Shown: positions 1 to 64,000 of the stretch, piece by piece
Layout: every line of letters starts with the position of its first letter
How positions within the stretch are numbered: the first letter of the stretch is position 1
Origin: Aureibaculum algae
Lineage (GTDB): Bacteria > Bacteroidota > Bacteroidia > Flavobacteriales > Flavobacteriaceae
Direction: 5' to 3'
Assembly: GCF_006065315.1 (NCBI RefSeq)
Contig: NZ_CP040749.1
Location: 2,742,501-2,806,500, forward strand
DNA length: 64,000 nucleotides
Program-made: the position numbers and the translations under genes
The notes under the pieces: generated by a model
The model's input: only the letters and a program-made list of their open reading frames with translations
What the model was told of the DNA's origin: nothing
Databases searched by the model: none

Positions 1-452
1 GATTAGCCATTGCAGTAGGTACAGCCACTTTTTTAAACGGCACATTGGTATTGCGTTTCGGTATGGAAAAACTGGTTACTTTTGCGTTGCTAGGCTTTTT
101 AACGTCCTCCTTTCTCTATTGCATTTTATTTTACAATACAGGCAATCCGCCTGTAGCCATTCTAATCGTATTTTTCGCCTTACAATTCCTATCTATAGGA
201 TTTCTTTTTGGAAACTTAAGAGCGTTAGCAATGCAACCCGTAGGTCATATTGCTGGTATAGGAGCTGCAATTACTGGTTTTATCTCCACGTTAATGGCAG
301 TATCTATTAGTACCTACATTGGTAGATTCATAGAAGACACTGCCCTTCCCCTATTTGTTGGATTCTTTATCTGTGGTATGCTTGCTTTTATAGTTTTATT
401 GCTTTTAAAAAGAGGAAAACTCAGGCTTCTTGCTCCACAAATAAAAGAGTGA
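1..452 (+). CDS. C-terminal part of a Bcr/CflA-like MFS drug exporter (5'-truncated by window edge)
   Basis: The frame is open from base 3 to the TGA at 450-452 and has no start inside the window. It holds about four hydrophobic segments and the stretch GNLRALAMQPVGHIAGIGAA, which is typical of the C-terminal half of Bcr/CflA multidrug MFS transporters (family knowledge: N-A-M-P-hydrophobic-G-A-G-S motif in helix 11). It would export small compounds across the inner membrane by proton antiport. The lysine/arginine-rich tail KRGKLRLLAPQIKE ends the protein on the cytoplasmic side. Substrate cannot be told from the sequence. Confidence 0.75.
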   Translation, partial: LAIAVGTATFLNGTLVLRFGMEKLVTFALLGFLTSSFLYCILFYNTGNPPVAILIVFFALQFLSIGFLFGNLRALAMQPVGHIAGIGAAITGFISTLMAVSISTYIGRFIEDTALPLFVGFFICGMLAFIVLLLLKRGKLRLLAPQIKE

Positions 453-546
453 TAACACAACTTGTCTCATGATTAAAAAATCCTCGATACTAGACACCAA
501 GGTGTAACCCATTATGTTTTAATTACCTAAAAATGGTAACTGTATT

Positions 547-927
547 TTACAACCATTCCAAAAAATAATCCATCATTTCTTCTTTAAGTTGGCGATGCAA
601 TTTTGTATAGGTACGCATATCATTACGCAAATTATGTTGGTCATTTTGCAGTCTACCATCCACTTCTTCATTTAAATCTGCAGCTTTAATACTCTTAATT
701 TTTGCCTTACACCGATGTTGTAATTTAGAAATGACATCTTGCTCTATCATTATCTTATTTTGAAAACTTTCCAAAGGAACTAAAGCCTTCTTACTGAACT
801 CCCTACTAGCAATCTCTTCAAGTTTTTTTTCAAACAAATCCATTTCCTTAGCATGAAACTTCAATTCTCTTCTCCAAATTTCTAAATTAAATTTTAAATC
901 GCTTAAATACAATACTTTGGTCTCCAT
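547..927 (-). CDS. Small alpha-helical (coiled-coil) hypothetical protein
   Basis: A 126-residue protein with no signal peptide or membrane segment. It is rich in Lys/Glu/Leu with heptad-like spacing through nearly its whole length, so it is predicted to be a soluble helical or coiled-coil protein. It lies 24 bases downstream of the EF-G-like gene on the same strand and could be cotranscribed with it. I do not recognise the family; no catalytic motif is visible. Confidence 0.6.
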   Translation of the reverse strand: METKVLYLSDLKFNLEIWRRELKFHAKEMDLFEKKLEEIASREFSKKALVPLESFQNKIMIEQDVISKLQHRCKAKIKSIKAADLNEEVDGRLQNDQHNLRNDMRTYTKLHRQLKEEMMDYFLEWL

Positions 928-951
928 ATTACTATTGTTTTAAATTACACA

Positions 952-3054
952 TTAATGATTTACTAATTGTTGTTGCACATTGCTTGGCACAGGCTGATAA
1001 GCCGAAAATTTAGAGCTGAAAGAAGCTCTCCCTTGTGTTAAAGATCGTAAACTAGTGGAATAGCCAAAAAGCTCAGCAGCAGGTGCAATGCATTTTAAAA
1101 TTTGATAATGCCCGTTACTTTCAACACTTTGAATAATGGAGCGTCTCGATTGTAAATCGGTCATCACATTCCCAACCATCTCTTCAGGTACTTTTACGGT
1201 TAATTCTTGTGCCGGTTCTAACAATTTGGGATTTGCATTTAAAAAAGCTTCTTTAAACGCATGTGCTCCCGCAATTTTAAATGAAATATCGTTGGAATCT
1301 ACAGAGTGCATTTTTCCGTCATAAACCATAACGCGTACATCTCTGATATACGAATCCGTTAGTGGACCCGATTCCATCACCTCTAAAATCCCCTTCATTA
1401 CAGATGGTAGATATCGCAAATCAATAACCCCTCCTACAATGCAATTATAAAAAACAAGCTTTCCACCCCAAGGTAAATCCACTTCTTCCTTTCCTCTAAT
1501 ATTAAAACCTTCAGGGTCCGGCATGCCTTCTTCCCAAGGTTCTATTTTCATATGTACTTGAGCAAACTGTCCAGCACCACCTGATTGTTTTTTATGTTTA
1601 TAACTAGAAGTTGACGATCGTTTTATCGTTTCTCTATAGGTGATTTTCGGTTTTTCAAAGCGTACTTTTATACCATATTCATTCTCTAACTGCCAGTTAA
1701 CAATGGCCAAATGCAATTCTCCTTGACATCCTAAAATGAGCTGTTTCGATTCTTTTGCATAATGAATGGTTACGGTCGGGTCTTGATTGTGAATTTTCTT
1801 TAAAGCCTCATTTAATTTTTCTTCATCCTTTTTATTCTCAGCAACAATAGACCTACGGATTCTAGGCTCTGGGTATTTTATAGGCCTGATAGTTATGGAT
1901 TTACCAACCTCATGAAGCGTGTCATTCGTTTCAGTATATTTTAATTTTAGCGTAGCTCCAATATCTCCAGCAGTTAATTTTGAAACAGGTTCACGCTTTT
2001 TACCGTCCATAATAAACAATTGATTGATAGCTTCCGTTTCTCCATTTCTAGAATTTACCATTTTATCATTTACTTTAATCTCTCCTGACACCACCTTGAA
2101 ATACGTGATTTGACCTAAATTAGGCTCGTTTAGCGTTTTAAATACAAACAAACTTGTTGGTGCTTCTTTCTTACCAATAATATCTTTGCCTTCTAAAGTT
2201 TGCTCAATATTTAAATCGGCTGCCGCAGGAGCTACATTATCTATAAAACCCATTAAGCGGCCCGTACCCATATCATTTAAAGCAGAAACACAAAATACAG
2301 GAAACAACTCTTGTTTCAACATCCCTGCTTTGATCCCTTTTCGCATCTCATCTTCATTCAAAGTGCCTTTTTCAAAGAACAACTCCAACAATTCGTCGTC
2401 ATTTTCCGCTGCTTTTTCAATCAATTCATTATGCAATTTATTAGCCAATTCCATCTGATCATCTGGGATTGGTAATTTCTCTGGCTTACCTCCAGTAGGT
2501 TTAAATTTATAAACTTTCATTTTTAGAACATCAACAATACATTGAGCTCCATCAATTTTTATAGGGTATTGAATCTTAACCGCATTTTTCCCCACTAAAG
2601 AGGTAATGCTCTTAAAACTCTCATCAAAATTAGCATTGATATGATCTATTTGGTTGATAACAAAAAGTGTTGGTTTACTATATCTATCTACATAATTCCA
2701 TATTATTTCTGTCCCAATTTCTACACCATATTGTGCGTTTAATACCGTAACAATAGTATCTGCCACCCTAATTGAAGAAATAATTTCACCTATAAAATCA
2801 TCTAAACCAGGAGTGTCTATAATATTTATTTTATAGTTTCTCCATTCTGTATGTAAAGGCGTGGCAAACACAGAATTACCTCGCTCTTGCTCAACCTCAT
2901 GAAAATCTGATATCGTGTTTTTTGTTTCTACCGCTCCTCTCCTATTAATAAGACCAGCCTCAAAGAGCATTGTTTCTGAAAGTGTTGTCTTACCACTGTC
3001 ATGAGCCCCTACAAAGACTACGTTTTTAATGTGTTTGTCGTCATATATTTTCAT
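952..3054 (-). CDS. EF-G-like translational GTPase lacking the catalytic switch II histidine (EF-G2 type)
   Basis: 700 residues with the EF-G domain order: G domain, domain II, III, IV, V. The P-loop GAHDSGKT is at residues 16-23, the G3 motif DTPG at 80-83 and the G4 motif NQID follows. The domain IV loop SGGAGQFAQV matches the EF-G GGxGQ(Y/F) signature. In canonical EF-G the G3 motif continues DTPGHVDF; here it is DTPGLDDF, so Leu84 replaces the histidine that activates water for GTP hydrolysis. The switch I ERGIT is ERGNS. I chose the ATG at 3054 because the 34 codons upstream do not match EF-G and the P-loop lies at the usual distance from it. Likely a second EF-G paralogue with ribosome-related but low or no GTPase activity, as reported for EF-G2 of Bacteroides. 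Confidence 0.85.
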   Translation of the reverse strand: MKIYDDKHIKNVVFVGAHDSGKTTLSETMLFEAGLINRRGAVETKNTISDFHEVEQERGNSVFATPLHTEWRNYKINIIDTPGLDDFIGEIISSIRVADTIVTVLNAQYGVEIGTEIIWNYVDRYSKPTLFVINQIDHINANFDESFKSITSLVGKNAVKIQYPIKIDGAQCIVDVLKMKVYKFKPTGGKPEKLPIPDDQMELANKLHNELIEKAAENDDELLELFFEKGTLNEDEMRKGIKAGMLKQELFPVFCVSALNDMGTGRLMGFIDNVAPAAADLNIEQTLEGKDIIGKKEAPTSLFVFKTLNEPNLGQITYFKVVSGEIKVNDKMVNSRNGETEAINQLFIMDGKKREPVSKLTAGDIGATLKLKYTETNDTLHEVGKSITIRPIKYPEPRIRRSIVAENKKDEEKLNEALKKIHNQDPTVTIHYAKESKQLILGCQGELHLAIVNWQLENEYGIKVRFEKPKITYRETIKRSSTSSYKHKKQSGGAGQFAQVHMKIEPWEEGMPDPEGFNIRGKEEVDLPWGGKLVFYNCIVGGVIDLRYLPSVMKGILEVMESGPLTDSYIRDVRVMVYDGKMHSVDSNDISFKIAGAHAFKEAFLNANPKLLEPAQELTVKVPEEMVGNVMTDLQSRRSIIQSVESNGHYQILKCIAPAAELFGYSTSLRSLTQGRASFSSKFSAYQPVPSNVQQQLVNH

Positions 3055-3275
3055 AGTAAAAGATTTAGGAATTAATTTGAACCCTAAAGCTAAGAAGAGA
3101 AAATCGGAAAAAACATGATATTTATTAGCTTTCACTAAAAAAGAAGAAATATACAAAAAATATTTAAAACGCTGATTATCATATATTAACGTAGAGTGTA
3201 CTTATAATAAATTTCAATATGGATACATATACTATAAGAAACAGTAATTAATTATTGTAAAATAGACACCTAATT

Positions 3276-3599
3276 TTAAGGTAAAATATTCACAGAATCA
3301 TAAACAACTACCTTTTCCCAAAGTGGTGAAGACTCTTCAATAAATTGTTTATGGTTAGGCTCTATTTGATAGGCATCATGGTCCTTTTTGGTCTCAAAAG
3401 TGAGAAGTAAACTGTAGGTATAGGTACTATCAATAACTTCTCTATCCGTTTGAGCAGGAGTTCCAACATGCTTGGTTTTTATAAAAACGGACTGATTTAT
3501 AAAGTTAGTTAACGATTTTTCAAAAGCCGCTCTGTCGACCGCACCATCTGGATTCTTTAACCAAAAAAACACGTTATGAGCAAAATTACCTTGAGTCAT
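3276..3599 (-). CDS. Dabb (stress-responsive A/B barrel) domain protein
   Basis: 107 residues. The pattern NVFFWLKNPDGAVDRAAFEKSL near the N-terminus, a central Y(S)LLLTFE strand and D-A-Y-x-x-x-P-x-H (DAYQIEPNHKQFIEE) are the signature of the Dabb family of small dimeric ferredoxin-like barrels. Function in bacteria is not established; family members act in stress responses or as small enzymes. Transcribed divergently from the ThuA-like gene across a 76-bp gap. Confidence 0.8.
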   Translation of the reverse strand: MTQGNFAHNVFFWLKNPDGAVDRAAFEKSLTNFINQSVFIKTKHVGTPAQTDREVIDSTYTYSLLLTFETKKDHDAYQIEPNHKQFIEESSPLWEKVVVYDSVNILP

Positions 3600-3650
3600 T
3601 TTATAAATATTTAGTGCTAATTTAAAATCAAATATAGAAAATCATTTTAC

Positions 3651-3658
3651 TATATTTG
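3651..3658 (+). promoter_or_regulatory. Predicted Bacteroidetes -7 promoter element
   Basis: TATATTTG fits the TAnnTTTG consensus and ends 17 bases before the ATG of the ThuA-like gene. No clear -33 TTG is seen at the usual spacing, so this is a moderate call. Confidence 0.45.
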
Positions 3659-3675
3659 TTGATAATCGAATATTT

Positions 3676-4416
3676 ATGAATATAAAAAGTAAATTAATCA
3701 GTCTTTCAGTTGTTTGTGTTTTAATGCTAATACCTCCTTGTTTACAAGCACAATCAGAAAATTTATTGATTTTCTCTAAAACGGAAGGCTATCGTCATAA
3801 ATCGATTGAAACAGGAATTGTAGCCATAAAAAAATTAGCTAAAGAAAATGATTTTAATGTAACTGCAACTGAAGATGCTACCTATTTTAATGCTGACACC
3901 TTAAAAAACTATTCGGCTGTTTTATTTTTAAGCACTACTGGTGATATTTTAAATGAAGAACAACAAGCTAATTTTAAAGCATTTATACAGTCTGGTGGCG
4001 GTTTTGTAGGTATTCATGCAGCAACAGATACAGAATTTGATTGGCCTTGGTATGGTAAATTAATAGGTGCTTATTTCATTTCTCACCCCAAACAACAACA
4101 AGCAATCGTTACTATTATTGATCACAAACATTTGGCAACTAAAATGCTACCAAAAAAATGGTCACTTTTTGACGAGTGGTACAATTTTAAAGATATTAGC
4201 GAAGACATTGATGTACTTGCAAATTTAGACGAAACAAGTTATACGGGTGGTAAAAATGGTAGTCACCACCCTATTTCTTGGGTTCAGGAATATGACGGAG
4301 GTAAAATGTTCTATACAGGCATGGGACATACGAACGAAGCTTTTGCTGATACTGACTTTTTAGCTCATGTTTTAGGCGGCATTCAATATGCATTTGGCAG
4401 ATCTGAAGAAGAATAA
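3676..4416 (+). CDS. ThuA-like domain secreted protein
   Basis: 246 residues with an N-terminal signal peptide (hydrophobic to LMLIPPCLQA, cleavage near residue 25). The body matches ThuA-like proteins, which have a class I glutamine amidotransferase-like fold: LIFSKTEGYRHKSIETG, FIQSGGGFVGIHAATDTEFDWPWYG, and GRMFYTGMGHTxEAF near the end (here GGKMFYTGMGHTNEAF). In Bacteroidetes these are linked to sugar (trehalose-type or glycan) utilisation, but the exact reaction is unknown. Convergent with the E1 dehydrogenase gene, with only four bases between the stop codons and no terminator visible. Confidence 0.85.
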   Translation: MNIKSKLISLSVVCVLMLIPPCLQAQSENLLIFSKTEGYRHKSIETGIVAIKKLAKENDFNVTATEDATYFNADTLKNYSAVLFLSTTGDILNEEQQANFKAFIQSGGGFVGIHAATDTEFDWPWYGKLIGAYFISHPKQQQAIVTIIDHKHLATKMLPKKWSLFDEWYNFKDISEDIDVLANLDETSYTGGKNGSHHPISWVQEYDGGKMFYTGMGHTNEAFADTDFLAHVLGGIQYAFGRSEEE

Positions 4417-4420
4417 CTTT

Positions 4421-6391
4421 TTAATAATTAAGAAGCTCATTTATTGCCGCTCCTAGTTTGTCTTTACCTAAATATTGAGACTCCAATTGAGGCTCAAAAG
4501 GAATAGGTGTTTCAATACTAGCCACACGCTTTACTGCAGCGTCTAAATATTCAAAACAATTTTCGTGGATTAACGCTGAAATATCACTTGCCACACCACC
4601 AAATAAAGAATCTTCTTGAACAACAAGTGCCTTACCCGTCTTTTTAACAGAAGCATAAATGGTTTCTGTATCTAACGGCTTTAAAGTTCGTAAATCAATG
4701 ACATCTGCGACAATAGAACTTTCTTTGAGATAATCTAAAACCCAATGTAAGGCATATCCAAAAGATATAATAGTGATAGCACTTCCTTCCTTAAGTAATG
4801 CTGCTTTCCCTAAAGGTAATGTAAAGTAATCTTCAGGCACTTCTTGTCGGATACTACGGTACAAGGCTTTATGTTCAAAAAACAACACAGGATTAAGGTC
4901 TTCAATCGCCGTGGCCAATAAGCCTTTTGCATCATACGGAAATGCAGGGTAAACTACTTTTAAACCCGGTGTTTTAGTAAACCAAGCCTCATTCGTTTGA
5001 CTGTGAAAAGGACCAGCTCCCACACCGGCTCCACAAGGCATTCGTATAACAACATCGGCATGTTGCCCCCATCTATAATTCGATTTTGCCAATAAATTTA
5101 CAATCGGGTTAAAGCCTGAACTTACGAAATCTGCAAATTGCATTTCAACGACCGACTTAATACCACTAATTGATAGTCCATAAGCTGCGGAAACAATGGC
5201 TGATTCACATATTGGAGTATTCCTTACCCTCTCCTTACCAAAAGCCTCCACAAAACCTTCCGTGATTTTAAAAACACCACCATATTCAGCAATATCTTGC
5301 CCCATAATCACCAAGTCATCATGACGCTCCATGCACTGTTTTAAACCTTGAGAAATAGCATCTACAAAACGAATATTTTCATTATTACCCACAGGTTTAA
5401 CCTCTTGATAATTAATTGATTTAAAAACATCACCTAATTCTTTTTCTAAATCAGGAACCAATCGTTCTTCGTTAAACGCAAGCTCTAAATTATCATTAAT
5501 TTGATGAGCTATTTCCACTTTTAAAGCCACCTCCATTTCTTCAGTTAAAATAGCTTTATTCTTTAAAAACTCTTGATAATTTTCTAATGGATCTTTAGCA
5601 CCCCATGTATCCAATAATTCTTGTGGCACATATTTCGTTCCGCTAGCCTCCTCATGTCCACGCATTCTAAACGTCATAAATTCAATAAAAACTGGTCGCG
5701 GATTCTTACGTACACTTTTAGCAATATCAGCTACTTTTTGATACACATCTAACACATTATTCCCGTCAACAACATGACTTTCCATACCGTATCCTTTTGC
5801 TCGATCAGCCAATTGCTCACAATTAAATTGCTCTTTTGAAGGAGTTGACAATCCGTACCCATTATTTTCTACACAAAAAAGAACGGGTAAACCCCAAACA
5901 GAAGCGACGTTTAACGCCTCATGAATATCCCCTTCGCTAGTTCCACCCTCACCAGTAAATACTGCACAAACTTGATTGTTTTTTTTAAGTAAATTACCTA
6001 AAGCAATTCCGTCAGCCACGCCAAACTGAGGACCTAAATGTGATATCATACCAACAATATGATACTCTTGTGTACCGAAATGAAAACTCCGATCTCTTCC
6101 ATTGGTAAAACCATTAATTTTACCTTGCCACTGCGAAAACAACCGATGCAAGGGAACACCTCTTGAAGTAAAAACGCCTAAATTTCTATGCATTGGCAAA
6201 ATATACTCATCACTTTCTAAAGCAGAGGCTACACCTACAGAAATAGCTTCTTGACCAATACCACTAAACCATTTTGAGATTTTACCTTGACGTAATAAAA
6301 TCAACATCTTCTCTTCAATTAATCGCGGCAAAAGCAATCCTTTATATAATTCTAACAGCTTTTTATTGGAAAGATTTTTTTTAAAATACAT
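4421..6391 (-). CDS. Fused E1 alpha/beta subunit of a 2-oxoacid dehydrogenase (branched-chain type)
   Basis: 656 residues that join both E1 subunits. Residues 1-320 are the alpha part with the thiamine diphosphate/Mg motif GEGGTSEGD...NNGYG; residues about 340-656 are the beta (transketolase-like) part with MGQDIAEYGGVFKITEGF and the C-terminal transketolase domain. The enzyme decarboxylates 2-oxoacids and passes the acyl group to the lipoyl E2 of a dehydrogenase complex in the cytoplasm. Fused E1 proteins of this length in Bacteroidetes are normally annotated as 2-oxoisovalerate (branched-chain) dehydrogenase. E2 and E3 are not encoded nearby. An Lrp-family regulator lies directly upstream on the same strand, which suggests amino acid-linked control. 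Confidence 0.88.
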   Translation of the reverse strand: MYFKKNLSNKKLLELYKGLLLPRLIEEKMLILLRQGKISKWFSGIGQEAISVGVASALESDEYILPMHRNLGVFTSRGVPLHRLFSQWQGKINGFTNGRDRSFHFGTQEYHIVGMISHLGPQFGVADGIALGNLLKKNNQVCAVFTGEGGTSEGDIHEALNVASVWGLPVLFCVENNGYGLSTPSKEQFNCEQLADRAKGYGMESHVVDGNNVLDVYQKVADIAKSVRKNPRPVFIEFMTFRMRGHEEASGTKYVPQELLDTWGAKDPLENYQEFLKNKAILTEEMEVALKVEIAHQINDNLELAFNEERLVPDLEKELGDVFKSINYQEVKPVGNNENIRFVDAISQGLKQCMERHDDLVIMGQDIAEYGGVFKITEGFVEAFGKERVRNTPICESAIVSAAYGLSISGIKSVVEMQFADFVSSGFNPIVNLLAKSNYRWGQHADVVIRMPCGAGVGAGPFHSQTNEAWFTKTPGLKVVYPAFPYDAKGLLATAIEDLNPVLFFEHKALYRSIRQEVPEDYFTLPLGKAALLKEGSAITIISFGYALHWVLDYLKESSIVADVIDLRTLKPLDTETIYASVKKTGKALVVQEDSLFGGVASDISALIHENCFEYLDAAVKRVASIETPIPFEPQLESQYLGKDKLGAAINELLNY

Positions 6392-6426
6392 AGGTTGAGT
6401 TGATGGGTGAATTATATAAACAAAAA

Positions 6427-6455
6427 AAACGCTCTCAAATGTATTGAAAGCGTTT
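6427..6455 (-). terminator. Rho-independent terminator of the Lrp gene
   Basis: AAACGCTTTCAA / TTGAGAGCGTTT stem (one mismatch) followed on the minus strand by a run of T residues. It sits 24 bases past the Lrp stop codon and ahead of the E1 gene, so the two genes are probably separate transcripts. Confidence 0.75.
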
Positions 6456-6478
6456 AATAAATTAAAATTTATAATTAA

Positions 6479-6964
6479 TTATATTTTATACGCATCAAAA
6501 ATAGCATGCATCAACCTCTTTTTATCATTGATAACCTCCTCTAAAGAAATTGAAGTCTCTGTTCTTAAAACACCTTTGATTTCGTCAATTCTAAAAATAA
6601 CATTCTTAGCATGTTTCGTATCAATTGCTCTTATTTTACAAAAAACAGCGAATTTACCAGTTGTCAAGTGTGCAACTGTTACTTCTGGTATCTTAAGTAG
6701 CTCATCAACAACTTGTTGAGTGAAAGATGAATTTTCAATAAACACACCTATATAGGCGATAAAGGAATAATTCATTTTATCATAGTCAACCGTTAAAGTT
6801 GAACCTTTTATTACACCCTCCTCTTCCATTTTTTTTACGCGAACATGAATTGTTCCTGCAGAAACCAGCAATTTTTTTGCAATATCTGTAAATGGGGTTC
6901 TAGCATTTTCGATAAGAACATCAATTATCTGATGATCTATTTCGTCTAGTTTGAATTTTGACAT
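6479..6964 (-). CDS. Lrp/AsnC-family transcriptional regulator
   Basis: 161 residues. The N-terminal winged helix-turn-helix starts LDEIDHQIIDVLIENARTPF and includes AKKLLVSAGTIHVRVKKMEEEGVI; the C-terminal RAM/AsnC ligand-binding domain follows (AYIGVFIE..., VTVAHLTTGKFAVFCKI). Members form dimers and octamers and respond to amino acids. The position directly upstream of a branched-chain-type E1 gene suggests control of amino or keto acid metabolism, but no operator was identified. Confidence 0.9.
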   Translation of the reverse strand: MSKFKLDEIDHQIIDVLIENARTPFTDIAKKLLVSAGTIHVRVKKMEEEGVIKGSTLTVDYDKMNYSFIAYIGVFIENSSFTQQVVDELLKIPEVTVAHLTTGKFAVFCKIRAIDTKHAKNVIFRIDEIKGVLRTETSISLEEVINDKKRLMHAIFDAYKI

Positions 6965-7031
6965 ATTATGTTATTTTCATTAAAAATACTAAATTCTTAC
7001 TTTTTCCCTTAAAAAACTAATAAAATGTGAT

Positions 7032-8135
7032 TTAATTGTCAAAAAGTTTACTAAGTGATAATTTGGTGTTGTATTTTTCACCCTTTTTATTGATTATAGT
7101 ATTGGCATTATAATCAGATAAATTACCAATAACCTCAATAGCGGGCCTGAAAATCACTTTTTTATCTTCAAGGGTTTCTTTAAATAAAACACCAACATCT
7201 ACCAACTTATTTTCCTCGACCAACTCAATGTTTTTGTAAATAATATCTAAAAATGACTTTTCATTATTCGGAATTTCAAAATAGGCTTCATAATTTGAAT
7301 TATCTTCCCCTGACGCTATAAAGGAAATTCCAGTTACTAAGCTTATAAAATTAAACCTTCTAACCTCTTCCCTATTATAATCATCTTGATAATGCCCCGC
7401 CTCTATAAGTATGGTATAATATCCTGCTTTCTGAAAATTATCACCCGTAGCAGTTGGGTAAAACTCATCTGTATACCTACCAATTTGCCCAGGAATTAAC
7501 TGTGTTAACGAACTAAACATAGCATTAATAACTGACATTGTTATTTTTCTACCTTCAGTTACCTTTCGCGACTCTTCTTCTGATGGTGCTAAAAAAGAAA
7601 TGGTTGCTGGATTGTCTCCTACATTAAATATAGTACGCTGATCATGTAAATTAAAACAATATTTAGGATTTACATCCTTTAAAACAGCTTGTAGTATTTT
7701 ACTTTCAGGTGCTTTTACAGCAACAGCATCACGGTTTAAATCGATATTCTGAGCATTTACTCGAGTATATACAGCAGCACCATCTGGATTCAACATTGGT
7801 ACAAACACCAAAGTACACGCTTTCAAAATCTCATTCACCATTAAATTACCATCATCATCTAACCATTTTAACAAATCAAATAAGGCTTTTGTACCTGTAC
7901 TTTCATTACCATGCATTTGTGACCAGAGCAATATTTTTATCTTTCCACTACCAATAGTAATTTTATGAATTGGTATTCCTTTATAAGAATGTCCAATAAT
8001 TTCTTTAGAAAATTTCTGTGATAAATCCTTCACTAAAGGTTCAATATCAGCATAGGTAAGATACCTTCCAAATAGATTGTTTTCTTTATGGTTTTTACTC
8101 CAAGAAACTAATGTGTCTAAATCTGTTATATTCAT
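7032..8135 (-). CDS. M14-family zinc carboxypeptidase-like protein
   Basis: 367 residues from the ATG at 8135, the first methionine that follows the non-coding-looking lead codons MDFIFYKCK... The zinc ligands of the M14 fold are visible as SQMHGNESTG (His, Glu) and CFNLHDQRT (His), with Asn-Arg substrate contact NAQNIDLNRD and the catalytic glutamate in ILIEAGHYQDD. No signal peptide is seen, so it may be cytoplasmic. It would remove C-terminal residues from peptides or act on amide bonds. Divergent from an XRE regulator, with palindromic sites in the shared region. Confidence 0.85.
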   Translation of the reverse strand: MNITDLDTLVSWSKNHKENNLFGRYLTYADIEPLVKDLSQKFSKEIIGHSYKGIPIHKITIGSGKIKILLWSQMHGNESTGTKALFDLLKWLDDDGNLMVNEILKACTLVFVPMLNPDGAAVYTRVNAQNIDLNRDAVAVKAPESKILQAVLKDVNPKYCFNLHDQRTIFNVGDNPATISFLAPSEEESRKVTEGRKITMSVINAMFSSLTQLIPGQIGRYTDEFYPTATGDNFQKAGYYTILIEAGHYQDDYNREEVRRFNFISLVTGISFIASGEDNSNYEAYFEIPNNEKSFLDIIYKNIELVEENKLVDVGVLFKETLEDKKVIFRPAIEVIGNLSDYNANTIINKKGEKYNTKLSLSKLFDN

Positions 8136-8173
8136 TTTACAAATGTAAATAAAGTAATGTTTACATTTGTAAA
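8136..8173. promoter_or_regulatory. Paired palindromes between carboxypeptidase and XRE regulator genes
   Basis: TTTACAAATGTAAA (8136-8149) and TTTACATTTGTAAA (8160-8173) lie immediately upstream of the carboxypeptidase ATG. Further similar half-palindromes occur at 8213-8224 (TTACAATTGTAA) and 8349-8362. Read on the minus strand the first contains TACATTTG, a TAnnTTTG promoter core only a few bases from the start codon. Best explained as operator sites that overlap promoters; the adjacent XRE protein is the obvious candidate binder. Confidence 0.55.
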
Positions 8174-8328
8174 ATATAAAATCCATTTCCCCCCCTAAGT
8201 TTCTGTCAAATTATTACAATTGTAAATCAATTATAAATACAACTATTAAAACACTCAATATCATTAATATAAAACCATTAAAATAAAGTATTTATTTAAT
8301 ACTATTAACAATATTTCAATTATTTAAG

Positions 8329-8358
8329 TTGTAATCAAAATCTATTTATTTACATTTG
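8329..8358 (+). promoter_or_regulatory. Predicted promoter of the XRE regulator gene
   Basis: TTG at 8329-8331, 19 bases of spacer, then TACATTTG (TAnnTTTG) at 8351-8358, which matches the Bacteroidetes -33/-7 arrangement. The -7 element sits inside a TTTACATTTGTAA near-palindrome, so the promoter would be covered if the palindromes are operators. Confidence 0.6.
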
Positions 8359-8375
8359 TAACTTAATATAATAAT

Positions 8376-8750
8376 GTGATTAACAACATAGACTTTTCGA
8401 AACGACTAAATATGGTGATGGAATATTACCAACTTTCTGCAACTGTTTTTGCCGAAAAAATTGGGGTGCAACGCTCTAGTATTTCACATTTATTATCAGG
8501 TAGAAACAAACCCAGTTTAGATTTTGTGTTGAAAGTTTTAGAGCACTTTAAAGAAGTAGAATTGTATTGGTTGTTAAAAGGCAAGGGAACATTCCCATCT
8601 AAAAAAGAGACATCCTCCTCCACCACTATTTCAAATAACGATGCCCCCATTATTAAATTAAAGGAAAAGAGTCCTCAAAATAATATTGACCGAATTATCA
8701 TTTTTTACAAAGACGGAACATTTGAAAATTATACTGAAAAAAGCAACTAA
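8376..8750 (+). CDS. XRE-family helix-turn-helix regulator
   Basis: 124 residues from a GTG at 8376 (the overlapping ATG at 8374 runs into TGA). Residues 5-65 are a Cro/CI-type HTH: RLNMVMEYYQLSATVFAEKIGVQRSSISHLLSGRNKPSLDFVLKVLEHF. The rest (about 55 residues) is a low-complexity linker and a short beta-like tail. It is a likely autoregulator of its own gene and of the divergent carboxypeptidase. The start is unusual but lies 17 bases behind a good promoter core. Confidence 0.85.
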   Translation: MINNIDFSKRLNMVMEYYQLSATVFAEKIGVQRSSISHLLSGRNKPSLDFVLKVLEHFKEVELYWLLKGKGTFPSKKETSSSTTISNNDAPIIKLKEKSPQNNIDRIIIFYKDGTFENYTEKSN

Positions 8751-8808
8751 TAACATTTTCGTAATTTCAATTTTGATTTCACCTATAAATATCAAAAAGA
8801 TTAACGCA

Positions 8809-8847
8809 TAAAAAAAAGCCTCACATTTTTTAATGTGAGGCTTTTTT
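8809..8847. terminator. Bidirectional terminator
   Basis: GCCTCACATT / AATGTGAGGC hairpin at 8818-8841 flanked by A residues on the left and T residues on the right, between the convergent XRE and M1 peptidase genes; serves both. Confidence 0.85.
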
Positions 8848-8875
8848 AACGGATTACAATCTGTTAAATAAGAAT

Positions 8876-11335
8876 TTACTTAATCGCTGCAATCCCCTTT
8901 TTAACAATTGCTATAAGCTCATCTTTATTAGAAGAATTTAACTGCTCTTTACCAACTTGTACTTGTTGTAACATTTGTTTTATAATGGCATCTGCACCAT
9001 ACTTCTTAAATTGTTCTGCTTTTGCAACAAAATCATCAACCATAATTTGCGTAGCCTTTACATTGTCACTCGTAGCAATCCACTGAAACGCTTGACCGTA
9101 CAACGCTTGTACTTTAGGATCTTGATTGAAAAACAATCCTGAAATAATTTTATCAGCAATAAATGGCATTTCTTGTGTTAAGCGTTCGTTTATATAAACT
9201 TCTAACAATCCATTGACCATCCCTTTTTTATCTATTGGATTGGTAATACTAATCGCTTTATCAATAGCTGTTCGTTTATCTATTTTATAAAGTGCAGCAA
9301 TGGCATTTGATTTCACAGAGTATGACTTACTTTCCATTGCATCTTTAAAAACATCAGCATATTTAGTATCACTTAAACCACCAAGTATATTAATAGCTTT
9401 TGATCTTACTAACGTTTTATCATCAGTGGTTGCTAATTTTTCAACCATCTTTAAAACACCTTTATCTTTACTAACATCGATTTTGTCTAATGCTAAAATT
9501 CTCAAACCGTAATAGTTATCATTTAAGGCTTTTGTCAATGTTTTATAGGATTCCTTATTATCTTGATCTGCCGCTAATATCTCAATAGCTTTTCTTCTAT
9601 CTAAATAATTAGCACTTTTCATAGTGTATTGATAAATATAATTATCAATAGATTTTTCATCTTTTATTTGAGCCAATAGAATTTTATCAGCATCAACATT
9701 TATCAATTGCGGTTTTGTTTTATACTTAAAGGTAAATTTCTCTTCCTTATTTTTTATAGTAACATTATAACGCTCTACGACATCATTCTCATAAACATCA
9801 ATAGCTAAAGGAAAGTCAAAAAGTTTATCAGTAGTTTGTTTTATCAATACTGTTACTGATTTACCTTCATCATTATAAATATAACTCACATTTAATTTAG
9901 GATGTCCTGAATTAAAATACCATTGATTAAAAAACGGATTCAAATCTTTCCCACTAACTTCTTCCAACGCTAAACGCAACTGATGAGCTTCACCCGTTTT
10001 ATATTTATTCGTAGTTAAATACTCTTTTAACCCTGCAAAGAAAGCTCTATCACCTAAGTAATTCCTTAACATATGTAAAATACCACCACCTTTATTATAA
10101 GATACTGCATCAAACATATCTTCTCTACTACTATAATGAAAACGGACTAAATTTTTAGATTCGTTACCGCCCATATAATATCCTTGTAAATCATCGTAAC
10201 GATGAGCATCCGCATAGTCTTTTCCATATTTATGTTCTTGCCATAAGTACTCACTATAATTAGCAAATGATTCGTTTACAGATAAATTACTCCAACTCTC
10301 TGCAGTAACTAAATCGCCAAACCAATGGTGAAACAACTCATGGGCTATTGTATTTTCCCAAGTATTCTCATCGATAAGCTGACCGGTAGTTTGATTGGCA
10401 TTTTCAGCATGAATTACTGCTGTTGTATTTTCCATAGCTCCACTTACATAATCTCTACAAACGATTTGAGCATATTTTTGCCATGGATATTTTACCCCTG
10501 TCAATTCAGAAAAGAAAGTGATCATTTCAGGAGTATTACCAAAAATCTCTTTGGCATAAGGCTCATATTCTTTTTCTACATAATAATCTACAGCAATATC
10601 ATTCCAAGTATCTTTTACAATACTAAATTCTCCTACGCCCATAAAAAATAAATAGGGCGCATGCTTTTTATCAAAATTCCAATAATCTGTTCTTGTTCCG
10701 TCACCATTATCAGTTTGACTCTCTAATAATCCGTTAGATAGTGTAACATATTTATTAGGCACTGTCATATAAATTTCTTCTGAAGTCTTTTGATTAGGAC
10801 TATCAATGGTAGGAAACCAACAACTACTAGATTCGGTTTCTCCTTGTGTCCATATCTGAGTTGGCTTGTCAGGATCAGTTTCTAAAGGGTCAACAAAATA
10901 CAATCCTTTAGCACTTGTAATAGCTGCACTTCCTTCTTGTGTTACTTCTTCTGGTCTTGCGGTATAGACTATATGTAAGGTATATTCTTCATCTTTTACA
11001 TAGATGTTTTCTAACTTTATTATCAACTTATTTCCATCATAGTCGTATTTTAAAGACTTACCATCTCTAGATACTTTATGAATCAACATCCCCTTCGCAT
11101 CTAACGTTACGCTTTGAACAGGATAAAAATGAGGTTTTAAGGTAACCCACGCTTCACCAGCCATTTGACTTTTTGCAAAATCAAATGAAACTTTTAACTT
11201 GGTGTGTACTAAATCATTAATTTTTTCTCTTTCAGCTTGGTAGACTGGTTTTACCGAGGTAGAATCTGCGTTTTGAGCAAAAGAGAAATTAAAAATTGCA
11301 ATCGCAATTAGAAAACTTAGAATTATTTTTTTCAT
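8876..11335 (-). CDS. M1-family metallopeptidase (aminopeptidase N-like), secreted
   Basis: 819 residues. The signal peptide MKKIILSFLIAIAIFNFSFA precedes the mature protein. The GAMEN-type exopeptidase motif (SGAMENTTAV) and the gluzincin motif HELFHHWFGD, with the second glutamate in NESFANYSEYLW, are all intact, so it should be an active zinc aminopeptidase in the periplasm. The last 300 residues are HEAT-like helical repeats (KAINILGGLSDTKY...), as in ERAP/TAF2-like M1 proteins. The gene is monocistronic: it has its own promoter at 11358-11387 and ends at the bidirectional terminator. Confidence 0.93.
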   Translation of the reverse strand: MKKIILSFLIAIAIFNFSFAQNADSTSVKPVYQAEREKINDLVHTKLKVSFDFAKSQMAGEAWVTLKPHFYPVQSVTLDAKGMLIHKVSRDGKSLKYDYDGNKLIIKLENIYVKDEEYTLHIVYTARPEEVTQEGSAAITSAKGLYFVDPLETDPDKPTQIWTQGETESSSCWFPTIDSPNQKTSEEIYMTVPNKYVTLSNGLLESQTDNGDGTRTDYWNFDKKHAPYLFFMGVGEFSIVKDTWNDIAVDYYVEKEYEPYAKEIFGNTPEMITFFSELTGVKYPWQKYAQIVCRDYVSGAMENTTAVIHAENANQTTGQLIDENTWENTIAHELFHHWFGDLVTAESWSNLSVNESFANYSEYLWQEHKYGKDYADAHRYDDLQGYYMGGNESKNLVRFHYSSREDMFDAVSYNKGGGILHMLRNYLGDRAFFAGLKEYLTTNKYKTGEAHQLRLALEEVSGKDLNPFFNQWYFNSGHPKLNVSYIYNDEGKSVTVLIKQTTDKLFDFPLAIDVYENDVVERYNVTIKNKEEKFTFKYKTKPQLINVDADKILLAQIKDEKSIDNYIYQYTMKSANYLDRRKAIEILAADQDNKESYKTLTKALNDNYYGLRILALDKIDVSKDKGVLKMVEKLATTDDKTLVRSKAINILGGLSDTKYADVFKDAMESKSYSVKSNAIAALYKIDKRTAIDKAISITNPIDKKGMVNGLLEVYINERLTQEMPFIADKIISGLFFNQDPKVQALYGQAFQWIATSDNVKATQIMVDDFVAKAEQFKKYGADAIIKQMLQQVQVGKEQLNSSNKDELIAIVKKGIAAIK

Positions 11336-11357
11336 TGTTTATAGTATATTTAGGTCA

Positions 11358-11387
11358 CAAAGATAATCTTTTATAGAAATTATTCAA
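11358..11387 (-). promoter_or_regulatory. Predicted promoter of the M1 peptidase gene
   Basis: On the minus strand TTG (11387-11385), 19 bases, then TATCTTTG (11365-11358), 22 bases before the ATG. Fits TTG-N19-TAnnTTTG of Bacteroidetes. Confidence 0.65.
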
Positions 11388-11513
11388 TCGTTTTTTTAGG
11401 CGACAAGGCGAATACACTTACGATTTGGAAATAGACTAGAAAAATAACGACTTGGTTTTTGATGATTTATTGAAAATGACGGATGTCTTTTTACAAAAGA
11501 AAAATTAAAACAA

Positions 11514-11547
11514 AAAAAAACCTGAACGCAAGTTGCGTTCAGGTTTT
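11514..11547 (-). terminator. Terminator of the sigma / DUF4252 operon
   Basis: CCTGAACGCA / TGCGTTCAGG stem with a three-base loop at 11521-11543 and poly-A on the left (poly-T on the minus strand), 44 bases after the DUF4252 lipoprotein stop. Confidence 0.85.
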
Positions 11548-11587
11548 TACTTTTTTATAACAACAAGTAGAACACTTGCAATTAGAA

Positions 11588-12133
11588 TTATTTCATATTC
11601 TTCGCTAAATCTTTTAAGCTTTTAAACCCGTCTCCATCAATATCACCTATTTCTTTCATCATTTTAAGAATCTTACCAGGTTCCATTTTATCGCCCAACA
11701 CTCTTACTAAAGCAAAACCTTGAGATTTGTCATTTCCATAAACAACCAATTCATCGATAGAATTATCTTCTTCACTTCCCTCATATTTAACAATAACATC
11801 TCTACCCTTATCCTTAAAACGGATCAGTTCAACATATTTATTATCTTTAATAATGGCTTTTACTTTGGCTTTTTCTAAAGCATACTGAGGTTCATTTGCT
11901 TTGTTTTTCACAAAGGCAAGCACATTTAATTTTTTTATCGATGCTAATGTGCTTTGTGCCTCTGCCGATGCATCATCTTTTAAACTCACCAAACTTGCGG
12001 GTAAATCTAAAGATATAAAGTTATCATCATCTTGATTATCAATATAATACTTTTGCAAAGATGGACTACTTCCACATGAAGCCAATAATAGCATTACAAT
12101 TGAAATAGATAGTATTTTAGTTATAGTTTTCAT
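11588..12133 (-). CDS. DUF4252 lipoprotein
   Basis: 181 residues with a lipoprotein signal and lipobox LLASC (Cys20), followed by GSSPS. The body shows the DUF4252 pattern seen in Bacteroidetes: a hydrophobic LNVLAFVK strand, KYVELIRFKDKGRDVIVKY and DELVVYGNDKSQGFALVRVLGD. It is the last gene of the sigma factor operon and resembles the upstream DUF4252 gene, so the pair probably arose by duplication. Function unknown; its place in the operon suggests an envelope component under control of the ECF sigma factor. Confidence 0.8.
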   Translation of the reverse strand: MKTITKILSISIVMLLLASCGSSPSLQKYYIDNQDDDNFISLDLPASLVSLKDDASAEAQSTLASIKKLNVLAFVKNKANEPQYALEKAKVKAIIKDNKYVELIRFKDKGRDVIVKYEGSEEDNSIDELVVYGNDKSQGFALVRVLGDKMEPGKILKMMKEIGDIDGDGFKSLKDLAKNMK

Positions 12134-12206
12134 TGGAATATATGTTTTGAGATTATCAAATTACTTTAAAAAAAGGAATATCCTTATACTAAGAACTCAC
12201 AGCGTC

Positions 12207-12758
12207 TTAGTTCTTCTTTTTTACATCTTTTAAATGCTCACCTCCCTGAATATTCATTTGCTCCGTTAGCTTAGAGATTTTATTCAAATCAATATCACCT
12301 GTTATAGAAACAATTACAGCTTTTGCATCACGATCTACACCGCCCATATCTGTACTAATACCATCAATAAACATAAAAAGTTCTTTTACATGATCTGCAT
12401 CTTTACCTTCTCTAATATAAATCTTAACATTACCTTCTTTATCCTTAACACTCATTAGTTCAGATAACTTAGAAGACTTTAAGTAACTAGCTACTTTAGC
12501 TTTCATTTCTGCGGCAATAGAAACATTTTCAGTAGCCAACACTCTTAAACTATTAAGACCACTTACAAGGTTAATATACTCTTTTGCATCATCTGTTTCT
12601 CCAGCTACCTTACCCATTAGCTCAAACATTTTTTTATTCACTGTTACTACAGATACATCATCCATATCAGCAAAATTATCAAATGTTGATTGTGCAAAAG
12701 TTGCTAAAGGTGCTATTACTAAGGCTAGGGCAATTATTAAATTTTTAGTTTTACTCAT
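12207..12758 (-). CDS. DUF4252 secreted protein
   Basis: 183 residues from the ATG at 12758, chosen because a clean signal peptide starts there (MSKTKNLIIALALVIAPLATFAQ); 26 upstream codons read through Asn/Lys-rich non-coding-like sequence. The mature part has the DUF4252 features LNSLRVLATEN, LMSVKDKEGNVKIYIREG and AVIVSITGDIDLNKISKLTEQM. Unlike the downstream paralogue it has no lipobox, so it is predicted to be periplasmic. It lies between the anti-sigma-like gene and the lipoprotein paralogue. Confidence 0.8.
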   Translation of the reverse strand: MSKTKNLIIALALVIAPLATFAQSTFDNFADMDDVSVVTVNKKMFELMGKVAGETDDAKEYINLVSGLNSLRVLATENVSIAAEMKAKVASYLKSSKLSELMSVKDKEGNVKIYIREGKDADHVKELFMFIDGISTDMGGVDRDAKAVIVSITGDIDLNKISKLTEQMNIQGGEHLKDVKKKN

Positions 12759-12848
12759 TATATTTTTATTATTTGTTTTGAGATTGTTATTTTTTGTTGA
12801 AAAGTTCATTTCTTTATTATTATATAGTGTGTTCATAATTTCTATTTT

Positions 12849-13286
12849 TTAGTTGTTTTTAAATACTTTATTCTGTGTTTTTTGAAACTCTTGTAATCCA
12901 GCAATAGCAACACTTTCTCCTTTATTTAGATTTTGAGAAATCAATTGGAATGCTTTCTGAGTTTCTTGATAAGCCTGTGTGGCATCTATACGCTCTTGAT
13001 CTGATAAACTACCAGGTTTATTAATCGTATACATACTAACTAATAAGATTGCTGCAGCGGCTACTGAGGCCCATTTCCAATACGGCTTTTTAGTTTTTAA
13101 AGGAATGGTCTTCGTAAAACGTTCTGCTTTACTCTCATTAAAATAACCGAACATTGCTTTATATTCTAGTAAATGTGCCGGTGTATTATCTTGTTGAAAA
13201 TACGTTGCCAATACCTGCTCTTCTTGTAAAGAAGTTTCAGCATTTTCATATTTTTCAATTAGTTGTTCTATGTTAGCTAATTCCAT
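12849..13286 (-). CDS. Anti-sigma-factor-like membrane protein
   Basis: 145 residues. The N-terminal ~65 residues form a small soluble domain with the ELANIEQLIEKYENAETSLQEEQVLATYF pattern typical of Bacteroidetes proteins next to ECF sigma factors; one transmembrane helix follows (WASVAAAAILLVSMYTI, residues about 72-88) and then a short periplasmic tail. The ATG overlaps the end of the sigma gene by 14 bases, which indicates translational coupling and a 1:1 partner role. No zinc-binding HxxxCxxC motif is present, so it is not a ZAS-type anti-sigma protein. Confidence 0.7.
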   Translation of the reverse strand: MELANIEQLIEKYENAETSLQEEQVLATYFQQDNTPAHLLEYKAMFGYFNESKAERFTKTIPLKTKKPYWKWASVAAAAILLVSMYTINKPGSLSDQERIDATQAYQETQKAFQLISQNLNKGESVAIAGLQEFQKTQNKVFKNN

Positions 13287-13800
13287 AGTTATGTTGTTTT
13301 ATCAATTGTTGTCTTATTGTTTTTCTTGCTCTCGACAATGCTACACGCACCGCTGTTGGCTGTAAGTCAAGAATCTTGCCAATTTCTTCAAATTCAAAAT
13401 TCTCAACATCTCTTAATTGTATTATTAATTTCTGTTTTTCTGGTAAATTTTCAATCAACTCATGTACTTTACTTACACTATCTTTTACCTCAATATCTCT
13501 TTCTAGTGAGATATTATTATCCTTATAATTACTATGTACTAATTTTAAATTATTTGAACGTTTTGCCTTTAGCTGATCTAAACAATAATTTTTTGTCATG
13601 GTCATTGCAAAAGCTTCAACACTGCTATAATTTTTCAGCTTACTCTTATTCTTCCATAATTTTAAGAATAACTCTTGGGTTGCATCTTCTGCCTCATCAA
13701 TAGAGACTAACAACCTTTTAGCTAATCTAAAAACTTTGTCTTTTAACGGTAAAACTGTATTTAAAAATTCAGTTTGTTGCATTTTGGTTAGGTTTGGCAC
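13273..13800 (-). CDS. ECF-type RNA polymerase sigma factor
   Basis: 175 residues. Region 2 is visible as DEAEDATQELFLKLWKNKSKLKNYSSVEAFAMTMTKNYCLDQ (core and -10 binding) and region 4 as LPEKQKLIIQLRDVENFEFEEIGKILDLQPTAVRVALSRARKTIRQQL (HTH for -35). There is no region 3, as expected for an ECF sigma factor. It heads an operon with an anti-sigma-like membrane protein and two DUF4252 proteins, so it probably answers an envelope signal. Confidence 0.92.
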   Translation of the reverse strand: MPNLTKMQQTEFLNTVLPLKDKVFRLAKRLLVSIDEAEDATQELFLKLWKNKSKLKNYSSVEAFAMTMTKNYCLDQLKAKRSNNLKLVHSNYKDNNISLERDIEVKDSVSKVHELIENLPEKQKLIIQLRDVENFEFEEIGKILDLQPTAVRVALSRARKTIRQQLIKQHNYGIS

Positions 13801-14065
13801 TAATTACACAAATTAACACGAATTTATTTATTCCATCGTCCCATCTCTATTTTAAAGACGATTAAGTGCTCATTTTGTTACTAATGTTTTTTTGGTTTGA
13901 TTATTGTAAGACTTATATTCAAAGATTAGAAATTGTTTTAATCTTAACTCTAATGTTTCAAATCTGTTGTCTATAATTTAAGACGAACAAGTAATCTTTT
14001 TGTTACATAGCATTAAACTATTGTAATTATTTTCCTTAATTTGCGACAAACTTTAAAAAAAATAT

Positions 14066-15553
14066 ATGAAGAAATTGGTATTAACAACCGTTACTCTCCT
14101 TACCTTATTATTTATCAGTTGCGATAAAAACAAAGATGAACCTCAAGAACCAATAGTTGAATTAAATAATGAAATTAACGACTTTGTTTGGCGAGGGTTA
14201 AATACATATTATTATTGGCAAGAAGATGTACCTAATTTAGCAGATACAAAAAATGATGAATTGAGCGATTACAACACCTATTTAAATAGCTATAGTGATC
14301 CTGAAGAATTATTTGAATCCTTACTGTTTCAAAAAGGTGTATCTGACAGATTTTCATGGTTTATTGATGATTATAGAGCTTCAGATGATGCTCGTAGAGG
14401 AGTTAACGATGCTTTTGGATTTGAATTTTCTTTAGCTAGATTGAATGATGATAGTGATGATGTTATAGGTTACATAACCTATATTGTTCCCAATACCCCT
14501 GCATCTGAAGCGGGATTAAAAAGAGGTGACGTTTTTAATGTTTTTAATGATATTACATTAAATATAAATAATTATTCAGTTGTCAATAAATATTATAGCG
14601 ATAATAATATTTCGATGAAGTTTGCCACATTAGAGATTAACAACTCAGAGGCTTCTGTTGTTTCGAATGGAAAAGAAGCTAGTTTAACATTGCGAGAGGT
14701 TGTAGAAAACCCTATTCATTACTCAAGTACTTTTGATATTGATGGAAAAAAAGTGGGGTATTTAGTTTATAATGGCTTTAAATACACGTTCCATGGTGAG
14801 ATGAATGATGTTTTTGGTGAATTTAAATCACAAAACATTCAAGAATTAGTTTTAGACTTAAGATATAATGGAGGTGGTTCTGTATTAACATGTGCTTATT
14901 TATCAAGTATGATTTATGGAGATGCTTCGACTAGTGATATTTTTGCCAAGTTAATTAATAATAGTAAAAATTCTGAAGATGACTCTTATTATCCATTTTT
15001 TAATACCGCTAGAATTTATGATATAGAAGGTAATAGTACTGGAGATGTAGCTATAAACCGTTTGTCAACAATTAATAAACTATATGTCATTGTATCAGAT
15101 GATACCGCCTCAGCAAGCGAAATGGTAATTAATGGGTTGAGAGCCTATATGGGAGATGCTAATGTTGTTTTAATAGGCACAACCACCTATGGAAAGAATG
15201 TAGGGTCATTTACAATTTATGATTCACCTGATTTTGGCACTTCTGGAATTAACTTAGCTCATACAAACGCAATGCAACCTATAACATTTAAAATATTTAA
15301 TAAATTAGACCAAAGTGATTACACAGCGGGATTTGAACCTGACATTCCGCAAGTTGAATACATTTCTGACATGAAACCATTTGGTGATGTTGAAGAACCT
15401 TTATTAAAATTAGCTTTAGATGATATATCTGGCACGGTAAGTAGAAATCAGAATACAAAGGGATTTGAATTAAAAAGTAAAAAAGTATTTAATTCTGCTG
15501 ACAAAAGACAATTTTCTAAGGAAATGTATATCTTACCCCAAGAATTAAAATAA
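14066..15553 (+). CDS. S41-family peptidase lipoprotein (C-terminal processing protease-like)
   Basis: 495 residues. Signal peptide with lipobox LFISC at residue 19. A PDZ-like segment (GYITYIVPNTPASEAGLKRGDVFNVFND) sits around residues 135-170, and the protease core has VLDLRYNGGGSV, the nucleophile in DDTASASEMVING (second Ser of SAS) and the catalytic lysine in TYGKNVGS. All key S41 residues seem to be present. It would be anchored in the envelope and cleave exposed C-termini. A hairpin terminator follows directly. The 265-bp region shared with the sigma gene upstream shows no clear element. Confidence 0.9.
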   Translation: MKKLVLTTVTLLTLLFISCDKNKDEPQEPIVELNNEINDFVWRGLNTYYYWQEDVPNLADTKNDELSDYNTYLNSYSDPEELFESLLFQKGVSDRFSWFIDDYRASDDARRGVNDAFGFEFSLARLNDDSDDVIGYITYIVPNTPASEAGLKRGDVFNVFNDITLNINNYSVVNKYYSDNNISMKFATLEINNSEASVVSNGKEASLTLREVVENPIHYSSTFDIDGKKVGYLVYNGFKYTFHGEMNDVFGEFKSQNIQELVLDLRYNGGGSVLTCAYLSSMIYGDASTSDIFAKLINNSKNSEDDSYYPFFNTARIYDIEGNSTGDVAINRLSTINKLYVIVSDDTASASEMVINGLRAYMGDANVVLIGTTTYGKNVGSFTIYDSPDFGTSGINLAHTNAMQPITFKIFNKLDQSDYTAGFEPDIPQVEYISDMKPFGDVEEPLLKLALDDISGTVSRNQNTKGFELKSKKVFNSADKRQFSKEMYILPQELK

Positions 15554-15567
15554 TAAATTACAATTAT

Positions 15568-15604
15568 AAAAAGCTCATTTTACAAATTGTAAAATGAGCT
15601 TTTT
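15568..15604 (+). terminator. Terminator after the S41 peptidase gene
   Basis: AAAAGCTCATTTTACA / TGTAAAATGAGCTTTT perfect stem with an AAT loop, T-rich tail; lies between the S41 and S4-domain genes. Confidence 0.85.
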
Positions 15605-15616
15605 AAGTTTTAGACT

Positions 15617-15985
15617 ATGCGAATAGATAAATATTTATGGACAACCCGGTATTATAAGACCCGTAGTAAAGCTACAGATGCTTGTAAAAAGGGTCATATA
15701 AAAATAAACGCATCTAACTGTAAACCTTCTAAAGAGGTTTATATAGGCGAGAAAATTTTAGTCCGCAAGAATCAAATCAATTATGAATTAGAGGTGTTAG
15801 ACTTACCTCCTAACCGCGTTGGTGCCAAACTTGTAGATCTTTATCGTAAAGACACCACACCTAAAGAAGCCTTTGAAAATTCAGAAGTATTAAAGTACTC
15901 TAAAGAGTATTACAGAAAAAAAGGAACAGGTAGACCTACTAAAAAAGACAGAAGAGATATTGATGATTACACTGAAGAAGAATAA
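15617..15985 (+). CDS. S4-domain RNA-binding protein (Hsp15-like)
   Basis: 122 residues starting MRIDKYLWTTRYYKTRSKATDACKKGHIKIN, the classic S4 RNA-binding domain of the Hsp15/HslR family, with VYIGEKILVRK closing the domain. The C-terminus is highly charged (KKGTGRPTKKDRRDIDDYTEEE), as usual for this family. In E. coli Hsp15 binds stalled 50S subunits carrying nascent chain-tRNA; the same role is likely here. It stands alone upstream of two tRNA genes. Confidence 0.88.
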   Translation: MRIDKYLWTTRYYKTRSKATDACKKGHIKINASNCKPSKEVYIGEKILVRKNQINYELEVLDLPPNRVGAKLVDLYRKDTTPKEAFENSEVLKYSKEYYRKKGTGRPTKKDRRDIDDYTEEE

Positions 15986-16174
15986 TTGAATTGTTTTTAT
16001 CCTAAATTTCTGACATAAAATAATGATAGACAAAGCATTGAATTGATTTAAAAAGAGAAATACTGAGTTTTCACTTTTTTTTTATAATTTCTCTCGTTAT
16101 TTTTGGTTTTAAATTATCAAATTTTATTACATTTGCACTCGCATTAAAAAATTAATGCTGTTCATTAAAATTTT

Positions 16175-16261
16175 GGAGAGGTGCCGGAGTGGTCGATCGG
16201 GGCTCCCTGCTAAGGAGTTGTACTCGTAAGGGTACCGGGGGTTCGAATCCCTTCCTCTCCG
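16175..16261 (+). tRNA. tRNA-Ser (anticodon GCU)
   Basis: 87 nt. Acceptor GGAGAGG pairs with CCTCTCC, discriminator G. The anticodon loop CTGCTAA gives GCT, the T arm has GGTTCGAATCC-type sequence (GGGGGTTCGAATCCC) and a long variable arm (TGTACTCGTAAGGGTACC), as needed for a class II serine tRNA. The 3' CCA is not encoded. Confidence 0.95.
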
Positions 16262-16444
16262 CAATCAATTAAAGCTGCGAGTAAAATTTTAGCAGAACAA
16301 AGTTGTCAAGCTCGCTTGTAAAACTTTGAGAGGATAAAATTTGCAGTATGTGGTAATAGGGAACAACATTGTTAATCCCATCCATAACCAACAAAGCATC
16401 AATTGATGTTTGAAATATTGTTTTACAGTGATAACTGTTTTTTT

Positions 16445-16519
16445 CGGGGTGTAGCGTAGCCCGGTTATCGCGCCGCGTTTGGGACGCGGAGGTCGCAGGT
16501 TCGAATCCTGCCACCCCGA
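16445..16519 (+). tRNA. tRNA-Pro (anticodon UGG), integration target of the island
   Basis: 75 nt. Acceptor CGGGGTG pairs with CACCCCG, discriminator A; anticodon stem CCGCG/CGCGG with loop TTTGGGA gives TGG. The T arm is GCAGGTTCGAATCCTGC. Its 3' end (AATCCTGCCACCCCGAC) recurs at 54544 and in part at 61913, so the gene is the attachment site of the genomic island. The gene stays intact after integration. Confidence 0.95.
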
Positions 16520-16520
16520 C
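16504..16520. repeat. Attachment site copy 1 (attL, in tRNA-Pro 3' end)
   Basis: AATCCTGCCACCCCGAC, the T-arm/acceptor end of tRNA-Pro, is identical over 17 bp to 54544-54560 and shares 13 bp with 61913-61925. The integrase gene 16737-18005 lies just inside it. Confidence 0.88.
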
Positions 16521-16542
16521 GAACCTAGTAATAGGTCAAACT

Positions 16543-16576
16543 AAAACACTGTTAATCGTATGATTATCAGTGTTTT
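16543..16576 (+). terminator. Island-borne terminator hairpin behind tRNA-Pro
   Basis: AAAACACTGTTAATC / GATTATCAGTGTTTT, one mismatch, loop GTAT, T-rich tail. It shares the core TAATCGTATGATTATC with the hairpin at 54584-54617, which occupies the same place behind the second att copy. It probably replaces the native tRNA terminator displaced by integration. Confidence 0.75.
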
Positions 16577-16622
16577 TTGTTTTTAATGATGTCAATTGAT
16601 TTCATTTAAAACCAACTAATAG

Positions 16623-16637
16623 GTGTGCAATTCGGTG
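16623..16637. promoter_or_regulatory. Putative integrase arm-type site, left end of element 1
   Basis: GTGTGCAATTCGGTG recurs as GTGTGTAATTCGGTG at 54468-54482, just inside the other end of element 1. The GGTGTGCA motif is also directly repeated within 16622-16642. Inference: arm-type integrase binding sites. Confidence 0.45.
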
Positions 16638-16736
16638 TGCAGTTCTATCCTGATTTTTTTCTACCTTTAAAGAACTTTAGAAGCGATTTGACTTTCGTCT
16701 TTACAAACACACAATGTTTAACTTAAGACTTATAAC

Positions 16737-18005
16737 ATGCAGAAAAACAGCACTTTCGGAGTAATTTTCTTTACAAGAAAATCACGTAGTAACCTTAATG
16801 AATTATCTATTTACGCACGTATTACCGTTGACGGAAAACGAGCAGAAATCAGTCTAAAAAGGTGTATAGAGGTGTGCAATTGGGACAATTCTAAAGCCCG
16901 AGCAAGGGGAACATCTTCAAATTCTCGTAACCTGAACAAGTATTTAGACCAAGTTTATGGTCAATTATTGGATTGTCATAGACAGCTTTTAGAGGAGTTC
17001 AAGATCATCTCTGCCAAATCCATCAAAGCCCGCTATTTGGGCGAGGACGACCAATTAAAAACGCTTAACGAGCTTATAAGGTACCATAATACCAATATGG
17101 TTTCTGTCTTAAAGGCTGGTACTATGAAAAATTATTATACTACCGAAAGATATTTAAACAAATTCTTAGCCCAAAAATTAAAAGCAGATGATATTTATTT
17201 AAAACAATTGAATTATCGTTTTATCATTGACTTTGAGCAGTTCCTTAGAAATTATAATCCCACTACAAAAAGGAAAACATTGACCAATAATGGTGTAATG
17301 AAACATTTGGAACGGTTTAAAAAAATGATAAATCTTGCCATTAAATTGGAATGGTTGGTAAAAAATCCTTTTAGTCGGTTTCAATTGAGGTTTGATAAGT
17401 ATGACAGGCAATATCTCTCACAAAGGGAACTAGAGCTTATTGAGAATACTTATTTTAAAAGTGAACGTTTGGAAAGGGTAAAAGATATATTTATTTTTTC
17501 TTGCTATACGGGTTTGTCTTATATCGATGTAAAGCAATTAACCATTCATCAAATAGTCAAAGGCATTGATGCTAACTTTTGGATTTATACAAAACGTGAA
17601 AAAACAAATGAAACGGTTAAAATACCTATTTTACCAAAAGCCTTGGTTATTGTTGAGAAGTACAAGGTCATTTCTAAAGAGATTGGTTCTGAATTATTGC
17701 TTCCACTCTACTCTAACCAGAAAACGAACAGTTATTTAAAGGAGATTGCAAAAGCTTGTGGTATTCGTAAAAACATTTCTTTTCATGTTGCTCGGCATAC
17801 CTTTGCGACTACGGTACTTTTATCTAATGGTGTTCCTATTGAAACCGTATCTAAATTATTAGGGCATACCAAATTATCTACAACACAAATATATGCCAGA
17901 GTATTGGAACATAAAATTAGTGAGGATATTCAAAATTTAATGATACGTTTTGAAAATAAAAAAAATAAGGAAATTGAATCTAATCGCTCTTATAGAAATA
18001 GTTAA
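16737..18005 (+). CDS. Tyrosine integrase of element 1 (tRNA-Pro-specific)
   Basis: 422 residues. The N-terminal Arm-DNA-binding domain (FFTRKSRSNLNELSIYARITVDGKRAEISLKR) is followed by the SAM-like core-binding domain and the catalytic domain. Catalytic box II is HVARHTFATTVLLSNGVPIETVSKLLGHTKLSTTQIYARV with the H-x-x-R, GH and nucleophile Tyr all present. The first box reads CYTGLSYIDV, with Ser where most tyrosine recombinases have Arg; this is known for the Bacteroidetes IntDOT group. It sits beside the tRNA-Pro 3' end in the usual position of an integrase that uses that tRNA. Its closest relative in the window is the integrase at 54766-56001. Confidence 0.93.
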   Translation: MQKNSTFGVIFFTRKSRSNLNELSIYARITVDGKRAEISLKRCIEVCNWDNSKARARGTSSNSRNLNKYLDQVYGQLLDCHRQLLEEFKIISAKSIKARYLGEDDQLKTLNELIRYHNTNMVSVLKAGTMKNYYTTERYLNKFLAQKLKADDIYLKQLNYRFIIDFEQFLRNYNPTTKRKTLTNNGVMKHLERFKKMINLAIKLEWLVKNPFSRFQLRFDKYDRQYLSQRELELIENTYFKSERLERVKDIFIFSCYTGLSYIDVKQLTIHQIVKGIDANFWIYTKREKTNETVKIPILPKALVIVEKYKVISKEIGSELLLPLYSNQKTNSYLKEIAKACGIRKNISFHVARHTFATTVLLSNGVPIETVSKLLGHTKLSTTQIYARVLEHKISEDIQNLMIRFENKKNKEIESNRSYRNS

Positions 18006-18562
18006 ATTTTGATTTTTATATTTTTCTTTTCAATAGCCAATATTTTTTGAAAGTTGGAAAATAACTTCAAATAATCTAATCTTAAAAGGTACTTCGATTA
18101 TGAGGAATGCAGATAAGTGCAAGATGTGTTTTTGTTGCCACAAAAACGTCTTGTCTGCTCCCGAAGGTCGCAGTGTCAAAAAAAATCTTTTAAGGCAAAA
18201 AAACAAACGTTTTTAAACTTGTGGATTTAGAGGCTGGTATTTGCGGATGAGAATCCACCAGTTTAAAAATGAACCAAATCCGCTCCCGAGAATTCGGGAC
18301 GGATGCGGTAGCCACAATCAACTTATTTAAAATTTATTTCTTGATTATTATAAATTGTTACAATTTTCTTCAATGTTTTCAGGGCTTTACAAAGGATTTG
18401 ACACAATTTTGATATTTTCTTTTAGACCCAATGTTTTCAAACACCCTTTAACCACAGAGCTTTGCGAAGCAAAATGCACCAGTAGCGTTGCTTTAGCACG
18501 CTACCCTCTTGCTCTTCAAATCCGTTCGCCAAAAGCGAACAATTTTTCAGACAAATAGTTAA
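18006..18562. other. Non-coding region behind integrase 1 with conserved hairpins
   Basis: No gene is supported here. It contains a 60-bp inverted repeat block (18210-18269), a second extended hairpin (18278-18304), and smaller stems such as GCTTTGCGAAGC and AGCGT/ACGCT near 18460-18510. The same blocks occur in the same order behind the second integrase (56005-56310). Confidence 0.6.
18210..18304. repeat. Conserved double-hairpin element behind integrase 1
   Basis: The 18-bp arms at 18210-18227 (TTTTTAAACTTGTGGATT) and 18252-18269 (AATCCACCAGTTTAAAAA) pair with one mismatch. Then comes ATCCG-C-TCCCGA-GAAT-TCGGGA-CGGAT (18278-18304). The copy behind integrase 2 keeps both stems, but its second stem is the shorter ATCCGC-CTGA-GCGGAT. 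Structure is kept while sequence changes, so this may be an RNA, a replication or a transfer signal. Confidence 0.55.
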
Positions 18563-18958
18563 CTATTGCTTAAATTTATTGTGATTCATATATTCTTGCC
18601 ATAAAATAAGGATAATTTTTTTTCTTCCATTTTCTTTCTTTGACAAAAAACCATATTCATATACAAACAGGTAAACATCTCCTTTTTGATTTTTCCAGTA
18701 ATGCGTGAAAAAATTTGGGTCAAAGCCTAAATCTATAATTATTTCTGCTCTCACGGTTGCTTTGCCCGCTTTATTATATTCTTTTAAAATTTTTCGGTTT
18801 AGTTTCAATTGATTATCAACTTGGTTAAAAAACTTTGGAGCCTGTTCTTGCGACAATTTATAATGGTATGCACTTTTACAGTATTGATCACAAAATTTCT
18901 TGTCCGATCGCCCTTTGAGTTCCTTATTACAGGACAAACATATTTTTTTAAGTTTCAT
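18563..18958 (-). CDS. Small zinc-ribbon protein of unknown function
   Basis: 131 residues. The N-terminus has C-x2-C...C-x3-C (Cys7, Cys10, Cys23, Cys27; ICLSC and FCDQYC), a zinc ribbon like those in DUF2116-type proteins, followed by a basic helical segment and a C-terminal part with YLFVYEYGFL. It is divergent from the cassette recombinase gene, and a 17-bp-arm palindrome lies between the two. That placement suggests a regulator or accessory factor of the recombinase, but this is inference only. Confidence 0.6.
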   Translation of the reverse strand: MKLKKICLSCNKELKGRSDKKFCDQYCKSAYHYKLSQEQAPKFFNQVDNQLKLNRKILKEYNKAGKATVRAEIIIDLGFDPNFFTHYWKNQKGDVYLFVYEYGFLSKKENGRKKIILILWQEYMNHNKFKQ

Positions 18959-18971
18959 ATAATTTTAATTT

Positions 18972-19014
18972 TAATCGTACATTATACGTATACTATTCGT
19001 ATAATATACGATTA
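18972..19014. promoter_or_regulatory. Long palindrome between zinc-ribbon gene and cassette recombinase
   Basis: TAATCGTACATTATACG (18972-18988) and CGTATAATATACGATTA (18998-19014) form 17-bp inverted arms with one mismatch and a 9-bp centre. It is the only structured element in the divergent promoter region, so it is either an operator or a recombinase/dimer binding site. Confidence 0.6.
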
Positions 19015-19056
19015 TTTTAGTATTTAAATGTAATATTGAATAAAGTAGTAAGTCAA

Positions 19057-20181
19057 ATGGAAAAATCAATAACCCTTAAACACCTATTAATACGAAAACA
19101 GCAATGTATTGGACTACAGTTTTATACTGATACAGTAGTACAAGCATTGATAAAAGAGTTGCCAAGCCCTAAGTGGAGCAAGGAGTTTAACATGGTCTAT
19201 ATCTTAAACACTAAACAGAACGTTAACCTTGTTTTTGAGAAATTTAAGGGTGTGGCTTGGATAAATGGTAATTATTTTTTTCAAAATAAAACGCTGAGAA
19301 ATGATAATGTAGATGTTGATTTAGACTGGTTCAAGAAGCGTGAAAAGAAAAAAGGCTATAGAAAATGCCCCGAAGAATACTTAAAAAAACTTGAACTTAA
19401 AAGATATGCCAACAATACGGTCAAGAATTATGTGTCATGTTTTGAGTCGTTTATAAACCATTATAAAGATTCGGATCTATTAGATTTAAATGAAAATGAC
19501 ATTAGAGACTATTTGCAAAAACTAATTAAGGAAAAGAAGTCAAACTCATCTATAAATCAGACGATCAACGCCATAAAATTTTATTATGAAGTTGTACTTG
19601 GCATGCCCAACAGATTCTATACTATTGAAAGACCAAGGAAAGAAGAAAAATTACCAAAAGTTCTATCAAAAGAAGATGTTTTGAGTGTAATTGAACAAAC
19701 CAACAACATAAAACATCGTTGCATCGTTAGCTTACTATACTCGGCAGGTCTTAGAAGAAGTGAATTGTTGAATTTGAAAGTGGAAAATATCGACAGTAAA
19801 AGAATGTTGATACGAATTGAAGGGGCAAAAGGCAACAAAGATAGATATACTTTGCTTTCAAAAACTTTTTTAAAAGACCTTAGGCTATATTATAGAGAAT
19901 GGAAACCCAAAATATATCTATTTGAAGGCCCTAAAGGAAATCAATATTCGGCAGAAAGTGTGCTCAAAATAGTAAAACGAGCAGCTAAAAAAAGTGGTGT
20001 CAAGATGAATGTTACCCCACATGTTTTAAGGCATTCTTTTGCAACCCATCTACTTGAAAACGGTACAGATTTAAGATATATCCAAGCCTTGCTTGGGCAT
20101 AAAAACCCAAAAACTACCGAAATTTATACACATGTGGCGACAAATGTTTTTTTACAAATAAAAAATCCTTTAGATTTGTAA
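19057..20181 (+). CDS. XerC/D-like tyrosine recombinase heading the cassette array
   Basis: 374 residues from the ATG at 19057 (an upstream TTG at 19036 is possible). An N-terminal extension of about 110 residues precedes the SAM-like domain (PEEYLKKLELKRYANNTVKNYVSCFESFI). The catalytic residues are intact: Arg in YSAGLRRSELL, Lys in GAKGNKDRYT, box II HVLRHSFATHLLENGTDLRYIQALLGHKNPKTTEIYTHV with His, Arg, His and Tyr, and the end IKNPLDL like the SPLD tail of IntI and related recombinases. The ~20-residue insertion that defines integron IntI between patches II and III is absent. It stands directly before the first cassette in the same orientation as the cassettes, so it is the best candidate to recombine the attC-like sites. 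Confidence 0.85.
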   Translation: MEKSITLKHLLIRKQQCIGLQFYTDTVVQALIKELPSPKWSKEFNMVYILNTKQNVNLVFEKFKGVAWINGNYFFQNKTLRNDNVDVDLDWFKKREKKKGYRKCPEEYLKKLELKRYANNTVKNYVSCFESFINHYKDSDLLDLNENDIRDYLQKLIKEKKSNSSINQTINAIKFYYEVVLGMPNRFYTIERPRKEEKLPKVLSKEDVLSVIEQTNNIKHRCIVSLLYSAGLRRSELLNLKVENIDSKRMLIRIEGAKGNKDRYTLLSKTFLKDLRLYYREWKPKIYLFEGPKGNQYSAESVLKIVKRAAKKSGVKMNVTPHVLRHSFATHLLENGTDLRYIQALLGHKNPKTTEIYTHVATNVFLQIKNPLDL

Positions 20182-20232
20182 GGATATATGGAGTATATAG
20201 GTAACGGTACTTATATCCCTTCGTTGGCAATA
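20182..20232. other. Putative primary recombination site (attI-like) and first cassette junction
   Basis: Starts at the recombinase stop codon. GGATATA (20182-20188) and TATATCC (20212-20218) flank a GTATATAGGTAACGGTAC stretch; then C|GTTGGCAATA begins the first cassette at 20223. GTTGGCAATA is the exact reverse complement of TATTGCCAAC at the far end of that cassette (20877-20886). Inferred to be the integration site next to the recombinase. Confidence 0.5.
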
Positions 20233-20258
20233 ATGCAAGAATAATAAATAATAAAAAT

Positions 20259-20855
20259 ATGAATGATTTAGGAGGCTCAATTTGGTCGGCTGCAGTATTA
20301 CTCTTTTTTTTAATGGATCCATTAGGTAATATACCTGTATTACTATCAGTTTTGAAGGGCATAAGCCCTAAACGTCAGCGATTTATTATTATTAGAGAGC
20401 TTTTAATCGCTCTGGTAATATTGATTATTTTCCTTTTTGGAGGGCAGAATCTTTTAAATTTTCTTCATTTACAACAAGAATCAGTTACGATCGCTGGAGG
20501 AATTATCTTATTAATAATAGGTCTTCGATTGATATTTCCTCGTCCAGAAGGTGTAATGGGAAAACAACCTGATGGAGAACCTTTTATAGTTCCGATTGCA
20601 ATACCTATGATTGCAGGTCCTTCAGTTTTAGCGATGCTAATTCTAATGACTAGTAATGAACCAGATCAATTGGGTAATTGGTTTTTCGCTCTTCTTATCG
20701 CCTGGTCACTATCTGCATTATTGTTGCTGACTGCCCCATTTCTTTATAAAATTCTTCGTGAGCGAGGGTTAAAAGCTATTGAACGCTTAATGGGTATGAT
20801 CTTAGTTATGATGGCAGTACAAATGTTAATAAATGGGATTAAAATTCTTTTCTAA
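20259..20855 (+). CDS. MarC-family integral membrane protein (cassette 1)
   Basis: 198 residues with six hydrophobic helices. The family signature is clear: FFLMDPLGNIPVLLSVLKG near the N-terminus, GGIILLIIGLRLIF, and PIAIPMIAGPSVLAMLI. MarC/YhgN proteins sit in the inner membrane; their transport substrate is not established despite the old name multiple antibiotic resistance. It is the first gene after the recombinase. An attC-like site follows 25 bases after the stop codon. Confidence 0.9.
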   Translation: MNDLGGSIWSAAVLLFFLMDPLGNIPVLLSVLKGISPKRQRFIIIRELLIALVILIIFLFGGQNLLNFLHLQQESVTIAGGIILLIIGLRLIFPRPEGVMGKQPDGEPFIVPIAIPMIAGPSVLAMLILMTSNEPDQLGNWFFALLIAWSLSALLLLTAPFLYKILRERGLKAIERLMGMILVMMAVQMLINGIKILF

Positions 20856-20876
20856 TATAATTTAATAAAGGCACAT

Positions 20877-21012
20877 ATTGCCAACACCGTGTATAATTAA
20901 TGGCTAGTTATCGTCTACCTACGAAAATTCTCGCGGATTTTCTATTCAGTTTTTATTTGCTAAATTAGGTTCTTAAACACGCCACTAATCATACACAAAA
21001 CCGTTGTGGTTA
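20877..21012. repeat. attC-like site 1 (intact)
   Basis: Left arm TATTGCCAACACCG then GTGTATAATTAATGGC; right arm GCCACTAATCATACAC then CCGTTGTGGTTA. The 16-bp inner stem pairs at 14 positions. Inside is a GAAAATTC-TCGC-GGATTTTC hairpin. This is the type member of the sites in the array. Confidence 0.75.
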
Positions 21013-21026
21013 ATTTGCCCAAACCT

Positions 21027-21710
21027 ATGAACAGAAAACTGATTTTAATATTTCTACTTACAATTGTCCAACTTTCTTGGGCTCAAGATTGTGATTTTGA
21101 AATACGAAATTTGTCGAATAATCTAAATGGGGAATCTGAACTTATTGATAAAGCGGAATATGATAAAGCTGTTAGAATTTCAGAAGAATTTATTGACTTT
21201 AAGCCAAGATCTGAAATTGAACTGACCAAAAAGTATCCTGAAATTTTCAAACTTAAAGATTCTTGTTACACATTTTTAGCAAACCCAAATATCGGAATTG
21301 GAATAAAAACACCTGAATTAAAAGCGTGTAAATATTTATTAAAAGAAAAAGGATATTCCAATTACGAATTTAAAGGAACTTATTGCGGAAATGCATTAAT
21401 TGAAATTACTGAATTTGAAGGTTGGGGATTTTTATCAGTTGACTTAAAAAACGGACTGACTTGTCGCACAATGGGAAAACCTTTGACTTCAAATGGAGAA
21501 ACGGCTATTTCACACTCAAACTATTATGGAGAAGAGGAAATCGCATTAACGGATTTAAAAACTAAAGAACAGTACGTTATTGGAATTGAAGGTTGGAGAA
21601 CAATAGAATCTAAAGTTTCAAAAAATAGTTACTATTTAAAACTTGAATCTGAATTTCAAACAGGTTGTGAAAAGGAAATTAAATATTTGAAAGTGGAAAT
21701 AAAAAACTAA
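21027..21710 (+). CDS. Secreted protein of unknown function (cassette 2)
   Basis: 227 residues from the ATG at 21027, which begins a clean signal peptide (MNRKLILIFLLTIVQLSWAQ); the in-frame GTG upstream lies inside the recombination site. The mature protein has four Cys residues (CDFE, DSCYTF, ACKYLL, TYCGNA and further TCRT, GCEKE), so disulfides in the periplasm or outside are likely. No family recognised. The attC-like site begins at the stop codon. Confidence 0.7.
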   Translation: MNRKLILIFLLTIVQLSWAQDCDFEIRNLSNNLNGESELIDKAEYDKAVRISEEFIDFKPRSEIELTKKYPEIFKLKDSCYTFLANPNIGIGIKTPELKACKYLLKEKGYSNYEFKGTYCGNALIEITEFEGWGFLSVDLKNGLTCRTMGKPLTSNGETAISHSNYYGEEEIALTDLKTKEQYVIGIEGWRTIESKVSKNSYYLKLESEFQTGCEKEIKYLKVEIKN

Positions 21711-22062
21711 CCACAACAAAGTACTGTGGTAAAAAACAAATAAAACTTCATTAATTTTTCACTAAAGTACTTTTATAATTTCCATAATATATTACCCCTG
21801 ATTTAGCAAAAGCCCGTTTTAACAACTTATTACATACTGCTATTAACGCTGAATTTTCACAGAGTACTTTGAGTACATTTACTGCCCAGATTTTTGATTT
21901 GCTTTATTGCCATTTTATGGCTACATTTGAAAGGCTGTCGCTAAATAAAACCCTACTCCAACCCAATTGAAGTGCAGTATACCTTAGCTATGTTATTACA
22001 AGAAAATACGATAATAATTATAACGGTAATAAACGTAATGTGTTTGTACAATTGTTGTGTGT
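21708..22062. repeat. attC-like site 2 (long type)
   Basis: Begins TAACCACAACAAAGTAC, ends GTACAATTGTTGTGTG. About 280 bp of the interior is shared, at roughly 85-90 % by eye, with the site at 22800-23184. No gene is supported inside. The left core is complementary to the start of cassette 2. Confidence 0.65.
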
Positions 22063-22184
22063 CATACCCGAAAACGACTAAAATTGAGGAATTGGCACAG
22101 ATGACGTAAAGATGACATAAAGATGACGCTACTTAAATATAAGATTCGATTTAGTTTTGTTCGAAATAATTAAATCTCGGAAAA

Positions 22185-22790
22185 ATGAAGAACAAAGAAT
22201 TAGCAAAAAGAGTAAGAGAATTAAGAAAAAGAAAAGGTTTATCTCAAGAGGAGTTGACTGAAGATTCTGGACTTAGTTTAAGAACAATCCAACGAATTGA
22301 AAACGGAGAAACCGAACCAACGGGCGATACTCTCAAAAGAATATCTAACGCATTGAATGTTAATCCAGATGAGTTAATTGATTGGACAATTAAAGAAGAT
22401 AGAGGTTATCTAAAAGCACTTAACTTATCTACTCTTACTTTTCTTTTCTTTCCTTTACTTGGAATTCTAGTCCCTTTAATTTTGTGGAATTCCAAAAAAG
22501 ACAAATTAAAAGATATCAATAAAATAGGAAAAGACATTATTAACTTTGAGATTTCTTGGACAATATTTTTTTTCCTTGGGTTTATATTAAATACAATTTA
22601 TATGGCAAGTAAGTGGCATACGGATGAATTTATTTCTGGAGGCAGTATAGCATCAAGTATGAAATTTAACTTTTTCTTTCTGATTTTTATGTATGCATTT
22701 AATTTTGCGTTTATAATTTTCAATACACTCTTAATTGGAAAAGGAAAAGATGTAAAATACTATCCAAAGATTAGATTCTTGAGAAATTAA
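22185..22790 (+). CDS. HTH regulator fused to a DUF4870-like membrane domain (cassette 3)
   Basis: 201 residues. Residues 1-65 are an XRE-type HTH (LAKRVRELRKRKGLSQEELTEDSGLSLRTIQRIENGETEPTGDTLKRI). The rest carries about four transmembrane helices with DUF4870-like features (LLGILVPLILWNSKKD, INFEISWTIFFF, YPKIRFL). Such proteins are membrane-tethered DNA-binding regulators of unknown signal, common in Bacteroidetes. The AT content and short isolated setting fit cassette cargo. Target genes are unknown. Confidence 0.85.
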   Translation: MKNKELAKRVRELRKRKGLSQEELTEDSGLSLRTIQRIENGETEPTGDTLKRISNALNVNPDELIDWTIKEDRGYLKALNLSTLTFLFFPLLGILVPLILWNSKKDKLKDINKIGKDIINFEISWTIFFFLGFILNTIYMASKWHTDEFISGGSIASSMKFNFFFLIFMYAFNFAFIIFNTLLIGKGKDVKYYPKIRFLRN

Positions 22791-22799
22791 AAAGTACGT

Positions 22800-23184
22800 C
22801 ACACAACAAAGAACTGAGCTAAAAAACAAACAATTTCTTCATTAAATAAACACACTATTATTCTAGGCTCAAAATACGATTAATAGGTGTTTTGAGCTTT
22901 TATTTTTCATATATTACCCTTAATTTAGCAATAGCCTGTTTTAACAACTTGTTTTATACTGCTATTCATGCTAAATTTTCACACCGTAGTTTGAGCACAT
23001 TTAAGGCCCAGATTTTTGATTTGCTTTATTGCCATTTTAATGCTACATTTGAAAGGCAGTCGCTAAATAAAACCCTACTCCAACCCAATTGAAGTGCAGT
23101 ATACCTTAGCTATGTTATTACAAGAAAAAGTATAATAAACATAACAGGGATAAACGTAATACGTTTATACAATAGTTGTGGGTA
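22800..23184. repeat. attC-like site 3 (long type)
   Basis: Begins CACACAACAAAGAACTGAG, ends ATACAATAGTTGTGGGTA. A 66-codon open frame at 22892-23092 lies wholly in this repeated interior and is not preserved in the sister site at 21708, so I do not call a gene. Confidence 0.65.
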
Positions 23185-23200
23185 ATACGAGAAAAACGAA

Positions 23201-23824
23201 ATGGCAGGAATAACAAGCGAACAAATCAGATTTTTAAAAGAACAAAATATTCATCCGAAATTTGTTTTTAACGCAGACGGACTTTCTAAATCTGAATATC
23301 GTGTGATTATGAAAGAACTGAATAAATTAGTTGCTTATAATGTTACACCTTGCCAAAAAGAGGGTCACACTTTACGAACCAGAAGTGGACATTGTTGTCA
23401 ATGTAATACAGCAACATTAGGATTTCAAAAAAGGAATGACTCTGGTGGAATAGTATATATTGCTGGAAGTTTAACCGGAGAACTTGTGAAAATCGGATTT
23501 TCAAAAGCGGTCGAAGTCAGAACCGAATCACTAAATCGGACTAAATATGCTGGATTTAATGACTGGAAAATACTTTACGCTCTAAAAAGTAAAAATGCTG
23601 GACGAATAGAAACTAAAGCGAATTCATTGCTACACGAATATGCTTTTTCGGTTGACTATGAACACGACGGACATTGGCAAGATTCGTATGAAACTTATCA
23701 TTGTGCATATTCCAAAGCAAAGGAATTTGTTGAAAAAGCCTTTAAGTCAGAAAATTATGAAATTGATATTGAGAGAAATAGTCCGACTGAAAAATATGAA
23801 TTTAGGAATTTAAAGAAATTATAA
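23201..23824 (+). CDS. GIY-YIG (T5orf172-like) nuclease-domain protein (cassette 4)
   Basis: 207 residues. An N-terminal Cys/His cluster (CQKEGHTLRTRSGHCCQCN, residues about 47-66) looks like a zinc-binding module. Residues about 85-185 match the T5orf172 form of the GIY-YIG nuclease fold: GGIVYIAGSLTGELVKIGFSK, R-T-x-S-L-N-R, and KNAGRIETKANSLLHEYAF with the conserved Glu/His region. It may be a DNA-cleaving or DNA-binding protein; phage defence or mobility roles are possible. ATG start follows the site by 16 bases. Confidence 0.75.
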   Translation: MAGITSEQIRFLKEQNIHPKFVFNADGLSKSEYRVIMKELNKLVAYNVTPCQKEGHTLRTRSGHCCQCNTATLGFQKRNDSGGIVYIAGSLTGELVKIGFSKAVEVRTESLNRTKYAGFNDWKILYALKSKNAGRIETKANSLLHEYAFSVDYEHDGHWQDSYETYHCAYSKAKEFVEKAFKSENYEIDIERNSPTEKYEFRNLKKL

Positions 23825-23851
23825 ACTGGAAAAGTACTACCCACAACACCG

Positions 23852-25607
23852 GTAATCGTTGCACAAGCACCAAAATAGACCATCTGGATTAATTGGGGAT
23901 TTATTTTTAGTAGTTTTAAGCGTGGCTATAATTTTTTCTGTCCCCTATTTCATCTTTTTTAAAAGGCTTAAAATGGCTTGATCTGCTCAATATATGCCAA
24001 AAACAGTGAGTTAAGTACAGCGCAAGTGATTTGGCATCACTTCTGACAACTTTACTTGTGAATTTTAGGTACTTTTTCAGGTTGTAGGCAATGGCGGAGA
24101 GATGCATCACCTTGTTGGCTTGCTCAATGCCAATGGTATTTATTTTACGTAAGCCCATGAATTGAGTTAGCGTTCCAAAGACAGGTTCAACAGTACTCTG
24201 TCGTTTTGATTTCATATAACGACCTTGGTTGCTGCTTACGCGATGGTTATTTCGTTCGTATTCTTCTCTGTAATAAGTTACCGAAAATTTCTTTTCTTGT
24301 GCTGTCTTACCTAAACATTGTTTTCTTATCGGACAGTCTCTACAAATTTTTGAGGAGATTCTATATTCCTTTTTCTTACTACCTGTTCTATAATCATTAA
24401 ACACTTTTTTAAAGGGAACGATATGACCCTCTGGACAGAGATAATGATCCTCTTGTTTGACATATTCAAAATCCTCAGGACCGCCTTTATACGTCCCGTG
24501 AGGTGGTATAAAACTTCGTAAACCTATTTTTTCCAAAAAAGCATAATTCTCTCCATCACTATAGCCTGTATCGGCCACTAGATTTTGCCATAAGATCCCT
24601 TGTTTGTTCAATCGTTTTTTTAATCGAGGTACAATGTCTTGTAAGTATTGGCTGTCTTTCTTATCTGCCTTATACGCTTTAATGTCAGTGATTACATGAT
24701 GTCCAGTGTCAACACTTAGCTGACTCATATAGTTCAGCTTGCGTGCCTTGCCTGGCTTTACACTAATTTTAGCATCCGGATCGGTGGGACTATAATGCGT
24801 TTTGTTTGAGGTGTATTTTGAGTTTTTATTGTTTGCACCCGTGCGTTGATCTTGATCTTTTGACCATTTTTTATTCCGACTTTTAATAGCAGACAATTCT
24901 TGCTTGGTGGCACTAATTTTTTTTTGAGCATCTGAAGCTTTATTCTCTTTGGCTTTTCGAATAGGCTTTTGTTTATCCATGCTACTGATATGGCGTAGCT
25001 TTTTTAAGTGGTCTTCTAATTCTTCTTCAGGCACTTTTAACTCCAAGGTATCCATCGAGGCATTTGCCTTTATTGGAGCAGAATCTATCGCTTGAGTATG
25101 GCCACTTACCATGCCTTTGTCAACACACATAATTAAAACACGCGTAAAGACTTCTTCAAAAACTTTTTCTGGATATAATTGACGCGTACGACTTATTGTG
25201 CTATGCCAGGGCAACTCTTCATCAATATCATAGCCTAAAAAATACAATATGTCCAAACGTAAACTACAATGGGCAATCAACTGTCGATCACTGATAATAT
25301 TCTCTAAATATCCCACCAAACACAACTTGAAAAACACGGTAGGATCTATGCTCTTTTGACCACTGTCTCCATAATAAGGACGTGTCAGTACATATAGAAA
25401 ATGTAGGTCTAATTCCCCATTTAATCGTCGATAAAAATTCTCCTTTGGAATCCGATCACTCATTCGGAATTGAGTGAATAATTTCTCTTGATACTCTTTT
25501 TTGCCTTGCATACCTCAAGATACAGAATATCAGTCTAATGACCAATAAATTCATGCGTTTTTTAGTTCATTTTATCCCTAATTATATATATCTTGTGCAA
25601 CAGGCAC
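23852..25607 (-). mobile_element. IS1182-family insertion sequence, copy 1
   Basis: 1756 bp. Ends GTAATCGTTGCACAAG and CTTGTGCAACAGGCAC pair as imperfect inverted repeats (GTTGCACAAG core). A 4-bp target duplication ACCG flanks it. The element is nearly identical to the copy at 33594-35349, including the full transposase; both lie at the same position in an attC-like site. Confidence 0.85.
23916..25511 (-). CDS. IS1182-family transposase (copy 1)
   Basis: 531 residues, full length. The N-terminal DUF772 region (LDLHFLYVLTRPYYGDSGQKSIDPTVFFKL) and DDE domain are visible: TQAIDSAPIKANAS, the second Asp in NLVADTGYSDGEN, and the Glu region QSTVEPVFGTLTQFMG. A four-Cys cluster (CRDCPIRKQC) lies before the last Glu, as is usual for the family. 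Identical in translation to the copy at 33658-35253, so both insertions are recent. Confidence 0.92.
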   Translation of the reverse strand: MQGKKEYQEKLFTQFRMSDRIPKENFYRRLNGELDLHFLYVLTRPYYGDSGQKSIDPTVFFKLCLVGYLENIISDRQLIAHCSLRLDILYFLGYDIDEELPWHSTISRTRQLYPEKVFEEVFTRVLIMCVDKGMVSGHTQAIDSAPIKANASMDTLELKVPEEELEDHLKKLRHISSMDKQKPIRKAKENKASDAQKKISATKQELSAIKSRNKKWSKDQDQRTGANNKNSKYTSNKTHYSPTDPDAKISVKPGKARKLNYMSQLSVDTGHHVITDIKAYKADKKDSQYLQDIVPRLKKRLNKQGILWQNLVADTGYSDGENYAFLEKIGLRSFIPPHGTYKGGPEDFEYVKQEDHYLCPEGHIVPFKKVFNDYRTGSKKKEYRISSKICRDCPIRKQCLGKTAQEKKFSVTYYREEYERNNHRVSSNQGRYMKSKRQSTVEPVFGTLTQFMGLRKINTIGIEQANKVMHLSAIAYNLKKYLKFTSKVVRSDAKSLALYLTHCFWHILSRSSHFKPFKKDEIGDRKNYSHA

Positions 25608-25748
25608 ACCGTGTATAATTAATTGCTTGGGTCTGTATGTACTCGGAAAATCCTTCGGATTTCCCTAACGTTCGGTTTCCTTTTACTAAATTAGTTGCTG
25701 AACCACGCAACTAACCATACACAAACCGTTGTGGCTAATTTGGTACGG

Positions 25749-27046
25749 TAAAGGGACATCCTTTACAAAGTTAAAGGGACATAGTTTACACTTTTAAGAT
25801 TCATAAATTACTTGAAAAAGTATTTATCATGGTCTGGAAAGCAAAAACTAAAATGGAACAAAAAGTAGAATTTATTCATGAATGGTTAACCGGGAAATAT
25901 ACCATTACAGAACTTTGTAGGTCATTTAATATATCTCGACCTACTGCTTACAAATTGATTTCTCGGTATGAAAAAATGGGACTATCGGGATTAATTGAGC
26001 AAAAAAGAGCCCCAATTAATCATCCCAACAGAACCAATCAAAAGGTTGAAAATTCAATCTTAAAATTAAAAAACAAACACATGCTTTGGGGTGCGAAGAA
26101 AATTCGGATTTTGTTGTTTAAAGAGTATGCTAATGAACTTATTCCAAGTGTGGTGACTGTTCACAACATCCTTTCTAAAAATGGCCTAGTTAAACCTCAA
26201 AAGCGAAGCAGAAGAGTCAAGCCAGTATTCCCCATTTTCGATCCTAAAAAGTGTAATGAAGTTTGGAGTGCAGACTATAAAGGAAAGTTTTTAATGGGCA
26301 ATAAAATTTACTGTCATCCACTTACTATAGCCGATTCTAAGAGTAGATTTTTGTTTACAGCAAAAGGGCATTATAAAGAGAACTTCATCTCTGTTAAGCA
26401 AGAGTTTACAAAGGTTTTTAGAAAGTATGGCATCCCTAAACAAATACATACAGACAATGGTAGTCCATTTGGATCTGTAGCTGCCATTCAAAGATATACA
26501 AGGTTATCTTATTGGTTTATTGAATTGGGAATTGACCCTGTTTATTCCGACCCAGCACGCCCAGACCAAAACGGACGACACGAGCGAATGCACCGTGATT
26601 TAAAGGCTGCTTGTGCCAAACCTTCAGCATTTGATCTCAAGGCACAACAACGTAGTTTAAATCGGTTTGTAAAAGAATATAATCACATTAGGCCTCATGA
26701 ATCTTTAGGAATGAAAACCCCTGCAGATTGCCATGATTTTTCCAATAGACCATACCCTGAAAAAATTCCAAAATATGATTATCATTCAACTATGAAAGTG
26801 ATGAAAGTATGTCAAAATGGAGCCATGCGGTGGAAGTCATATTATTGGGTATATTTAACTTCTGGACTTAAAGGGAAATATGTCGGTGCTCAAGATCAAG
26901 GAAATGGAATTTGGAGAGTATTTTATAGAGACGTATTTTTAGGTTATTTTAACGAAAAAAAAATAAGAGACAAACAAGTATCAATTAGACTAAGTCAGAA
27001 TCTAGTGTAAAGGATGTGACTTTAACTTTGTAAACTATCTGCCTTA
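25749..27046 (+). mobile_element. IS481-family insertion sequence
   Basis: About 1.3 kb. Ends are imperfect ~43-bp inverted repeats sharing TTTACAAAGTTAAAG (25772 region and complement near 27025). It sits 12 bases after the start of cassette 5, upstream of the cassette gene at 27072. Confidence 0.75.
25829..27010 (+). CDS. IS481-family transposase
   Basis: 393 residues. N-terminal HTH (KYTITELCRSFNISRPTAYKLISRYEKMGLSGLIEQ) and a DDE integrase core: EVWSADYKG (Asp), QIHTDNGSPF (Asp) and PDQNGRHERMHRDLK (Glu). C-terminal RPHESLGMKTPAD follows. Length and motifs fit an intact IS481-family enzyme. ATG at 25829 chosen; terminal repeats flank the gene. Confidence 0.9.
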   Translation: MVWKAKTKMEQKVEFIHEWLTGKYTITELCRSFNISRPTAYKLISRYEKMGLSGLIEQKRAPINHPNRTNQKVENSILKLKNKHMLWGAKKIRILLFKEYANELIPSVVTVHNILSKNGLVKPQKRSRRVKPVFPIFDPKKCNEVWSADYKGKFLMGNKIYCHPLTIADSKSRFLFTAKGHYKENFISVKQEFTKVFRKYGIPKQIHTDNGSPFGSVAAIQRYTRLSYWFIELGIDPVYSDPARPDQNGRHERMHRDLKAACAKPSAFDLKAQQRSLNRFVKEYNHIRPHESLGMKTPADCHDFSNRPYPEKIPKYDYHSTMKVMKVCQNGAMRWKSYYWVYLTSGLKGKYVGAQDQGNGIWRVFYRDVFLGYFNEKKIRDKQVSIRLSQNLV

Positions 27047-27071
27047 ACGAACATTTAACGAAACCCTGAAT

Positions 27072-27764
27072 ATGAAAGGAAAAATTGGAATTGTAATTAT
27101 TATTTTGTCTTTTCTAATTTCATTAAATCCTTATTGGCTGATTTTTGGAATACCTCTTTTTGTAATCGGAATTATAATATTATTACTTTCTCAAAAACCT
27201 ATTAAAACAAAATTAATTTGGATTTTAACGCCAATAATTCTTTGGTATCCATTTATGAATTTGTTTTTCTATTTAATGGGAACAATTGGAACAGCTACAG
27301 CTCAAAAACTTGATTTAATATTCCCTGAAAACTTTAAAGGAAAAGCAATTGTAATATCTGAAATGCCTTGTGGAGAAGAAATTGAAATTATTGATAACCG
27401 AGAACAATTGCGAATTCCAGAAAACGGAATTTTACTCTATAAAGGAAATTTAAAAAGCGGATATATAAATAATCGATATTTTAAAATTGACAAAAAAGGA
27501 AAAAAGACAGAAATACCAACTCGTGCGAATTATATGTACTTTGACGATTCAGAAAATAAACCTGACGAAAGTGTTGAAGGAATTTGGTTAAGTGGTGGTG
27601 GAACAAAATATAATCCAAATCCAAATGGCGGAATTAATTACTCATACAGAGAGTTTTTAATAAGTTCAAAAGATAGTTTGGAAAAATGGAATGATTTTAA
27701 GAGTTCTAGAAAATTAGAAAGAATAACAGATAGTTTAGTGGAAAAGTGTAAAAATAAAAACTAG
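27072..27764 (+). CDS. Membrane-anchored hypothetical protein (cassette 5)
   Basis: 230 residues. Two N-terminal transmembrane helices (IGIVIIILSFLISLNPYWLIFGIPLFVIGIIILLL as a hairpin, then LIWILTPIILWYPFMNLFFYLMG) are followed by a polar domain of about 150 residues with no known motif. It probably exposes that domain on one side of the inner membrane. The attC-like site starts at its stop codon, so it is the gene of cassette 5. Family not recognised. Confidence 0.65.
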   Translation: MKGKIGIVIIILSFLISLNPYWLIFGIPLFVIGIIILLLSQKPIKTKLIWILTPIILWYPFMNLFFYLMGTIGTATAQKLDLIFPENFKGKAIVISEMPCGEEIEIIDNREQLRIPENGILLYKGNLKSGYINNRYFKIDKKGKKTEIPTRANYMYFDDSENKPDESVEGIWLSGGGTKYNPNPNGGINYSYREFLISSKDSLEKWNDFKSSRKLERITDSLVEKCKNKN

Positions 27765-27849
27765 CCACAACACCGTATCCTATGTAAAGCACTTTCCCGA
27801 GTCTTAGGTTAAATATACAATATTTTTCTTTTTTTTAATTCATGATATT

Positions 27850-28090
27850 ATTTTTAGTGTTGAACTGTTGATTACGCTTTTTGCGTTATCAATAATTCAA
27901 TGCTAGCTTTATAAAACTCCGCATCCTATATGTGGTATCCGTCTTTAGCGAATCCACCAGCATCTCTATGATGATTTTGGCAAACAAGGCAACTTGCTAT
28001 AAATATGTGATAACTGTATTAGAGTTTCACCTACGGTGTTTTGTTGTCCTATCTTTTGTGCCAATTTTATAATGAGTTTTAAGCTTGTTT
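27850..28090 (-). ncRNA. Predicted bridge/seek RNA region of the IS1111-type element
   Basis: Located 3' of the transposase gene inside the element. It contains TACGGTGTT (28032-28040), the reverse complement of the target AACACCGTA at the left junction; TTGCTATAA (27994-28002), identical to the right junction 29218-29226; and ATCCTAT (27923-27929), as at the left end of the element. These are the features expected of target and donor loops. No expression evidence; the boundaries are approximate. Confidence 0.45.
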
Positions 28091-28101
28091 TATGTTTTTA
28101 T

Positions 28102-29157
28102 TTAACTAACTACACCTACTTCATAAGGAATTTCAGTTCTAATTACTGCATGAATTCGACTCAAGAGTTTCCTCGCTACTTTTACCAATATGCGTTTGAC
28201 ATCTTTACCTGAATGTGACCGATAATAGGCCTGCATAACTGGATCAAAACGCAACGCTTGCCAAGTAGCTTCTACCAAATAACTACGCATTAGCCGATTT
28301 GCTCTTGGGGTTAACCCTGAAGTTTTGAGATTATCTCCACTTTGGTGTACCCAGGGAACCAATCCTACATAACTGGCTAATTGTTTGAAATTTTTAAAAC
28401 GCCTTAAATCACCCAATTCACATAATAATCCACAAGCTACTATGCCTCCTACTCCCGGAACTGATCGTAATAAATAATAATCTTTCTTATAATGCTTACG
28501 ACAATAGGCAAGTAATTTTGTACTCACATCTCGCTTTTGCTTATCTATATATTCATAGGTAATAAGACGTGTCTCAAAACAATAATCCATTGTAGGATAT
28601 TCAAAAGTCAAATTTCTTAACCAATCTCTAAAATTATGAGACCAATGACTATTGTCAAATGGCTTTGGAATTTCAATCCCCAAATACAACAATTGCATCT
28701 TTATTTGAGTCTTTATTTTTCGATGTTCTTTAACCAGCTCATTTCTTCGACGAAACAAACATCTTAACTGCTCTCGTTCTATTGAAGGAACATGAATTCC
28801 TTTGAGTCGGCCATCCTTTAATTCTTTACATAACATACGTGCATCGATCTTGTCGGTCTTTTGAAACTGGGCCTTGGCTGGACGATGAACATCTGCAGGG
28901 TTAACAACCTTTGCATGCCATCCAAATGAAATAAAATGTCGATAATGACTAAAGCCACAACAACCCGATTCATAACAGCAATAAACAGTATATCCCTTAA
29001 AATGCCTATCCACATACTTTTTTAAACTAAATGCATCTGGTGGAATAGTTAACGATGATCCATCAAAAAGATCCGTTGCAGTACGAATTTTCCAACTTCG
29101 CTTGTGTACGTCAATTCCAATAAATAACTTTGATCTAGTAGTATCCTTTGTTTTCAT
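28102..29157 (-). CDS. IS110-family (IS1111 group) transposase, copy 1
   Basis: 351 residues. RuvC-like DEDD domain with FIGIDVHKRSWKI (Asp) and QKTDKIDARMLCKELK (Asp), and the transposase-20 domain LRSVPGVGGIVACGLLCELGDL with the conserved serine region LKTSGLTPRANRLMRSYLVEATW. Full length. Identical to the copy at 43844, and differing by a single Leu/Arg change from that at 51873. Family enzymes use an element-encoded RNA to choose the target. Confidence 0.95.
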   Translation of the reverse strand: MKTKDTTRSKLFIGIDVHKRSWKIRTATDLFDGSSLTIPPDAFSLKKYVDRHFKGYTVYCCYESGCCGFSHYRHFISFGWHAKVVNPADVHRPAKAQFQKTDKIDARMLCKELKDGRLKGIHVPSIEREQLRCLFRRRNELVKEHRKIKTQIKMQLLYLGIEIPKPFDNSHWSHNFRDWLRNLTFEYPTMDYCFETRLITYEYIDKQKRDVSTKLLAYCRKHYKKDYYLLRSVPGVGGIVACGLLCELGDLRRFKNFKQLASYVGLVPWVHQSGDNLKTSGLTPRANRLMRSYLVEATWQALRFDPVMQAYYRSHSGKDVKRILVKVARKLLSRIHAVIRTEIPYEVGVVS

Positions 29158-29388
29158 AATAATAAGTTTTTGAACCTTAAAGTTATTAACTAAACTTTGG
29201 ATACTGCTTTTACATGGTTGCTATAATTTATTGCTGGCTTCTTGCCTACTTACGAAAGTCCTCGCGGACTTTCTTGGTCGGTAATTATTTACTAAATTAG
29301 TTGCTGAAACCACGCAACAAACCATATACAAACACGTTGGCAACAAGCATGACCCGTCCTGAATATAGGCTACATAATTTTAAACATT

Positions 29389-29754
29389 ATGTATAAAAAT
29401 GACAAAGTAATTAGACGGTATTCAGAACCTTTTAAACTAAAAATTCTGGATGAACTTAGTAAAGGTAAGCACACAAAGAGCGAACTTTGTAAACTCTATT
29501 CTATTGCACCTACAACGGTCAATGAGTGGATTAAAAAGTATAATCGTAAAGACTTAATGAACACCAGAGTAAAAGTGGAAACAAAAGACGAAATATCTAG
29601 AATTAAAGCACTACAAAAAGAGAATGAAAAGCTTAAAAAGCTTCTACTTAAAAAGGATCTGGATGCTATGGTAGAAGAATCTTACCTTGAAGTAGCAGCT
29701 GAAAAACTAGGCTATAAAAATGTTCAGCAACTTAAAAAAAAACTCAATATCTAG
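29389..29754 (+). CDS. IS3-family transposase OrfA
   Basis: 121 residues. HTH segment (RYSEPFKLKILDELSKGKHTKSELCKLYSIAPTTVNEWIKKYNR) and a leucine-zipper region (IKALQKENEKLKKLLLKKDLDA), typical of OrfA. The gene ends in a run of nine A residues (29737-29746 area), where a -1 frameshift would join it to OrfB. Confidence 0.9.
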   Translation: MYKNDKVIRRYSEPFKLKILDELSKGKHTKSELCKLYSIAPTTVNEWIKKYNRKDLMNTRVKVETKDEISRIKALQKENEKLKKLLLKKDLDAMVEESYLEVAAEKLGYKNVQQLKKKLNI

Positions 29755-29756
29755 CA

Positions 29757-30611
29757 TTTATTAAAACTAGAAATAGAGCTAAGGGATTTGCTTCTTTATC
29801 TACTATAGCAAGTTGTTTTGGACTTAAACGTGATGCGTATTATAAATACAAATCTAGAGCTGATATGCGTTTAAAAATAGAACAACAGATTATTGAAATT
29901 GTTAGAAAAAGACGTAAATCCCTTCCTAGAGAAGGTGTTCGAAAACTCACTAAATCATTAGATAACGAGTTTACAAAAGCCAACCTTAAAGTAGGTAGAG
30001 ATACACTATTTAATGTCCTTAGAAAACACCAAATGCTAACACTTAGAAAGAAAACTAGTGCCAGAACAACCAACTCTTATCATCGGTTTTACAAGTACAA
30101 TAACATTATAAAAGATATGGAAGTTACTAAACCAAATCAAGTCTGGGTCTCTGATATTACATATATTAGAACTGTAAAAGGCTTTTGTTACTTGGCTTTG
30201 ATAACAGATATGCATTCCAGGAAAATTGTTGGGTATGACATAAGTGATAGCTTGGAATTAAAAGGTTGTGTAAGAGCTCTTAATAAAGCCATCTATCAAG
30301 CTAAAAACATTAAACAGCTTATTCATCATTCCGACAGAGGAATACAATATTGTAGCAATGTATACACACAAATACTCAAAAGAAAAAAGATAGATATTAG
30401 TATGACTGAAGAAAATCATTGTTACGAAAACGCAATGGCAGAACGTGTAAACGGAATTTTAAAAGACGAATTTTACTTAGACCAAACCTTTGATAACGTG
30501 GAACACGCAAAGAGAGCTGCAAAAAATGCAATTAATTTATACAACGAAATAAGATTACACTTATCTTTAGACTATAAAACACCAAATATGGTATATAAAT
30601 TATCAGCTTAA
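29757..30611 (+). CDS. IS3-family transposase OrfB (expressed by -1 frameshift)
   Basis: The first methionine is at 29865, but the frame is open from near 29757 and would be entered by -1 slippage in the A-run at the end of OrfA. DDE residues are visible: QVWVSDITYIR (Asp), IHHSDRGIQYCS (Asp) and ENAMAERVNGILKDEFY (Glu). C-terminus LHLSLDYKTPNMVYKLSA. The IS3 element therefore seems complete and potentially active. Confidence 0.88.
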   Translation, partial: FIKTRNRAKGFASLSTIASCFGLKRDAYYKYKSRADMRLKIEQQIIEIVRKRRKSLPREGVRKLTKSLDNEFTKANLKVGRDTLFNVLRKHQMLTLRKKTSARTTNSYHRFYKYNNIIKDMEVTKPNQVWVSDITYIRTVKGFCYLALITDMHSRKIVGYDISDSLELKGCVRALNKAIYQAKNIKQLIHHSDRGIQYCSNVYTQILKRKKIDISMTEENHCYENAMAERVNGILKDEFYLDQTFDNVEHAKRAAKNAINLYNEIRLHLSLDYKTPNMVYKLSA

Positions 30612-30658
30612 ATTAATTATTAACCTGTAGCCATATTTCAGGACTAGACAGCAAAAAA

Positions 30659-30859
30659 ATGGAGAGAAAAGAATTTGAGTTAATTTTTGGCATTTTAAGT
30701 TTATTAGTTTCTATCATTTGGGGTTATTACAAAATAAAAGATTGGAACAGAATGAAAAAAGATAACCATATCAGGAAGTCTTATAGTATACAAATAATCG
30801 GCGGCCTTATTGTCTTTTTTATGATAGGAATTGTTGGAATTTATAGATATTTCTCTTAA
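30659..30859 (+). CDS. Small two-helix membrane protein
   Basis: 66 residues with two transmembrane helices (FGILSLLVSIIWGYYKI and IIGGLIVFFMIGIVGIY) joined by a basic loop (RMKKDNHIRKS). The ATG lies six bases after the IS3 target duplication, so the insertion has separated it from its natural upstream region. No family recognised. It shares a unit with the gene at 30953, divided only by a residual GTTGGCAACAAG at 30934. Confidence 0.55.
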   Translation: MERKEFELIFGILSLLVSIIWGYYKIKDWNRMKKDNHIRKSYSIQIIGGLIVFFMIGIVGIYRYFS

Positions 30860-30933
30860 TCAAATGAGTGTTGAACAAATTCAGATAATGGAACATTATT
30901 GAAATGAAAATAAGCGAAATAGATATAAAGCCA

Positions 30934-30945
30934 GTTGGCAACAAG
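30934..30945. repeat. Residual cassette junction core
   Basis: GTTGGCAACAAG is identical to the cassette start at 29336-29347, but has no hairpin site before it. Probably the remains of a deleted attC-like site that fused two cassettes. Confidence 0.4.
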
Positions 30946-30952
30946 TTGAAAA

Positions 30953-31453
30953 ATGAAATACAAAATACTTATATTAATAATTCTAACTCTTAGTATTGGA
31001 ATAGAATCATATGCCTGTAACTGTGGAATACCCAAGAGTTTAGAACTTGAGCAAGATTATAATTATGAAAATTCAGAATGTATATTTGTTGGCGAAGTTC
31101 TTGAAGTGAATAAAACTGAAAATACTTTTACAATTAAAGTTATTGAATCTTTTAATGGAAATGATAATTTAAACGTTTACAAAGGAACATATGACGAACA
31201 ATGCGGGCCAATAATTGATACAAAAGGAAAATGGCTTATCTATGCGAACTTGAACTCTGATAATATTCTTGTTGTAGGAAGTTGCGGAATTTCAAGGAAC
31301 TTTAAAAATCCTGAATATAATGTTACAATTGAGGGACTTTTAATTAAAGAATTTAAAGGAACTGCTGAAGATCAAGGGAAAAAATTTAATGATAAGGGAA
31401 AAAAGGACTTGAAAGTTGAAATAGAAAGATTGAGAGTGAAAAAAGAGGAATAA
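30953..31453 (+). CDS. Secreted TIMP/NTR-like cysteine-rich protein (cassette 6)
   Basis: 166 residues with signal peptide MKYKILILIILTLSIGIESYA. The mature protein starts CNCG, and the pattern CNCG...SECIFVGEVLEVNK...FTIKVIESFNG...EQCGPIID...SCGISRN resembles the OB-fold of tissue inhibitor of metalloproteinase-like/NTR domains found in many bacteria. Four to five cysteines would form disulfides. The C-terminal 40 residues are highly charged. The biological role is unknown; inhibition of a protease is possible but not shown. Confidence 0.6.
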   Translation: MKYKILILIILTLSIGIESYACNCGIPKSLELEQDYNYENSECIFVGEVLEVNKTENTFTIKVIESFNGNDNLNVYKGTYDEQCGPIIDTKGKWLIYANLNSDNILVVGSCGISRNFKNPEYNVTIEGLLIKEFKGTAEDQGKKFNDKGKKDLKVEIERLRVKKEE

Positions 31454-31459
31454 CGGCCA

Positions 31460-31597
31460 GTTGCCAACAATATATAAAATCAATACGGGGGATTTTCCTT
31501 CGGGAAAATCCCAGCTAATTTACTAACTTTGGTCTATTAACAAAGTTGGTGGCTTATTTAGTCCGCACAGCTTTTATACTCAACGTTAGCCACAAGT
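31460..31597. repeat. attC-like site 6 (intact)
   Basis: Left core GTTGCCAAC then AATATATAAAA; right TTTTATACTCAACGTTAGCCACA. Interior has a perfect GGGATTTTCC-TTC-GGGAAAATCCC hairpin and a second stem ACTTTG/CAAAGT. The left core is complementary to the GTTGGCAAC junctions at 29336 and 30934. Confidence 0.7.
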
Positions 31598-31607
31598 TGA
31601 GTGCAAG

Positions 31608-32516
31608 ATGGAAAAAGACAATTATTTGACATTTGAAAACGGAAATATAACTTCAAAAAAATGGGAATTGGATAGAATATCAATTTCTCATAGCATCATT
31701 GATTATAATTCATTTGAAGCTCATACTTCTAAAAATGATTCGGAATCAGTTAGATTGCATTTTGGATTAAGTGGAAATTATGACTTTAATTTCAAACAAT
31801 TGAAATCCTCATTTAAGTTAACTGGGCATCATAATAATATAATATATTCAGATGGATTAGATATAGAGGTGTTTAATAAAAGTAAACGTATTGAAACTTT
31901 TGGTATTAATTTTACAACAGAAACCTTTATAAATATTGCTCAAAACGGAAACGATTCATTAAAAAAACTTGCTGAAAAAGTAATAAATAAAAAAAATGCC
32001 ATTCTATCCAATGAGTGGAAACCTAATAACTTTAAAATCCATCAAGTTATTAATGAAATCCTATATTGTCAATTCACAGATGAATTAAAAGATTTATTTT
32101 TACTCTCCAAAAGTATTGAACTACTCGTTTTACAGGCAGAACTTTATGAATCAAATTCTCAAAGTAGGTTTATAAAATCAAATTTAGATAAGCAAAAATT
32201 GTTTGAAGCGAAAGAAATTTTAGTGAAAAAAATAGATAATCCTCCAACTATTAGCCAATTATCAATATTAGTAAACTTGAATGAGTACAAACTAAAAAAA
32301 GGGTTTAAAGAAATGTTTGGTACTACAGTATTTGGCTATATACATAGTAATCGGATGAGTTTAGCAAAAAGACTTCTACTTGGCACTGATATGTCAGCCA
32401 AAGAAATTGCTTATGAAACTGGTTATAGTTCTCCGCAACATTTCTCCAAGGCGTTCAAAAAAGAATTCGGAAATACTCCTGATAGTATTAGAAATCATCC
32501 TGATTATACAACCTAA
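31608..32516 (+). CDS. AraC-family transcriptional regulator (cassette 7)
   Basis: 302 residues. The C-terminal ~100 residues hold the two HTH motifs of AraC/XylS proteins: PPTISQLSILVNLNEYKLKKGFKEMFGTTVFGYIHSNRMSLAKRLL and MSAKEIAYETGYSSPQHFSKAFKKEFGNTPDSIRNH. The N-terminal part lacks a recognisable cupin and resembles the PchR-type N-domain. It lies upstream of an SRPBCC lipoprotein and an ABM-type protein in one cassette, which it may control. Confidence 0.9.
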   Translation: MEKDNYLTFENGNITSKKWELDRISISHSIIDYNSFEAHTSKNDSESVRLHFGLSGNYDFNFKQLKSSFKLTGHHNNIIYSDGLDIEVFNKSKRIETFGINFTTETFINIAQNGNDSLKKLAEKVINKKNAILSNEWKPNNFKIHQVINEILYCQFTDELKDLFLLSKSIELLVLQAELYESNSQSRFIKSNLDKQKLFEAKEILVKKIDNPPTISQLSILVNLNEYKLKKGFKEMFGTTVFGYIHSNRMSLAKRLLLGTDMSAKEIAYETGYSSPQHFSKAFKKEFGNTPDSIRNHPDYTT

Positions 32517-32566
32517 AACAAAGGAATAGCAATATTTTTGGTTCAAGATTTTAAACTAAAAAAAGT

Positions 32567-33079
32567 ATGACAACCAGAAGATTTTATTTATTAATAATAA
32601 TTCTATTATTAATAGGCTGTAAATCAAAAAAAACAAATGAAATTATGATGATAGAAAAAAAAGTGCAATTTAGTGCTCCTAATGAAAAAGTTTGGGATTT
32701 ACTTACAAATCCAGATATGACCAAAGAGTATATGTTTGGATGTGAAGTAATATCCAATTGGAAAATTGGCAGTCCTATTCTTTGGAAAGGACAAACTGAA
32801 GATGGAAAAGAAATTATCTACGTAAAAGGAAGCATTATTGAATTTATTGATGGGCAAAAAGTTACTTTCACAATGTTTGACCCAAATTTGAAACTTGATG
32901 ATGTTCCAGAAAACTATTTGAATTTAACATATGAACTAAAAGAAATAGATGACAAGACCATATTAAAATTAACTCAAGGGAATTTTGCTTCCGTTGCTGA
33001 CGGAAAAAAAAGATATGAGGAATCATTAAAAGGATGGGAAATGGTACTACCAATAATGAAACAAATAGCTGAAAAATAA
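32567..33079 (+). CDS. SRPBCC (AHSA1/START-like) lipoprotein
   Basis: 170 residues. Signal with lipobox LLLIGC (Cys18), then an SRPBCC fold: IEKKVQFSAPNEKVWDLLTNPDMTKEYMFGCEVISNWKIGSPILWKG and the C-terminal helix EESLKGWEMVLPIMKQIAEK. The domain binds hydrophobic ligands. A lipoprotein signal on an SRPBCC domain is unusual; a cytoplasmic start at Met27 (MMIEKK) is an alternative. Same cassette as the AraC regulator, 50 bases downstream. Confidence 0.8.
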   Translation: MTTRRFYLLIIILLLIGCKSKKTNEIMMIEKKVQFSAPNEKVWDLLTNPDMTKEYMFGCEVISNWKIGSPILWKGQTEDGKEIIYVKGSIIEFIDGQKVTFTMFDPNLKLDDVPENYLNLTYELKEIDDKTILKLTQGNFASVADGKKRYEESLKGWEMVLPIMKQIAEK

Positions 33080-33083
33080 AAGT

Positions 33084-33205
33084 ACACAACAAAGAACGGA
33101 GTTAAAAAATAGCAGTTAAGCGCTAACTTAAAGGTTGGTGATTTTCTGCTATCTTTGTTTAAAACTGAAAAAATTCATAAATAAAGCTGCTATTTTTTAG
33201 ATACA
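33084..33205. repeat. Truncated long-type attC-like site inside cassette 7
   Basis: Starts ACACAACAAAGAACGGAG like the site at 22800 and contains inverted TTAAAAAATAGCAG / CTGCTATTTTTTAG, but no GTTGTG right end is found. Probably a decayed site that now lies within a larger unit. Confidence 0.45.
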
Positions 33206-33219
33206 AATACGTAAATAAA

Positions 33220-33549
33220 ATGAAAGAAATAAGCGTAATCAATTCGATTAAAGTACCAAAAGGACACGAGGAAACAGCAATCAATGTTAGGGATATTTAT
33301 ATTAAATATTTTAAGACTAAACCTGGATTTGTAAGTTCCACTTTTTACAAGTCGATTAACTCAGATAACAGCTTCAATTTTGTAAATATTGTCGTTTGGG
33401 ATTCCTATGAATCCTTCCAAGCTATTGTCAACAGTGGATTCGATAATATTGAAGGATTGAATGATGACAATATGAAAGTTTTAGGAAAAGGGTTTCCTCA
33501 CCCAATTATGGTGAATCCTGGACAATTTGAGACTATTAGAGAAGATTAA
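33220..33549 (+). CDS. Antibiotic biosynthesis monooxygenase-like (ABM) domain protein
   Basis: 109 residues. The dimeric alpha-beta barrel pattern of ABM proteins is seen: ISVINSIKVPKGHEETAINV, KTKPGFVSSTFYKS, and FNFVNIVVWDSYESFQAIVNSG. Members act on small aromatic compounds or heme, often without cofactors. No further specificity is visible. It is the third gene of the cassette that starts with the AraC regulator; the unit ends at TGTGGCTAAC (33580). Confidence 0.75.
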   Translation: MKEISVINSIKVPKGHEETAINVRDIYIKYFKTKPGFVSSTFYKSINSDNSFNFVNIVVWDSYESFQAIVNSGFDNIEGLNDDNMKVLGKGFPHPIMVNPGQFETIRED

Positions 33550-33593
33550 TACCTAATAAACAACTGAATAAAATAAACCTGTGGCTAACACCG

Positions 33594-35349
33594 GTAATCG
33601 TTGCACAAGCACCAAAATAGACCATCTGGATTAATTGGGGATTTATTTTTAGTAGTTTTAAGCGTGGCTATAATTTTTTCTGTCCCCTATTTCATCTTTT
33701 TTAAAAGGCTTAAAATGGCTTGATCTGCTCAATATATGCCAAAAACAGTGAGTTAAGTACAGCGCAAGTGATTTGGCATCACTTCTGACAACTTTACTTG
33801 TGAATTTTAGGTACTTTTTCAGGTTGTAGGCAATGGCGGAGAGATGCATCACCTTGTTGGCTTGCTCAATGCCAATGGTATTTATTTTACGTAAGCCCAT
33901 GAATTGAGTTAGCGTTCCAAAGACAGGTTCAACAGTACTCTGTCGTTTTGATTTCATATAACGACCTTGGTTGCTGCTTACGCGATGGTTATTTCGTTCG
34001 TATTCTTCTCTGTAATAAGTTACCGAAAATTTCTTTTCTTGTGCTGTCTTACCTAAACATTGTTTTCTTATCGGACAGTCTCTACAAATTTTTGAGGAGA
34101 TTCTATATTCCTTTTTCTTACTACCTGTTCTATAATCATTAAACACTTTTTTAAAGGGAACGATATGACCCTCTGGACAGAGATAATGATCCTCTTGTTT
34201 GACATATTCAAAATCCTCAGGACCGCCTTTATACGTCCCGTGAGGTGGTATAAAACTTCGTAAACCTATTTTTTCCAAAAAAGCATAATTCTCTCCATCA
34301 CTATAGCCTGTATCGGCCACTAGATTTTGCCATAAGATCCCTTGTTTGTTCAATCGTTTTTTTAATCGAGGTACAATGTCTTGTAAGTATTGGCTGTCTT
34401 TCTTATCTGCCTTATACGCTTTAATGTCAGTGATTACATGATGTCCAGTGTCAACACTTAGCTGACTCATATAGTTCAGCTTGCGTGCCTTGCCTGGCTT
34501 TACACTAATTTTAGCATCCGGATCGGTGGGACTATAATGCGTTTTGTTTGAGGTGTATTTTGAGTTTTTATTGTTTGCACCCGTGCGTTGATCTTGATCT
34601 TTTGACCATTTTTTATTCCGACTTTTAATAGCAGACAATTCTTGCTTGGTGGCACTAATTTTTTTTTGAGCATCTGAAGCTTTATTCTCTTTGGCTTTTC
34701 GAATAGGCTTTTGTTTATCCATGCTACTGATATGGCGTAGCTTTTTTAAGTGGTCTTCTAATTCTTCTTCAGGCACTTTTAACTCCAAGGTATCCATCGA
34801 GGCATTTGCCTTTATTGGAGCAGAATCTATCGCTTGAGTATGGCCACTTACCATGCCTTTGTCAACACACATAATTAAAACACGCGTAAAGACTTCTTCA
34901 AAAACTTTTTCTGGATATAATTGACGCGTACGACTTATTGTGCTATGCCAGGGCAACTCTTCATCAATATCATAGCCTAAAAAATACAATATGTCCAAAC
35001 GTAAACTACAATGGGCAATCAACTGTCGATCACTGATAATATTCTCTAAATATCCCACCAAACACAACTTGAAAAACACGGTAGGATCTATGCTCTTTTG
35101 ACCACTGTCTCCATAATAAGGACGTGTCAGTACATATAGAAAATGTAGGTCTAATTCCCCATTTAATCGTCGATAAAAATTCTCCTTTGGAATCCGATCA
35201 CTCATTCGGAATTGAGTGAATAATTTCTCTTGATACTCTTTTTTGCCTTGCATACCTCAAGATACAGAATATCAGTCTAATGACCAATAAATTCATGCGT
35301 TTTTCAGTTCATTTTATCCCTAATTATATATATCTTGTGCAACAGGCAC
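33594..35349 (-). mobile_element. IS1182-family insertion sequence, copy 2
   Basis: 1756 bp, same ends as the copy at 23852. I noticed one base difference in the right flank of the transposase (25571 region versus 35306 region). Flanks are ACCG left and AACG right, so the duplication is not perfect here; a recombination between copies or a later mutation would explain it. Confidence 0.85.
33658..35253 (-). CDS. IS1182-family transposase (copy 2)
   Basis: 531 residues with the same translation as the copy at 23916-25511 (DUF772 region, DDE residues, CRDCPIRKQC cluster). Full length and presumably functional. Confidence 0.92.
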   Translation of the reverse strand: MQGKKEYQEKLFTQFRMSDRIPKENFYRRLNGELDLHFLYVLTRPYYGDSGQKSIDPTVFFKLCLVGYLENIISDRQLIAHCSLRLDILYFLGYDIDEELPWHSTISRTRQLYPEKVFEEVFTRVLIMCVDKGMVSGHTQAIDSAPIKANASMDTLELKVPEEELEDHLKKLRHISSMDKQKPIRKAKENKASDAQKKISATKQELSAIKSRNKKWSKDQDQRTGANNKNSKYTSNKTHYSPTDPDAKISVKPGKARKLNYMSQLSVDTGHHVITDIKAYKADKKDSQYLQDIVPRLKKRLNKQGILWQNLVADTGYSDGENYAFLEKIGLRSFIPPHGTYKGGPEDFEYVKQEDHYLCPEGHIVPFKKVFNDYRTGSKKKEYRISSKICRDCPIRKQCLGKTAQEKKFSVTYYREEYERNNHRVSSNQGRYMKSKRQSTVEPVFGTLTQFMGLRKINTIGIEQANKVMHLSAIAYNLKKYLKFTSKVVRSDAKSLALYLTHCFWHILSRSSHFKPFKKDEIGDRKNYSHA

Positions 35350-35460
35350 AACGTATAAAATTAATTGCTGGTAAAAGCCAATTTACGAAAGTCCTCGCGG
35401 ACTTTCTATTTGTGATTTATTTGCTAACTTTAGTGCTTAAACCACGCAACTAATCTTATA

Positions 35461-36690
35461 CGTATTCCAAGATCAAATCCTAATAAAAAAACACTTATTT
35501 TCTTAAGCTGCATGTTGCTGAAGAACCACATAAGGTGTTCCTCTTTTTACAACTGCAAAAGCTCTAGCTATTAGTTTATTTCTAACATTATTTATGGCTA
35601 ACATTTTATCTTTTCCTTCTGCCAATTTTCTTTTATAATACAGTCTTAATTCGGTGTCATGTTGTATTGCTGATACACTTGCCATACTCAGCAAACTTTT
35701 CATTTTTCTATCTCCTAAATAATGACATTGTTTTCTGCGATGTATACTAGTACCTGAGCGATGCTCAAATGGTGCTGTACCACAATAGCTAGAAAAGGCT
35801 CGCCAACTAGCAAATCGAGTGAAATTTCCTGTGTGATAAATTAGTTGACATGCAACTACTAAACCAACACCTTTAAGACTGGATAGTAATTCGTAATTCT
35901 TGTTCATAGTATCATCTGCTGTGATTATCTCTTTAATTCTATCTTCTATACCTTTTACTTGCTTAGATAAGTAATCTATACTGCGTTTTAAGCTAATACA
36001 TCCAAAATCTGTTGTTGGACTTGACAATAGTACTTTCATCTCTTTTAAAGTGCCTTTAAGTCCTGCATTGTTTCTTACTAATTGATCTCTTAAAGCTAGT
36101 AATCTGCCTAACTCTAAATGAGACATACTCTTTACTGTACTTGGCTGTAACTCTTCTCTGTAAAGCCATGCGTATCTTGCTATAAGTTTGGCGTCTAACT
36201 TATCTGTTTTCTCTTTTACAACTCCGCTGGAGCGTTTTATTTTTAATGGACTTTCTTCTACATAAACAATATCTTGACTATGTAAATAAAGTGCTAACTT
36301 TAAGGAGTAATAACCTGTATTCTCAAAACAGTAAAAAACCTTGCTTGTTTTTGTCTGTTTCAAAACCCATTTTAATAGTCTTTTATATCCTATTAAATCA
36401 TTAACAAACTCTTTGTGGACTTGTGCTTGATAACAATAAGCATCAATTGTTTTTTTTGATACATCAATTCCTACTACTTCTTCGTAATTTTTCATATTTT
36501 TACAATTAGTGTGAATAAATATGTTGCGTTAACTACTTCCTTTATCGGGAGAATTGTCTCCTGGTATTCCAAATGGTTCTTGGCAACTTGATAGAAAGAG
36601 AGGACTCGTACGTGTAAGGGAGCGTTATTCTAAAACACGTTATAGTTCTCCTCTTTTTCTATCTAAAGATATTTATTACAAACTAAAGAA
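35461..36690 (-). mobile_element. IS110-group element A (330-residue transposase type)
   Basis: About 1.23 kb. The left end CGTATTCCAAGATCAAATCC is shared with element B at 47864. The long non-coding stretch lies upstream of the transposase, as in the IS110 group proper. Inserted near the right core of an attC-like site; exact right edge uncertain by a few bases. Confidence 0.8.
35503..36495 (-). CDS. IS110-family transposase (type A)
   Basis: 330 residues. DEDD domain begins VVGIDVSKKTIDAYCYQ, with KEKTDKLDAKLIARYAW; the transposase-20 domain LLSSLKGVGLVVACQLIYHTGNF is followed by the Ser-containing region FSSYCGTAPFEHRSGTSIHRRK. Intact. It is clearly homologous to, but diverged from, the transposase at 47904-48896. 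Confidence 0.93.
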   Translation of the reverse strand: MKNYEEVVGIDVSKKTIDAYCYQAQVHKEFVNDLIGYKRLLKWVLKQTKTSKVFYCFENTGYYSLKLALYLHSQDIVYVEESPLKIKRSSGVVKEKTDKLDAKLIARYAWLYREELQPSTVKSMSHLELGRLLALRDQLVRNNAGLKGTLKEMKVLLSSPTTDFGCISLKRSIDYLSKQVKGIEDRIKEIITADDTMNKNYELLSSLKGVGLVVACQLIYHTGNFTRFASWRAFSSYCGTAPFEHRSGTSIHRRKQCHYLGDRKMKSLLSMASVSAIQHDTELRLYYKRKLAEGKDKMLAINNVRNKLIARAFAVVKRGTPYVVLQQHAA

Positions 36691-36700
36691 ACACGTTGTA
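36500..36700 (-). ncRNA. Predicted bridge RNA region of IS110 element A
   Basis: Upstream non-coding end of the element. GATAGAAAGAGAGGA (36590-36604) pairs imperfectly with TCTCCTCTTTTTCTATC (36647-36663) around a 42-nt loop. The loop contains AACACGTTATAG (36634-36645), matching 11 of 12 bases of the right target flank AACACGTTGTAG (36690-36701). Boundaries approximate; no expression evidence. The rest of this gene-free stretch shows nothing else. Confidence 0.45.
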
Positions 36701-36808
36701 GGGCATTAAAAGAAACACCTGAACTATCAAGAAAAGTCATTGGAAAAGTTGACAATTATCATAGGAAAAAATGCACTCAAATTTTATATTTAAGGAAAAC
36801 ACAAAACA

Positions 36809-37558
36809 ATGGAAATTCTAAAACTTACAGAAAAAAATATCCAAGATGAACATATTTGTTGTGCAATAAGCGACAAAAAATGTGCGGACGGATACCAAAA
36901 GAAAAAAGATTGGCTAAAAACAGAATTTAAAAACGGCTACAATTTTCAAAAAGTAGATGTTCGTGGAAAAGTGTTTATTGAATATGTGCCGATTGAAAGT
37001 TCTTGGCTTCCACTTGTTGGAAAAAACTTTATGGTAATTAATTGTTTTTGGGTTTCGGGACAATTTAAAGGTCACGGAAACGGAAAAAAACTACTTCAAC
37101 AATGTATTAAAGACTCAAAAGAAAAAGGAATGGACGGAATTGTTGCAATTTCGAGCGACAAAAAAAGACCTTTTATGACAGACCCAAAATTTCTTAAATA
37201 TCAAGGGTTTGAGATTGTTGACGAGGCACCACCATTTTTTAAATTATGGGGAATTAAGACAAATCCGAAAGCAGAATTTCCGAAAATAATGGAATCTGCG
37301 AAATCGGGAACTTGTCCTGACAAAAAAGGAATTACAGCATATTATTCAAATACTTGTCCTTTTACAGACTATTATACAAATCAAGTCCTTCGAGAATATG
37401 CAGAAAAAAAGAACATCCCATTGACAATAAATCATATTTCGAGTAAAGCAGATGGACAGAAAATGCCGATTCCTTGGATTATAAATAGTGTTTTCTACAA
37501 AGGAGAGTTAGTGAGTTTGGAAATGAAAGTTGAAAGACATTTAGACAAGTTAATATAA
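36809..37558 (+). CDS. GNAT acetyltransferase with YoaP-like C-terminal domain (cassette 8)
   Basis: 249 residues. GNAT acetyl-CoA loop in FWVSGQFKGHGNGKKLLQQCIKDSKEKGMDGIVA (residues about 78-110). The C-terminal ~90 residues resemble the YoaP domain (GITAYYSNTCPFTDYYTNQVLREYAEKKNIPL), with CPF like a thioredoxin-type site. Such proteins acetylate small molecules of unknown identity. Single gene of its cassette. Confidence 0.85.
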   Translation: MEILKLTEKNIQDEHICCAISDKKCADGYQKKKDWLKTEFKNGYNFQKVDVRGKVFIEYVPIESSWLPLVGKNFMVINCFWVSGQFKGHGNGKKLLQQCIKDSKEKGMDGIVAISSDKKRPFMTDPKFLKYQGFEIVDEAPPFFKLWGIKTNPKAEFPKIMESAKSGTCPDKKGITAYYSNTCPFTDYYTNQVLREYAEKKNIPLTINHISSKADGQKMPIPWIINSVFYKGELVSLEMKVERHLDKLI

Positions 37559-37566
37559 TAAAAAAC

Positions 37567-37763
37567 GCCCTACAACACTATATAAAAAACATAGGGGTTT
37601 GGAGGTTTTTAAAAGCAAAAGAGTGTCACGAAAGACCGCCAAATATAAAATTTGGCTTTTAGATATTAAAAAGTAAAATCAAAATGTTTATATTTGGCTG
37701 GAAGACACTTAAAAACGAACTGCCAACCGCTACCCTACGTGTTTTATATTAAACGTTGTGGTG
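37567..37763. repeat. attC-like site 8 (intact)
   Basis: Left GCCCTACAACACTATATAAAA and AACATAGGGG; right CCCTACGTG, TTTTATATTAAACGTTGTGGTG. The arms pair over about 25 bp. Interior contains GCCAAAT/ATTTGGC and AAGTGTC/GACACTT type stems. The left core complements GTTGTAGGGC at 36695. Confidence 0.75.
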
Positions 37764-37851
37764 CATTAGACTCACTCGACTAAAAACTGAATTCTAAAGT
37801 AAATTATCCAAAAATTATCCTTAACTTTGTATCTAAGTAGATACAATTTTT

Positions 37852-38151
37852 ATGTTCTTTATTGAGAAAACAACCGAATTTGACAAATGGCTGAAAAAGT
37901 TAAAAGACTTTAAGGCAAAAGCAAAGATTTTGTTCAGAATTCAAAAATTAGAAACAGACGAACATTTTGGAGATTGTAAAACAGTTGGAGATGGAATTCG
38001 TGAAATGCGAATAAATTTTGCTAAAGGCTACAGAGTTTATTTCAAAGAAAAAGACGGAAAAGTAATTGTCCTTCTGATTGGCGGAGATAAATCAACTCAA
38101 CAAAAAGACATTACGAAAGCGAAAGAAATTTGGAAAAAATTAAATAAATAG
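37852..38151 (+). CDS. RelE/ParE-superfamily toxin (HigB/HI1419 type)
   Basis: 99 residues. FDKWLKKLKDFKAKAKILFRIQKLETDEHFGDCKTVGDGIREMRINFAKGYRVYF and VIVLLIGGDKSTQQKDITKAKEIWKKL match the Gp49-like addiction-module killer family (mRNA interferase fold). It is followed after three bases by its HTH antitoxin in the reverse (toxin-first) order common for HigB-type modules. TA pairs are typical cargo of chromosomal integrons, where they stabilise the array. Confidence 0.92.
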   Translation: MFFIEKTTEFDKWLKKLKDFKAKAKILFRIQKLETDEHFGDCKTVGDGIREMRINFAKGYRVYFKEKDGKVIVLLIGGDKSTQQKDITKAKEIWKKLNK

Positions 38152-38154
38152 AAA

Positions 38155-38439
38155 ATGGGAACTTCAAGATTTGAAATAGCGGATTATTTGGAAAATAAAG
38201 AAATGATTGCGGAATACCTAAATACAGTTTTGGAAGAAGGTAATAACGCGGATATAATTAATGCAATCGGACACATAGCAAAAGCAATCGGAATGACAAA
38301 AATTGCGGAGGAAACTGGTTTGAGCAGACCGAGTTTGTACAAATCATTATCAGAAGGAGCGAAACCCCAATTTGCTACAATTATGAAAGTTTTGAAAGCA
38401 ATAGGTGGACAAATCCAAGTGAATCCTAAGTCCGCATAA
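38155..38439 (+). CDS. HTH antitoxin (HI1420 addiction-module antidote family)
   Basis: 94 residues. IADYLENKEMIAEYLNTVLEEGNNADIINAIGHIAKAIGMTKIAEETGLSRPSLYKSLSEGAKPQFATIMKVLKAIG is the signature of the HI1420-type antidote with a Cro-like HTH. It should neutralise the upstream RelE-like toxin and repress the operon. Second gene of the TA cassette. Confidence 0.93.
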   Translation: MGTSRFEIADYLENKEMIAEYLNTVLEEGNNADIINAIGHIAKAIGMTKIAEETGLSRPSLYKSLSEGAKPQFATIMKVLKAIGGQIQVNPKSA

Positions 38440-38449
38440 AAAATAACGA

Positions 38450-38521
38450 CACCACAACAATTTGTATAATGCATATGCACCCTGCGGGATGCAAACGCAC
38501 CATACAAGAGCCGTTGGCAAC
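38450..38521. repeat. attC-like site 9 (short, intact)
   Basis: CACCACAACAA then TTTGTATAATGC; right GCACCATACAAGAGCCGTTGGCAAC. Interior TGCACCC-TGC-GGGATGCA hairpin. At 72 bp it is the smallest site, and shows that arms plus one interior stem are the kept parts. The left core complements GTTGTGGTG at 37755. Confidence 0.75.
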
Positions 38522-38577
38522 AAGCTGAATGACTGTACTTTCCTGAAATAGGATGACAAAAAAATTTATCAAAAACT

Positions 38578-39144
38578 ATGATTAAAGAATACTTATCTTC
38601 TATTAATATATTTAAAAATTCAGAAATAGATGAAGTAATCCAATTTGGGAGTTATCATAAATATAAAAAAGGAGATTTTTTTATTAAGGAAGGACAAATA
38701 AGTAAGAATATGGCGTTTATAAATTCAGGGATTTTGCGTTCATATTACTATTCTAATTCAGGAAACGAAATAACTTATTGTTTATCATTTCCTGAATCAT
38801 TCATTACAGCATTCTCTTCATATATTTCACAAGAAAAATCAAGTATCAATATACAAGCATTAAGTGATACGGAGCTATTTGTAATACAAAAAAATCAAAT
38901 GGATAAGCTAATTAAAGAAAACACAAATTGGCTTCTATTTCAAAAACAAACAGCAGAAAAATATTTCATGACACTTGAAAAAAGAGTATTTGAACATCAA
39001 AAAGAAAAAGCAGAAAATAGATATACCAATTTGATTAAAAGACACCCCGAATATATTAAACAAATTCCTCTTCAGTATATAGCTTCCTATCTTGGCATTA
39101 CACAAAGACATCTTAGCCGAATAAGAGCCAAAACTGATTTTTAG
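38578..39144 (+). CDS. Crp/Fnr-family regulator (cassette 10)
   Basis: 188 residues. Cyclic nucleotide-binding-like beta-roll (FGSYHKYKKGDFFIKEGQISKNMAFINSGILRSYYY...) and a short C-terminal HTH (LQYIASYLGITQRHLSRIRAKT). Typical of the numerous small Bacteroidetes Crp-like regulators that lack the usual cAMP-binding residues. It precedes an SRPBCC gene and may control it. Confidence 0.9.
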   Translation: MIKEYLSSINIFKNSEIDEVIQFGSYHKYKKGDFFIKEGQISKNMAFINSGILRSYYYSNSGNEITYCLSFPESFITAFSSYISQEKSSINIQALSDTELFVIQKNQMDKLIKENTNWLLFQKQTAEKYFMTLEKRVFEHQKEKAENRYTNLIKRHPEYIKQIPLQYIASYLGITQRHLSRIRAKTDF

Positions 39145-39216
39145 ACAATTGTCTAATAGTTAATGTAGCTTCAGAATTAAATTTGTATATAAATAAATCC
39201 ATAAAATTTAATTTTC

Positions 39217-39666
39217 ATGAATACATTGACTTCAAAAACAGTAACTATTAATAGAACAATAAAAGAAGTATATAAATTTACAACTAACATGGAAAACTTC
39301 AAATCGTGGTTTCCAAAAGTTATAAAAATAGAATCTAATAATTCATTGAATCATGCAATTGTTGGAAAAAAATACATTGAAACCGTTATAGTACCTTTTA
39401 AAGGAGAGAGTATAATTTCTTTAAATGTTGTAAAAGCAGAAGAAAATAAAATCTTCATTACTGAAGGTGATTTTTCACCATTATTCCCTAAGATGACTAT
39501 AAAATTTCATGAAAATTCATCTAATACCACAACTTTAACTTGGTGTATGCAAAGCAGAAATACTAATTTGATATTTACATCTCTATTGTTGCCAATATTT
39601 AAAAAAATCATGAATAAAAGAGCTAAAATTGGTGTGCAAAATTTAAAGACTATATTAGAAAAATAA
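39217..39666 (+). CDS. SRPBCC-family protein
   Basis: 149 residues. Starts TVTINRTIKEVYKFTTNMENFKSWFPKVIKIES, the polyketide cyclase/START-like fold that binds hydrophobic ligands, and ends with a hydrophobic helix (NLIFTSLLLPIFKKIMNKRAKIGVQNLKTILE). Same unit as the Crp-like gene 72 bases upstream. Ligand unknown. Confidence 0.8.
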   Translation: MNTLTSKTVTINRTIKEVYKFTTNMENFKSWFPKVIKIESNNSLNHAIVGKKYIETVIVPFKGESIISLNVVKAEENKIFITEGDFSPLFPKMTIKFHENSSNTTTLTWCMQSRNTNLIFTSLLLPIFKKIMNKRAKIGVQNLKTILEK

Positions 39667-39683
39667 AAATTGATGTAAAAATT

Positions 39684-39888
39684 CAGCTAACACAGGTTAA
39701 AATTAATACTGGCTTTTGGTGCTTGCCCAAAGTTTAGTGCATATTTACTAAGTCGCCAAATCTTGTTGATTTGGCTTTGTGATAACCAAAGAAACAAAAC
39801 CAAACAAAAAGCTTCGGCTTAGTTGCGTGTTCAAAAATCTTGTCGATTTTCTGCCCGCACAAAGCCTAGCCAAAACTGTTGACAACAA
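39684..39888. repeat. attC-like site 10 (diverged, inside unit 10)
   Basis: Left GCTAACACAGGTTAAAATTAATACTGG, right AAACTGTTGACAACAACC, interior GCCAAATC-TTGTT-GATTTGGC and AAAATC-TTGTC-GATTTT hairpins. Its left core GTTAGC does not match the unit start at 38513 (GTTGGCAAC), so this site is atypical or recombined. Confidence 0.55.
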
Positions 39889-39921
39889 CCAGAAAATCGA
39901 ACTACAAACAAAATTTAATCA

Positions 39922-40392
39922 ATGAATTCAACCGAAGTTATTTTATTAAACTTTTCCGAAATTAGAAGACGGAGTATAAAGTTATGGAGCGGAATTCCTA
40001 ATGAATACCTGAATTGGAAACCTGACGAAAATGCGTTCACAATTATCGAAATGATAAGACACGTTTTAGAGGGTGAACATCTTTTCCATAAAATTATAGA
40101 AAATCGTGGGAATTTAGGAAATTACAAATCACCTTGGAAAGAACTAAAATATTCAGACTTGAAAAACGAACTGGATTTTGCCGAAAATTATCGAGCGGAT
40201 TTTTTGAGTATGATAAATAGACTGAACGAATCGGATTTAGAGAATGTAAAGATTGAGAGAAAGGAAGTGGGACAAAGCAAAAAACTTGGAGATTATCTGA
40301 ATCGAATTGCATATCACGAAACTGTTCACACAGGACAAATGTTGAGCTATTTAAGAACAATTGGAATTGACCGACCTCAAATATGGGATTAA
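39922..40392 (+). CDS. DinB/YfiT-like four-helix protein
   Basis: 156 residues. The DinB-like pattern is clear: LNWKPDENAFTIIEMIRHVLEGEHLF (metal-ligand His), and ETVHTGQMLSYLRTIG near the C-terminus (HTGQ motif with His). Members bind a metal through three His and include thiol-dependent transferases; the role here is unknown. The attC-like site follows after 16 bases. Confidence 0.9.
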   Translation: MNSTEVILLNFSEIRRRSIKLWSGIPNEYLNWKPDENAFTIIEMIRHVLEGEHLFHKIIENRGNLGNYKSPWKELKYSDLKNELDFAENYRADFLSMINRLNESDLENVKIERKEVGQSKKLGDYLNRIAYHETVHTGQMLSYLRTIGIDRPQIWD

Positions 40393-40538
40393 CTGAAATG
40401 AAAAGCCAGTTGCCAACACAGTATATAAAAAATTGCTAGTTTTAGCTAAACCAAAGTTAGTTGCTTGTTTGCTAGCTTCTGATTTTCCTTCGGAAAATCC
40501 TCTCACACAAACACGCAACTTTCCATATACATAACCGT

Positions 40539-42189
40539 CAGACTGTCTAATAACTTATTCTTTTTTCTAGCGTAAATTCTTTATTACCTTTCAGTTTTTT
40601 CGTATCTTCTAACTATGAAATTTATTATTGGAAAAGACCGAAAACAGACCTGCCTTTTTCCCATTTCTCTTGAAGATTCTATTGATGAGGAGAACAGCAT
40701 TAGGTCGATAGATCAATTTGTAGATTCACTTGACTTAGCGGAACTTGGTTTTCGTTCAGATTTTACAGAGAACGGACCTCCAGCCTACCATCCTTCTGTT
40801 TTACTGAAACTATATATCTATGGCTATATGAACCGCGTGCGATCTTCACGACTATTGGAAAAAGAATGCAAACGTAATATTGAACTAATGTGGCTTCTTG
40901 AATCTTTAGCTCCCGACCATAACACTATCAGTAATTTTAGAAAGGATAATGCTAAAGCAATAAAAAAAGTGTTTTTTGCTACGGTTCAAATAGCACGCAA
41001 TTTTGGGCTCATTGGAGCTACATTGATTGCAGGCGACAGTACTAAATTTAGAGCACAGAACAGTAAAAAGAATAATTTTAACCAAAAGAAAATACAACGT
41101 CATTTAGATTATATTGACAATAAGTTGCTACAGTACGACAATGCACTAGAACAAAGTGACAGCAACAGTGAAAAGGAAGAAATCAAAAATAATATAGACA
41201 AACATCAAGGACGCAGAAAACACTATAAGCAACTTGAAAAAAAACTAAAAGAATCTGGAGAACCACAGATATCAACCTCAGATCCCGACAGTAAGCATTT
41301 GATAGTACGTAACAACATCACTGAAGTTGCCTACTGTGTGCAGACCACTGTAGATGCAGATAATAAAATCCCTTTTGATTATTTGGTCACCAATAAGAAT
41401 GACTCAAAAGCAATGGGACAGATGCTACGCAGGGCAAAAACCATTTTAGGCTCTAATTCTTTTACTGCACTTTATGATAAAGGTTATCATACAGGAAGTG
41501 AATTTAGGACAGCTAATCAATTAGGTATAAAAACACTTGTAGCAATACCTGGAATAGGGAGAGCTTCACAAGCTCCTGACCCAAGCTACAACTCAGAATA
41601 TTTTGAATATAATAAAGAAAGTGACACTTATCTGTGCCCACAGGGAAATATCCTTAAAAGCAACGGAAGCACTTATAAAGGAAGAAACTATCGATTTAAA
41701 CAGTACAAAACAAACAAATGTAAAACATGTCCGGCGAGAGATCTATGTACCACCTCTAAAGTAAATGGAAAGGTGTTACAGCGAAGTGAGTTCCAAAAAT
41801 ACATCGAAGAAAATGCCCGACAAGTTTTAAAAAACCCAAAGGCATACAAAAAAAGACAAGCTATTGTAGAGCATCCTTATGGAACCATAAAACGCCAATG
41901 GGGTTTTAACTATATTACCACTAAAAAAACAAAACAAAGAGCAAGTGCAGATGTAGGCCTAATGTTTATAGTTTATAACTTGAAAAGAATCTGGAACATC
42001 CTTAACCTAAAGAAACTACTCTTTTTAAAGCCCTACCAAGACTTAATCAAGATTATATACCAATTATTGAGTACAATAGCACTTCTCTTAAGGCGAAACA
42101 CAAAAAAACAAATACCAATATAACAATAAAGCTAAAAAACGTAATTTAGTAGAAACTATAAAAACAGCGGTAGGTTATTAGACGAACTG
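40539..42189 (+). mobile_element. IS1182-family insertion sequence (second type)
   Basis: 1651 bp. Ends CAGACTGTCTAATAAC and GTTATTAGACGAACTG pair at 13 of 16 positions. Perfect 4-bp target duplication CCGT inside the right core of an attC-like site. Different from the copies at 23852 and 33594. Confidence 0.9.
40615..42123 (+). CDS. IS1182-family transposase (second type)
   Basis: 502 residues. DUF772 region (SIDQFVDSLDLAELGF...AYHPSVLLKLYIYGYMNRVRSSRLLEKECKRNIELMWL), DDE core with LIAGDSTKFRAQNS, ALYDKGYHTGSEF and QAIVEHPYGTIKRQWGF, and the Cys cluster CKTCPARDLC. Full length with intact ends, so it is probably active. The ATG at 40615 is the first in frame. Confidence 0.92.
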   Translation: MKFIIGKDRKQTCLFPISLEDSIDEENSIRSIDQFVDSLDLAELGFRSDFTENGPPAYHPSVLLKLYIYGYMNRVRSSRLLEKECKRNIELMWLLESLAPDHNTISNFRKDNAKAIKKVFFATVQIARNFGLIGATLIAGDSTKFRAQNSKKNNFNQKKIQRHLDYIDNKLLQYDNALEQSDSNSEKEEIKNNIDKHQGRRKHYKQLEKKLKESGEPQISTSDPDSKHLIVRNNITEVAYCVQTTVDADNKIPFDYLVTNKNDSKAMGQMLRRAKTILGSNSFTALYDKGYHTGSEFRTANQLGIKTLVAIPGIGRASQAPDPSYNSEYFEYNKESDTYLCPQGNILKSNGSTYKGRNYRFKQYKTNKCKTCPARDLCTTSKVNGKVLQRSEFQKYIEENARQVLKNPKAYKKRQAIVEHPYGTIKRQWGFNYITTKKTKQRASADVGLMFIVYNLKRIWNILNLKKLLFLKPYQDLIKIIYQLLSTIALLLRRNTKKQIPI

Positions 42190-42307
42190 CCGTTAGCACT
42201 AATTAAACTCAACTTTCCGAAAGCTGATAAAGTTTAACCATTATTTAACAACCGTTTTTTACATTACGCTATACATTTGAAAAAAACATTTTATCTAATT
42301 TTTTGAT

Positions 42308-43495
42308 ATGACAAAACAATTCTTAATAATAATTTTATTATTCTGTTCCAACATCTATGGACAAAATATAAAAGACAATATTGTTGGTTCTTCTTTATTA
42401 ATTCAATCTAAAATAATGAATGATGAGAGAGAGATTCAAATCTTCTTACCAGATGGCTATGCAGATTCTGATATAACATATCCTGTTCTCTATGTTTTAG
42501 ATGGTCAGCGATATTTTTTACACGCGGTAAGTCTTCAAAAGTCATTTATTGAATTCAAGCAAACACCTGAATTTATAATAGTTGGAATTTCAAAGAAAAT
42601 ATCTGATAGAAATAGAAACTTTAGTGTGAATTCACAAAAGTACTTGGACTTCATTAAAAAGGAAGTTATTGACTATATTGATAACCAATACAGAACGTCT
42701 GAAAAACGGATGTTATTCGGTTGGGCATTTGGTGGAGGTTTTGTTATTGAAACGATGACAAATGAACCAGATTTATTTAATGTCTACATTTCAGCAAGTC
42801 CATTTCCGCTAAAAGGAAAAATAAATGAAATAGATAGCTTTCTAACAGAAAATCCAAATTTCAATAAATTATTATTTTTTAGTTCTGGAACAAATGAAGG
42901 TGTTGTAAAAGATGGAACGAATGAACTAAACTTACTTTTAACAGATAAAGCACCAAAAACAATGAATTGGGTCTTTAGAGAATTACAAGATGAAGAACAT
43001 AGGTCCACACCATTCACTACACTATATCACGGAATTAAAGAATACTACAACTACTTTCCTGAATTGCAATTCAATAGCCTTGAGGAATTCTCAAATGCTG
43101 GCGGATTAGATTATGTTTATAATTATTATCAAAAACGAGCATCAGAATTTGGGTTTTCAAAAGATTTGTCTGATTGGACAATGTTTACATTAACAAGAAA
43201 CGCCATAAGAGCAAATGACTATAATCAATTTAATAACTTTGTAAATGACTTTAAGAGCACAGAATTTATCAGCAGATTAAGAGTAACCCGAGCTTGTTCA
43301 ATTGCAGAATTTTATTTAAAACACAACGAATATGATAAAGCAATTAAGTTGTTTTTGTTTTTAGCAGAAAAACACCCTAACTCTGAAAGACCTCTGAACG
43401 GATTGGGAGACACTTACAAAGAATTGAAAAAAGAAATAAAGGCTTCTTCATATTATAAAAAAGCAAAAAAAATATCTGAAAGTAATTCTAACTGA
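42308..43495 (+). CDS. Esterase D-like alpha/beta hydrolase with TPR tail, catalytic Ser replaced by Ala (cassette 11)
   Basis: 395 residues. Signal peptide MTKQFLIIILLFCSNIYGQ, then a putative-esterase (PF00756-type) domain: MNDEREIQIFLPDGYADSDITYPVLYVLDGQ, and the His region DEEHRSTPFTTLYHGIKEYY. The nucleophile elbow, normally GHSFGG, reads GWAFGG: Ala140 (codon GCA at 42725-42727) stands where Ser is required. The C-terminal 70 residues form two TPR-like repeats. Predicted to be a secreted, catalytically dead relative or to have a changed function. It is the gene of a cassette whose ends match at 42192 and 43504. Confidence 0.82.
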   Translation: MTKQFLIIILLFCSNIYGQNIKDNIVGSSLLIQSKIMNDEREIQIFLPDGYADSDITYPVLYVLDGQRYFLHAVSLQKSFIEFKQTPEFIIVGISKKISDRNRNFSVNSQKYLDFIKKEVIDYIDNQYRTSEKRMLFGWAFGGGFVIETMTNEPDLFNVYISASPFPLKGKINEIDSFLTENPNFNKLLFFSSGTNEGVVKDGTNELNLLLTDKAPKTMNWVFRELQDEEHRSTPFTTLYHGIKEYYNYFPELQFNSLEEFSNAGGLDYVYNYYQKRASEFGFSKDLSDWTMFTLTRNAIRANDYNQFNNFVNDFKSTEFISRLRVTRACSIAEFYLKHNEYDKAIKLFLFLAEKHPNSERPLNGLGDTYKELKKEIKASSYYKKAKKISESNSN

Positions 43496-43519
43496 ATAAT
43501 AACTAGTGCTAACACCGTT

Positions 43520-44963
43520 TCCTATGTAAAGCACTTTCCCGAGTCTTAGGTTAAATATACAATATTTTTCTTTTTTTTAATTCATGATATTATTTTTAGT
43601 GTTGAACTGTTGATTACGCTTTTTGCGTTATCAATAATTCAATGCTAGCTTTATAAAACTCCGCATCCTATATGTGGTATCCGTCTTTAGCGAATCCACC
43701 AGCATCTCTATGATGATTTTGGCAAACAAGGCAACTTGCTATAAATATGTGATAACTGTATTAGAGTTTCACCTACGGTGTTTTGTTGTCCTATCTTTTG
43801 TGCCAATTTTATAATGAGTTTTAAGCTTGTTTTATGTTTTTATTTAACTAACTACACCTACTTCATAAGGAATTTCAGTTCTAATTACTGCATGAATTCG
43901 ACTCAAGAGTTTCCTCGCTACTTTTACCAATATGCGTTTGACATCTTTACCTGAATGTGACCGATAATAGGCCTGCATAACTGGATCAAAACGCAACGCT
44001 TGCCAAGTAGCTTCTACCAAATAACTACGCATTAGCCGATTTGCTCTTGGGGTTAACCCTGAAGTTTTGAGATTATCTCCACTTTGGTGTACCCAGGGAA
44101 CCAATCCTACATAACTGGCTAATTGTTTGAAATTTTTAAAACGCCTTAAATCACCCAATTCACATAATAATCCACAAGCTACTATGCCTCCTACTCCCGG
44201 AACTGATCGTAATAAATAATAATCTTTCTTATAATGCTTACGACAATAGGCAAGTAATTTTGTACTCACATCTCGCTTTTGCTTATCTATATATTCATAG
44301 GTAATAAGACGTGTCTCAAAACAATAATCCATTGTAGGATATTCAAAAGTCAAATTTCTTAACCAATCTCTAAAATTATGAGACCAATGACTATTGTCAA
44401 ATGGCTTTGGAATTTCAATCCCCAAATACAACAATTGCATCTTTATTTGAGTCTTTATTTTTCGATGTTCTTTAACCAGCTCATTTCTTCGACGAAACAA
44501 ACATCTTAACTGCTCTCGTTCTATTGAAGGAACATGAATTCCTTTGAGTCGGCCATCCTTTAATTCTTTACATAACATACGTGCATCGATCTTGTCGGTC
44601 TTTTGAAACTGGGCCTTGGCTGGACGATGAACATCTGCAGGGTTAACAACCTTTGCATGCCATCCAAATGAAATAAAATGTCGATAATGACTAAAGCCAC
44701 AACAACCCGATTCATAACAGCAATAAACAGTATATCCCTTAAAATGCCTATCCACATACTTTTTTAAACTAAATGCATCTGGTGGAATAGTTAACGATGA
44801 TCCATCAAAAAGATCCGTTGCAGTACGAATTTTCCAACTTCGCTTGTGTACGTCAATTCCAATAAATAACTTTGATCTAGTAGTATCCTTTGTTTTCATA
44901 ATAATAAGTTTTTGAACCTTAAAGTTATTAACTAAACTTTGGATACTGCTTTTACATGGTTGC
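43520..44963 (-). mobile_element. IS1111-group IS110-family element, copy 2
   Basis: 1444 bp, same ends and position within an attC-like site as the copy at 27778. The guide-like TACGGTGTT lies at 43774-43782. The gene-free stretch 43520-43843 is its 3' non-coding end. Confidence 0.9.
43844..44899 (-). CDS. IS110-family (IS1111 group) transposase, copy 2
   Basis: 351 residues, same translation as the copy at 28102-29157, with the DEDD and serine-containing transposase-20 domains intact. Confidence 0.95.
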   Translation of the reverse strand: MKTKDTTRSKLFIGIDVHKRSWKIRTATDLFDGSSLTIPPDAFSLKKYVDRHFKGYTVYCCYESGCCGFSHYRHFISFGWHAKVVNPADVHRPAKAQFQKTDKIDARMLCKELKDGRLKGIHVPSIEREQLRCLFRRRNELVKEHRKIKTQIKMQLLYLGIEIPKPFDNSHWSHNFRDWLRNLTFEYPTMDYCFETRLITYEYIDKQKRDVSTKLLAYCRKHYKKDYYLLRSVPGVGGIVACGLLCELGDLRRFKNFKQLASYVGLVPWVHQSGDNLKTSGLTPRANRLMRSYLVEATWQALRFDPVMQAYYRSHSGKDVKRILVKVARKLLSRIHAVIRTEIPYEVGVVS

Positions 44964-45055
44964 TATAATTAATGGCTAGTTCTGGCTTGCTTACGAAAAT
45001 CCTCGTGGATTTTGAACTGCCCCCAAAAAGTTAGACACTATTTGAGGGTGTTTTT

Positions 45056-45586
45056 ATGGAAAGAAAAGTTAAGTACAATTATGATTTTAAACTTCGCTGC
45101 GTAAGGCAAGTTTTAAATCACCATCAAACAGTAGAGGCTGTTTCAAAATTATATGGTTGCCATCATACAACGCTTCACGATTGGATTCGCTTTTATGAAA
45201 AGTATGGTAAAAAGGCTTTATTGCCTAGAAAAAACAAGGTTTACACTTTGCCTTTCAAACTTAAAGTTTTAGAAACTATTGATAAAGATTTATTATCTTT
45301 CAGTCAAGCCTGTTTAGAGTTTAATATTCCTACTAAATCTGTAATTATGAAATGGCAACGTAATTATAAACAAAACGGTATTATTGGCTTAAACCATAAA
45401 CCAAGAGGTAAACCAAAATCTATGCAATTTAAAAGAGCAAAAAAGAAGTCTAATAAACCTTTAACTCGAGAAGAGGAACTTTTATTAGAAAATGAATCTT
45501 TAAGAGCAGAACTAGACTTGCTAAAAAAGTTACAAGCCTTAATTCAAGAAGAGCAAAGCAAAAAGCAAAAGCCATTACAGAATTAA
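45056..45586 (+). CDS. IS150-type transposase OrfA
   Basis: 176 residues with two HTH segments (VRQVLNHHQTVEAVSKLYGCHHTTLHDWIRFYEKYG and LETIDKDLLSFSQACLEFNIPTKSVIMKWQRNYKQNG) and a Leu/Glu-rich zipper (ENESLRAELDLLKKLQALIQEE), as in IS150-group OrfA. A-rich slippery sequence near 45560-45570 would allow -1 frameshifting into OrfB. Confidence 0.9.
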   Translation: MERKVKYNYDFKLRCVRQVLNHHQTVEAVSKLYGCHHTTLHDWIRFYEKYGKKALLPRKNKVYTLPFKLKVLETIDKDLLSFSQACLEFNIPTKSVIMKWQRNYKQNGIIGLNHKPRGKPKSMQFKRAKKKSNKPLTREEELLLENESLRAELDLLKKLQALIQEEQSKKQKPLQN

Positions 45587-45627
45587 GGCATAAGTATGAT
45601 TTAGATATATTACTACATCATACAAAT

Positions 45628-46410
45628 ATGGCAAGAAGCAGTTATTATTATCATAATAAAAGAAGTCTTGTAATTGATAAATATGAAGTGATAAAACGAT
45701 TGATTAACCAGATATATCATCATCACAAAGGAAGATATGGTTATAGAAGAATCACTTTAGAAATCAACAAAAAAGGAATTCTTGTAAATCATAAAACGAT
45801 ATTAAAATTAATGCGTGAATTAGGTTTAAAAAGTTTAATAAGAATCAAAAGATATAAATCTTATAAGGGACAAGTAGGTCAAACAGCTCCAAACATATTA
45901 CAACGTAATTTTAAAGTTGTAAAACCAAATAAAAAATGGGCAACAGATATTACAGAATTTAAAGTCTTTGGTAAAAAACTCTATCTATCACCAATAATTG
46001 ATTTATTTAATGGAGAAATAATAAGTTATGAATTATCTGAAAGGCCTAATTTTAAACAAGTTGTTACGATGTTAAAAAAGTCTTTTAAAAAAATACCTAA
46101 TCAAACGAACTTAATATTACATTCAGATCAAGGTTGGCAATATCAAATGAAACAATATCAAAGATTATTAAAAGAAAAAGGAATTACTCAAAGTATGTCT
46201 CGAAAGGGAAATTGTTTAGACAATGCTGTAATAGAAAATTTCTTTGGTATACTAAAATCTGAATTGTTTTATTTGAATAAGTATAGGTCAATAACTCAGT
46301 TAAAGAAAGACATAAAAGAGTATATAAAATATTATAATAACGAAAGAATTAAACCAAATTTAAAAGGAATGAGCCCGATTGAAGGGACTGTGCAATATTT
46401 TGTGTTTTAG
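45628..46410 (+). CDS. IS150-type transposase OrfB
   Basis: 260 residues from the first ATG; made in nature as a frameshift fusion with OrfA. DDE residues: KWATDITEFKVF (Asp), ILHSDQGWQYQM (Asp) and NAVIENFFGILKSELFY (Glu). The last codons (GTVQYFVF) lie next to the nested IS256 end, but the conserved core is complete. Confidence 0.9.
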   Translation: MARSSYYYHNKRSLVIDKYEVIKRLINQIYHHHKGRYGYRRITLEINKKGILVNHKTILKLMRELGLKSLIRIKRYKSYKGQVGQTAPNILQRNFKVVKPNKKWATDITEFKVFGKKLYLSPIIDLFNGEIISYELSERPNFKQVVTMLKKSFKKIPNQTNLILHSDQGWQYQMKQYQRLLKEKGITQSMSRKGNCLDNAVIENFFGILKSELFYLNKYRSITQLKKDIKEYIKYYNNERIKPNLKGMSPIEGTVQYFVF

Positions 46411-46420
46411 CGATTATTTA

Positions 46421-47713
46421 GTTGAAAAATGATTTTGAAATTCATAGGCAAAAAATTTACCTTTAAATTTTTATCTTATGAACACAGAATTAGAAAAACA
46501 GTTGGAAGCCTTACTTGGTAAAATCACTAACAAAGAAGACTTTGATCAAGTCAAAGAACAATTACTTAAACGCGGTATTGAATCACTTTTAAGAGCAGAA
46601 ATGACGGCTCATTTAGGTTACCAAAAAGGTGATTCCATAATTGCAAACAACCAGCGTAATGGTTTTTCACAGAAGACCATAAAAACGCAAAATGGAGAAC
46701 AACGTATCCAAATCCCAAGAGATAGAGAGGCTAGTTTTGATCCAGTTATAGTTCCAAAACATCAGTCGATCAGTCAAGAATTAGAAGACTGTATCCAATT
46801 GCTTTACGCTAAGGGTATGAGCAATTTGGATATAATCGACTTTATCCACCGTACCTATGGTGTTAATTATTCAACATCACAGGTATCGATTATTACCAAT
46901 CAATTATTAGAGGACATCAAGCTCTGGCAGAATAGGCCTTTAGAAGACGTTTATCCTATAATTTGGATAGATGCCATTCACTATAAAATAAGACAGGAAG
47001 GCAAGGTTATCTCTAAAGCTTGTATGATAGTTTTAGGTGTTAATACCGAAGGGCAACAGGATATTTTGAGCATGCATATTGTTGAAACCGAAAAAGCATC
47101 TGCTTGGATGTCTATTTTAGATGATCTGCGCTCTCGTGGAGTGAAAGATATTTTCTTTTTATGCTCGGATAACCTACCAGGACTTGACAAAGCGGTAGAA
47201 GCTATTTTCCCGGATAGCATAAGACAGATCTGTATTGTACATCAAATTAGAAACTCACTAAAATACGTGAGTTACAAAGACAGAAAAGCAATAATGACGG
47301 ATATTAAAGGCATTTACCAAGCAGATAATGAACAGTTCGCTTTAGAAGCTCTCCAAATATTTAAACAAAATTGGGAACATAAATACGTATCTGCCGTACA
47401 GTCTTGGGAGAATAATTGGGATAACTTGACCGCTTTTTTAAATTATCCTAAAGAAATAAGAAAACTTATTTACACAACTAATATCATTGAAAGTTTTAAT
47501 GCAAGTCTTAGAAAATATACGCGTAACAAAAAAGTGTTCCCTAATGATGATGCAGCCTTGAAATCCATCTATTTAGCGGCACAAAGCATCAGTGCAAAAT
47601 GGAAGAAAACACGTTTTAAATGGGGACAAATCTACAATCAATTGTATATTTGTTTTCCAAACAGGTTATAAATCAAAAAAGTTAACCTATGAATTTTGAA
47701 ATTATTTTTCAAA
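46421..47713 (+). mobile_element. IS256-family insertion sequence nested in the IS150-type element
   Basis: Ends TTGAAAAATGATTTTGAAATTCATAGG and, inverted, CCTATGAATTTTGAAATTATTTTTCAA; about 22 of 27 bases pair by eye. Placed between orfB and the right end of the IS150-type host. No clear 8-9 bp duplication found. Confidence 0.8.
46478..47671 (+). CDS. IS256-family (mutator-type) transposase
   Basis: 397 residues. Begins MNTELEKQLEALLGKITNKEDFDQVKEQLLKRGIESLLRAEMTAHLGYQKGD, as in IS256 enzymes. DDE residues: PIIWIDAIHYKIRQEG (Asp), IFFLCSDNLPGLDKAV (Asp) and YTTNIIESFNASLRKYTR (Glu). Full length. Confidence 0.95.
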   Translation: MNTELEKQLEALLGKITNKEDFDQVKEQLLKRGIESLLRAEMTAHLGYQKGDSIIANNQRNGFSQKTIKTQNGEQRIQIPRDREASFDPVIVPKHQSISQELEDCIQLLYAKGMSNLDIIDFIHRTYGVNYSTSQVSIITNQLLEDIKLWQNRPLEDVYPIIWIDAIHYKIRQEGKVISKACMIVLGVNTEGQQDILSMHIVETEKASAWMSILDDLRSRGVKDIFFLCSDNLPGLDKAVEAIFPDSIRQICIVHQIRNSLKYVSYKDRKAIMTDIKGIYQADNEQFALEALQIFKQNWEHKYVSAVQSWENNWDNLTAFLNYPKEIRKLIYTTNIIESFNASLRKYTRNKKVFPNDDAALKSIYLAAQSISAKWKKTRFKWGQIYNQLYICFPNRL

Positions 47714-47903
47714 AACACAAAATTTTGGATAAACTCCGATTGAATATCGAGTTCATTATTATCAAAATTAATTATAAATTTGTCTAATCTTTTGGGTGCA
47801 GTCTATTTTCTATTCGGTTTTTATTTGCTAAATTAGGTGCTTAAACACGCCACTAATCATACACGTATTCCAAGGTCAAATCCTAATAATTTATAACTTA
47901 TTT

Positions 47904-48896
47904 TTAAGCTGCATATTTTTGGATTTCTACATAAGGCGTTCCTCTTTTCACTACTGCAAATGCTCTTGATAAAATCTTATTTCTAACATTATTTAAAGCA
48001 ACCATTTTTGGTTTACCTTCTTCGAGTTTCTTCTTGTAATATTGTTTTAGTTCTTTATCGCACTGTATAGCACTCACGCTGGCAAGTGTTAAAAGTGTTT
48101 TCATTTTTCTATCTCCTATATGGTGTATTCTATTCCTTCTTCTAATACTGGTTCCAGAACTGTGTTCAAAAGGTGCAACACCACAATAGCTAGAAAATTG
48201 TCGCCAACTATTGAATCGTTTAAAGTTGCTCGTGTGATATATAATCTGACAAGAAAGTATTAATCCGACTCCTTTTAAGGTATTTAGAAGCTTAAAATTC
48301 TTATCGAGTGATTTATCACTTTTCATTAATTTTTTAATACAAAGTTCTAGAGCTTCAATTTGTTTTGTGAGATAATGAATGGTCTTTTTGATAATTCTAC
48401 AACAGTTGTCGGTTGAAGGACTACTAAGTAAAGATTGCATTTCTTTAAGGCTACTCATCTTGCCTGTTCGATCTCTTACTAGCTGTTCTCTAATCGATAA
48501 TAATCTGCCCAACTCTTGAACGTGATTTTCTTTTGGTGTACTAAGAAGTAGTTCTTCTTTATGTAACCAAGCATACCTAGCTATCATACCCGCATCAAGT
48601 TTATCTGTTTTACCTCTAACAATACCTACAGATCGTTTGATTGCTAAGGGACTTTGTTCAATATAATCTATATTGTTTTCTGATAGGTAAACACTCAGTT
48701 TTGTAGAGTAATGTCCTGTATTCTCAAAACAGAAAAAATAGACTTGCTCTTTTAAATACGTTTCCGTCCATGACAATAGTGCTTTGTAACCCTTAGTAGT
48801 GTTAGAAAACACTCGATGTACTGCTCTGTTATGGATATGTGCATCGATTGTTAATTTAGATACATCAATTCCTATAACATCTACATAATTTTTCAT
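47904..48896 (-). CDS. IS110-family transposase (type B)
   Basis: 330 residues: VIGIDVSKLTIDAHIHN and RGKTDKLDAGMIARYAW (DEDD domain), LLNTLKGVGLILSCQIIYHTSNF and FSSYCGVAPFEHSSGTSIRRRN (transposase-20 domain with Ser). Intact. Homologous to the type A enzyme along its full length. Confidence 0.93.
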   Translation of the reverse strand: MKNYVDVIGIDVSKLTIDAHIHNRAVHRVFSNTTKGYKALLSWTETYLKEQVYFFCFENTGHYSTKLSVYLSENNIDYIEQSPLAIKRSVGIVRGKTDKLDAGMIARYAWLHKEELLLSTPKENHVQELGRLLSIREQLVRDRTGKMSSLKEMQSLLSSPSTDNCCRIIKKTIHYLTKQIEALELCIKKLMKSDKSLDKNFKLLNTLKGVGLILSCQIIYHTSNFKRFNSWRQFSSYCGVAPFEHSSGTSIRRRNRIHHIGDRKMKTLLTLASVSAIQCDKELKQYYKKKLEEGKPKMVALNNVRNKILSRAFAVVKRGTPYVEIQKYAA

Positions 48897-48899
48897 ATT

Positions 48900-49120
48900 T
48901 TTAAATATTATTTCCTTTTAAAAAGAAATGATTAATAAATGTTGCAATGACTATCACCTTTATTAGGAAAAAATTCCTGGTATTCCAAATGGTCCTAAGC
49001 AACCTAAGAGAGACAAGAGGACTCATACGTATATAGGAACTGCTATTCCAAAGACCGTTATAGTTCTCCTCTTGTTTCTTAGTAAAGTTAATTAACTATT
49101 TAATAGCACGGTAAAGTAAA
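48900..49120 (-). ncRNA. Predicted bridge RNA region of IS110 element B
   Basis: The stem at 49004-49021 and 49065-49082 (AAGAGG / CCTCTT core) encloses a loop with AAGACCGTTATA (49051-49062), which matches the right target flank AAGACCGTTGTA (49122-49133) at 11 of 12 bases. Element A differs at the same positions in both loop and flank. Prediction only. Confidence 0.45.
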
Positions 49121-49156
49121 GAAGACCGTTGTAAAACATTTACCACTAGCCATACT

Positions 49157-50314
49157 TTAACCTTTCTTATAGGTAAAAAGCATATAAACTAGAGAAGAAA
49201 ATGTTATTATAGCATAAAAATAGAATACAATAAAAACCTCTGAAATACCATTTTGATAATACCATCCAGAACCAAGAGCCCCTAGACCAATTCCAATTTC
49301 TAAAGCTATAAACATAGTAGCAATAGCTTTACCCTTTTCTTTCGGATTGCATAAATCGACCGTCCAAGCATTTAAAGTTGGAGCTAATATGCCTATGGCA
49401 ATCCCATAGATACAAGCTCCAACTACTAAACCATTTTTTGTTTGATAAAAACCTAGTATAAGAAAAGATATAGAAAGAAAAATTAATCCCATAATGATTA
49501 TTAATTGACGACTATATTTATCTGACAATTTTCCAGCAACAAATCTAATCAATAATGACGCTAGAGTAAAAATAATAAAAAATAGACCTTTATTCATTAT
49601 TCCTAAATAATTTGATAATAAAGGAATAAGTGTTAATACGATACCAAATGACAAATAGGAAATAAATGTAATTATTGCAGGATAAATAACTTTTACATCA
49701 ATAATATCATTCTTTTTTATTCTTAAAAAAGAGATTTGAAAGTTCCTTTTATCAACTAAAGTTTCTTTTAAATTTATAATACATAATATTGATAATAATG
49801 AAATAAATGACGAACAGTAAAACAAAAAATTATATGACTGATGTAGTTTTATAAAACTACCCAAAACAGGACCTAAAGCTAAACCTGAACTAAAAAAAAG
49901 ACTTTGTATTCCTAAAGCTTCTCCCCAACGATTTGAAGGTATAATATCCGTTAAAAAGGCTGCAAAAGCCGTTGGGCTAAAACCTGTTGAAAAGCCGTGT
50001 AAAAACCTTAAAAGTAAAAAACCATAAACTGTTGTTAAAATTGGATATAGAAAACCACATATAATACACACGATTATTCCAATTAACATTACAGGTTTTC
50101 TTCCAATAGTATCGGTTAATTTTCCACTAAAAGGTCTTGAAACACCAGCTGTAAGTGTAAATAATGCGATAATTAAACCTATATATTTTTTTCCTCCAAG
50201 GCTTTCTAAATAAGTTGGAAGTTCAGGAATTAACATATTATAGCTAGATGAAAACAGTAATGAACTCAAACATATAAGTCCAAAATCAAAAGTATAGATA
50301 GATTTATTTTTCAT
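49157..50314 (-). CDS. MFS transporter (cassette 12)
   Basis: 385 residues with 12 predicted transmembrane helices. MFS signatures: SGKLTDTIGRKPVMLIGI between helices 2 and 3 (motif A: G-x-L-x-D-x-x-G-R-K), RFLHGFSTGFSPTAFAAFLTDIIP, and GKLSDKYSRQLIIIMG in the second half. Drug or metabolite efflux is likely, but no substrate can be assigned. It runs against the array direction together with the HD gene five bases upstream (stop at 50320); they form a two-gene unit divergent from a Crp-like regulator. Confidence 0.88.
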   Translation of the reverse strand: MKNKSIYTFDFGLICLSSLLFSSSYNMLIPELPTYLESLGGKKYIGLIIALFTLTAGVSRPFSGKLTDTIGRKPVMLIGIIVCIICGFLYPILTTVYGFLLLRFLHGFSTGFSPTAFAAFLTDIIPSNRWGEALGIQSLFFSSGLALGPVLGSFIKLHQSYNFLFYCSSFISLLSILCIINLKETLVDKRNFQISFLRIKKNDIIDVKVIYPAIITFISYLSFGIVLTLIPLLSNYLGIMNKGLFFIIFTLASLLIRFVAGKLSDKYSRQLIIIMGLIFLSISFLILGFYQTKNGLVVGACIYGIAIGILAPTLNAWTVDLCNPKEKGKAIATMFIALEIGIGLGALGSGWYYQNGISEVFIVFYFYAIITFSSLVYMLFTYKKG

Positions 50315-50319
50315 ACGAA

Positions 50320-50895
50320 CTATCTATTATAAAGTGATTTAATTGTTTTCTCTACATATTCCCAAATAGTGCTGGAACCTAACTTAATCTTTTCTGTTTT
50401 TTTAATAACATTCTCATAAATTACATTAAACTCAAACCAAGTACCACCATTATTTGATTGATTTTGAAGTACAGGCTGAAACCTATCCATTGCTTTTGCA
50501 AATTTAGCTTCACTCGTTTCTCCTTCCTCGAATTCTTTCCAAATTGCAATTAAATCCTCTGCTTGGTTCTTTGGTAAAATTCCAAAAATACGTTTTGCAG
50601 CAACAAATTCTTCAGCTGTATTATCGTGATTTTTTTTTGTGTCAAATAAAAAAGTATCACCAGCATCTATTTCAACAATATCGTGAATCAATAACATTTT
50701 TAAAACCTTTAAAACATCAATATTTTCATTGGAATGTTCGTCCAAAATAATTGCCATTAATGATAAATGCCAACTATGTTCTGCATCATTTTCTCTCCTG
50801 TTACTATTAAATAACCTCGTTTTACGCTCAATATATTTTAGTTTATCTACTTCTTTGATAAACTCAATTTGCTTTTTTAATCGACTTGATTCCAT
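50320..50895 (-). CDS. HD-domain phosphohydrolase (HDDC2/YfbR-like)
   Basis: 191 residues from the ATG at 50895; upstream codons overlap the divergent promoter region. HD motif residues: NDAEHSWHLSLMAIIL (His) and LLIHDIVEIDAGDTFLFD (His-Asp, second Asp), as in 5'-deoxynucleotidase/HDDC2 proteins that hydrolyse nucleoside monophosphates. Cytoplasmic. Cotranscribed with the MFS gene downstream. Confidence 0.85.
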   Translation of the reverse strand: MESSRLKKQIEFIKEVDKLKYIERKTRLFNSNRRENDAEHSWHLSLMAIILDEHSNENIDVLKVLKMLLIHDIVEIDAGDTFLFDTKKNHDNTAEEFVAAKRIFGILPKNQAEDLIAIWKEFEEGETSEAKFAKAMDRFQPVLQNQSNNGGTWFEFNVIYENVIKKTEKIKLGSSTIWEYVEKTIKSLYNR

Positions 50896-50929
50896 ATTTG
50901 TTAATCTTAAGACTACAAATAAAAAGTAA

Positions 50930-50937
50930 TACCTTTG
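50930..50937 (+). promoter_or_regulatory. Predicted -7 element of the Crp-like gene
   Basis: TACCTTTG (TAnnTTTG) lies 33 bases before the ATG at 50971, in the 75-bp divergent region. A -33 TTG at 19 bases is not evident. Confidence 0.4.
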
Positions 50938-50970
50938 ATTTATAAAGGACATTTGTCTCAACTGAAAAAA

Positions 50971-51525
50971 ATGATTAGAACAAATATTGAACTATTGGAA
51001 TATATTGAAGCATTTAGAAATTCAATTCATTATTTTATTGAAGAGGAAATTCAAAAGGAGCAAAAAATAATATACCAGAATAGAAATAGCTCTTTTGGGT
51101 ATATTATTAAAAATGGCATTGCAAAATGTTTTTTAACGGATGAGAATGGAAATGATTTTATTCAAGAATTTTTTAGTGAAGGAGAATTATTTGGAGAAAT
51201 TGAAATAATAAATAATACTAATAACTTTTGCACAGTTGAATCTATTTCAGAAATGACCGTTTATAAAATATCTAAAACCAACTTTCAATATCTTTTAGAA
51301 AATGACCAAAAATTTAATAATTTAATTATGAAATCATTTGCGAAAAAAATTCAATATAAAGCAGTAAGACATTCTTATAATCAACTGCATTCTATTAAAT
51401 CTAATCTTTTTAGATTGCAACAATCAACTTTAGATTTTATGGAAATTATTTCAAAAAATGATATCGCAAGCTATTTAGGAATTAGTTTAAGAAGTTTAAA
51501 TAGGATTTTAAAAGATAAGAGTTAA
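50971..51525 (+). CDS. Crp/Fnr-family regulator
   Basis: 184 residues from the ATG at 50971, preferred because the 12 upstream codons overlap the promoter element. Beta-roll sensor (KIIYQNRNSSFGYIIKNGIAKCFLTDENGNDFIQEFFSEGELFGEIEIINN) and HTH (ISKNDIASYLGISLRSLNRILKDKS). Divergent from the HD-MFS pair in the same cassette, so a local regulator is likely. Confidence 0.88.
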   Translation: MIRTNIELLEYIEAFRNSIHYFIEEEIQKEQKIIYQNRNSSFGYIIKNGIAKCFLTDENGNDFIQEFFSEGELFGEIEIINNTNNFCTVESISEMTVYKISKTNFQYLLENDQKFNNLIMKSFAKKIQYKAVRHSYNQLHSIKSNLFRLQQSTLDFMEIISKNDIASYLGISLRSLNRILKDKS

Positions 51526-51548
51526 CAAAAACGTTTTACAACACCATA

Positions 51549-52992
51549 TCCTATGTAAAGCACTTTCCCGAGTCTTAGGTTAAATATACAATATTTTTCT
51601 TTTTTTTAATTCATGATATTATTTTTAGTGTTGAACTGTTGATTACGCTTTTTGCGTTATCAATAATTCAATGCTAGCTTTATAAAACTCCGCATCCTAT
51701 ATGTGGTATCCGTCTTTAGCGAATCCACCAGCATCTCTATGATGATTTTGGCAAACAAGGCAACTTGCTATAAATATGTGATAACTGTATTAGAGTTTCA
51801 CCTACGGTGTTTTGTTGTCCTATCTTTTGTGCCAATTTTATAATGAGTTTTAAGCTTGTTTTATGTTTTTATTTAACTAACTACACCTACTTCATAAGGA
51901 ATTTCAGTTCTAATTACTGCATGAATTCGACTCAAGAGTTTCCTCGCTACTTTTACCAATATGCGTTTGACATCTTTACCTGAATGTGACCGATAATAGG
52001 CCTGCATAACTGGATCAAAACGCAACGCTTGCCAAGTAGCTTCTACCAAATAACTACGCATTAGCCGATTTGCTCTTGGGGTTAACCCTGAAGTTTTGAG
52101 ATTATCTCCACTTTGGTGTACCCAGGGAACCAATCCTACATAACTGGCTAATTGTTTGAAATTTTTAAAACGCCTTAAATCACCCAATTCACATAATAAT
52201 CCACAAGCTACTATGCCTCCTACTCCCGGAACTGATCGTAATAAATAATAATCTTTCTTATAATGCTTACGACAATAGGCACGTAATTTTGTACTCACAT
52301 CTCGCTTTTGCTTATCTATATATTCATAGGTAATAAGACGTGTCTCAAAACAATAATCCATTGTAGGATATTCAAAAGTCAAATTTCTTAACCAATCTCT
52401 AAAATTATGAGACCAATGACTATTGTCAAATGGCTTTGGAATTTCAATCCCCAAATACAACAATTGCATCTTTATTTGAGTCTTTATTTTTCGATGTTCT
52501 TTAACCAGCTCATTTCTTCGACGAAACAAACATCTTAACTGCTCTCGTTCTATTGAAGGAACATGAATTCCTTTGAGTCGGCCATCCTTTAATTCTTTAC
52601 ATAACATACGTGCATCGATCTTGTCGGTCTTTTGAAACTGGGCCTTGGCTGGACGATGAACATCTGCAGGGTTAACAACCTTTGCATGCCATCCAAATGA
52701 AATAAAATGTCGATAATGACTAAAGCCACAACAACCCGATTCATAACAGCAATAAACAGTATATCCCTTAAAATGCCTATCCACATACTTTTTTAAACTA
52801 AATGCATCTGGTGGAATAGTTAACGATGATCCATCAAAAAGATCCGTTGCAGTACGAATTTTCCAACTTCGCTTGTGTACGTCAATTCCAATAAATAACT
52901 TTGATCTAGTAGTATCCTTTGTTTTCATAATAATAAGTTTTTGAACCTTAAAGTTATTAACTAAACTTTGGATACTGCTTTTACATGGTTGC
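51549..52992 (-). mobile_element. IS1111-group IS110-family element, copy 3
   Basis: 1444 bp, same ends as copies 1 and 2. The left target reads ACACCATA instead of ACACCGTA. Guide-like TACGGTGTT at 51803-51811. The gene-free stretch 51549-51872 is its non-coding end. Confidence 0.9.
51873..52928 (-). CDS. IS110-family (IS1111 group) transposase, copy 3
   Basis: 351 residues. Identical to the copies at 28102 and 43844 except for one Leu-to-Arg change (STKLLAYCRK versus STKLRAYCRK). DEDD and serine motifs intact. Confidence 0.95.
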   Translation of the reverse strand: MKTKDTTRSKLFIGIDVHKRSWKIRTATDLFDGSSLTIPPDAFSLKKYVDRHFKGYTVYCCYESGCCGFSHYRHFISFGWHAKVVNPADVHRPAKAQFQKTDKIDARMLCKELKDGRLKGIHVPSIEREQLRCLFRRRNELVKEHRKIKTQIKMQLLYLGIEIPKPFDNSHWSHNFRDWLRNLTFEYPTMDYCFETRLITYEYIDKQKRDVSTKLRAYCRKHYKKDYYLLRSVPGVGGIVACGLLCELGDLRRFKNFKQLASYVGLVPWVHQSGDNLKTSGLTPRANRLMRSYLVEATWQALRFDPVMQAYYRSHSGKDVKRILVKVARKLLSRIHAVIRTEIPYEVGVVS

Positions 52993-53118
52993 TAAAATTA
53001 ATTGCTGGTTCTAGCCTACTTACGAAAGTCCTCGCGGACTTTCTATCTGTGATTTATTTGCTAACTTTAGTGCTTAAAACACGCAACTAATCTTATACAA
53101 ACACGTTAACTGCAATTA

Positions 53119-53569
53119 TGACCCGTCCTGAATAAAGGCTACATAATTTTAAACATTATGTATAGAAATGACAAAGTAATTAGACGGTATTCAGAACCAT
53201 TTAAATTGAAAATATTAGCCGAACTTACCACCGGAAAACACACAAAGAGCGAACTTTGTAAACTCTACTCTATTGCACCAACAACAGTCAATGAGTGGAT
53301 TAAAAAGTACAATCGTAAAGACTTAATGAACACCAGAGTAAAAGTGGAAACAAAAGACGAAATATCTAGAATTAAAACCCTTCAAAAAGAAATTGAACAG
53401 CTAAAAAAACTACTACTTAAAAAGGATCTAGATGCTATGGTATTAGATTCTTACCTAGAAGTAGCTGCTGAAGATCTAGGATATAAATCTGTTGCTGAGC
53501 TAAAAAAAAAGCTAAGTATAAAGCCTTAATCAAAGCTAAAGAGAAATCTAAGGGATTTGCTTCTTTAAC
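53119..53569 (+). mobile_element. Truncated IS3-family element (left end and orfA)
   Basis: TGACCCGTCCTGAATAAAGG left end, complete orfA and about 40 bp of orfB, then the sequence stops matching the full copy (29350) at GGGATTTGCTTCTTTA. A second left-end fragment (TGACCCGTCCTGAAATAAGG, 53571-53600) follows directly in the same orientation. Confidence 0.8.
53158..53529 (+). CDS. IS3-family OrfA, orphaned
   Basis: 123 residues, closely similar to the OrfA at 29389 (HTH and zipper identical in long stretches, divergent in the last 35 residues). Its orfB partner is missing, so no active transposase can be made. Differences from the full copy show that it came from a related but distinct element. 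Confidence 0.85.
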   Translation: MYRNDKVIRRYSEPFKLKILAELTTGKHTKSELCKLYSIAPTTVNEWIKKYNRKDLMNTRVKVETKDEISRIKTLQKEIEQLKKLLLKKDLDAMVLDSYLEVAAEDLGYKSVAELKKKLSIKP

Positions 53570-53723
53570 ATGACCCGTCCTGAAATAAGGCTACATAATT
53601 TGCAACAAGTTTGCATTAAAATAATAGTATTAGACTAATATGAATTATTGTATACTTATTGAAGTTTTGCACTTTTCTAAAGTTTACGTATTTTAGACAA
53701 ACGGTTAAAAATAATCTGTAAAA

Positions 53724-54230
53724 ATGACACCAATAGAACTGGATATTCAAAAAATAGATAATATCAGTAAACAGAAGGAACAAGAAAATCTAAAGTTTCG
53801 TACTTTTCTAAAAGGACAAGATGATGTAAAATTGGATAGGATTGTGCATAGGTTGAATAAGTGTGTAGAAAGTCAAATTGACTGTACCGATTGTGGAAAT
53901 TGTTGTAAAAATTTGAGGCCCTGTGTTAATAGTATGGAAATTGACACCCTGAAGTCAATTGATAAAGTTTCGCGAGAATATTTTGTAGAAAATTTTATTG
54001 AACAAAATGAATTAGAAGATATTAAATTTCTAAAAGGCACCCCCTGTAAGTATTTAATTGATAAAAAATGTTCTATTTATGATGTTAGACCAAATGATTG
54101 TAAATCTTACCCACATATTAATAAAAAAAAATTTAATTCAAGAACTTGGGGTATTATTGAAAATTACGCGATTTGCCCAATTGTTTTCAATGTGATTGAA
54201 AGATTAAAAACGGAATTAAGATTTAGATAA
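53724..54230 (+). CDS. YkgJ-family cysteine cluster protein
   Basis: 168 residues. The family signature CTDCGNCCKN lies at residues about 56-65, with CKYLIDKKCSIYDVRPNDCKSYPH (further Cys) and a late Cys in NYAICPIVFNV. The eight or so cysteines probably bind zinc or an iron-sulfur cluster. The function of YkgJ proteins is unknown. It lies after the last attC-like site and before the second att copy, so it is fixed cargo of element 1 rather than a cassette. Confidence 0.88.
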   Translation: MTPIELDIQKIDNISKQKEQENLKFRTFLKGQDDVKLDRIVHRLNKCVESQIDCTDCGNCCKNLRPCVNSMEIDTLKSIDKVSREYFVENFIEQNELEDIKFLKGTPCKYLIDKKCSIYDVRPNDCKSYPHINKKKFNSRTWGIIENYAICPIVFNVIERLKTELRFR

Positions 54231-54543
54231 TTTTTTAAATATAATGATAATTGCAACCTGACCGTTAATAATAATAATAATAATAATAATACGCAATCGC
54301 GAAGCGATTTCTTGAGTCTAACGGGTATTTCCATACATTAATCTGTTGATCTATTCAAGTCCATTAATCATTAATCCTAATTAATTTTCAAACCATTAAA
54401 TATATTTTTATCTTTATACCTGTAAAAACGAATAGATTTTGTTTTTAAATAGTTCTTTTTGACTTTAGTGTGTAATTCGGTGAACGCATACAGTTAAAAG
54501 TGTTTTAAAATTATGATATACAGGGTGTTACGTATTTTTATTT
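54231..54543. other. Gene-free right end of element 1
   Basis: Contains a (TAA)n microsatellite of nine or so units (54264-54290), a small AATCGC-GAA-GCGATT hairpin (54295-54309) and the arm-like GTGTGTAATTCGGTG (54468-54482). No gene supported. Confidence 0.6.
54468..54482. promoter_or_regulatory. Putative arm-type site, right end of element 1
   Basis: GTGTGTAATTCGGTG, 14 of 15 bases shared with 16623-16637, 62 bases inside the att copy. Confidence 0.45.
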
Positions 54544-54560
54544 AATCCTGCCACCCCGAC
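54544..54560. repeat. Attachment site copy 2 (junction of elements 1 and 2)
   Basis: AATCCTGCCACCCCGAC, exact 17-bp copy of the tRNA-Pro 3' end, followed by a hairpin and the second integrase gene in the same order as at 16504. Confidence 0.9.
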
Positions 54561-54583
54561 TTTTTAACAAATCAATTAGTAAC

Positions 54584-54617
54584 AAAAACTTGATAATCGT
54601 ATGATTATCAAGTTTTT
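54584..54617 (+). terminator. Hairpin behind att copy 2
   Basis: AAAAACTTGATAATC / GATTATCAAGTTTTT perfect 15-bp stem with loop GTAT; shares the GATAATCGTATGATTATC-type core with the hairpin at 16543. Confidence 0.75.
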
Positions 54618-54666
54618 GCAGTTTTAGAACTATCATTTAATTTGAATTGATTTAGTTAAAAAAGTG

Positions 54667-54714
54667 ACCTATTCGGTTACCTTTTTATAAATCCCATAAA
54701 AAAGGTAACCGAAT
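54667..54714. promoter_or_regulatory. Putative arm-type sites, left end of element 2
   Basis: ACCTATTCGGTTACC (54667-54681) and the inverted GGTAACCGAAT (54704-54714) upstream of the integrase gene. The first is repeated exactly at 61836-61850, just inside the other end of element 2. Confidence 0.55.
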
Positions 54715-54765
54715 TGTTAAGATTTGACTTTTGTTTTAATGTTCAATTTTTTAAAACAAAAACGT

Positions 54766-56001
54766 ATGAAAACCACAAACACATTCAGTATTCTATTTTG
54801 GTTAAAACTTGCAAATGCTAAAAATGGAAAGGCAACGCTTTATGCCCGAATTACAGTAAATGGTAAACGAGCAGAGTTATCTCTAAAGAGAAAAGTCACT
54901 ATTTCTAATTGGAATCCTCAAAAGACTAGATTAAAAGGCTCTAGTGATGAAGCCAGACTTATCAATAATTATCTTGAACAGGTCAATGCCCAACTTTTTC
55001 AAACCTATCAAAAGTTAAAGAACGAAAAGAAATTAGTTACCGCTAGTATCATTAAAGGCCAATTTTCTGGGGATGAAAACCGTCACGCTCTATCTGATAT
55101 TATTGAATATCATAATGAGCATATGAAATCTACATTACGTTGGGGAACGCAAAAGAACTACTTTACAACCCATAAGTATATTTTCCTTTTTCTTAAACAA
55201 AAACATAAAACATCAGATATGTTCTTGTCTGAACTTGGTTATAAATTCATTATTGATTTTGAACGCTTTTTAAGACATCAAAAGTCTATGGGCAACAATA
55301 CCGTAATGAAACACATAGAACGATTACGTAAAATGATTACACTAGCTTACAAGATGGAATGGATAGACAAAGACCCGTTCCTTAATTTCGAAGCTAAATA
55401 CGAAAAAAAGGAAAGAACATTTTTAACCCTTGAAGAATTACAGGCTATTGAAAAGAAAAAATTTAATATTCTAAGGTTACAACTCATTAAAGACCTCTTT
55501 GTATTTAGTTGCTATACAGGATTGTCTTATGGGGATGTTATGGGTTTAACCATTAATAGTTTATGTATTGGAATCGATAAAAAGCGATGGATATATTTAC
55601 AAAGACAAAAGACCAGTATTCCCGTTAAGATTCCATTATTAACCAAAGCATTAGAAATAATCGAAAAATACAAGCTTTACCCCTCCTCCATTAATAAAGA
55701 GAGCTTGTTTCCTACTATTTCTAATCAGAAACTAAATTCTTACTTAAAAGAAATAGCGGATGTATGCGGTATAACGAAGAACTTAACGTTTCATATTGCC
55801 AGACATACTTTTGCTACAACAGTAACTTTAAGTAATGGCGTTCCCATAGAAACTGTATCAAAATTATTAGGTCATTCTAAAATTACAACTACCCAAATAT
55901 ATGCGAAAGTAATTGAAAGAAAAGTTAGTGATGATATGCAGAAACTTCATGATGTGTTTGAAAACACCAAAACAAACGAAACAAATGCCAAGCAACAATA
56001 A
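54766..56001 (+). CDS. Tyrosine integrase of element 2
   Basis: 411 residues from the ATG at 54766, chosen by alignment with integrase 1 (MKTTNTFSILFWLK versus MQKNSTFGVIFFTRK); 14 extra codons upstream are possible. Arm-binding domain ARITVNGKRAELSLKRKVTISNWNP, core-binding domain, and catalytic HIARHTFATTVTLSNGVPIETVSKLLGHSKITTTQIYAKV with Tyr nucleophile. Box I reads CYTGLSYGDV, again with Ser in place of Arg. It probably integrates at the same tRNA-Pro site, which would explain the tandem arrangement. Confidence 0.93.
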   Translation: MKTTNTFSILFWLKLANAKNGKATLYARITVNGKRAELSLKRKVTISNWNPQKTRLKGSSDEARLINNYLEQVNAQLFQTYQKLKNEKKLVTASIIKGQFSGDENRHALSDIIEYHNEHMKSTLRWGTQKNYFTTHKYIFLFLKQKHKTSDMFLSELGYKFIIDFERFLRHQKSMGNNTVMKHIERLRKMITLAYKMEWIDKDPFLNFEAKYEKKERTFLTLEELQAIEKKKFNILRLQLIKDLFVFSCYTGLSYGDVMGLTINSLCIGIDKKRWIYLQRQKTSIPVKIPLLTKALEIIEKYKLYPSSINKESLFPTISNQKLNSYLKEIADVCGITKNLTFHIARHTFATTVTLSNGVPIETVSKLLGHSKITTTQIYAKVIERKVSDDMQKLHDVFENTKTNETNAKQQ

Positions 56002-56004
56002 ACG

Positions 56005-56088
56005 TTTTTAAACTTGTGGATTTAGAGGCTGGTGTATGTGGATGAGAATCCACCAGTTTAAAAATGAACCAAATCCGCCTGAGCGGAT
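56005..56088. repeat. Conserved double-hairpin element behind integrase 2
   Basis: Arms 56005-56022 and 56047-56064 match those at 18210/18252 exactly; the short second stem replaces the longer stem of the element 1 copy. Confidence 0.55.
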
Positions 56089-56389
56089 GCGGTAGCTTTT
56101 ACTCCTTTCAGATTGACATAAAAAGCAATAAATTTTACAAATTGTTACAATTTTGCTGTAAAAAATTACCTGTTTCTAGGGCGTTTAGAGTTTTTTACAG
56201 TAAAAATGGTAAAAAGATATCTTGAGAAATGGAATTAAAGTGCTGTAGGGCAATGGATTATAGAAAAGTAACATCGCGAAGCGTGTTACCCTCTTGCTCT
56301 TCCCTTAGTTTTGTAAACACACTTTATATAGAGATTTTTTTATGATAGTAAGTACTTGTAATCAGTAACTTTATATCGGGGGAAAACTC

Positions 56390-56645
56390 TCAATAATTAT
56401 AATTTGTGACCAAACTGATAAGGGCGAATTATACGCTTCTCAAAGTTCTAAGACTTATGCTTTATTTGATAAAAGCCCATATCAGTTATCTTCGGACCGG
56501 CATCAGATGGAAATTCAGGTTTTAAGACCTATTATCAGTGGTTCGATGGTTATCTGGATACTGGTCGTTTATCTAATCTTATTCGTTATGAACAAAATAA
56601 AGCATGGCATTACCTTACTAGAAGTGAGGATTATTGTTGCTTAAA
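56390..56645 (+). pseudogene. Possible decayed protein-coding region
   Basis: One frame reads CDQTDKGELYASQSSKTYALFDKSP and, after a shift near 56505, another reads DGNSGFKTYYQWFDGYLDTGR, then LSNLIRYEQNKAWHYLTRSEDYCC. Both look protein-like, but no single open frame joins them. A 45-codon ATG frame at 56507-56644 with a membrane-like segment overlaps and is an alternative. Parent family not recognised. Confidence 0.3.
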
Positions 56646-56695
56646 ATTTAAAATTTTCTTTAACTTGCCTACAATAATATTGCTAATTAAAACGC

Positions 56696-57364
56696 ATGAA
56701 GAAAATATTGAAAATTTTAATTATTGAAGACTATAAGATGGTTGTTAATGGATACGAAACACTTTTAAAACATACCGATTTTGGATGTGAATTCAAAATA
56801 GATATTGCATATAACTGCACAGATGCCCACACTAAAATTGAACAATCTTCAAAAGGAAAAAGTTATGACATCATTTTTTTGGACATTCAATTACCTGCTT
56901 CTACAGACGGTAAACTTTTATCAGGAGAAGATTTGGGCATTAAAATAAATAAATTATTGCCCGATGCTAAAATTTTAGTAAACACTTTTTTAACCGATAA
57001 TTACAGGCTTTTCAATATTCTGAAGAGTATAAAGCCCAATGCAATGTTGACCAAAAACGAGGCTGGCTCTGAAGAAATAGTAGAAGCCTTAAAATCAATA
57101 ATCAATGGCAATTTATATTATAGCAACTTCATATTAAAGTTACTTAACAATGATGATTATGGTAAATATAAAATCGATAAAACGGACAGACAATTACTTT
57201 ATCAACTTTCTTTGGGTACTAAAATGAAGGATCTTCCAAACTTTTTACCATTGGAAATGGCAGGAATTGAAAAAAGAAAAAGGCGTCTTAAAAGAATTTT
57301 TAATATAAAAACCACAGGCAATAAAGAATTGTTAGGTGTTGCTAAGGAAAAAGGTTTTATTTAA
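56696..57364 (+). CDS. Orphan response regulator (NarL/FixJ type)
   Basis: 222 residues. Receiver domain KILIIEDYKMVVNGYETLLKHT with the phosphoacceptor Asp in YDIIFLDIQLP (about residue 62), Thr/Ser-Lys region LVNTFLTDNYRL and MLTKNEAG. A C-terminal LuxR-like HTH with DRQLLYQLSLGTKMKDLPNFLPLEMAGIEKRKRRLKRIF. There is no histidine kinase gene in the window. Located upstream of the peptide export genes, which it may regulate; in quorum-type systems such a regulator responds to the exported peptide. Confidence 0.85.
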   Translation: MKKILKILIIEDYKMVVNGYETLLKHTDFGCEFKIDIAYNCTDAHTKIEQSSKGKSYDIIFLDIQLPASTDGKLLSGEDLGIKINKLLPDAKILVNTFLTDNYRLFNILKSIKPNAMLTKNEAGSEEIVEALKSIINGNLYYSNFILKLLNNDDYGKYKIDKTDRQLLYQLSLGTKMKDLPNFLPLEMAGIEKRKRRLKRIFNIKTTGNKELLGVAKEKGFI

Positions 57365-57524
57365 ACGTATCCAAGTCTTTGGATAAGGTGGTTTTGCCTT
57401 ACCACATACAAGGTATATTTGAGAATAGTTTTTATAGCTTAGCATAAGTTTAAATAAACATTAGGAGGGAAGACCTAGTTTAGAGTAACTAAATTACCTA
57501 TCCTATTTATATATCAATAAATTT

Positions 57525-58151
57525 TTGAACACAAAACATCTCAATTACTATTGGATTATTCCAATACTTCTACTTTTAATATTTCTATTTGAATATTATA
57601 TGACGTTGAGTTATATGGAAGAAATGTATAAATATACGAATGCAGAAGTACGGACAGAAGCAATAATCCAACAAAAGAATAGCTTTTATATAAAATTCAT
57701 ACAAGATTTGGTCTTTATTGTTTTACAATTTATAGGTTGCTTTATTTGTTTAAATATTGGACTGTTGTTTTTTAATTATAAGGTGAAAATTAAAAATATT
57801 TTAAAGGCTATTACAGTCAGTTTTTTGGCAATAGTAATTGTCCAAATAGTGGTTATTGGTATTGTTAAATTTAGCAACCTAACGTTTACGGTTGGATCTT
57901 TGCAAAGTATTGAAGATAAATTATATGTAACAAATTATATTAATAACCTAAATATACCAACTTATTTGTTAATGCCATTAGATATAATTAGTTTAACTCA
58001 TATTGTTTTTGTTTTGTTATTGGCGTATGCTATTAAATTATTGATTAAGAAGAATTACTTAAAGTCTTTGATTTTTACTGCAAAAACATACGGGGTTGGT
58101 GTTGCAATATGGTTTGTGTTTGCCATGGTAATGGAAATGAATTTTAACTAA
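57525..58151 (+). CDS. Multi-helix membrane protein of unknown function
   Basis: 208 residues from a TTG at 57525; the next in-frame Met would cut into the first membrane helix (WIIPILLLLIFLFEYYMTLSYM), so TTG is preferred. About five transmembrane helices are predicted. It lies between the response regulator and the leader peptide gene, a position where immunity or pheromone-processing membrane proteins are often found; no family signature supports a specific role. Confidence 0.6.
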   Translation: MNTKHLNYYWIIPILLLLIFLFEYYMTLSYMEEMYKYTNAEVRTEAIIQQKNSFYIKFIQDLVFIVLQFIGCFICLNIGLLFFNYKVKIKNILKAITVSFLAIVIVQIVVIGIVKFSNLTFTVGSLQSIEDKLYVTNYINNLNIPTYLLMPLDIISLTHIVFVLLLAYAIKLLIKKNYLKSLIFTAKTYGVGVAIWFVFAMVMEMNFN

Positions 58152-58244
58152 CTATCAATATTAGGTCTAGATAGAAAAGGTTTGCTTATATAACCTTCAC
58201 AAAAAAATAAGAAAAATTTAATATTAATTTAAACTTTTAAAATT

Positions 58245-58418
58245 ATGAAAGAATTATCTTTAGAAAAATTAGAAAACCTTGAAGGAGGAAAGTTTTGGGG
58301 AAAAGAAGATGTGAATGTATATTCAGAAGATGGGTGTACTAAAACAACATATCGTAGACGTTATGCCTTTTGGATAAAATATGATTCGGAACCAATAGAT
58401 GTTCAATACATTTGTTAA
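58245..58418 (+). CDS. Double-glycine leader peptide precursor (bacteriocin or signal peptide)
   Basis: 57 residues. The leader MKELSLEKLENLEGG is a textbook double-glycine leader (LxxLEKLxGG-type), with predicted cleavage after Gly15. The 42-residue core starts KFWGKEDVNVY, is rich in aromatic and basic residues (TTYRRRYAFWIKY) and has two Cys (31 and 57, the last residue) that could form a disulfide. A hairpin terminator follows, then the secreted protein and the C39-peptidase ABC exporter that would cleave the leader and export the core. Whether the product kills neighbours or acts as a signal is unknown. Confidence 0.75.
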   Translation: MKELSLEKLENLEGGKFWGKEDVNVYSEDGCTKTTYRRRYAFWIKYDSEPIDVQYIC

Positions 58419-58427
58419 TTTAACTCT

Positions 58428-58467
58428 AAAAGAGGTTGTAAAAGAATAAATAGACAGCCTCTTTTTT
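58428..58467 (+). terminator. Attenuating terminator between peptide gene and exporter genes
   Basis: AAAAGAGGTTGT / ACAGCCTCTTTT (one G-T pair), 14-nt loop, T-rich tail. Partial read-through would give more precursor than exporter. Confidence 0.7.
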
Positions 58468-58478
58468 ATTAAAAATTT

Positions 58479-59399
58479 ATGAAATCATTTTTTATATTTC
58501 TTATTATTATAAAATGTTCCTTGGCATTTTCTCAAGAGTTATCCTTTACTGTGTTGGATGAAGATACTAACATTCCGTTAGAATATGTAGGAGTGGAAAT
58601 ATTGGGGACTCATAATGGAATTTATACTAATAATCAAGGAGAATTTCAATTAGAAAATTCAGTAGATAGTATTCAAATAACTCACATAGGATATTACAAG
58701 TTGAAATTGAAAGTTTCTGGAATTTCAGATATTATTTTTTTAAAACCTAAATCTGAAATGCTTGATGAGGTTATAGTTAATAATGGTAGAGCTCAAGAAA
58801 AAACGATTGGTTATATTGGGAAGAATAATTCATTATCATGGACAATAAAAGAAAAAAATGAACTTACAACTTTAGTTAGAAATAAGAAAAATTTTAAAAA
58901 TAGTTATATTAAAAATATTTATATTCCAATTGGTAAAAGTCGTATTGAATTGGTTGACAATAAAGCAGTTGAAAGTTCTCCAAAATTTAATAGTACTTTT
59001 AGAGTTCATTTGTATTCAAATAAAAATAATGAACCAGGAGAAAATTTATTAAAAACCCCAATTCTTATAAAGTGCAATCAAGATTCCGATAATATAATTG
59101 AAGTAAATCTAGAGAATGAATTTATATCCTACCCCGAAGAAGGTGTATTTATTGGAGTAGAAATGATTGGTTTACTGGATGAACAAGAAAATGTAATTCA
59201 TGAAAAATCAAAGAGTTCTATTCTACCTTCTTTCAAATTCACAAAACAGAAAGTAAGAAACGTTTTCTCAGTTTCATATACTAAGGCCAAATTTTTAGGA
59301 ACGGGTTGGGTTAAAATAGATAAAAACAGTAAAGCTCTTGCACATATTTCAGAATATAATATGGCAGTTAGTTTGACTTTGGATGTTTATGAGAATTAA
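58479..59399 (+). CDS. Secreted carboxypeptidase-regulatory-like (CarboxypepD_reg) protein
   Basis: 306 residues. Signal peptide MKSFFIFLIIIKCSLAFSQ. Residues about 20-95 form the CarboxypepD-regulatory-like fold (LSFTVLDEDTNIPLEYVGVEILGTHNGIYTNNQGEFQL... IFLKPKSEMLDEVIVN), well known from TonB receptors and other envelope proteins. The remaining 200 residues are beta-rich with no known motif. Its end overlaps the exporter gene by 11-17 bases, so the two are coupled. It may help the peptide pass the outer membrane or be a surface adaptor; this is inference. Confidence 0.78.
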   Translation: MKSFFIFLIIIKCSLAFSQELSFTVLDEDTNIPLEYVGVEILGTHNGIYTNNQGEFQLENSVDSIQITHIGYYKLKLKVSGISDIIFLKPKSEMLDEVIVNNGRAQEKTIGYIGKNNSLSWTIKEKNELTTLVRNKKNFKNSYIKNIYIPIGKSRIELVDNKAVESSPKFNSTFRVHLYSNKNNEPGENLLKTPILIKCNQDSDNIIEVNLENEFISYPEEGVFIGVEMIGLLDEQENVIHEKSKSSILPSFKFTKQKVRNVFSVSYTKAKFLGTGWVKIDKNSKALAHISEYNMAVSLTLDVYEN

Positions 59400-61545
59400 A
59401 ATACATAATCAACAACAAGATCAATCTGATTGTGGTGTAGTTTGTTTAAAAACTGTACTTAATTATTTTGAAAGTGATAGTCCTTTAGAAAGATTAAGAG
59501 AATATAGTGGTACTTCTTCCAATGGCACAACCATGTTGGGTTTATTACAATGTGCCAATAAGGTTGGTTTAATGACAAAGGGCTATGAAGCTACATTAGA
59601 TGATTTAAAAGAAACAAAGGAGATAGCGATTCTACATACCGTTATTGAAAATGAATTGTACCATTATATAGTTTGTTTTGGTTACAATGAAAAAAATGAC
59701 ACCTTTTTAATCAGCAACCCTTCAAGTTCTAAAGCAGGATATATTTCATCGAAAGAGTTAGATATAATTTGGCAATCTAAAGCTCTATTAATATGTAAAC
59801 CTTCTGAGTATTTGCCAAAGAAAAAAAGTGTCAGAAAACAGAAAATATCTTGGTTATTCACCTACATTAAAGAAGATTTAAACTTATTGTCGATGGCACT
59901 TTTATTGGGTGTACTATTGGCAGTATTAAGTTTGGCTACCGCTGTTTATTCTCAAAAACTCATTGATGTTTTATTACCTTCCAAGGATGTTTTTAAAATA
60001 TATGCAAGTGTTGCATTATTGTTTTTCCTTTTTCTTGTTACAGCCTTTATCAGCTATATAAGAAGTATATTTTTAATAAGGCAAAGTAAAGATTTTAACA
60101 TAAGGGTGATAGGGTACTTTTATGGTAATCTACTAAAGCTTCCAAAATCTTTCTTCGATACAAGAAAAATCGGTGATATGATTGCTAGAATGAACGATAC
60201 AAGCAGAATTCAGCGAACTGTTGCCAATATTATTGGAAATATAATGATTGATATTTTAATGATTTTCGTATCCACCATTGCAATTTTTAGTTACAATAAG
60301 ATGCTCGGTTATATTACACTCTTCTGGATTCCCATTTTCACTTTGATCGTCTTTTATTTTAATCCAAAGATAATAAAGGCCCAACGTTTAACGATGCAGG
60401 CTTATGCTAAAAATGAAAGTAATTATATCGATACCATTCAAGGAATTGAAACTATAAAGGCTAACAATAAAGGGTTAAATTTTTCAAACAAAACGAAATC
60501 TGTTTATGAATTTTTTCAAACATCAATTTACAATTTAGGTAAATTGGGTATGAATTTTGGCATTGCTAATCAACTTATTTCCAGCATATTTATTATTGTC
60601 ACCATTAGTTTTAGCATTTATTTGGTTTTGAATGGCAGTATTACCGCAGGTGTAATCATTGCAATTCTACAATTGGTTGGAATTTTAATGGGTTCGACCT
60701 CAAATTTAGCAATGGCAAATATTCAAATTCAAGAAGCCAAAATTGCTATAGATAGAATGTTTGAATTTACATCATTAGAATCAGATAGTAATAAGGGTTT
60801 TAACATAGAATCTTTCCAATCTCTAGAAATTAAAACCCTCTCTTTCCGTTTTGCAGGTAGAAGCCAATTACTAAAAAATATCAATTTGCACATCAAAAAA
60901 GGAGAATTTGTCGCTGTTGTTGGGGAAAGTGGAAGCGGCAAAAGCACATTGGGGCAAATTATACAACAATTTTATCCTTTTGAGAACGGAACGATAATCG
61001 TCAATAATAAACATGAACTTAAAAGTATTTCCACAGAGCATTGGCGTAATATTGTGGGTGTTATTCCTCAAGAAATTAATATTTTTAGTGGAAATGTAAT
61101 AGACAATATTTTATTAGGAAGTAAAGACAATCCAGAAAATGTGGTTAAGTTCTGTCAAGAAAATGGTTTTGAAAAGTTTATATCAGAATTACCTCAAGGA
61201 TTTGCCACCTTATTGGGAGAAGAAGGTATCAACCTCTCCGGTGGACAAAAACAAATAATTGCTTTGGCAAGAGTATTGTATAAAAAACCTCAATTTTTAA
61301 TTTTAGACGAGGCTACTTCTGCAATGGACAGAAATACTGAAAAATTTACTATTAACTTGATATCAAAGTTAAAGAAAGATATCGCCGTTTTATTTATTTC
61401 GCACCGCCTACATACCTTAAAGAATACCGCTGACCGTATTTATGTATTGGAAAATGGTATTATTACTTCTCAAGGTAATCATGAATTGTTACTAGAATCT
61501 ACTAATTTTTACAGTGAATTCTGGGAAGATTTAATTCTCAAATAA
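59389..61545 (+). CDS. Peptidase C39-containing ABC transporter (PCAT, bacteriocin exporter)
   Basis: About 718-720 residues (ATG at 59383 or 59389). An N-terminal C39 protease has the catalytic Cys in QSDCGVVCLK (about residue 15-17) and His in LYHYIVCFGY; the third catalytic position, usually Asp-Pro, reads ISNPSS (Asn). Six transmembrane helices span about 165-440. The ATPase has Walker A GESGSGKST, signature LSGGQKQ, Walker B FLILDEATSAMD and H-loop ISHRLH, all intact. It would cut double-glycine leaders and export the core peptide in one step. Substrate candidate: the 57-residue precursor just upstream. Confidence 0.92.
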   Translation: MRIKIHNQQQDQSDCGVVCLKTVLNYFESDSPLERLREYSGTSSNGTTMLGLLQCANKVGLMTKGYEATLDDLKETKEIAILHTVIENELYHYIVCFGYNEKNDTFLISNPSSSKAGYISSKELDIIWQSKALLICKPSEYLPKKKSVRKQKISWLFTYIKEDLNLLSMALLLGVLLAVLSLATAVYSQKLIDVLLPSKDVFKIYASVALLFFLFLVTAFISYIRSIFLIRQSKDFNIRVIGYFYGNLLKLPKSFFDTRKIGDMIARMNDTSRIQRTVANIIGNIMIDILMIFVSTIAIFSYNKMLGYITLFWIPIFTLIVFYFNPKIIKAQRLTMQAYAKNESNYIDTIQGIETIKANNKGLNFSNKTKSVYEFFQTSIYNLGKLGMNFGIANQLISSIFIIVTISFSIYLVLNGSITAGVIIAILQLVGILMGSTSNLAMANIQIQEAKIAIDRMFEFTSLESDSNKGFNIESFQSLEIKTLSFRFAGRSQLLKNINLHIKKGEFVAVVGESGSGKSTLGQIIQQFYPFENGTIIVNNKHELKSISTEHWRNIVGVIPQEINIFSGNVIDNILLGSKDNPENVVKFCQENGFEKFISELPQGFATLLGEEGINLSGGQKQIIALARVLYKKPQFLILDEATSAMDRNTEKFTINLISKLKKDIAVLFISHRLHTLKNTADRIYVLENGIITSQGNHELLLESTNFYSEFWEDLILK

Positions 61546-61912
61546 ATGACATTTTTATAAAATATTTTCAACGTCCGAAGGATTTATTATTTTTGTAAAC
61601 TATTTTACAAATCGAGATTCATATAGAAATTGAAAAAAACAAATAAACTTGCTTGCTTTACGAAACATTTTGTCTTCTTGAACGCTAGTCTAATGACAAT
61701 AAGATTATTAAGTTGACAAGCATGAAAATATTAAAATTAATTATTAGTAGCATTTGTTTTATACAAAAAACAAAATTATGTTTGCCACACCTTAACAAAA
61801 GGTAAAACAAAACAAAAGTTCTTATCATATAAGTTACCTATTCGGTTACCAAGTGTAATAAATAAAATGTAACTTTTTGATTATTAAAAATATAGGGTGG
61901 ATAATTAACATT
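61546..61912. other. Gene-free right end of element 2
   Basis: No gene supported. Contains the arm-like ACCTATTCGGTTACC (61836-61850), an exact 15-bp copy of 54667-54681, 62 bases inside the third att copy. Confidence 0.6.
61836..61850. promoter_or_regulatory. Putative arm-type site, right end of element 2
   Basis: ACCTATTCGGTTACC, identical to 54667-54681. Spacing to the att core (62 bases) equals the inner-end spacing seen for element 1 (54482 to 54544, 61 bases). Confidence 0.55.
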
Positions 61913-61925
61913 CTGCCACCCCGAC
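61913..61925. repeat. Attachment site copy 3 (attR of element 2)
   Basis: CTGCCACCCCGAC, 13 bp exact with the tRNA-Pro end; the bases before it (ATT versus ATC) diverge. It is followed by a strong terminator, which may be the original tRNA-Pro terminator. Confidence 0.8.
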
Positions 61926-62054
61926 CATTAAAAGCCTAAAGAATCAAAGATTCTTTAGGCTTTTTTTATTTGTTTACATTGCCATCGTAGATGAGCATAA
62001 GTAAACAAATAAAAAAAGACGCAAAAATGGCATCGCCATTTTAGGCTTTTAATG
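61926..62054. repeat. Nested inverted-repeat cluster including a terminator
   Basis: The terminator AAAGCCTAAAGAATC / GATTCTTTAGGCTTT (61931-61963) is followed by an 18-bp perfect inverted pair (61960-61977 and 62001-62018), an AAAATGGC-ATC-GCCATTTT hairpin (62024-62042), and the closing arm AGGCTTTTAATG (62043-62054) that pairs with CATTAAAAGCCT (61926-61937). Confidence 0.7.
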
Positions 62055-62069
62055 AGCAACAACCCCATC

Positions 62070-62660
62070 ACAGGATCACGACGAGAAACGAGGAGTAATC
62101 CTGTAAATTAACCATTATCTACTATTTAATATCTTTCTTTAAGAAAATACTACATAACAATCACGACGAGGAACGAGGCGTAATCCTGTAAATTTCCAAT
62201 ATTACCTGAATTTACCATATATAAACCAATCAACGATGACAACGAGAAACGAGGAGTAATCCTGTAAATTAACCATTATCTACTATTTAATATCTTTCTT
62301 TAAGAAAATACTACATAACAATCACGACGAGGAACGAGGCGTAATCCTGTAAATTTCCAATATTACCTGAATTCACCATATATAAACCAATCAACGATGA
62401 CAACGAGGAATGGGAAGTAATCCTGTAAATTAACCATTATCTACTATTTAATATCTTTCTTTAAGAAAATACTACATAACAATCACGACGAGGAACGAGG
62501 CGTAATCCTTTTGATTTAAATATTACTTGAATTTACTATATAGTCACCAATTAATGATCACGACGAGAAAAGATGCGTAATCCTGTTTATTCCCACTATC
62601 TAAAATTTAATATCTCTTTTATATAAATCCCCATTACAGGATTACAACAAATAATCCTGT
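62070..62660. repeat. 161-bp tandem repeat built from REP-like palindromes
   Basis: Period of 161 bp measured at 62082, 62243 and 62404, about three copies, the last one diverging. Each period has two ~80-bp halves carrying the motif CACGACGAGGAACGAGG and TAATCCTG, where CAGGAT-x-AC pairs with GT-x-ATCCTG. No reading frame. Confidence 0.75.
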
Positions 62661-62667
62661 CATACTC

Positions 62668-62800
62668 TATATGGTAAAAGAGCAGTCCTGCCTCTTATGA
62701 GAAAAACAACTATTTCAAATTGGAATACCAAAAAAATTAGATTAAAAAGAGTTCGTAATAAAGCCAGATTAATCAATACTTATATTAAATAGGTCCTACG
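62668..62800 (+). pseudogene. Remnant of a third tyrosine integrase gene
   Basis: An ATG frame at 62698-62793 reads MRKTTISNWNTKKIRLKRV and KARLINTYIK then stop. It aligns with KRKVTISNWNPQKTRLKGS...EARLINNYLE of integrase 2 (N-terminal region); similarity extends upstream to GGTAAAAGAGCAG at 62670. The rest of the gene is gone. Marks an older integration at the same locus. Confidence 0.7.
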
Positions 62801-62930
62801 AAATTAGTTTTGGCTCTACGGCCTGTTTTTCTAAAATCTAAAAAAAATGGAAGACATATAAAAGGACAGTAATACTACCTTAGCAGATGACTGCGATAAG
62901 AATAATAATTTATTCTTACAGAAAAAAGAT

Positions 62931-63461
62931 TTATTTTTTATCATAAGTTAGATTTACAAGCCCATCTTTAAAGGATTTTGTTTCAATCAACTTCCATTTG
63001 TTCGTAGACTTAGAAGTTCCAAACAAACGGACACCTTCTCCTAAAACTATTGGATTCAGCTTAATTTTGAGTTGATCAATCATTCCATGATCTAAAAGCC
63101 ATCCAGCAAAATTTCCTCCACCACATAAATAAATATCTGATGTGGCGTGTGCTTTAATTTTTTTTACACGGTCGATGGACATTTCTTCAACATGAACAGT
63201 AGGTGCCATATTTTCTATTTCCATTGATTCTGAAAAAATAAAATGTTCCATTTTAGGATATACGGGTTGCCCTGCTTGAAGCCCATATTGAAAACCAAAT
63301 TCATAGGTTTTTCTACCCATTATAACAACCTTAAATTTTAATAAGTCGTTCTGGTATTTTTCAACTCCCTCTCCCTTCTGAATAAATTGACTAATATCAT
63401 TATTCTTTCCACTAATAAATCCGTCAAGTGAACTTGCTACATAGTATATAATTTTTTGCAT
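62931..63461 (-). CDS. RibD/dihydrofolate reductase-like protein
   Basis: 176 residues. The RibD C-terminal domain fold is visible: IIYYVASSLDGFISGKNNDISQF at the start, VVIMGRKTYEFG, and DIYLCGGGNFAGWLLDHGMIDQLKIKLNPIVLGEGVRLFG (nucleotide-binding GGG and conserved P-V-x-L-G-x-G). Members are NADPH-dependent reductases of mostly unknown substrate. It stands outside the island and is probably core chromosome. Confidence 0.88.
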   Translation of the reverse strand: MQKIIYYVASSLDGFISGKNNDISQFIQKGEGVEKYQNDLLKFKVVIMGRKTYEFGFQYGLQAGQPVYPKMEHFIFSESMEIENMAPTVHVEEMSIDRVKKIKAHATSDIYLCGGGNFAGWLLDHGMIDQLKIKLNPIVLGEGVRLFGTSKSTNKWKLIETKSFKDGLVNLTYDKK

Positions 63462-63544
63462 AATCTCAATTTAATGTTATCAGTACTTGATTTACCGTGT
63501 AATCATTTACGAGCATTTCATGATTTATAATCCATTTTTCATCT

Positions 63545-64000
63545 TTAATGTAAGTCAATAGATAGAGCATAAGATCCATCAGTATTATCTGTCACATTTG
63601 ATGGTTCTCCGTTTTTCCAGAGTTTTGCATTTCTCAAACCATCATCATCATATGTATGTCCTACAACATAGACGTCATTTTTGTTTAAGGCGACTGAATT
63701 AGCCTGATTGCCTAATACATGTCCCCCGGATAACGGATGGGCTTCACCATTAATCCAAAGCATAGCAGCCGTATCTTCATATCCTGCAATATATACAGTA
63801 TTGTTTTCTACGGCTACGGAATAAGCGATGGATGGTTTGGTTTCATCAGTAAAAGAACTCATCACACCATTTTTCCATAGTTTGGCATGAAAGTTCCCAT
63901 TATAAAATTCATAACCTGCCACGTAAACATCGTTATTTTCAATAACTACCGAATATGCTTTGGATGGATTTTCGCCATCGGTCAGTCGTGTGGGGACTCC
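63545..64000 (-). CDS. Repeat protein with AKLWKNG/YSV-V-x-N-x-VYVAGY motifs (5'-truncated by window edge)
   Basis: The frame is open from the window edge to the TAA at 63545 and codes for 151 residues. It consists of about 45-residue repeats: LTDGENPSKAYSVVIENNDVYVAGYE, ...AKLWKNGVMSSFTDETKPSIAYSVAVENNTVYIAGYE, ...VALNKNDVYVVGHT...AKLWKNG. These look like beta-propeller blades. The GTG at 63922 is an internal codon, not the start. Likely a secreted or surface protein; function unknown. Confidence 0.75.
   Translation of the reverse strand, partial: GVPTRLTDGENPSKAYSVVIENNDVYVAGYEFYNGNFHAKLWKNGVMSSFTDETKPSIAYSVAVENNTVYIAGYEDTAAMLWINGEAHPLSGGHVLGNQANSVALNKNDVYVVGHTYDDDGLRNAKLWKNGEPSNVTDNTDGSYALSIDLH

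What the first reader, a model, noticed from the sequence alone, without database searches (positions are those of the whole stretch)
19057..53112. An integron-like gene cassette system headed by a non-IntI recombinase
A XerC/D-like tyrosine recombinase is followed by about a dozen one- to three-gene units separated by imperfect hairpin sites, mostly in one orientation and with classic cassette cargo (TA pair, GNAT, GIY-YIG, DinB, small membrane and secreted proteins). Seen directly: the layout, the sites and the intact catalytic residues of the recombinase. Known: true integrons use IntI with a specific extra helix between patches II and III and attC cores RYYYAAC/GTTRRRY. Here that insertion is absent and the cores read (N)GCYAAC/GTTRGC or CACAAC/GTTGTG. 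So this seems to be a separate or very divergent cassette-capturing system of Flavobacteria.
Basis: partly seen in the sequence, partly recalled or inferred. Interest (0 to 1): 0.97.

Follow-up and report, generated by a model that had tools for sequence, protein, structure and literature searches.

The report
Flavobacterial integrons with a non-IntI integrase
Flavobacteria and some of their relatives carry a gene-capturing system built like the integrons known for spreading antibiotic resistance but headed by a different recombinase, which would explain why integrons seemed to be missing from these bacteria.

Summary
The window has an integron-like platform: a XerA-like tyrosine recombinase (19057-20181), an attI-like site behind its stop codon, then 12 cassettes with matched ends and the start of a 13th, separated by attC-like hairpins, many split by IS elements. 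A cassette's 5' end (GTTR, variable bases, A) is complementary to its own 3' end, as in a circular integron cassette. Loci alike before GTT diverge right after it. A second copy of the locus in the same genome lacks a 6.9-kb block that is in the window exactly between two GTTs. Bottom strands fold better in 104 of 109 sites. Sites occur in 134 of 149 genomes of the window's family and associate with this recombinase, not with IntI, although 35 of the 149 have sites and no recombinase found. In the tree these recombinases, with those of rAID-like arrays, are sister to IntI (union 100/96); the IntI-specific insertion is absent. Plasmid tet(X2) genes lie in cassettes of the same end anatomy. No recombination was tested. 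Works like an integron; fails the IntI membership test. New variant, high interest.

The parts
19057..20181 (+). integrase of the system: XerA-like tyrosine recombinase with an extra N-terminal part (residues 1-105; W40, S41 and Y48 well conserved; no known family)
   Evidence: identical protein at L009:9015-10160
18563..18958 (-). divergent 131-aa partner gene (two cysteine pairs, zinc-ribbon-like by eye)
   Evidence: relative upstream on the opposite strand in 77 of 80 named loci, median about 87 bp away; no Pfam family at E<=0.01
20182..20225 (+). attI-like site ending ...TTATATCCCTTCGTT; identical in copy 2 and in Aureibaculum luteum (L041), which diverge right after GTT
20223..20885 (+). 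cassette 1: MarC/YhgN-type membrane protein; ends GTTGGCAATA / TATTGCCAAC
20882..21006 (-). attC-like site 1 (bottom strand modelled), 104.8 bits
   Evidence: bottom -14.4, top -9.1 kcal/mol
21003..21717 (+). cassette 2: protein without a Pfam match, secreted by eye
21714..22057 (+). long site of another type (its 220-bp repeat recurs, 91%, at 22909-23128)
   Evidence: not found by R1
22054..22807 (+). cassette 3: HTH_3 + DUF4870
22804..23178 (+). long site of another type, second copy
23175..23847 (+). cassette 4: T5orf172 protein
23844..25731 (+). attC-like site split by an IS1182 element (transposase 23916-25511, minus strand); right part 25605-25731
25728..27771 (+). cassette 5: DUF6843 protein, with an rve-type transposase gene inside (25829-27010)
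27768..29339 (+). attC-like site split by an IS110 element (transposase 28102-29157, minus strand); right part 29210-29339
29336..31468 (+). cassette 6: two small proteins (66 and 166 aa), with an insertion (about 29349-30650, transposase-like by eye) that copy 2 lacks
31465..31588 (-). attC-like site; its GTT is where a 6.9-kb block is in (window) or out (copy 2)
   Evidence: here the top strand is slightly more stable
31585..33589 (+). cassette 7: AraC-type regulator, AHSA1-like protein, ABM monooxygenase
33586..35464 (+). attC-like site split by the second IS1182 copy; right part 35349-35464, then another IS110-family element (transposase 35503-36495, minus strand)
36695..37576 (+). cassette 8: GNAT/YoaP-like protein
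37573..37758 (-). attC-like site
37755..38458 (+). cassette 9: Gp49/HI1420-type toxin-antitoxin pair
38455..38516 (-). short attC-like site (62 bp)
38513..40417 (+). cassette 10: cNMP-binding regulator, polyketide-cyclase-like protein, DinB; a weak inner site at 39688-39881 suggests a fusion
40414..40540 (-). attC-like site, split in the window by an IS1182-family element (transposase 40615-42123), intact in copy 2
42192..43513 (+). cassette 11: esterase with TPR
43510..45013 (+). attC-like site split by an IS110 element and cut off by another insertion (genes 45056-46410, transposase-like by eye)
47804..47864 (-). right half of an attC-like site, followed by an IS110-family element (transposase 47904-48896, by likeness to 35503-36495)
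49128..51542 (+). cassette 12: MFS transporter and HD_3 protein (minus strand), Crp-type regulator (plus strand)
51539..53108 (+). attC-like site split by an IS110 element; right part 52981-53108; cassette 13 starts at about 53105 and holds another insertion

Best explanation
It is an integron-like gene-capture platform. The recombinase acts as the integrase. A circular cassette folds on its bottom strand into an attC hairpin: the variable ends of one cassette pair with each other (about 10 bp, then a G.T wobble that would be an A.C mismatch on the top strand, then about 3 more pairs), followed by AAC/GTT cores and an inner stem. The recombinase exchanges it at the GTT core, putting new cassettes at the attI site just behind its own gene and deleting or moving others between attC sites. 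Shown by sequence: the attI point, the cassette ends, site structure and its conservation, changes of content at GTT between copies and strains, and association with the recombinase. Inferred: that this recombinase does the work, that the single bottom strand is the substrate, the exact bond cut, and that attI is the preferred entry point. The lineage is sister to IntI and lacks the IntI-specific insertion. Its N-terminal part may take over recognition of the folded site, which is a guess.
For: Cassette ends: 10-mer partner in 22 of 37 loci, shuffled mean 0.3, most in a shuffle 2. In 132 distinct cassettes selected on an 8-bp match plus site motifs, unselected positions pair too: position 9 in 125, 12 in 112, 13 in 116; position 11 is A at the 5' end in 132 of 132 with C opposite in 106 (18 of the 132 come from one locus). 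attI-like motif behind the stop in 70 of 75 group-1 and 19 of 20 group-2 loci, with an exact 9-mer partner downstream in 47 and 12 (the candidate with a partner was preferred, so these lean upward). Change point: in 34 locus pairs chosen for at least 85% identity over 40 nt before GTT, identity is 0.97 at each of the two bases before GTT and 0.53, 0.32, 0.29 at the three after it (GTT itself is set by the search pattern). A 6928-bp block is in or out at GTT. Bottom strand more stable in 104 of 109 sites; 17 consensus pairs, 10 with changes on both sides, two pairs G.U in 63 of 63 and 61 of 63 sites. Longest ORF plus strand in 109 cassettes, minus in 12. Association with the recombinase p = 6e-13, with IntI p = 0.78. 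Tree: union with IntI 100/96. Independent bench hint: PMC13148043, section 11 read: in Riemerella a gene with 27 bp 5' and 140 bp attC-like 3' flank integrated without flanking homology.
Against: No recombination was observed here. 35 of 149 genomes of the window's family have sites but no recombinase at E<=1e-50; in the phylum sample 40 of 296 have a recombinase but no site found, and 35 have sites but no recombinase, 27 of them without IntI either. The site model was not run on genomes outside the phylum. In the own genome 17 of 47 sites do not lie behind one of the four integrases (my count; 'behind' reaches up to 76 kb). Strand bias is not universal: 5 of 109 sites, and window site 31465-31588, do not favour the bottom strand. 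The branch uniting these integrases apart from IntI has only 85/70 support and was unresolved in a smaller tree (39% of bootstrap trees). Model R1 does not find the sites beside tet(X2) with confidence.
Confidence: 0.87

Rival explanations
1. It is simply a very divergent true integron: the recombinase descends from IntI and lost the insertion.
For: The recombinases and IntI form one clade against XerC/D and XerA (99/98, 100/96); IntI sits among them in an unresolved fork. PMC8138268 (passage) says the insertion is not fully conserved in its integron-like subgroup.
Against: In the larger tree IntI is one long monophyletic branch (100/100) beside the new group (85/70, 42 rows: 37 integrases, 3 viral-contig rows, 2 rAID-like rows); the Box I to HxxR distance is 91 (median) in both groups of the new integrases and in the rAID-like rows. 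Absence could be the ancestral state.
Confidence: 0.12
2. The recombinase is a bystander and the housekeeping XerC/XerD pair or another enzyme moves the cassettes.
For: Genomes with sites but no recombinase found (35 of 149); two Xer-type genes are present in the own genome.
Against: The attI-like motif lies directly behind this recombinase in 70 of 75 loci; sites associate with it; clusters of attC without an integrase (CALIN) are also known in ordinary integrons (PMC9024848, passages).
Confidence: 0.06
3. The hairpins are terminators or other repeats that gather between small genes, and turnover is by homologous recombination between them.
For: Hairpins at gene ends could end transcription; two copies of the locus could exchange by homology.
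Against: Cassette-specific end pairing and changes at one trinucleotide are not expected from either.
Confidence: 0.02
4. The array belongs to the rAID systems of Bacteroidales (acquired immunity-gene arrays).
For: Similar layout, and rAID-like recombinases fall inside the new group; one cassette of copy 2 is a Tdi1-type immunity gene.
Against: The cargo here is mixed, and R1 finds nothing in the two rAID-like loci looked at. That these two are rAID is my label from their cargo. More likely rAID is a specialised branch.
Confidence: 0.1

Closest known systems
Integrons with IntI (mobile and sedentary chromosomal; TIGR02249)
   Same: Integrase gene, adjacent attI, array of mostly co-oriented cassettes, attC hairpins mostly of 60-130 bp with inverted cores, cassette ends that pair, change of content at GTT, clusters without integrase
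rAID (recombinase-associated acquired interbacterial defence) of gut Bacteroidales
   Same: Tyrosine recombinase, array of short co-oriented genes, conserved intergenic motifs (PMC12247911, passages); two rAID-like recombinases fall within the new group
   Different: Cargo is immunity genes; the sites of the two loci do not match model R1; that paper calls its biogenesis an open question
Archaeal XerA and bacterial XerC/XerD
   Same: Best solved-structure relatives are XerA (231 and 224 bits), then IntI4 (207) and XerD (158); NCBIfam NF040815 is named 'site-specific tyrosine recombinase/integron integrase'
   Different: XerC/D and both XerA rows lie outside the clade of IntI plus the new group
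'xerD'/'tpnF' recombinase genes beside tet(X)
   Same: The plasmid copy is 56.5% identical over residues 144-374 and is followed by an attI-like stretch and then tet(X3)
   Different: In the papers seen it is a recombinase of unclear role beside tet(X), with ISCR2 as the mover (PMC7722449, PMC7473080, passages)

Membership tests
integron (IntI type) | Integrase of the IntI clade | tested here: not met
   Beside, not inside, the 12 IntI rows (85/70 for the separation, so not final); TIGR02249 198.6 bits, cut-off 265
integron (IntI type) | IntI-specific additional domain near patch III | tested here: not met
   Box I to HxxR 91 against a median of 133 in 10 measured IntI rows, at least one of which gave a meaningless value; IntI4 aligns in two stretches. 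PMC8138268 (passage) says the insertion is not fully conserved among integron-like proteins
integron (IntI type) | attI next to the integrase gene | tested here: met
   Motif in 70 of 75 group-1 and 19 of 20 group-2 loci
integron (IntI type) | Cassettes whose own two ends pair, with exchange at the GTT core | tested here: met
   by comparison and not by experiment
integron (IntI type) | attC that folds, bottom strand preferred | tested here: met
   104 of 109 sites, covarying pairs; prediction only
integron (IntI type) | Core consensus RYYYAAC / GTTRRRY | tested here: not met
   Only YAAC/GTTR is close to constant
integron (IntI type) | Mostly co-oriented cassette genes | tested here: met
   109 plus, 12 minus of 132; 10 over 2.5 kb left out and 1 not counted
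integron (IntI type) | Promoter Pc that drives the cassettes | not tested
   Not examined
integron (IntI type) | Integrase catalyses recombination of single-stranded attC | not testable with these tools
   Needs an assay
rAID | Related recombinase heading the array | tested here: met
   Tree, (two rAID-like rows, my label)
rAID | Array of orphan immunity genes | tested here: not met
   Mixed cargo in the window; one Tdi1-type gene in copy 2
rAID | Shared intergenic motif | tested here: inconclusive
   R1 finds no site in L203 or L204; the published rAID motif itself was not compared
XerC/XerD dimer-resolution system | Membership of the XerC or XerD family | tested here: not met
   XerD 206.3 and XerC 200.8 bits against cut-offs 329.6 and 335.15; outside the Xer clade

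The most novel reading that the evidence does not exclude
Flavobacteria and their relatives carry an ancient sister lineage of integrons, almost universal in the window's family, run by a recombinase that never had the IntI insertion and that chooses the DNA strand through G.T wobbles in the hairpin. Integron function is then older than IntI, rAID defence arrays are one branch of it, and this lineage is the source from which tet(X) reached other bacteria as a gene cassette.
Probability: 0.6. Interest if true: 0.96.

Novelty: new variant of a known kind. Interest (0 to 1): 0.92.

Why it matters
IntegronFinder 2.0 reports a single complete integron in Bacteroidetes proper, in Salinibacter (PMC9024848, passages). 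In my phylum sample IntI itself was over cut-off in 84 of 296 genomes, but only one of those is in the window's class and none in its family; there, sites of the new kind were found in 134 of 149 genomes. If right, a large and common group of bacteria has a hidden cassette pool that IntI-based searches miss; the IntI-specific insertion is not needed for integron function; the assembly of rAID arrays and the recombinase beside tet(X) get a mechanism; and the homology-free uptake of genes by Riemerella (PMC13148043) becomes explicable. All of this can be tested directly.

Tried and rejected
Rejected: terminators or REP-like repeats (end pairing is cassette-specific); housekeeping Xer as the main mover (attI sits behind this gene); a viral element (five relatives in viral contigs, 36-48% identical and partial). 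Rfam has no family for the sites at gathering threshold in the window and L065. No Pfam family at E<=1 covers residues 1-105 of the window protein; the weak matches of other members of A4 were not placed; no solved structure matches that part (best E 1.6). A likeness of it to fork-binding domains is a thought from memory and is not claimed. The first attI search used a crude pattern: it set a point in 53 of 82 loci, used 37, and mis-set several; one search replaces it, but prefers candidates with a partner and then the longest inverted repeat, while its control motifs were not so chosen (54 of 75 against 65 of 797 with a repeat of at least 6 bp; the figures are therefore not strictly comparable). 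The chain finder also gives spurious chains; reversed-sequence controls reach 5 in one locus. The 109 folded sites are those of 165 chain-derived sites that passed a motif filter (113), less 4 with a doubtful end, and are not thinned for near copies. The first tree held one IntI row in a wrong frame, corrected. In one search, 12 of 30 fetched IntI loci and 15 of 18 fetched Xer loci entered with two E. coli Xer and two archaeal XerA proteins; the rest did not translate cleanly at the cut used. Paper searches (10 of 10) showed no description of this system, but the library lacks most subscription journals, so I do not claim that it is not in print. Names such as IS481-like, IS3-like, IS1111-like and arm-type integrase are mine by eye or recall; the calls name IS110, IS1182, rve and Mutator types only.

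Full report
What is there. The window is part of a 5.17-Mb chromosome. Behind two tRNA genes and another tyrosine recombinase gene lies the recombinase (19057-20181), then an attI-like stretch, then an array to 53108. From the list I picked 12 cassettes with complementary ends and the start of a 13th. Cargo: MarC-type membrane protein, HTH/DUF4870, T5orf172, DUF6843, AraC with AHSA1, GNAT/YoaP, a Gp49/HI1420 toxin-antitoxin pair, DinB, esterase, MFS with HD and Crp, and proteins without a Pfam match. IS elements sit in or next to many sites. The IS110 copies use one position of the site and a second IS110-family type another, which recalls IS1111 elements that target attC (recalled, not tested).

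Cassette logic. In an integron the two ends of one cassette pair with each other in the circular form, so in a linear array the right core of one site should match the left core of the next. That is what is seen. In 37 named loci the first cassette's 10-mer was found as an exact reverse complement downstream in 22, against a mean of 0.3 (most 2) when 10-mers were dealt among loci; for 8-mers 29 against 2.8. A second pass over 75 loci gave 70 attI-like motifs, 47 with an exact 9-mer partner (candidates with a partner were preferred). Locus L065 (Salinimicrobium) shows a chain of 16 links from attI, one with a mis-set start. In 132 distinct cassettes from 38 loci, selected on an 8-bp match, a purine after GTT and site motifs at both ends, unselected positions pair as well: position 9 in 125, 10 in 78, 12 in 112, 13 in 116, 14 in 90; position 11 is A in all 132 with C opposite in 106, a mismatch on the top strand and a G.T wobble on the bottom strand.

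Sites. 71 diverse sites were aligned, 63 of them on the bottom strand for folding and modelling. With DNA energies the bottom strand is more stable in 104 of 109 sites (means -19.7 and -16.9 kcal/mol). The consensus has 17 pairs, 10 with changes on both sides; two pairs are G.U in 63 of 63 and 61 of 63 sites. I read this as strand choice built into the stem; that is inference. Window site 31465-31588 is an exception.

Exchange point. Among 72 loci with an attI point, 34 pairs (42 loci) are at least 85% alike over 40 nt before GTT plus GTT. Identity is 0.97 at each of the two bases before GTT and 0.53, 0.32 and 0.29 at the three after it. GTT and an A at offset 10 or 11 were required by the search pattern, so the values there (1.00, and 0.97 at offset 10) are not independent. 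The genome has a second copy of the locus (L009, L010) with an identical integrase protein, other cassettes before cassette 6, and without a 6928-bp block of three cassettes that in the window begins and ends at GTT; which state is older is not known. Two more loci of the same kind lie at 0.554 and 1.395 Mb. Of 47 sites in the genome, 30 lie behind one of the four integrases in the right orientation, up to 76 kb away, by my count; the others form small clusters and singletons.

Distribution. Recombinases at 55% identity or more head such loci in many genera. A second group at about 34-48% identity has the same layout: 19 of 20 loci with the motif, 12 with a partner, chains up to 12. Sites were found in 134 of 149 genomes of the family and in 95 of 296 of the phylum, with the stricter filters the tool uses for many genomes and a cap on matches per genome. 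In the phylum sample 60 genomes have both, 40 a recombinase only, 35 sites only (27 of them without IntI), 161 neither (p = 6e-13); for IntI the counts are 26, 59, 69, 142 (p = 0.78). In the 30 genomes of the own family within that sample: 21 both, 1 recombinase only, 1 sites only, 7 neither. In the 149-genome sample with a recombinase threshold of 1e-50: 99, 2, 35, 13 (p = 7e-6). IntI over cut-off occurs in 84 of the 296, none in the own family and one in the own class.

Recombinase. It passes NCBIfam NF040815 (XerA-like) and fails the XerC, XerD and IntI cut-offs; the 38 members of A3 match NF040815, and more weakly also TIGR02249, XerC and XerD models. In a tree of 73 rows the new group (37 integrases, 2 rAID-like and 3 viral-contig rows; 85/70) is sister to IntI (12 rows, 100/100), union 100/96; XerC/D and both XerA lie outside. 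A 59-row tree gave the same union (99/98) but left the inner order open.

Partner gene. A divergent 131-aa gene lies about 87 bp (median) from the integrase in 77 of 80 named loci. 129 of 149 genomes of the family have a match at E<=1e-6, many of them more distant relatives not tied to an integrase by position as listed. It could regulate the integrase or assist it; untested.

tet(X). A shortened relative of the recombinase in plasmid pHH1107 is followed by an attI-like palindrome and core and then tet(X3). In Empedobacter, Myroides and Riemerella plasmids (three loci) tet(X2) lies between GTTATGTGCC-A... and ...GGCACATAAC, an exact 10-bp match, with three different 3' neighbours after the next GTT. 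Against this: no such partner was found for tet(X3) in L196 or L198, and model R1 does not find the tet(X2) sites with confidence, so they are of another type. Papers note 'xerD' or 'tpnF' beside tet(X) without an integron (PMC7473080, PMC7722449, PMC11194056; passages). I describe only.

Literature. Seen as passages: PMC9668308, PMC8618304, PMC8138268, PMC9024848, PMC2426708, PMC12247911, PMC8102008, PMC7722449, PMC7473080, PMC11194056; PMC13148043 passages and section 11 in full. Other papers were seen as search listings only. That rAID resembles integrons is recalled from Ross et al. 2019, which was not read here.

Verdict. It works like an integron in the respects tested by sequence, apart from the core consensus. 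It is not a member of the IntI family by the tested defining features, with the reservations given. New variant of a known kind, with wide reach.

Noticed in passing
L196:3209-3420; L199, L200, L201 around 3983-5190: tet(X3) on plasmid pHH1107 lies behind an attI-like stretch and a shortened relative of this recombinase; tet(X2) in Empedobacter, Myroides and Riemerella plasmids has cassette ends of this kind with differing neighbours. No partner end was found for tet(X3).
   Followed up: partly
window 18563-18958 (-): Divergent 131-aa gene with two cysteine pairs accompanies the integrase in 77 of 80 loci; 129 of 149 genomes of the family have some relative of it.
   Followed up: partly
window about 27772-29215, 43514-44955, 51543-52983; about 35461-36694, 47865-49127: IS110 copies sit at one position of the attC-like site and a second IS110-family type at another, as if these elements target the sites.
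   Followed up: no
window 16737-18005 and 54724-56001; L009:5017-6282 and L010:7641-8885; tRNA genes at window 16175-16261 and 16445-16519: Both copies of the locus are flanked by other tyrosine recombinase genes, and the window copy by tRNA genes, so the platform may ride on a genomic island.
   Followed up: no
window 21714-22057 and 22804-23178: Two long sites (about 340-370 bp) share a 220-bp repeat and are not found by the site model; a second site type.
   Followed up: no
L203, L204: Bacteroides and Parabacteroides plasmid homologues (about 50%) head arrays with SMI1/KNR4, Tdi1 or Imm26 genes, rAID-like by my label; by tree they belong to this group, but model R1 finds no site.
   Followed up: partly
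L009:11459-11890: Second cassette of copy 2 encodes a T6SS Tdi1-type immunity protein.
   Followed up: no
35 of 149 genomes of the window's family, e.g. G097, G071: Sites but no recombinase at E<=1e-50: clusters without integrase, or a more divergent integrase.
   Followed up: no
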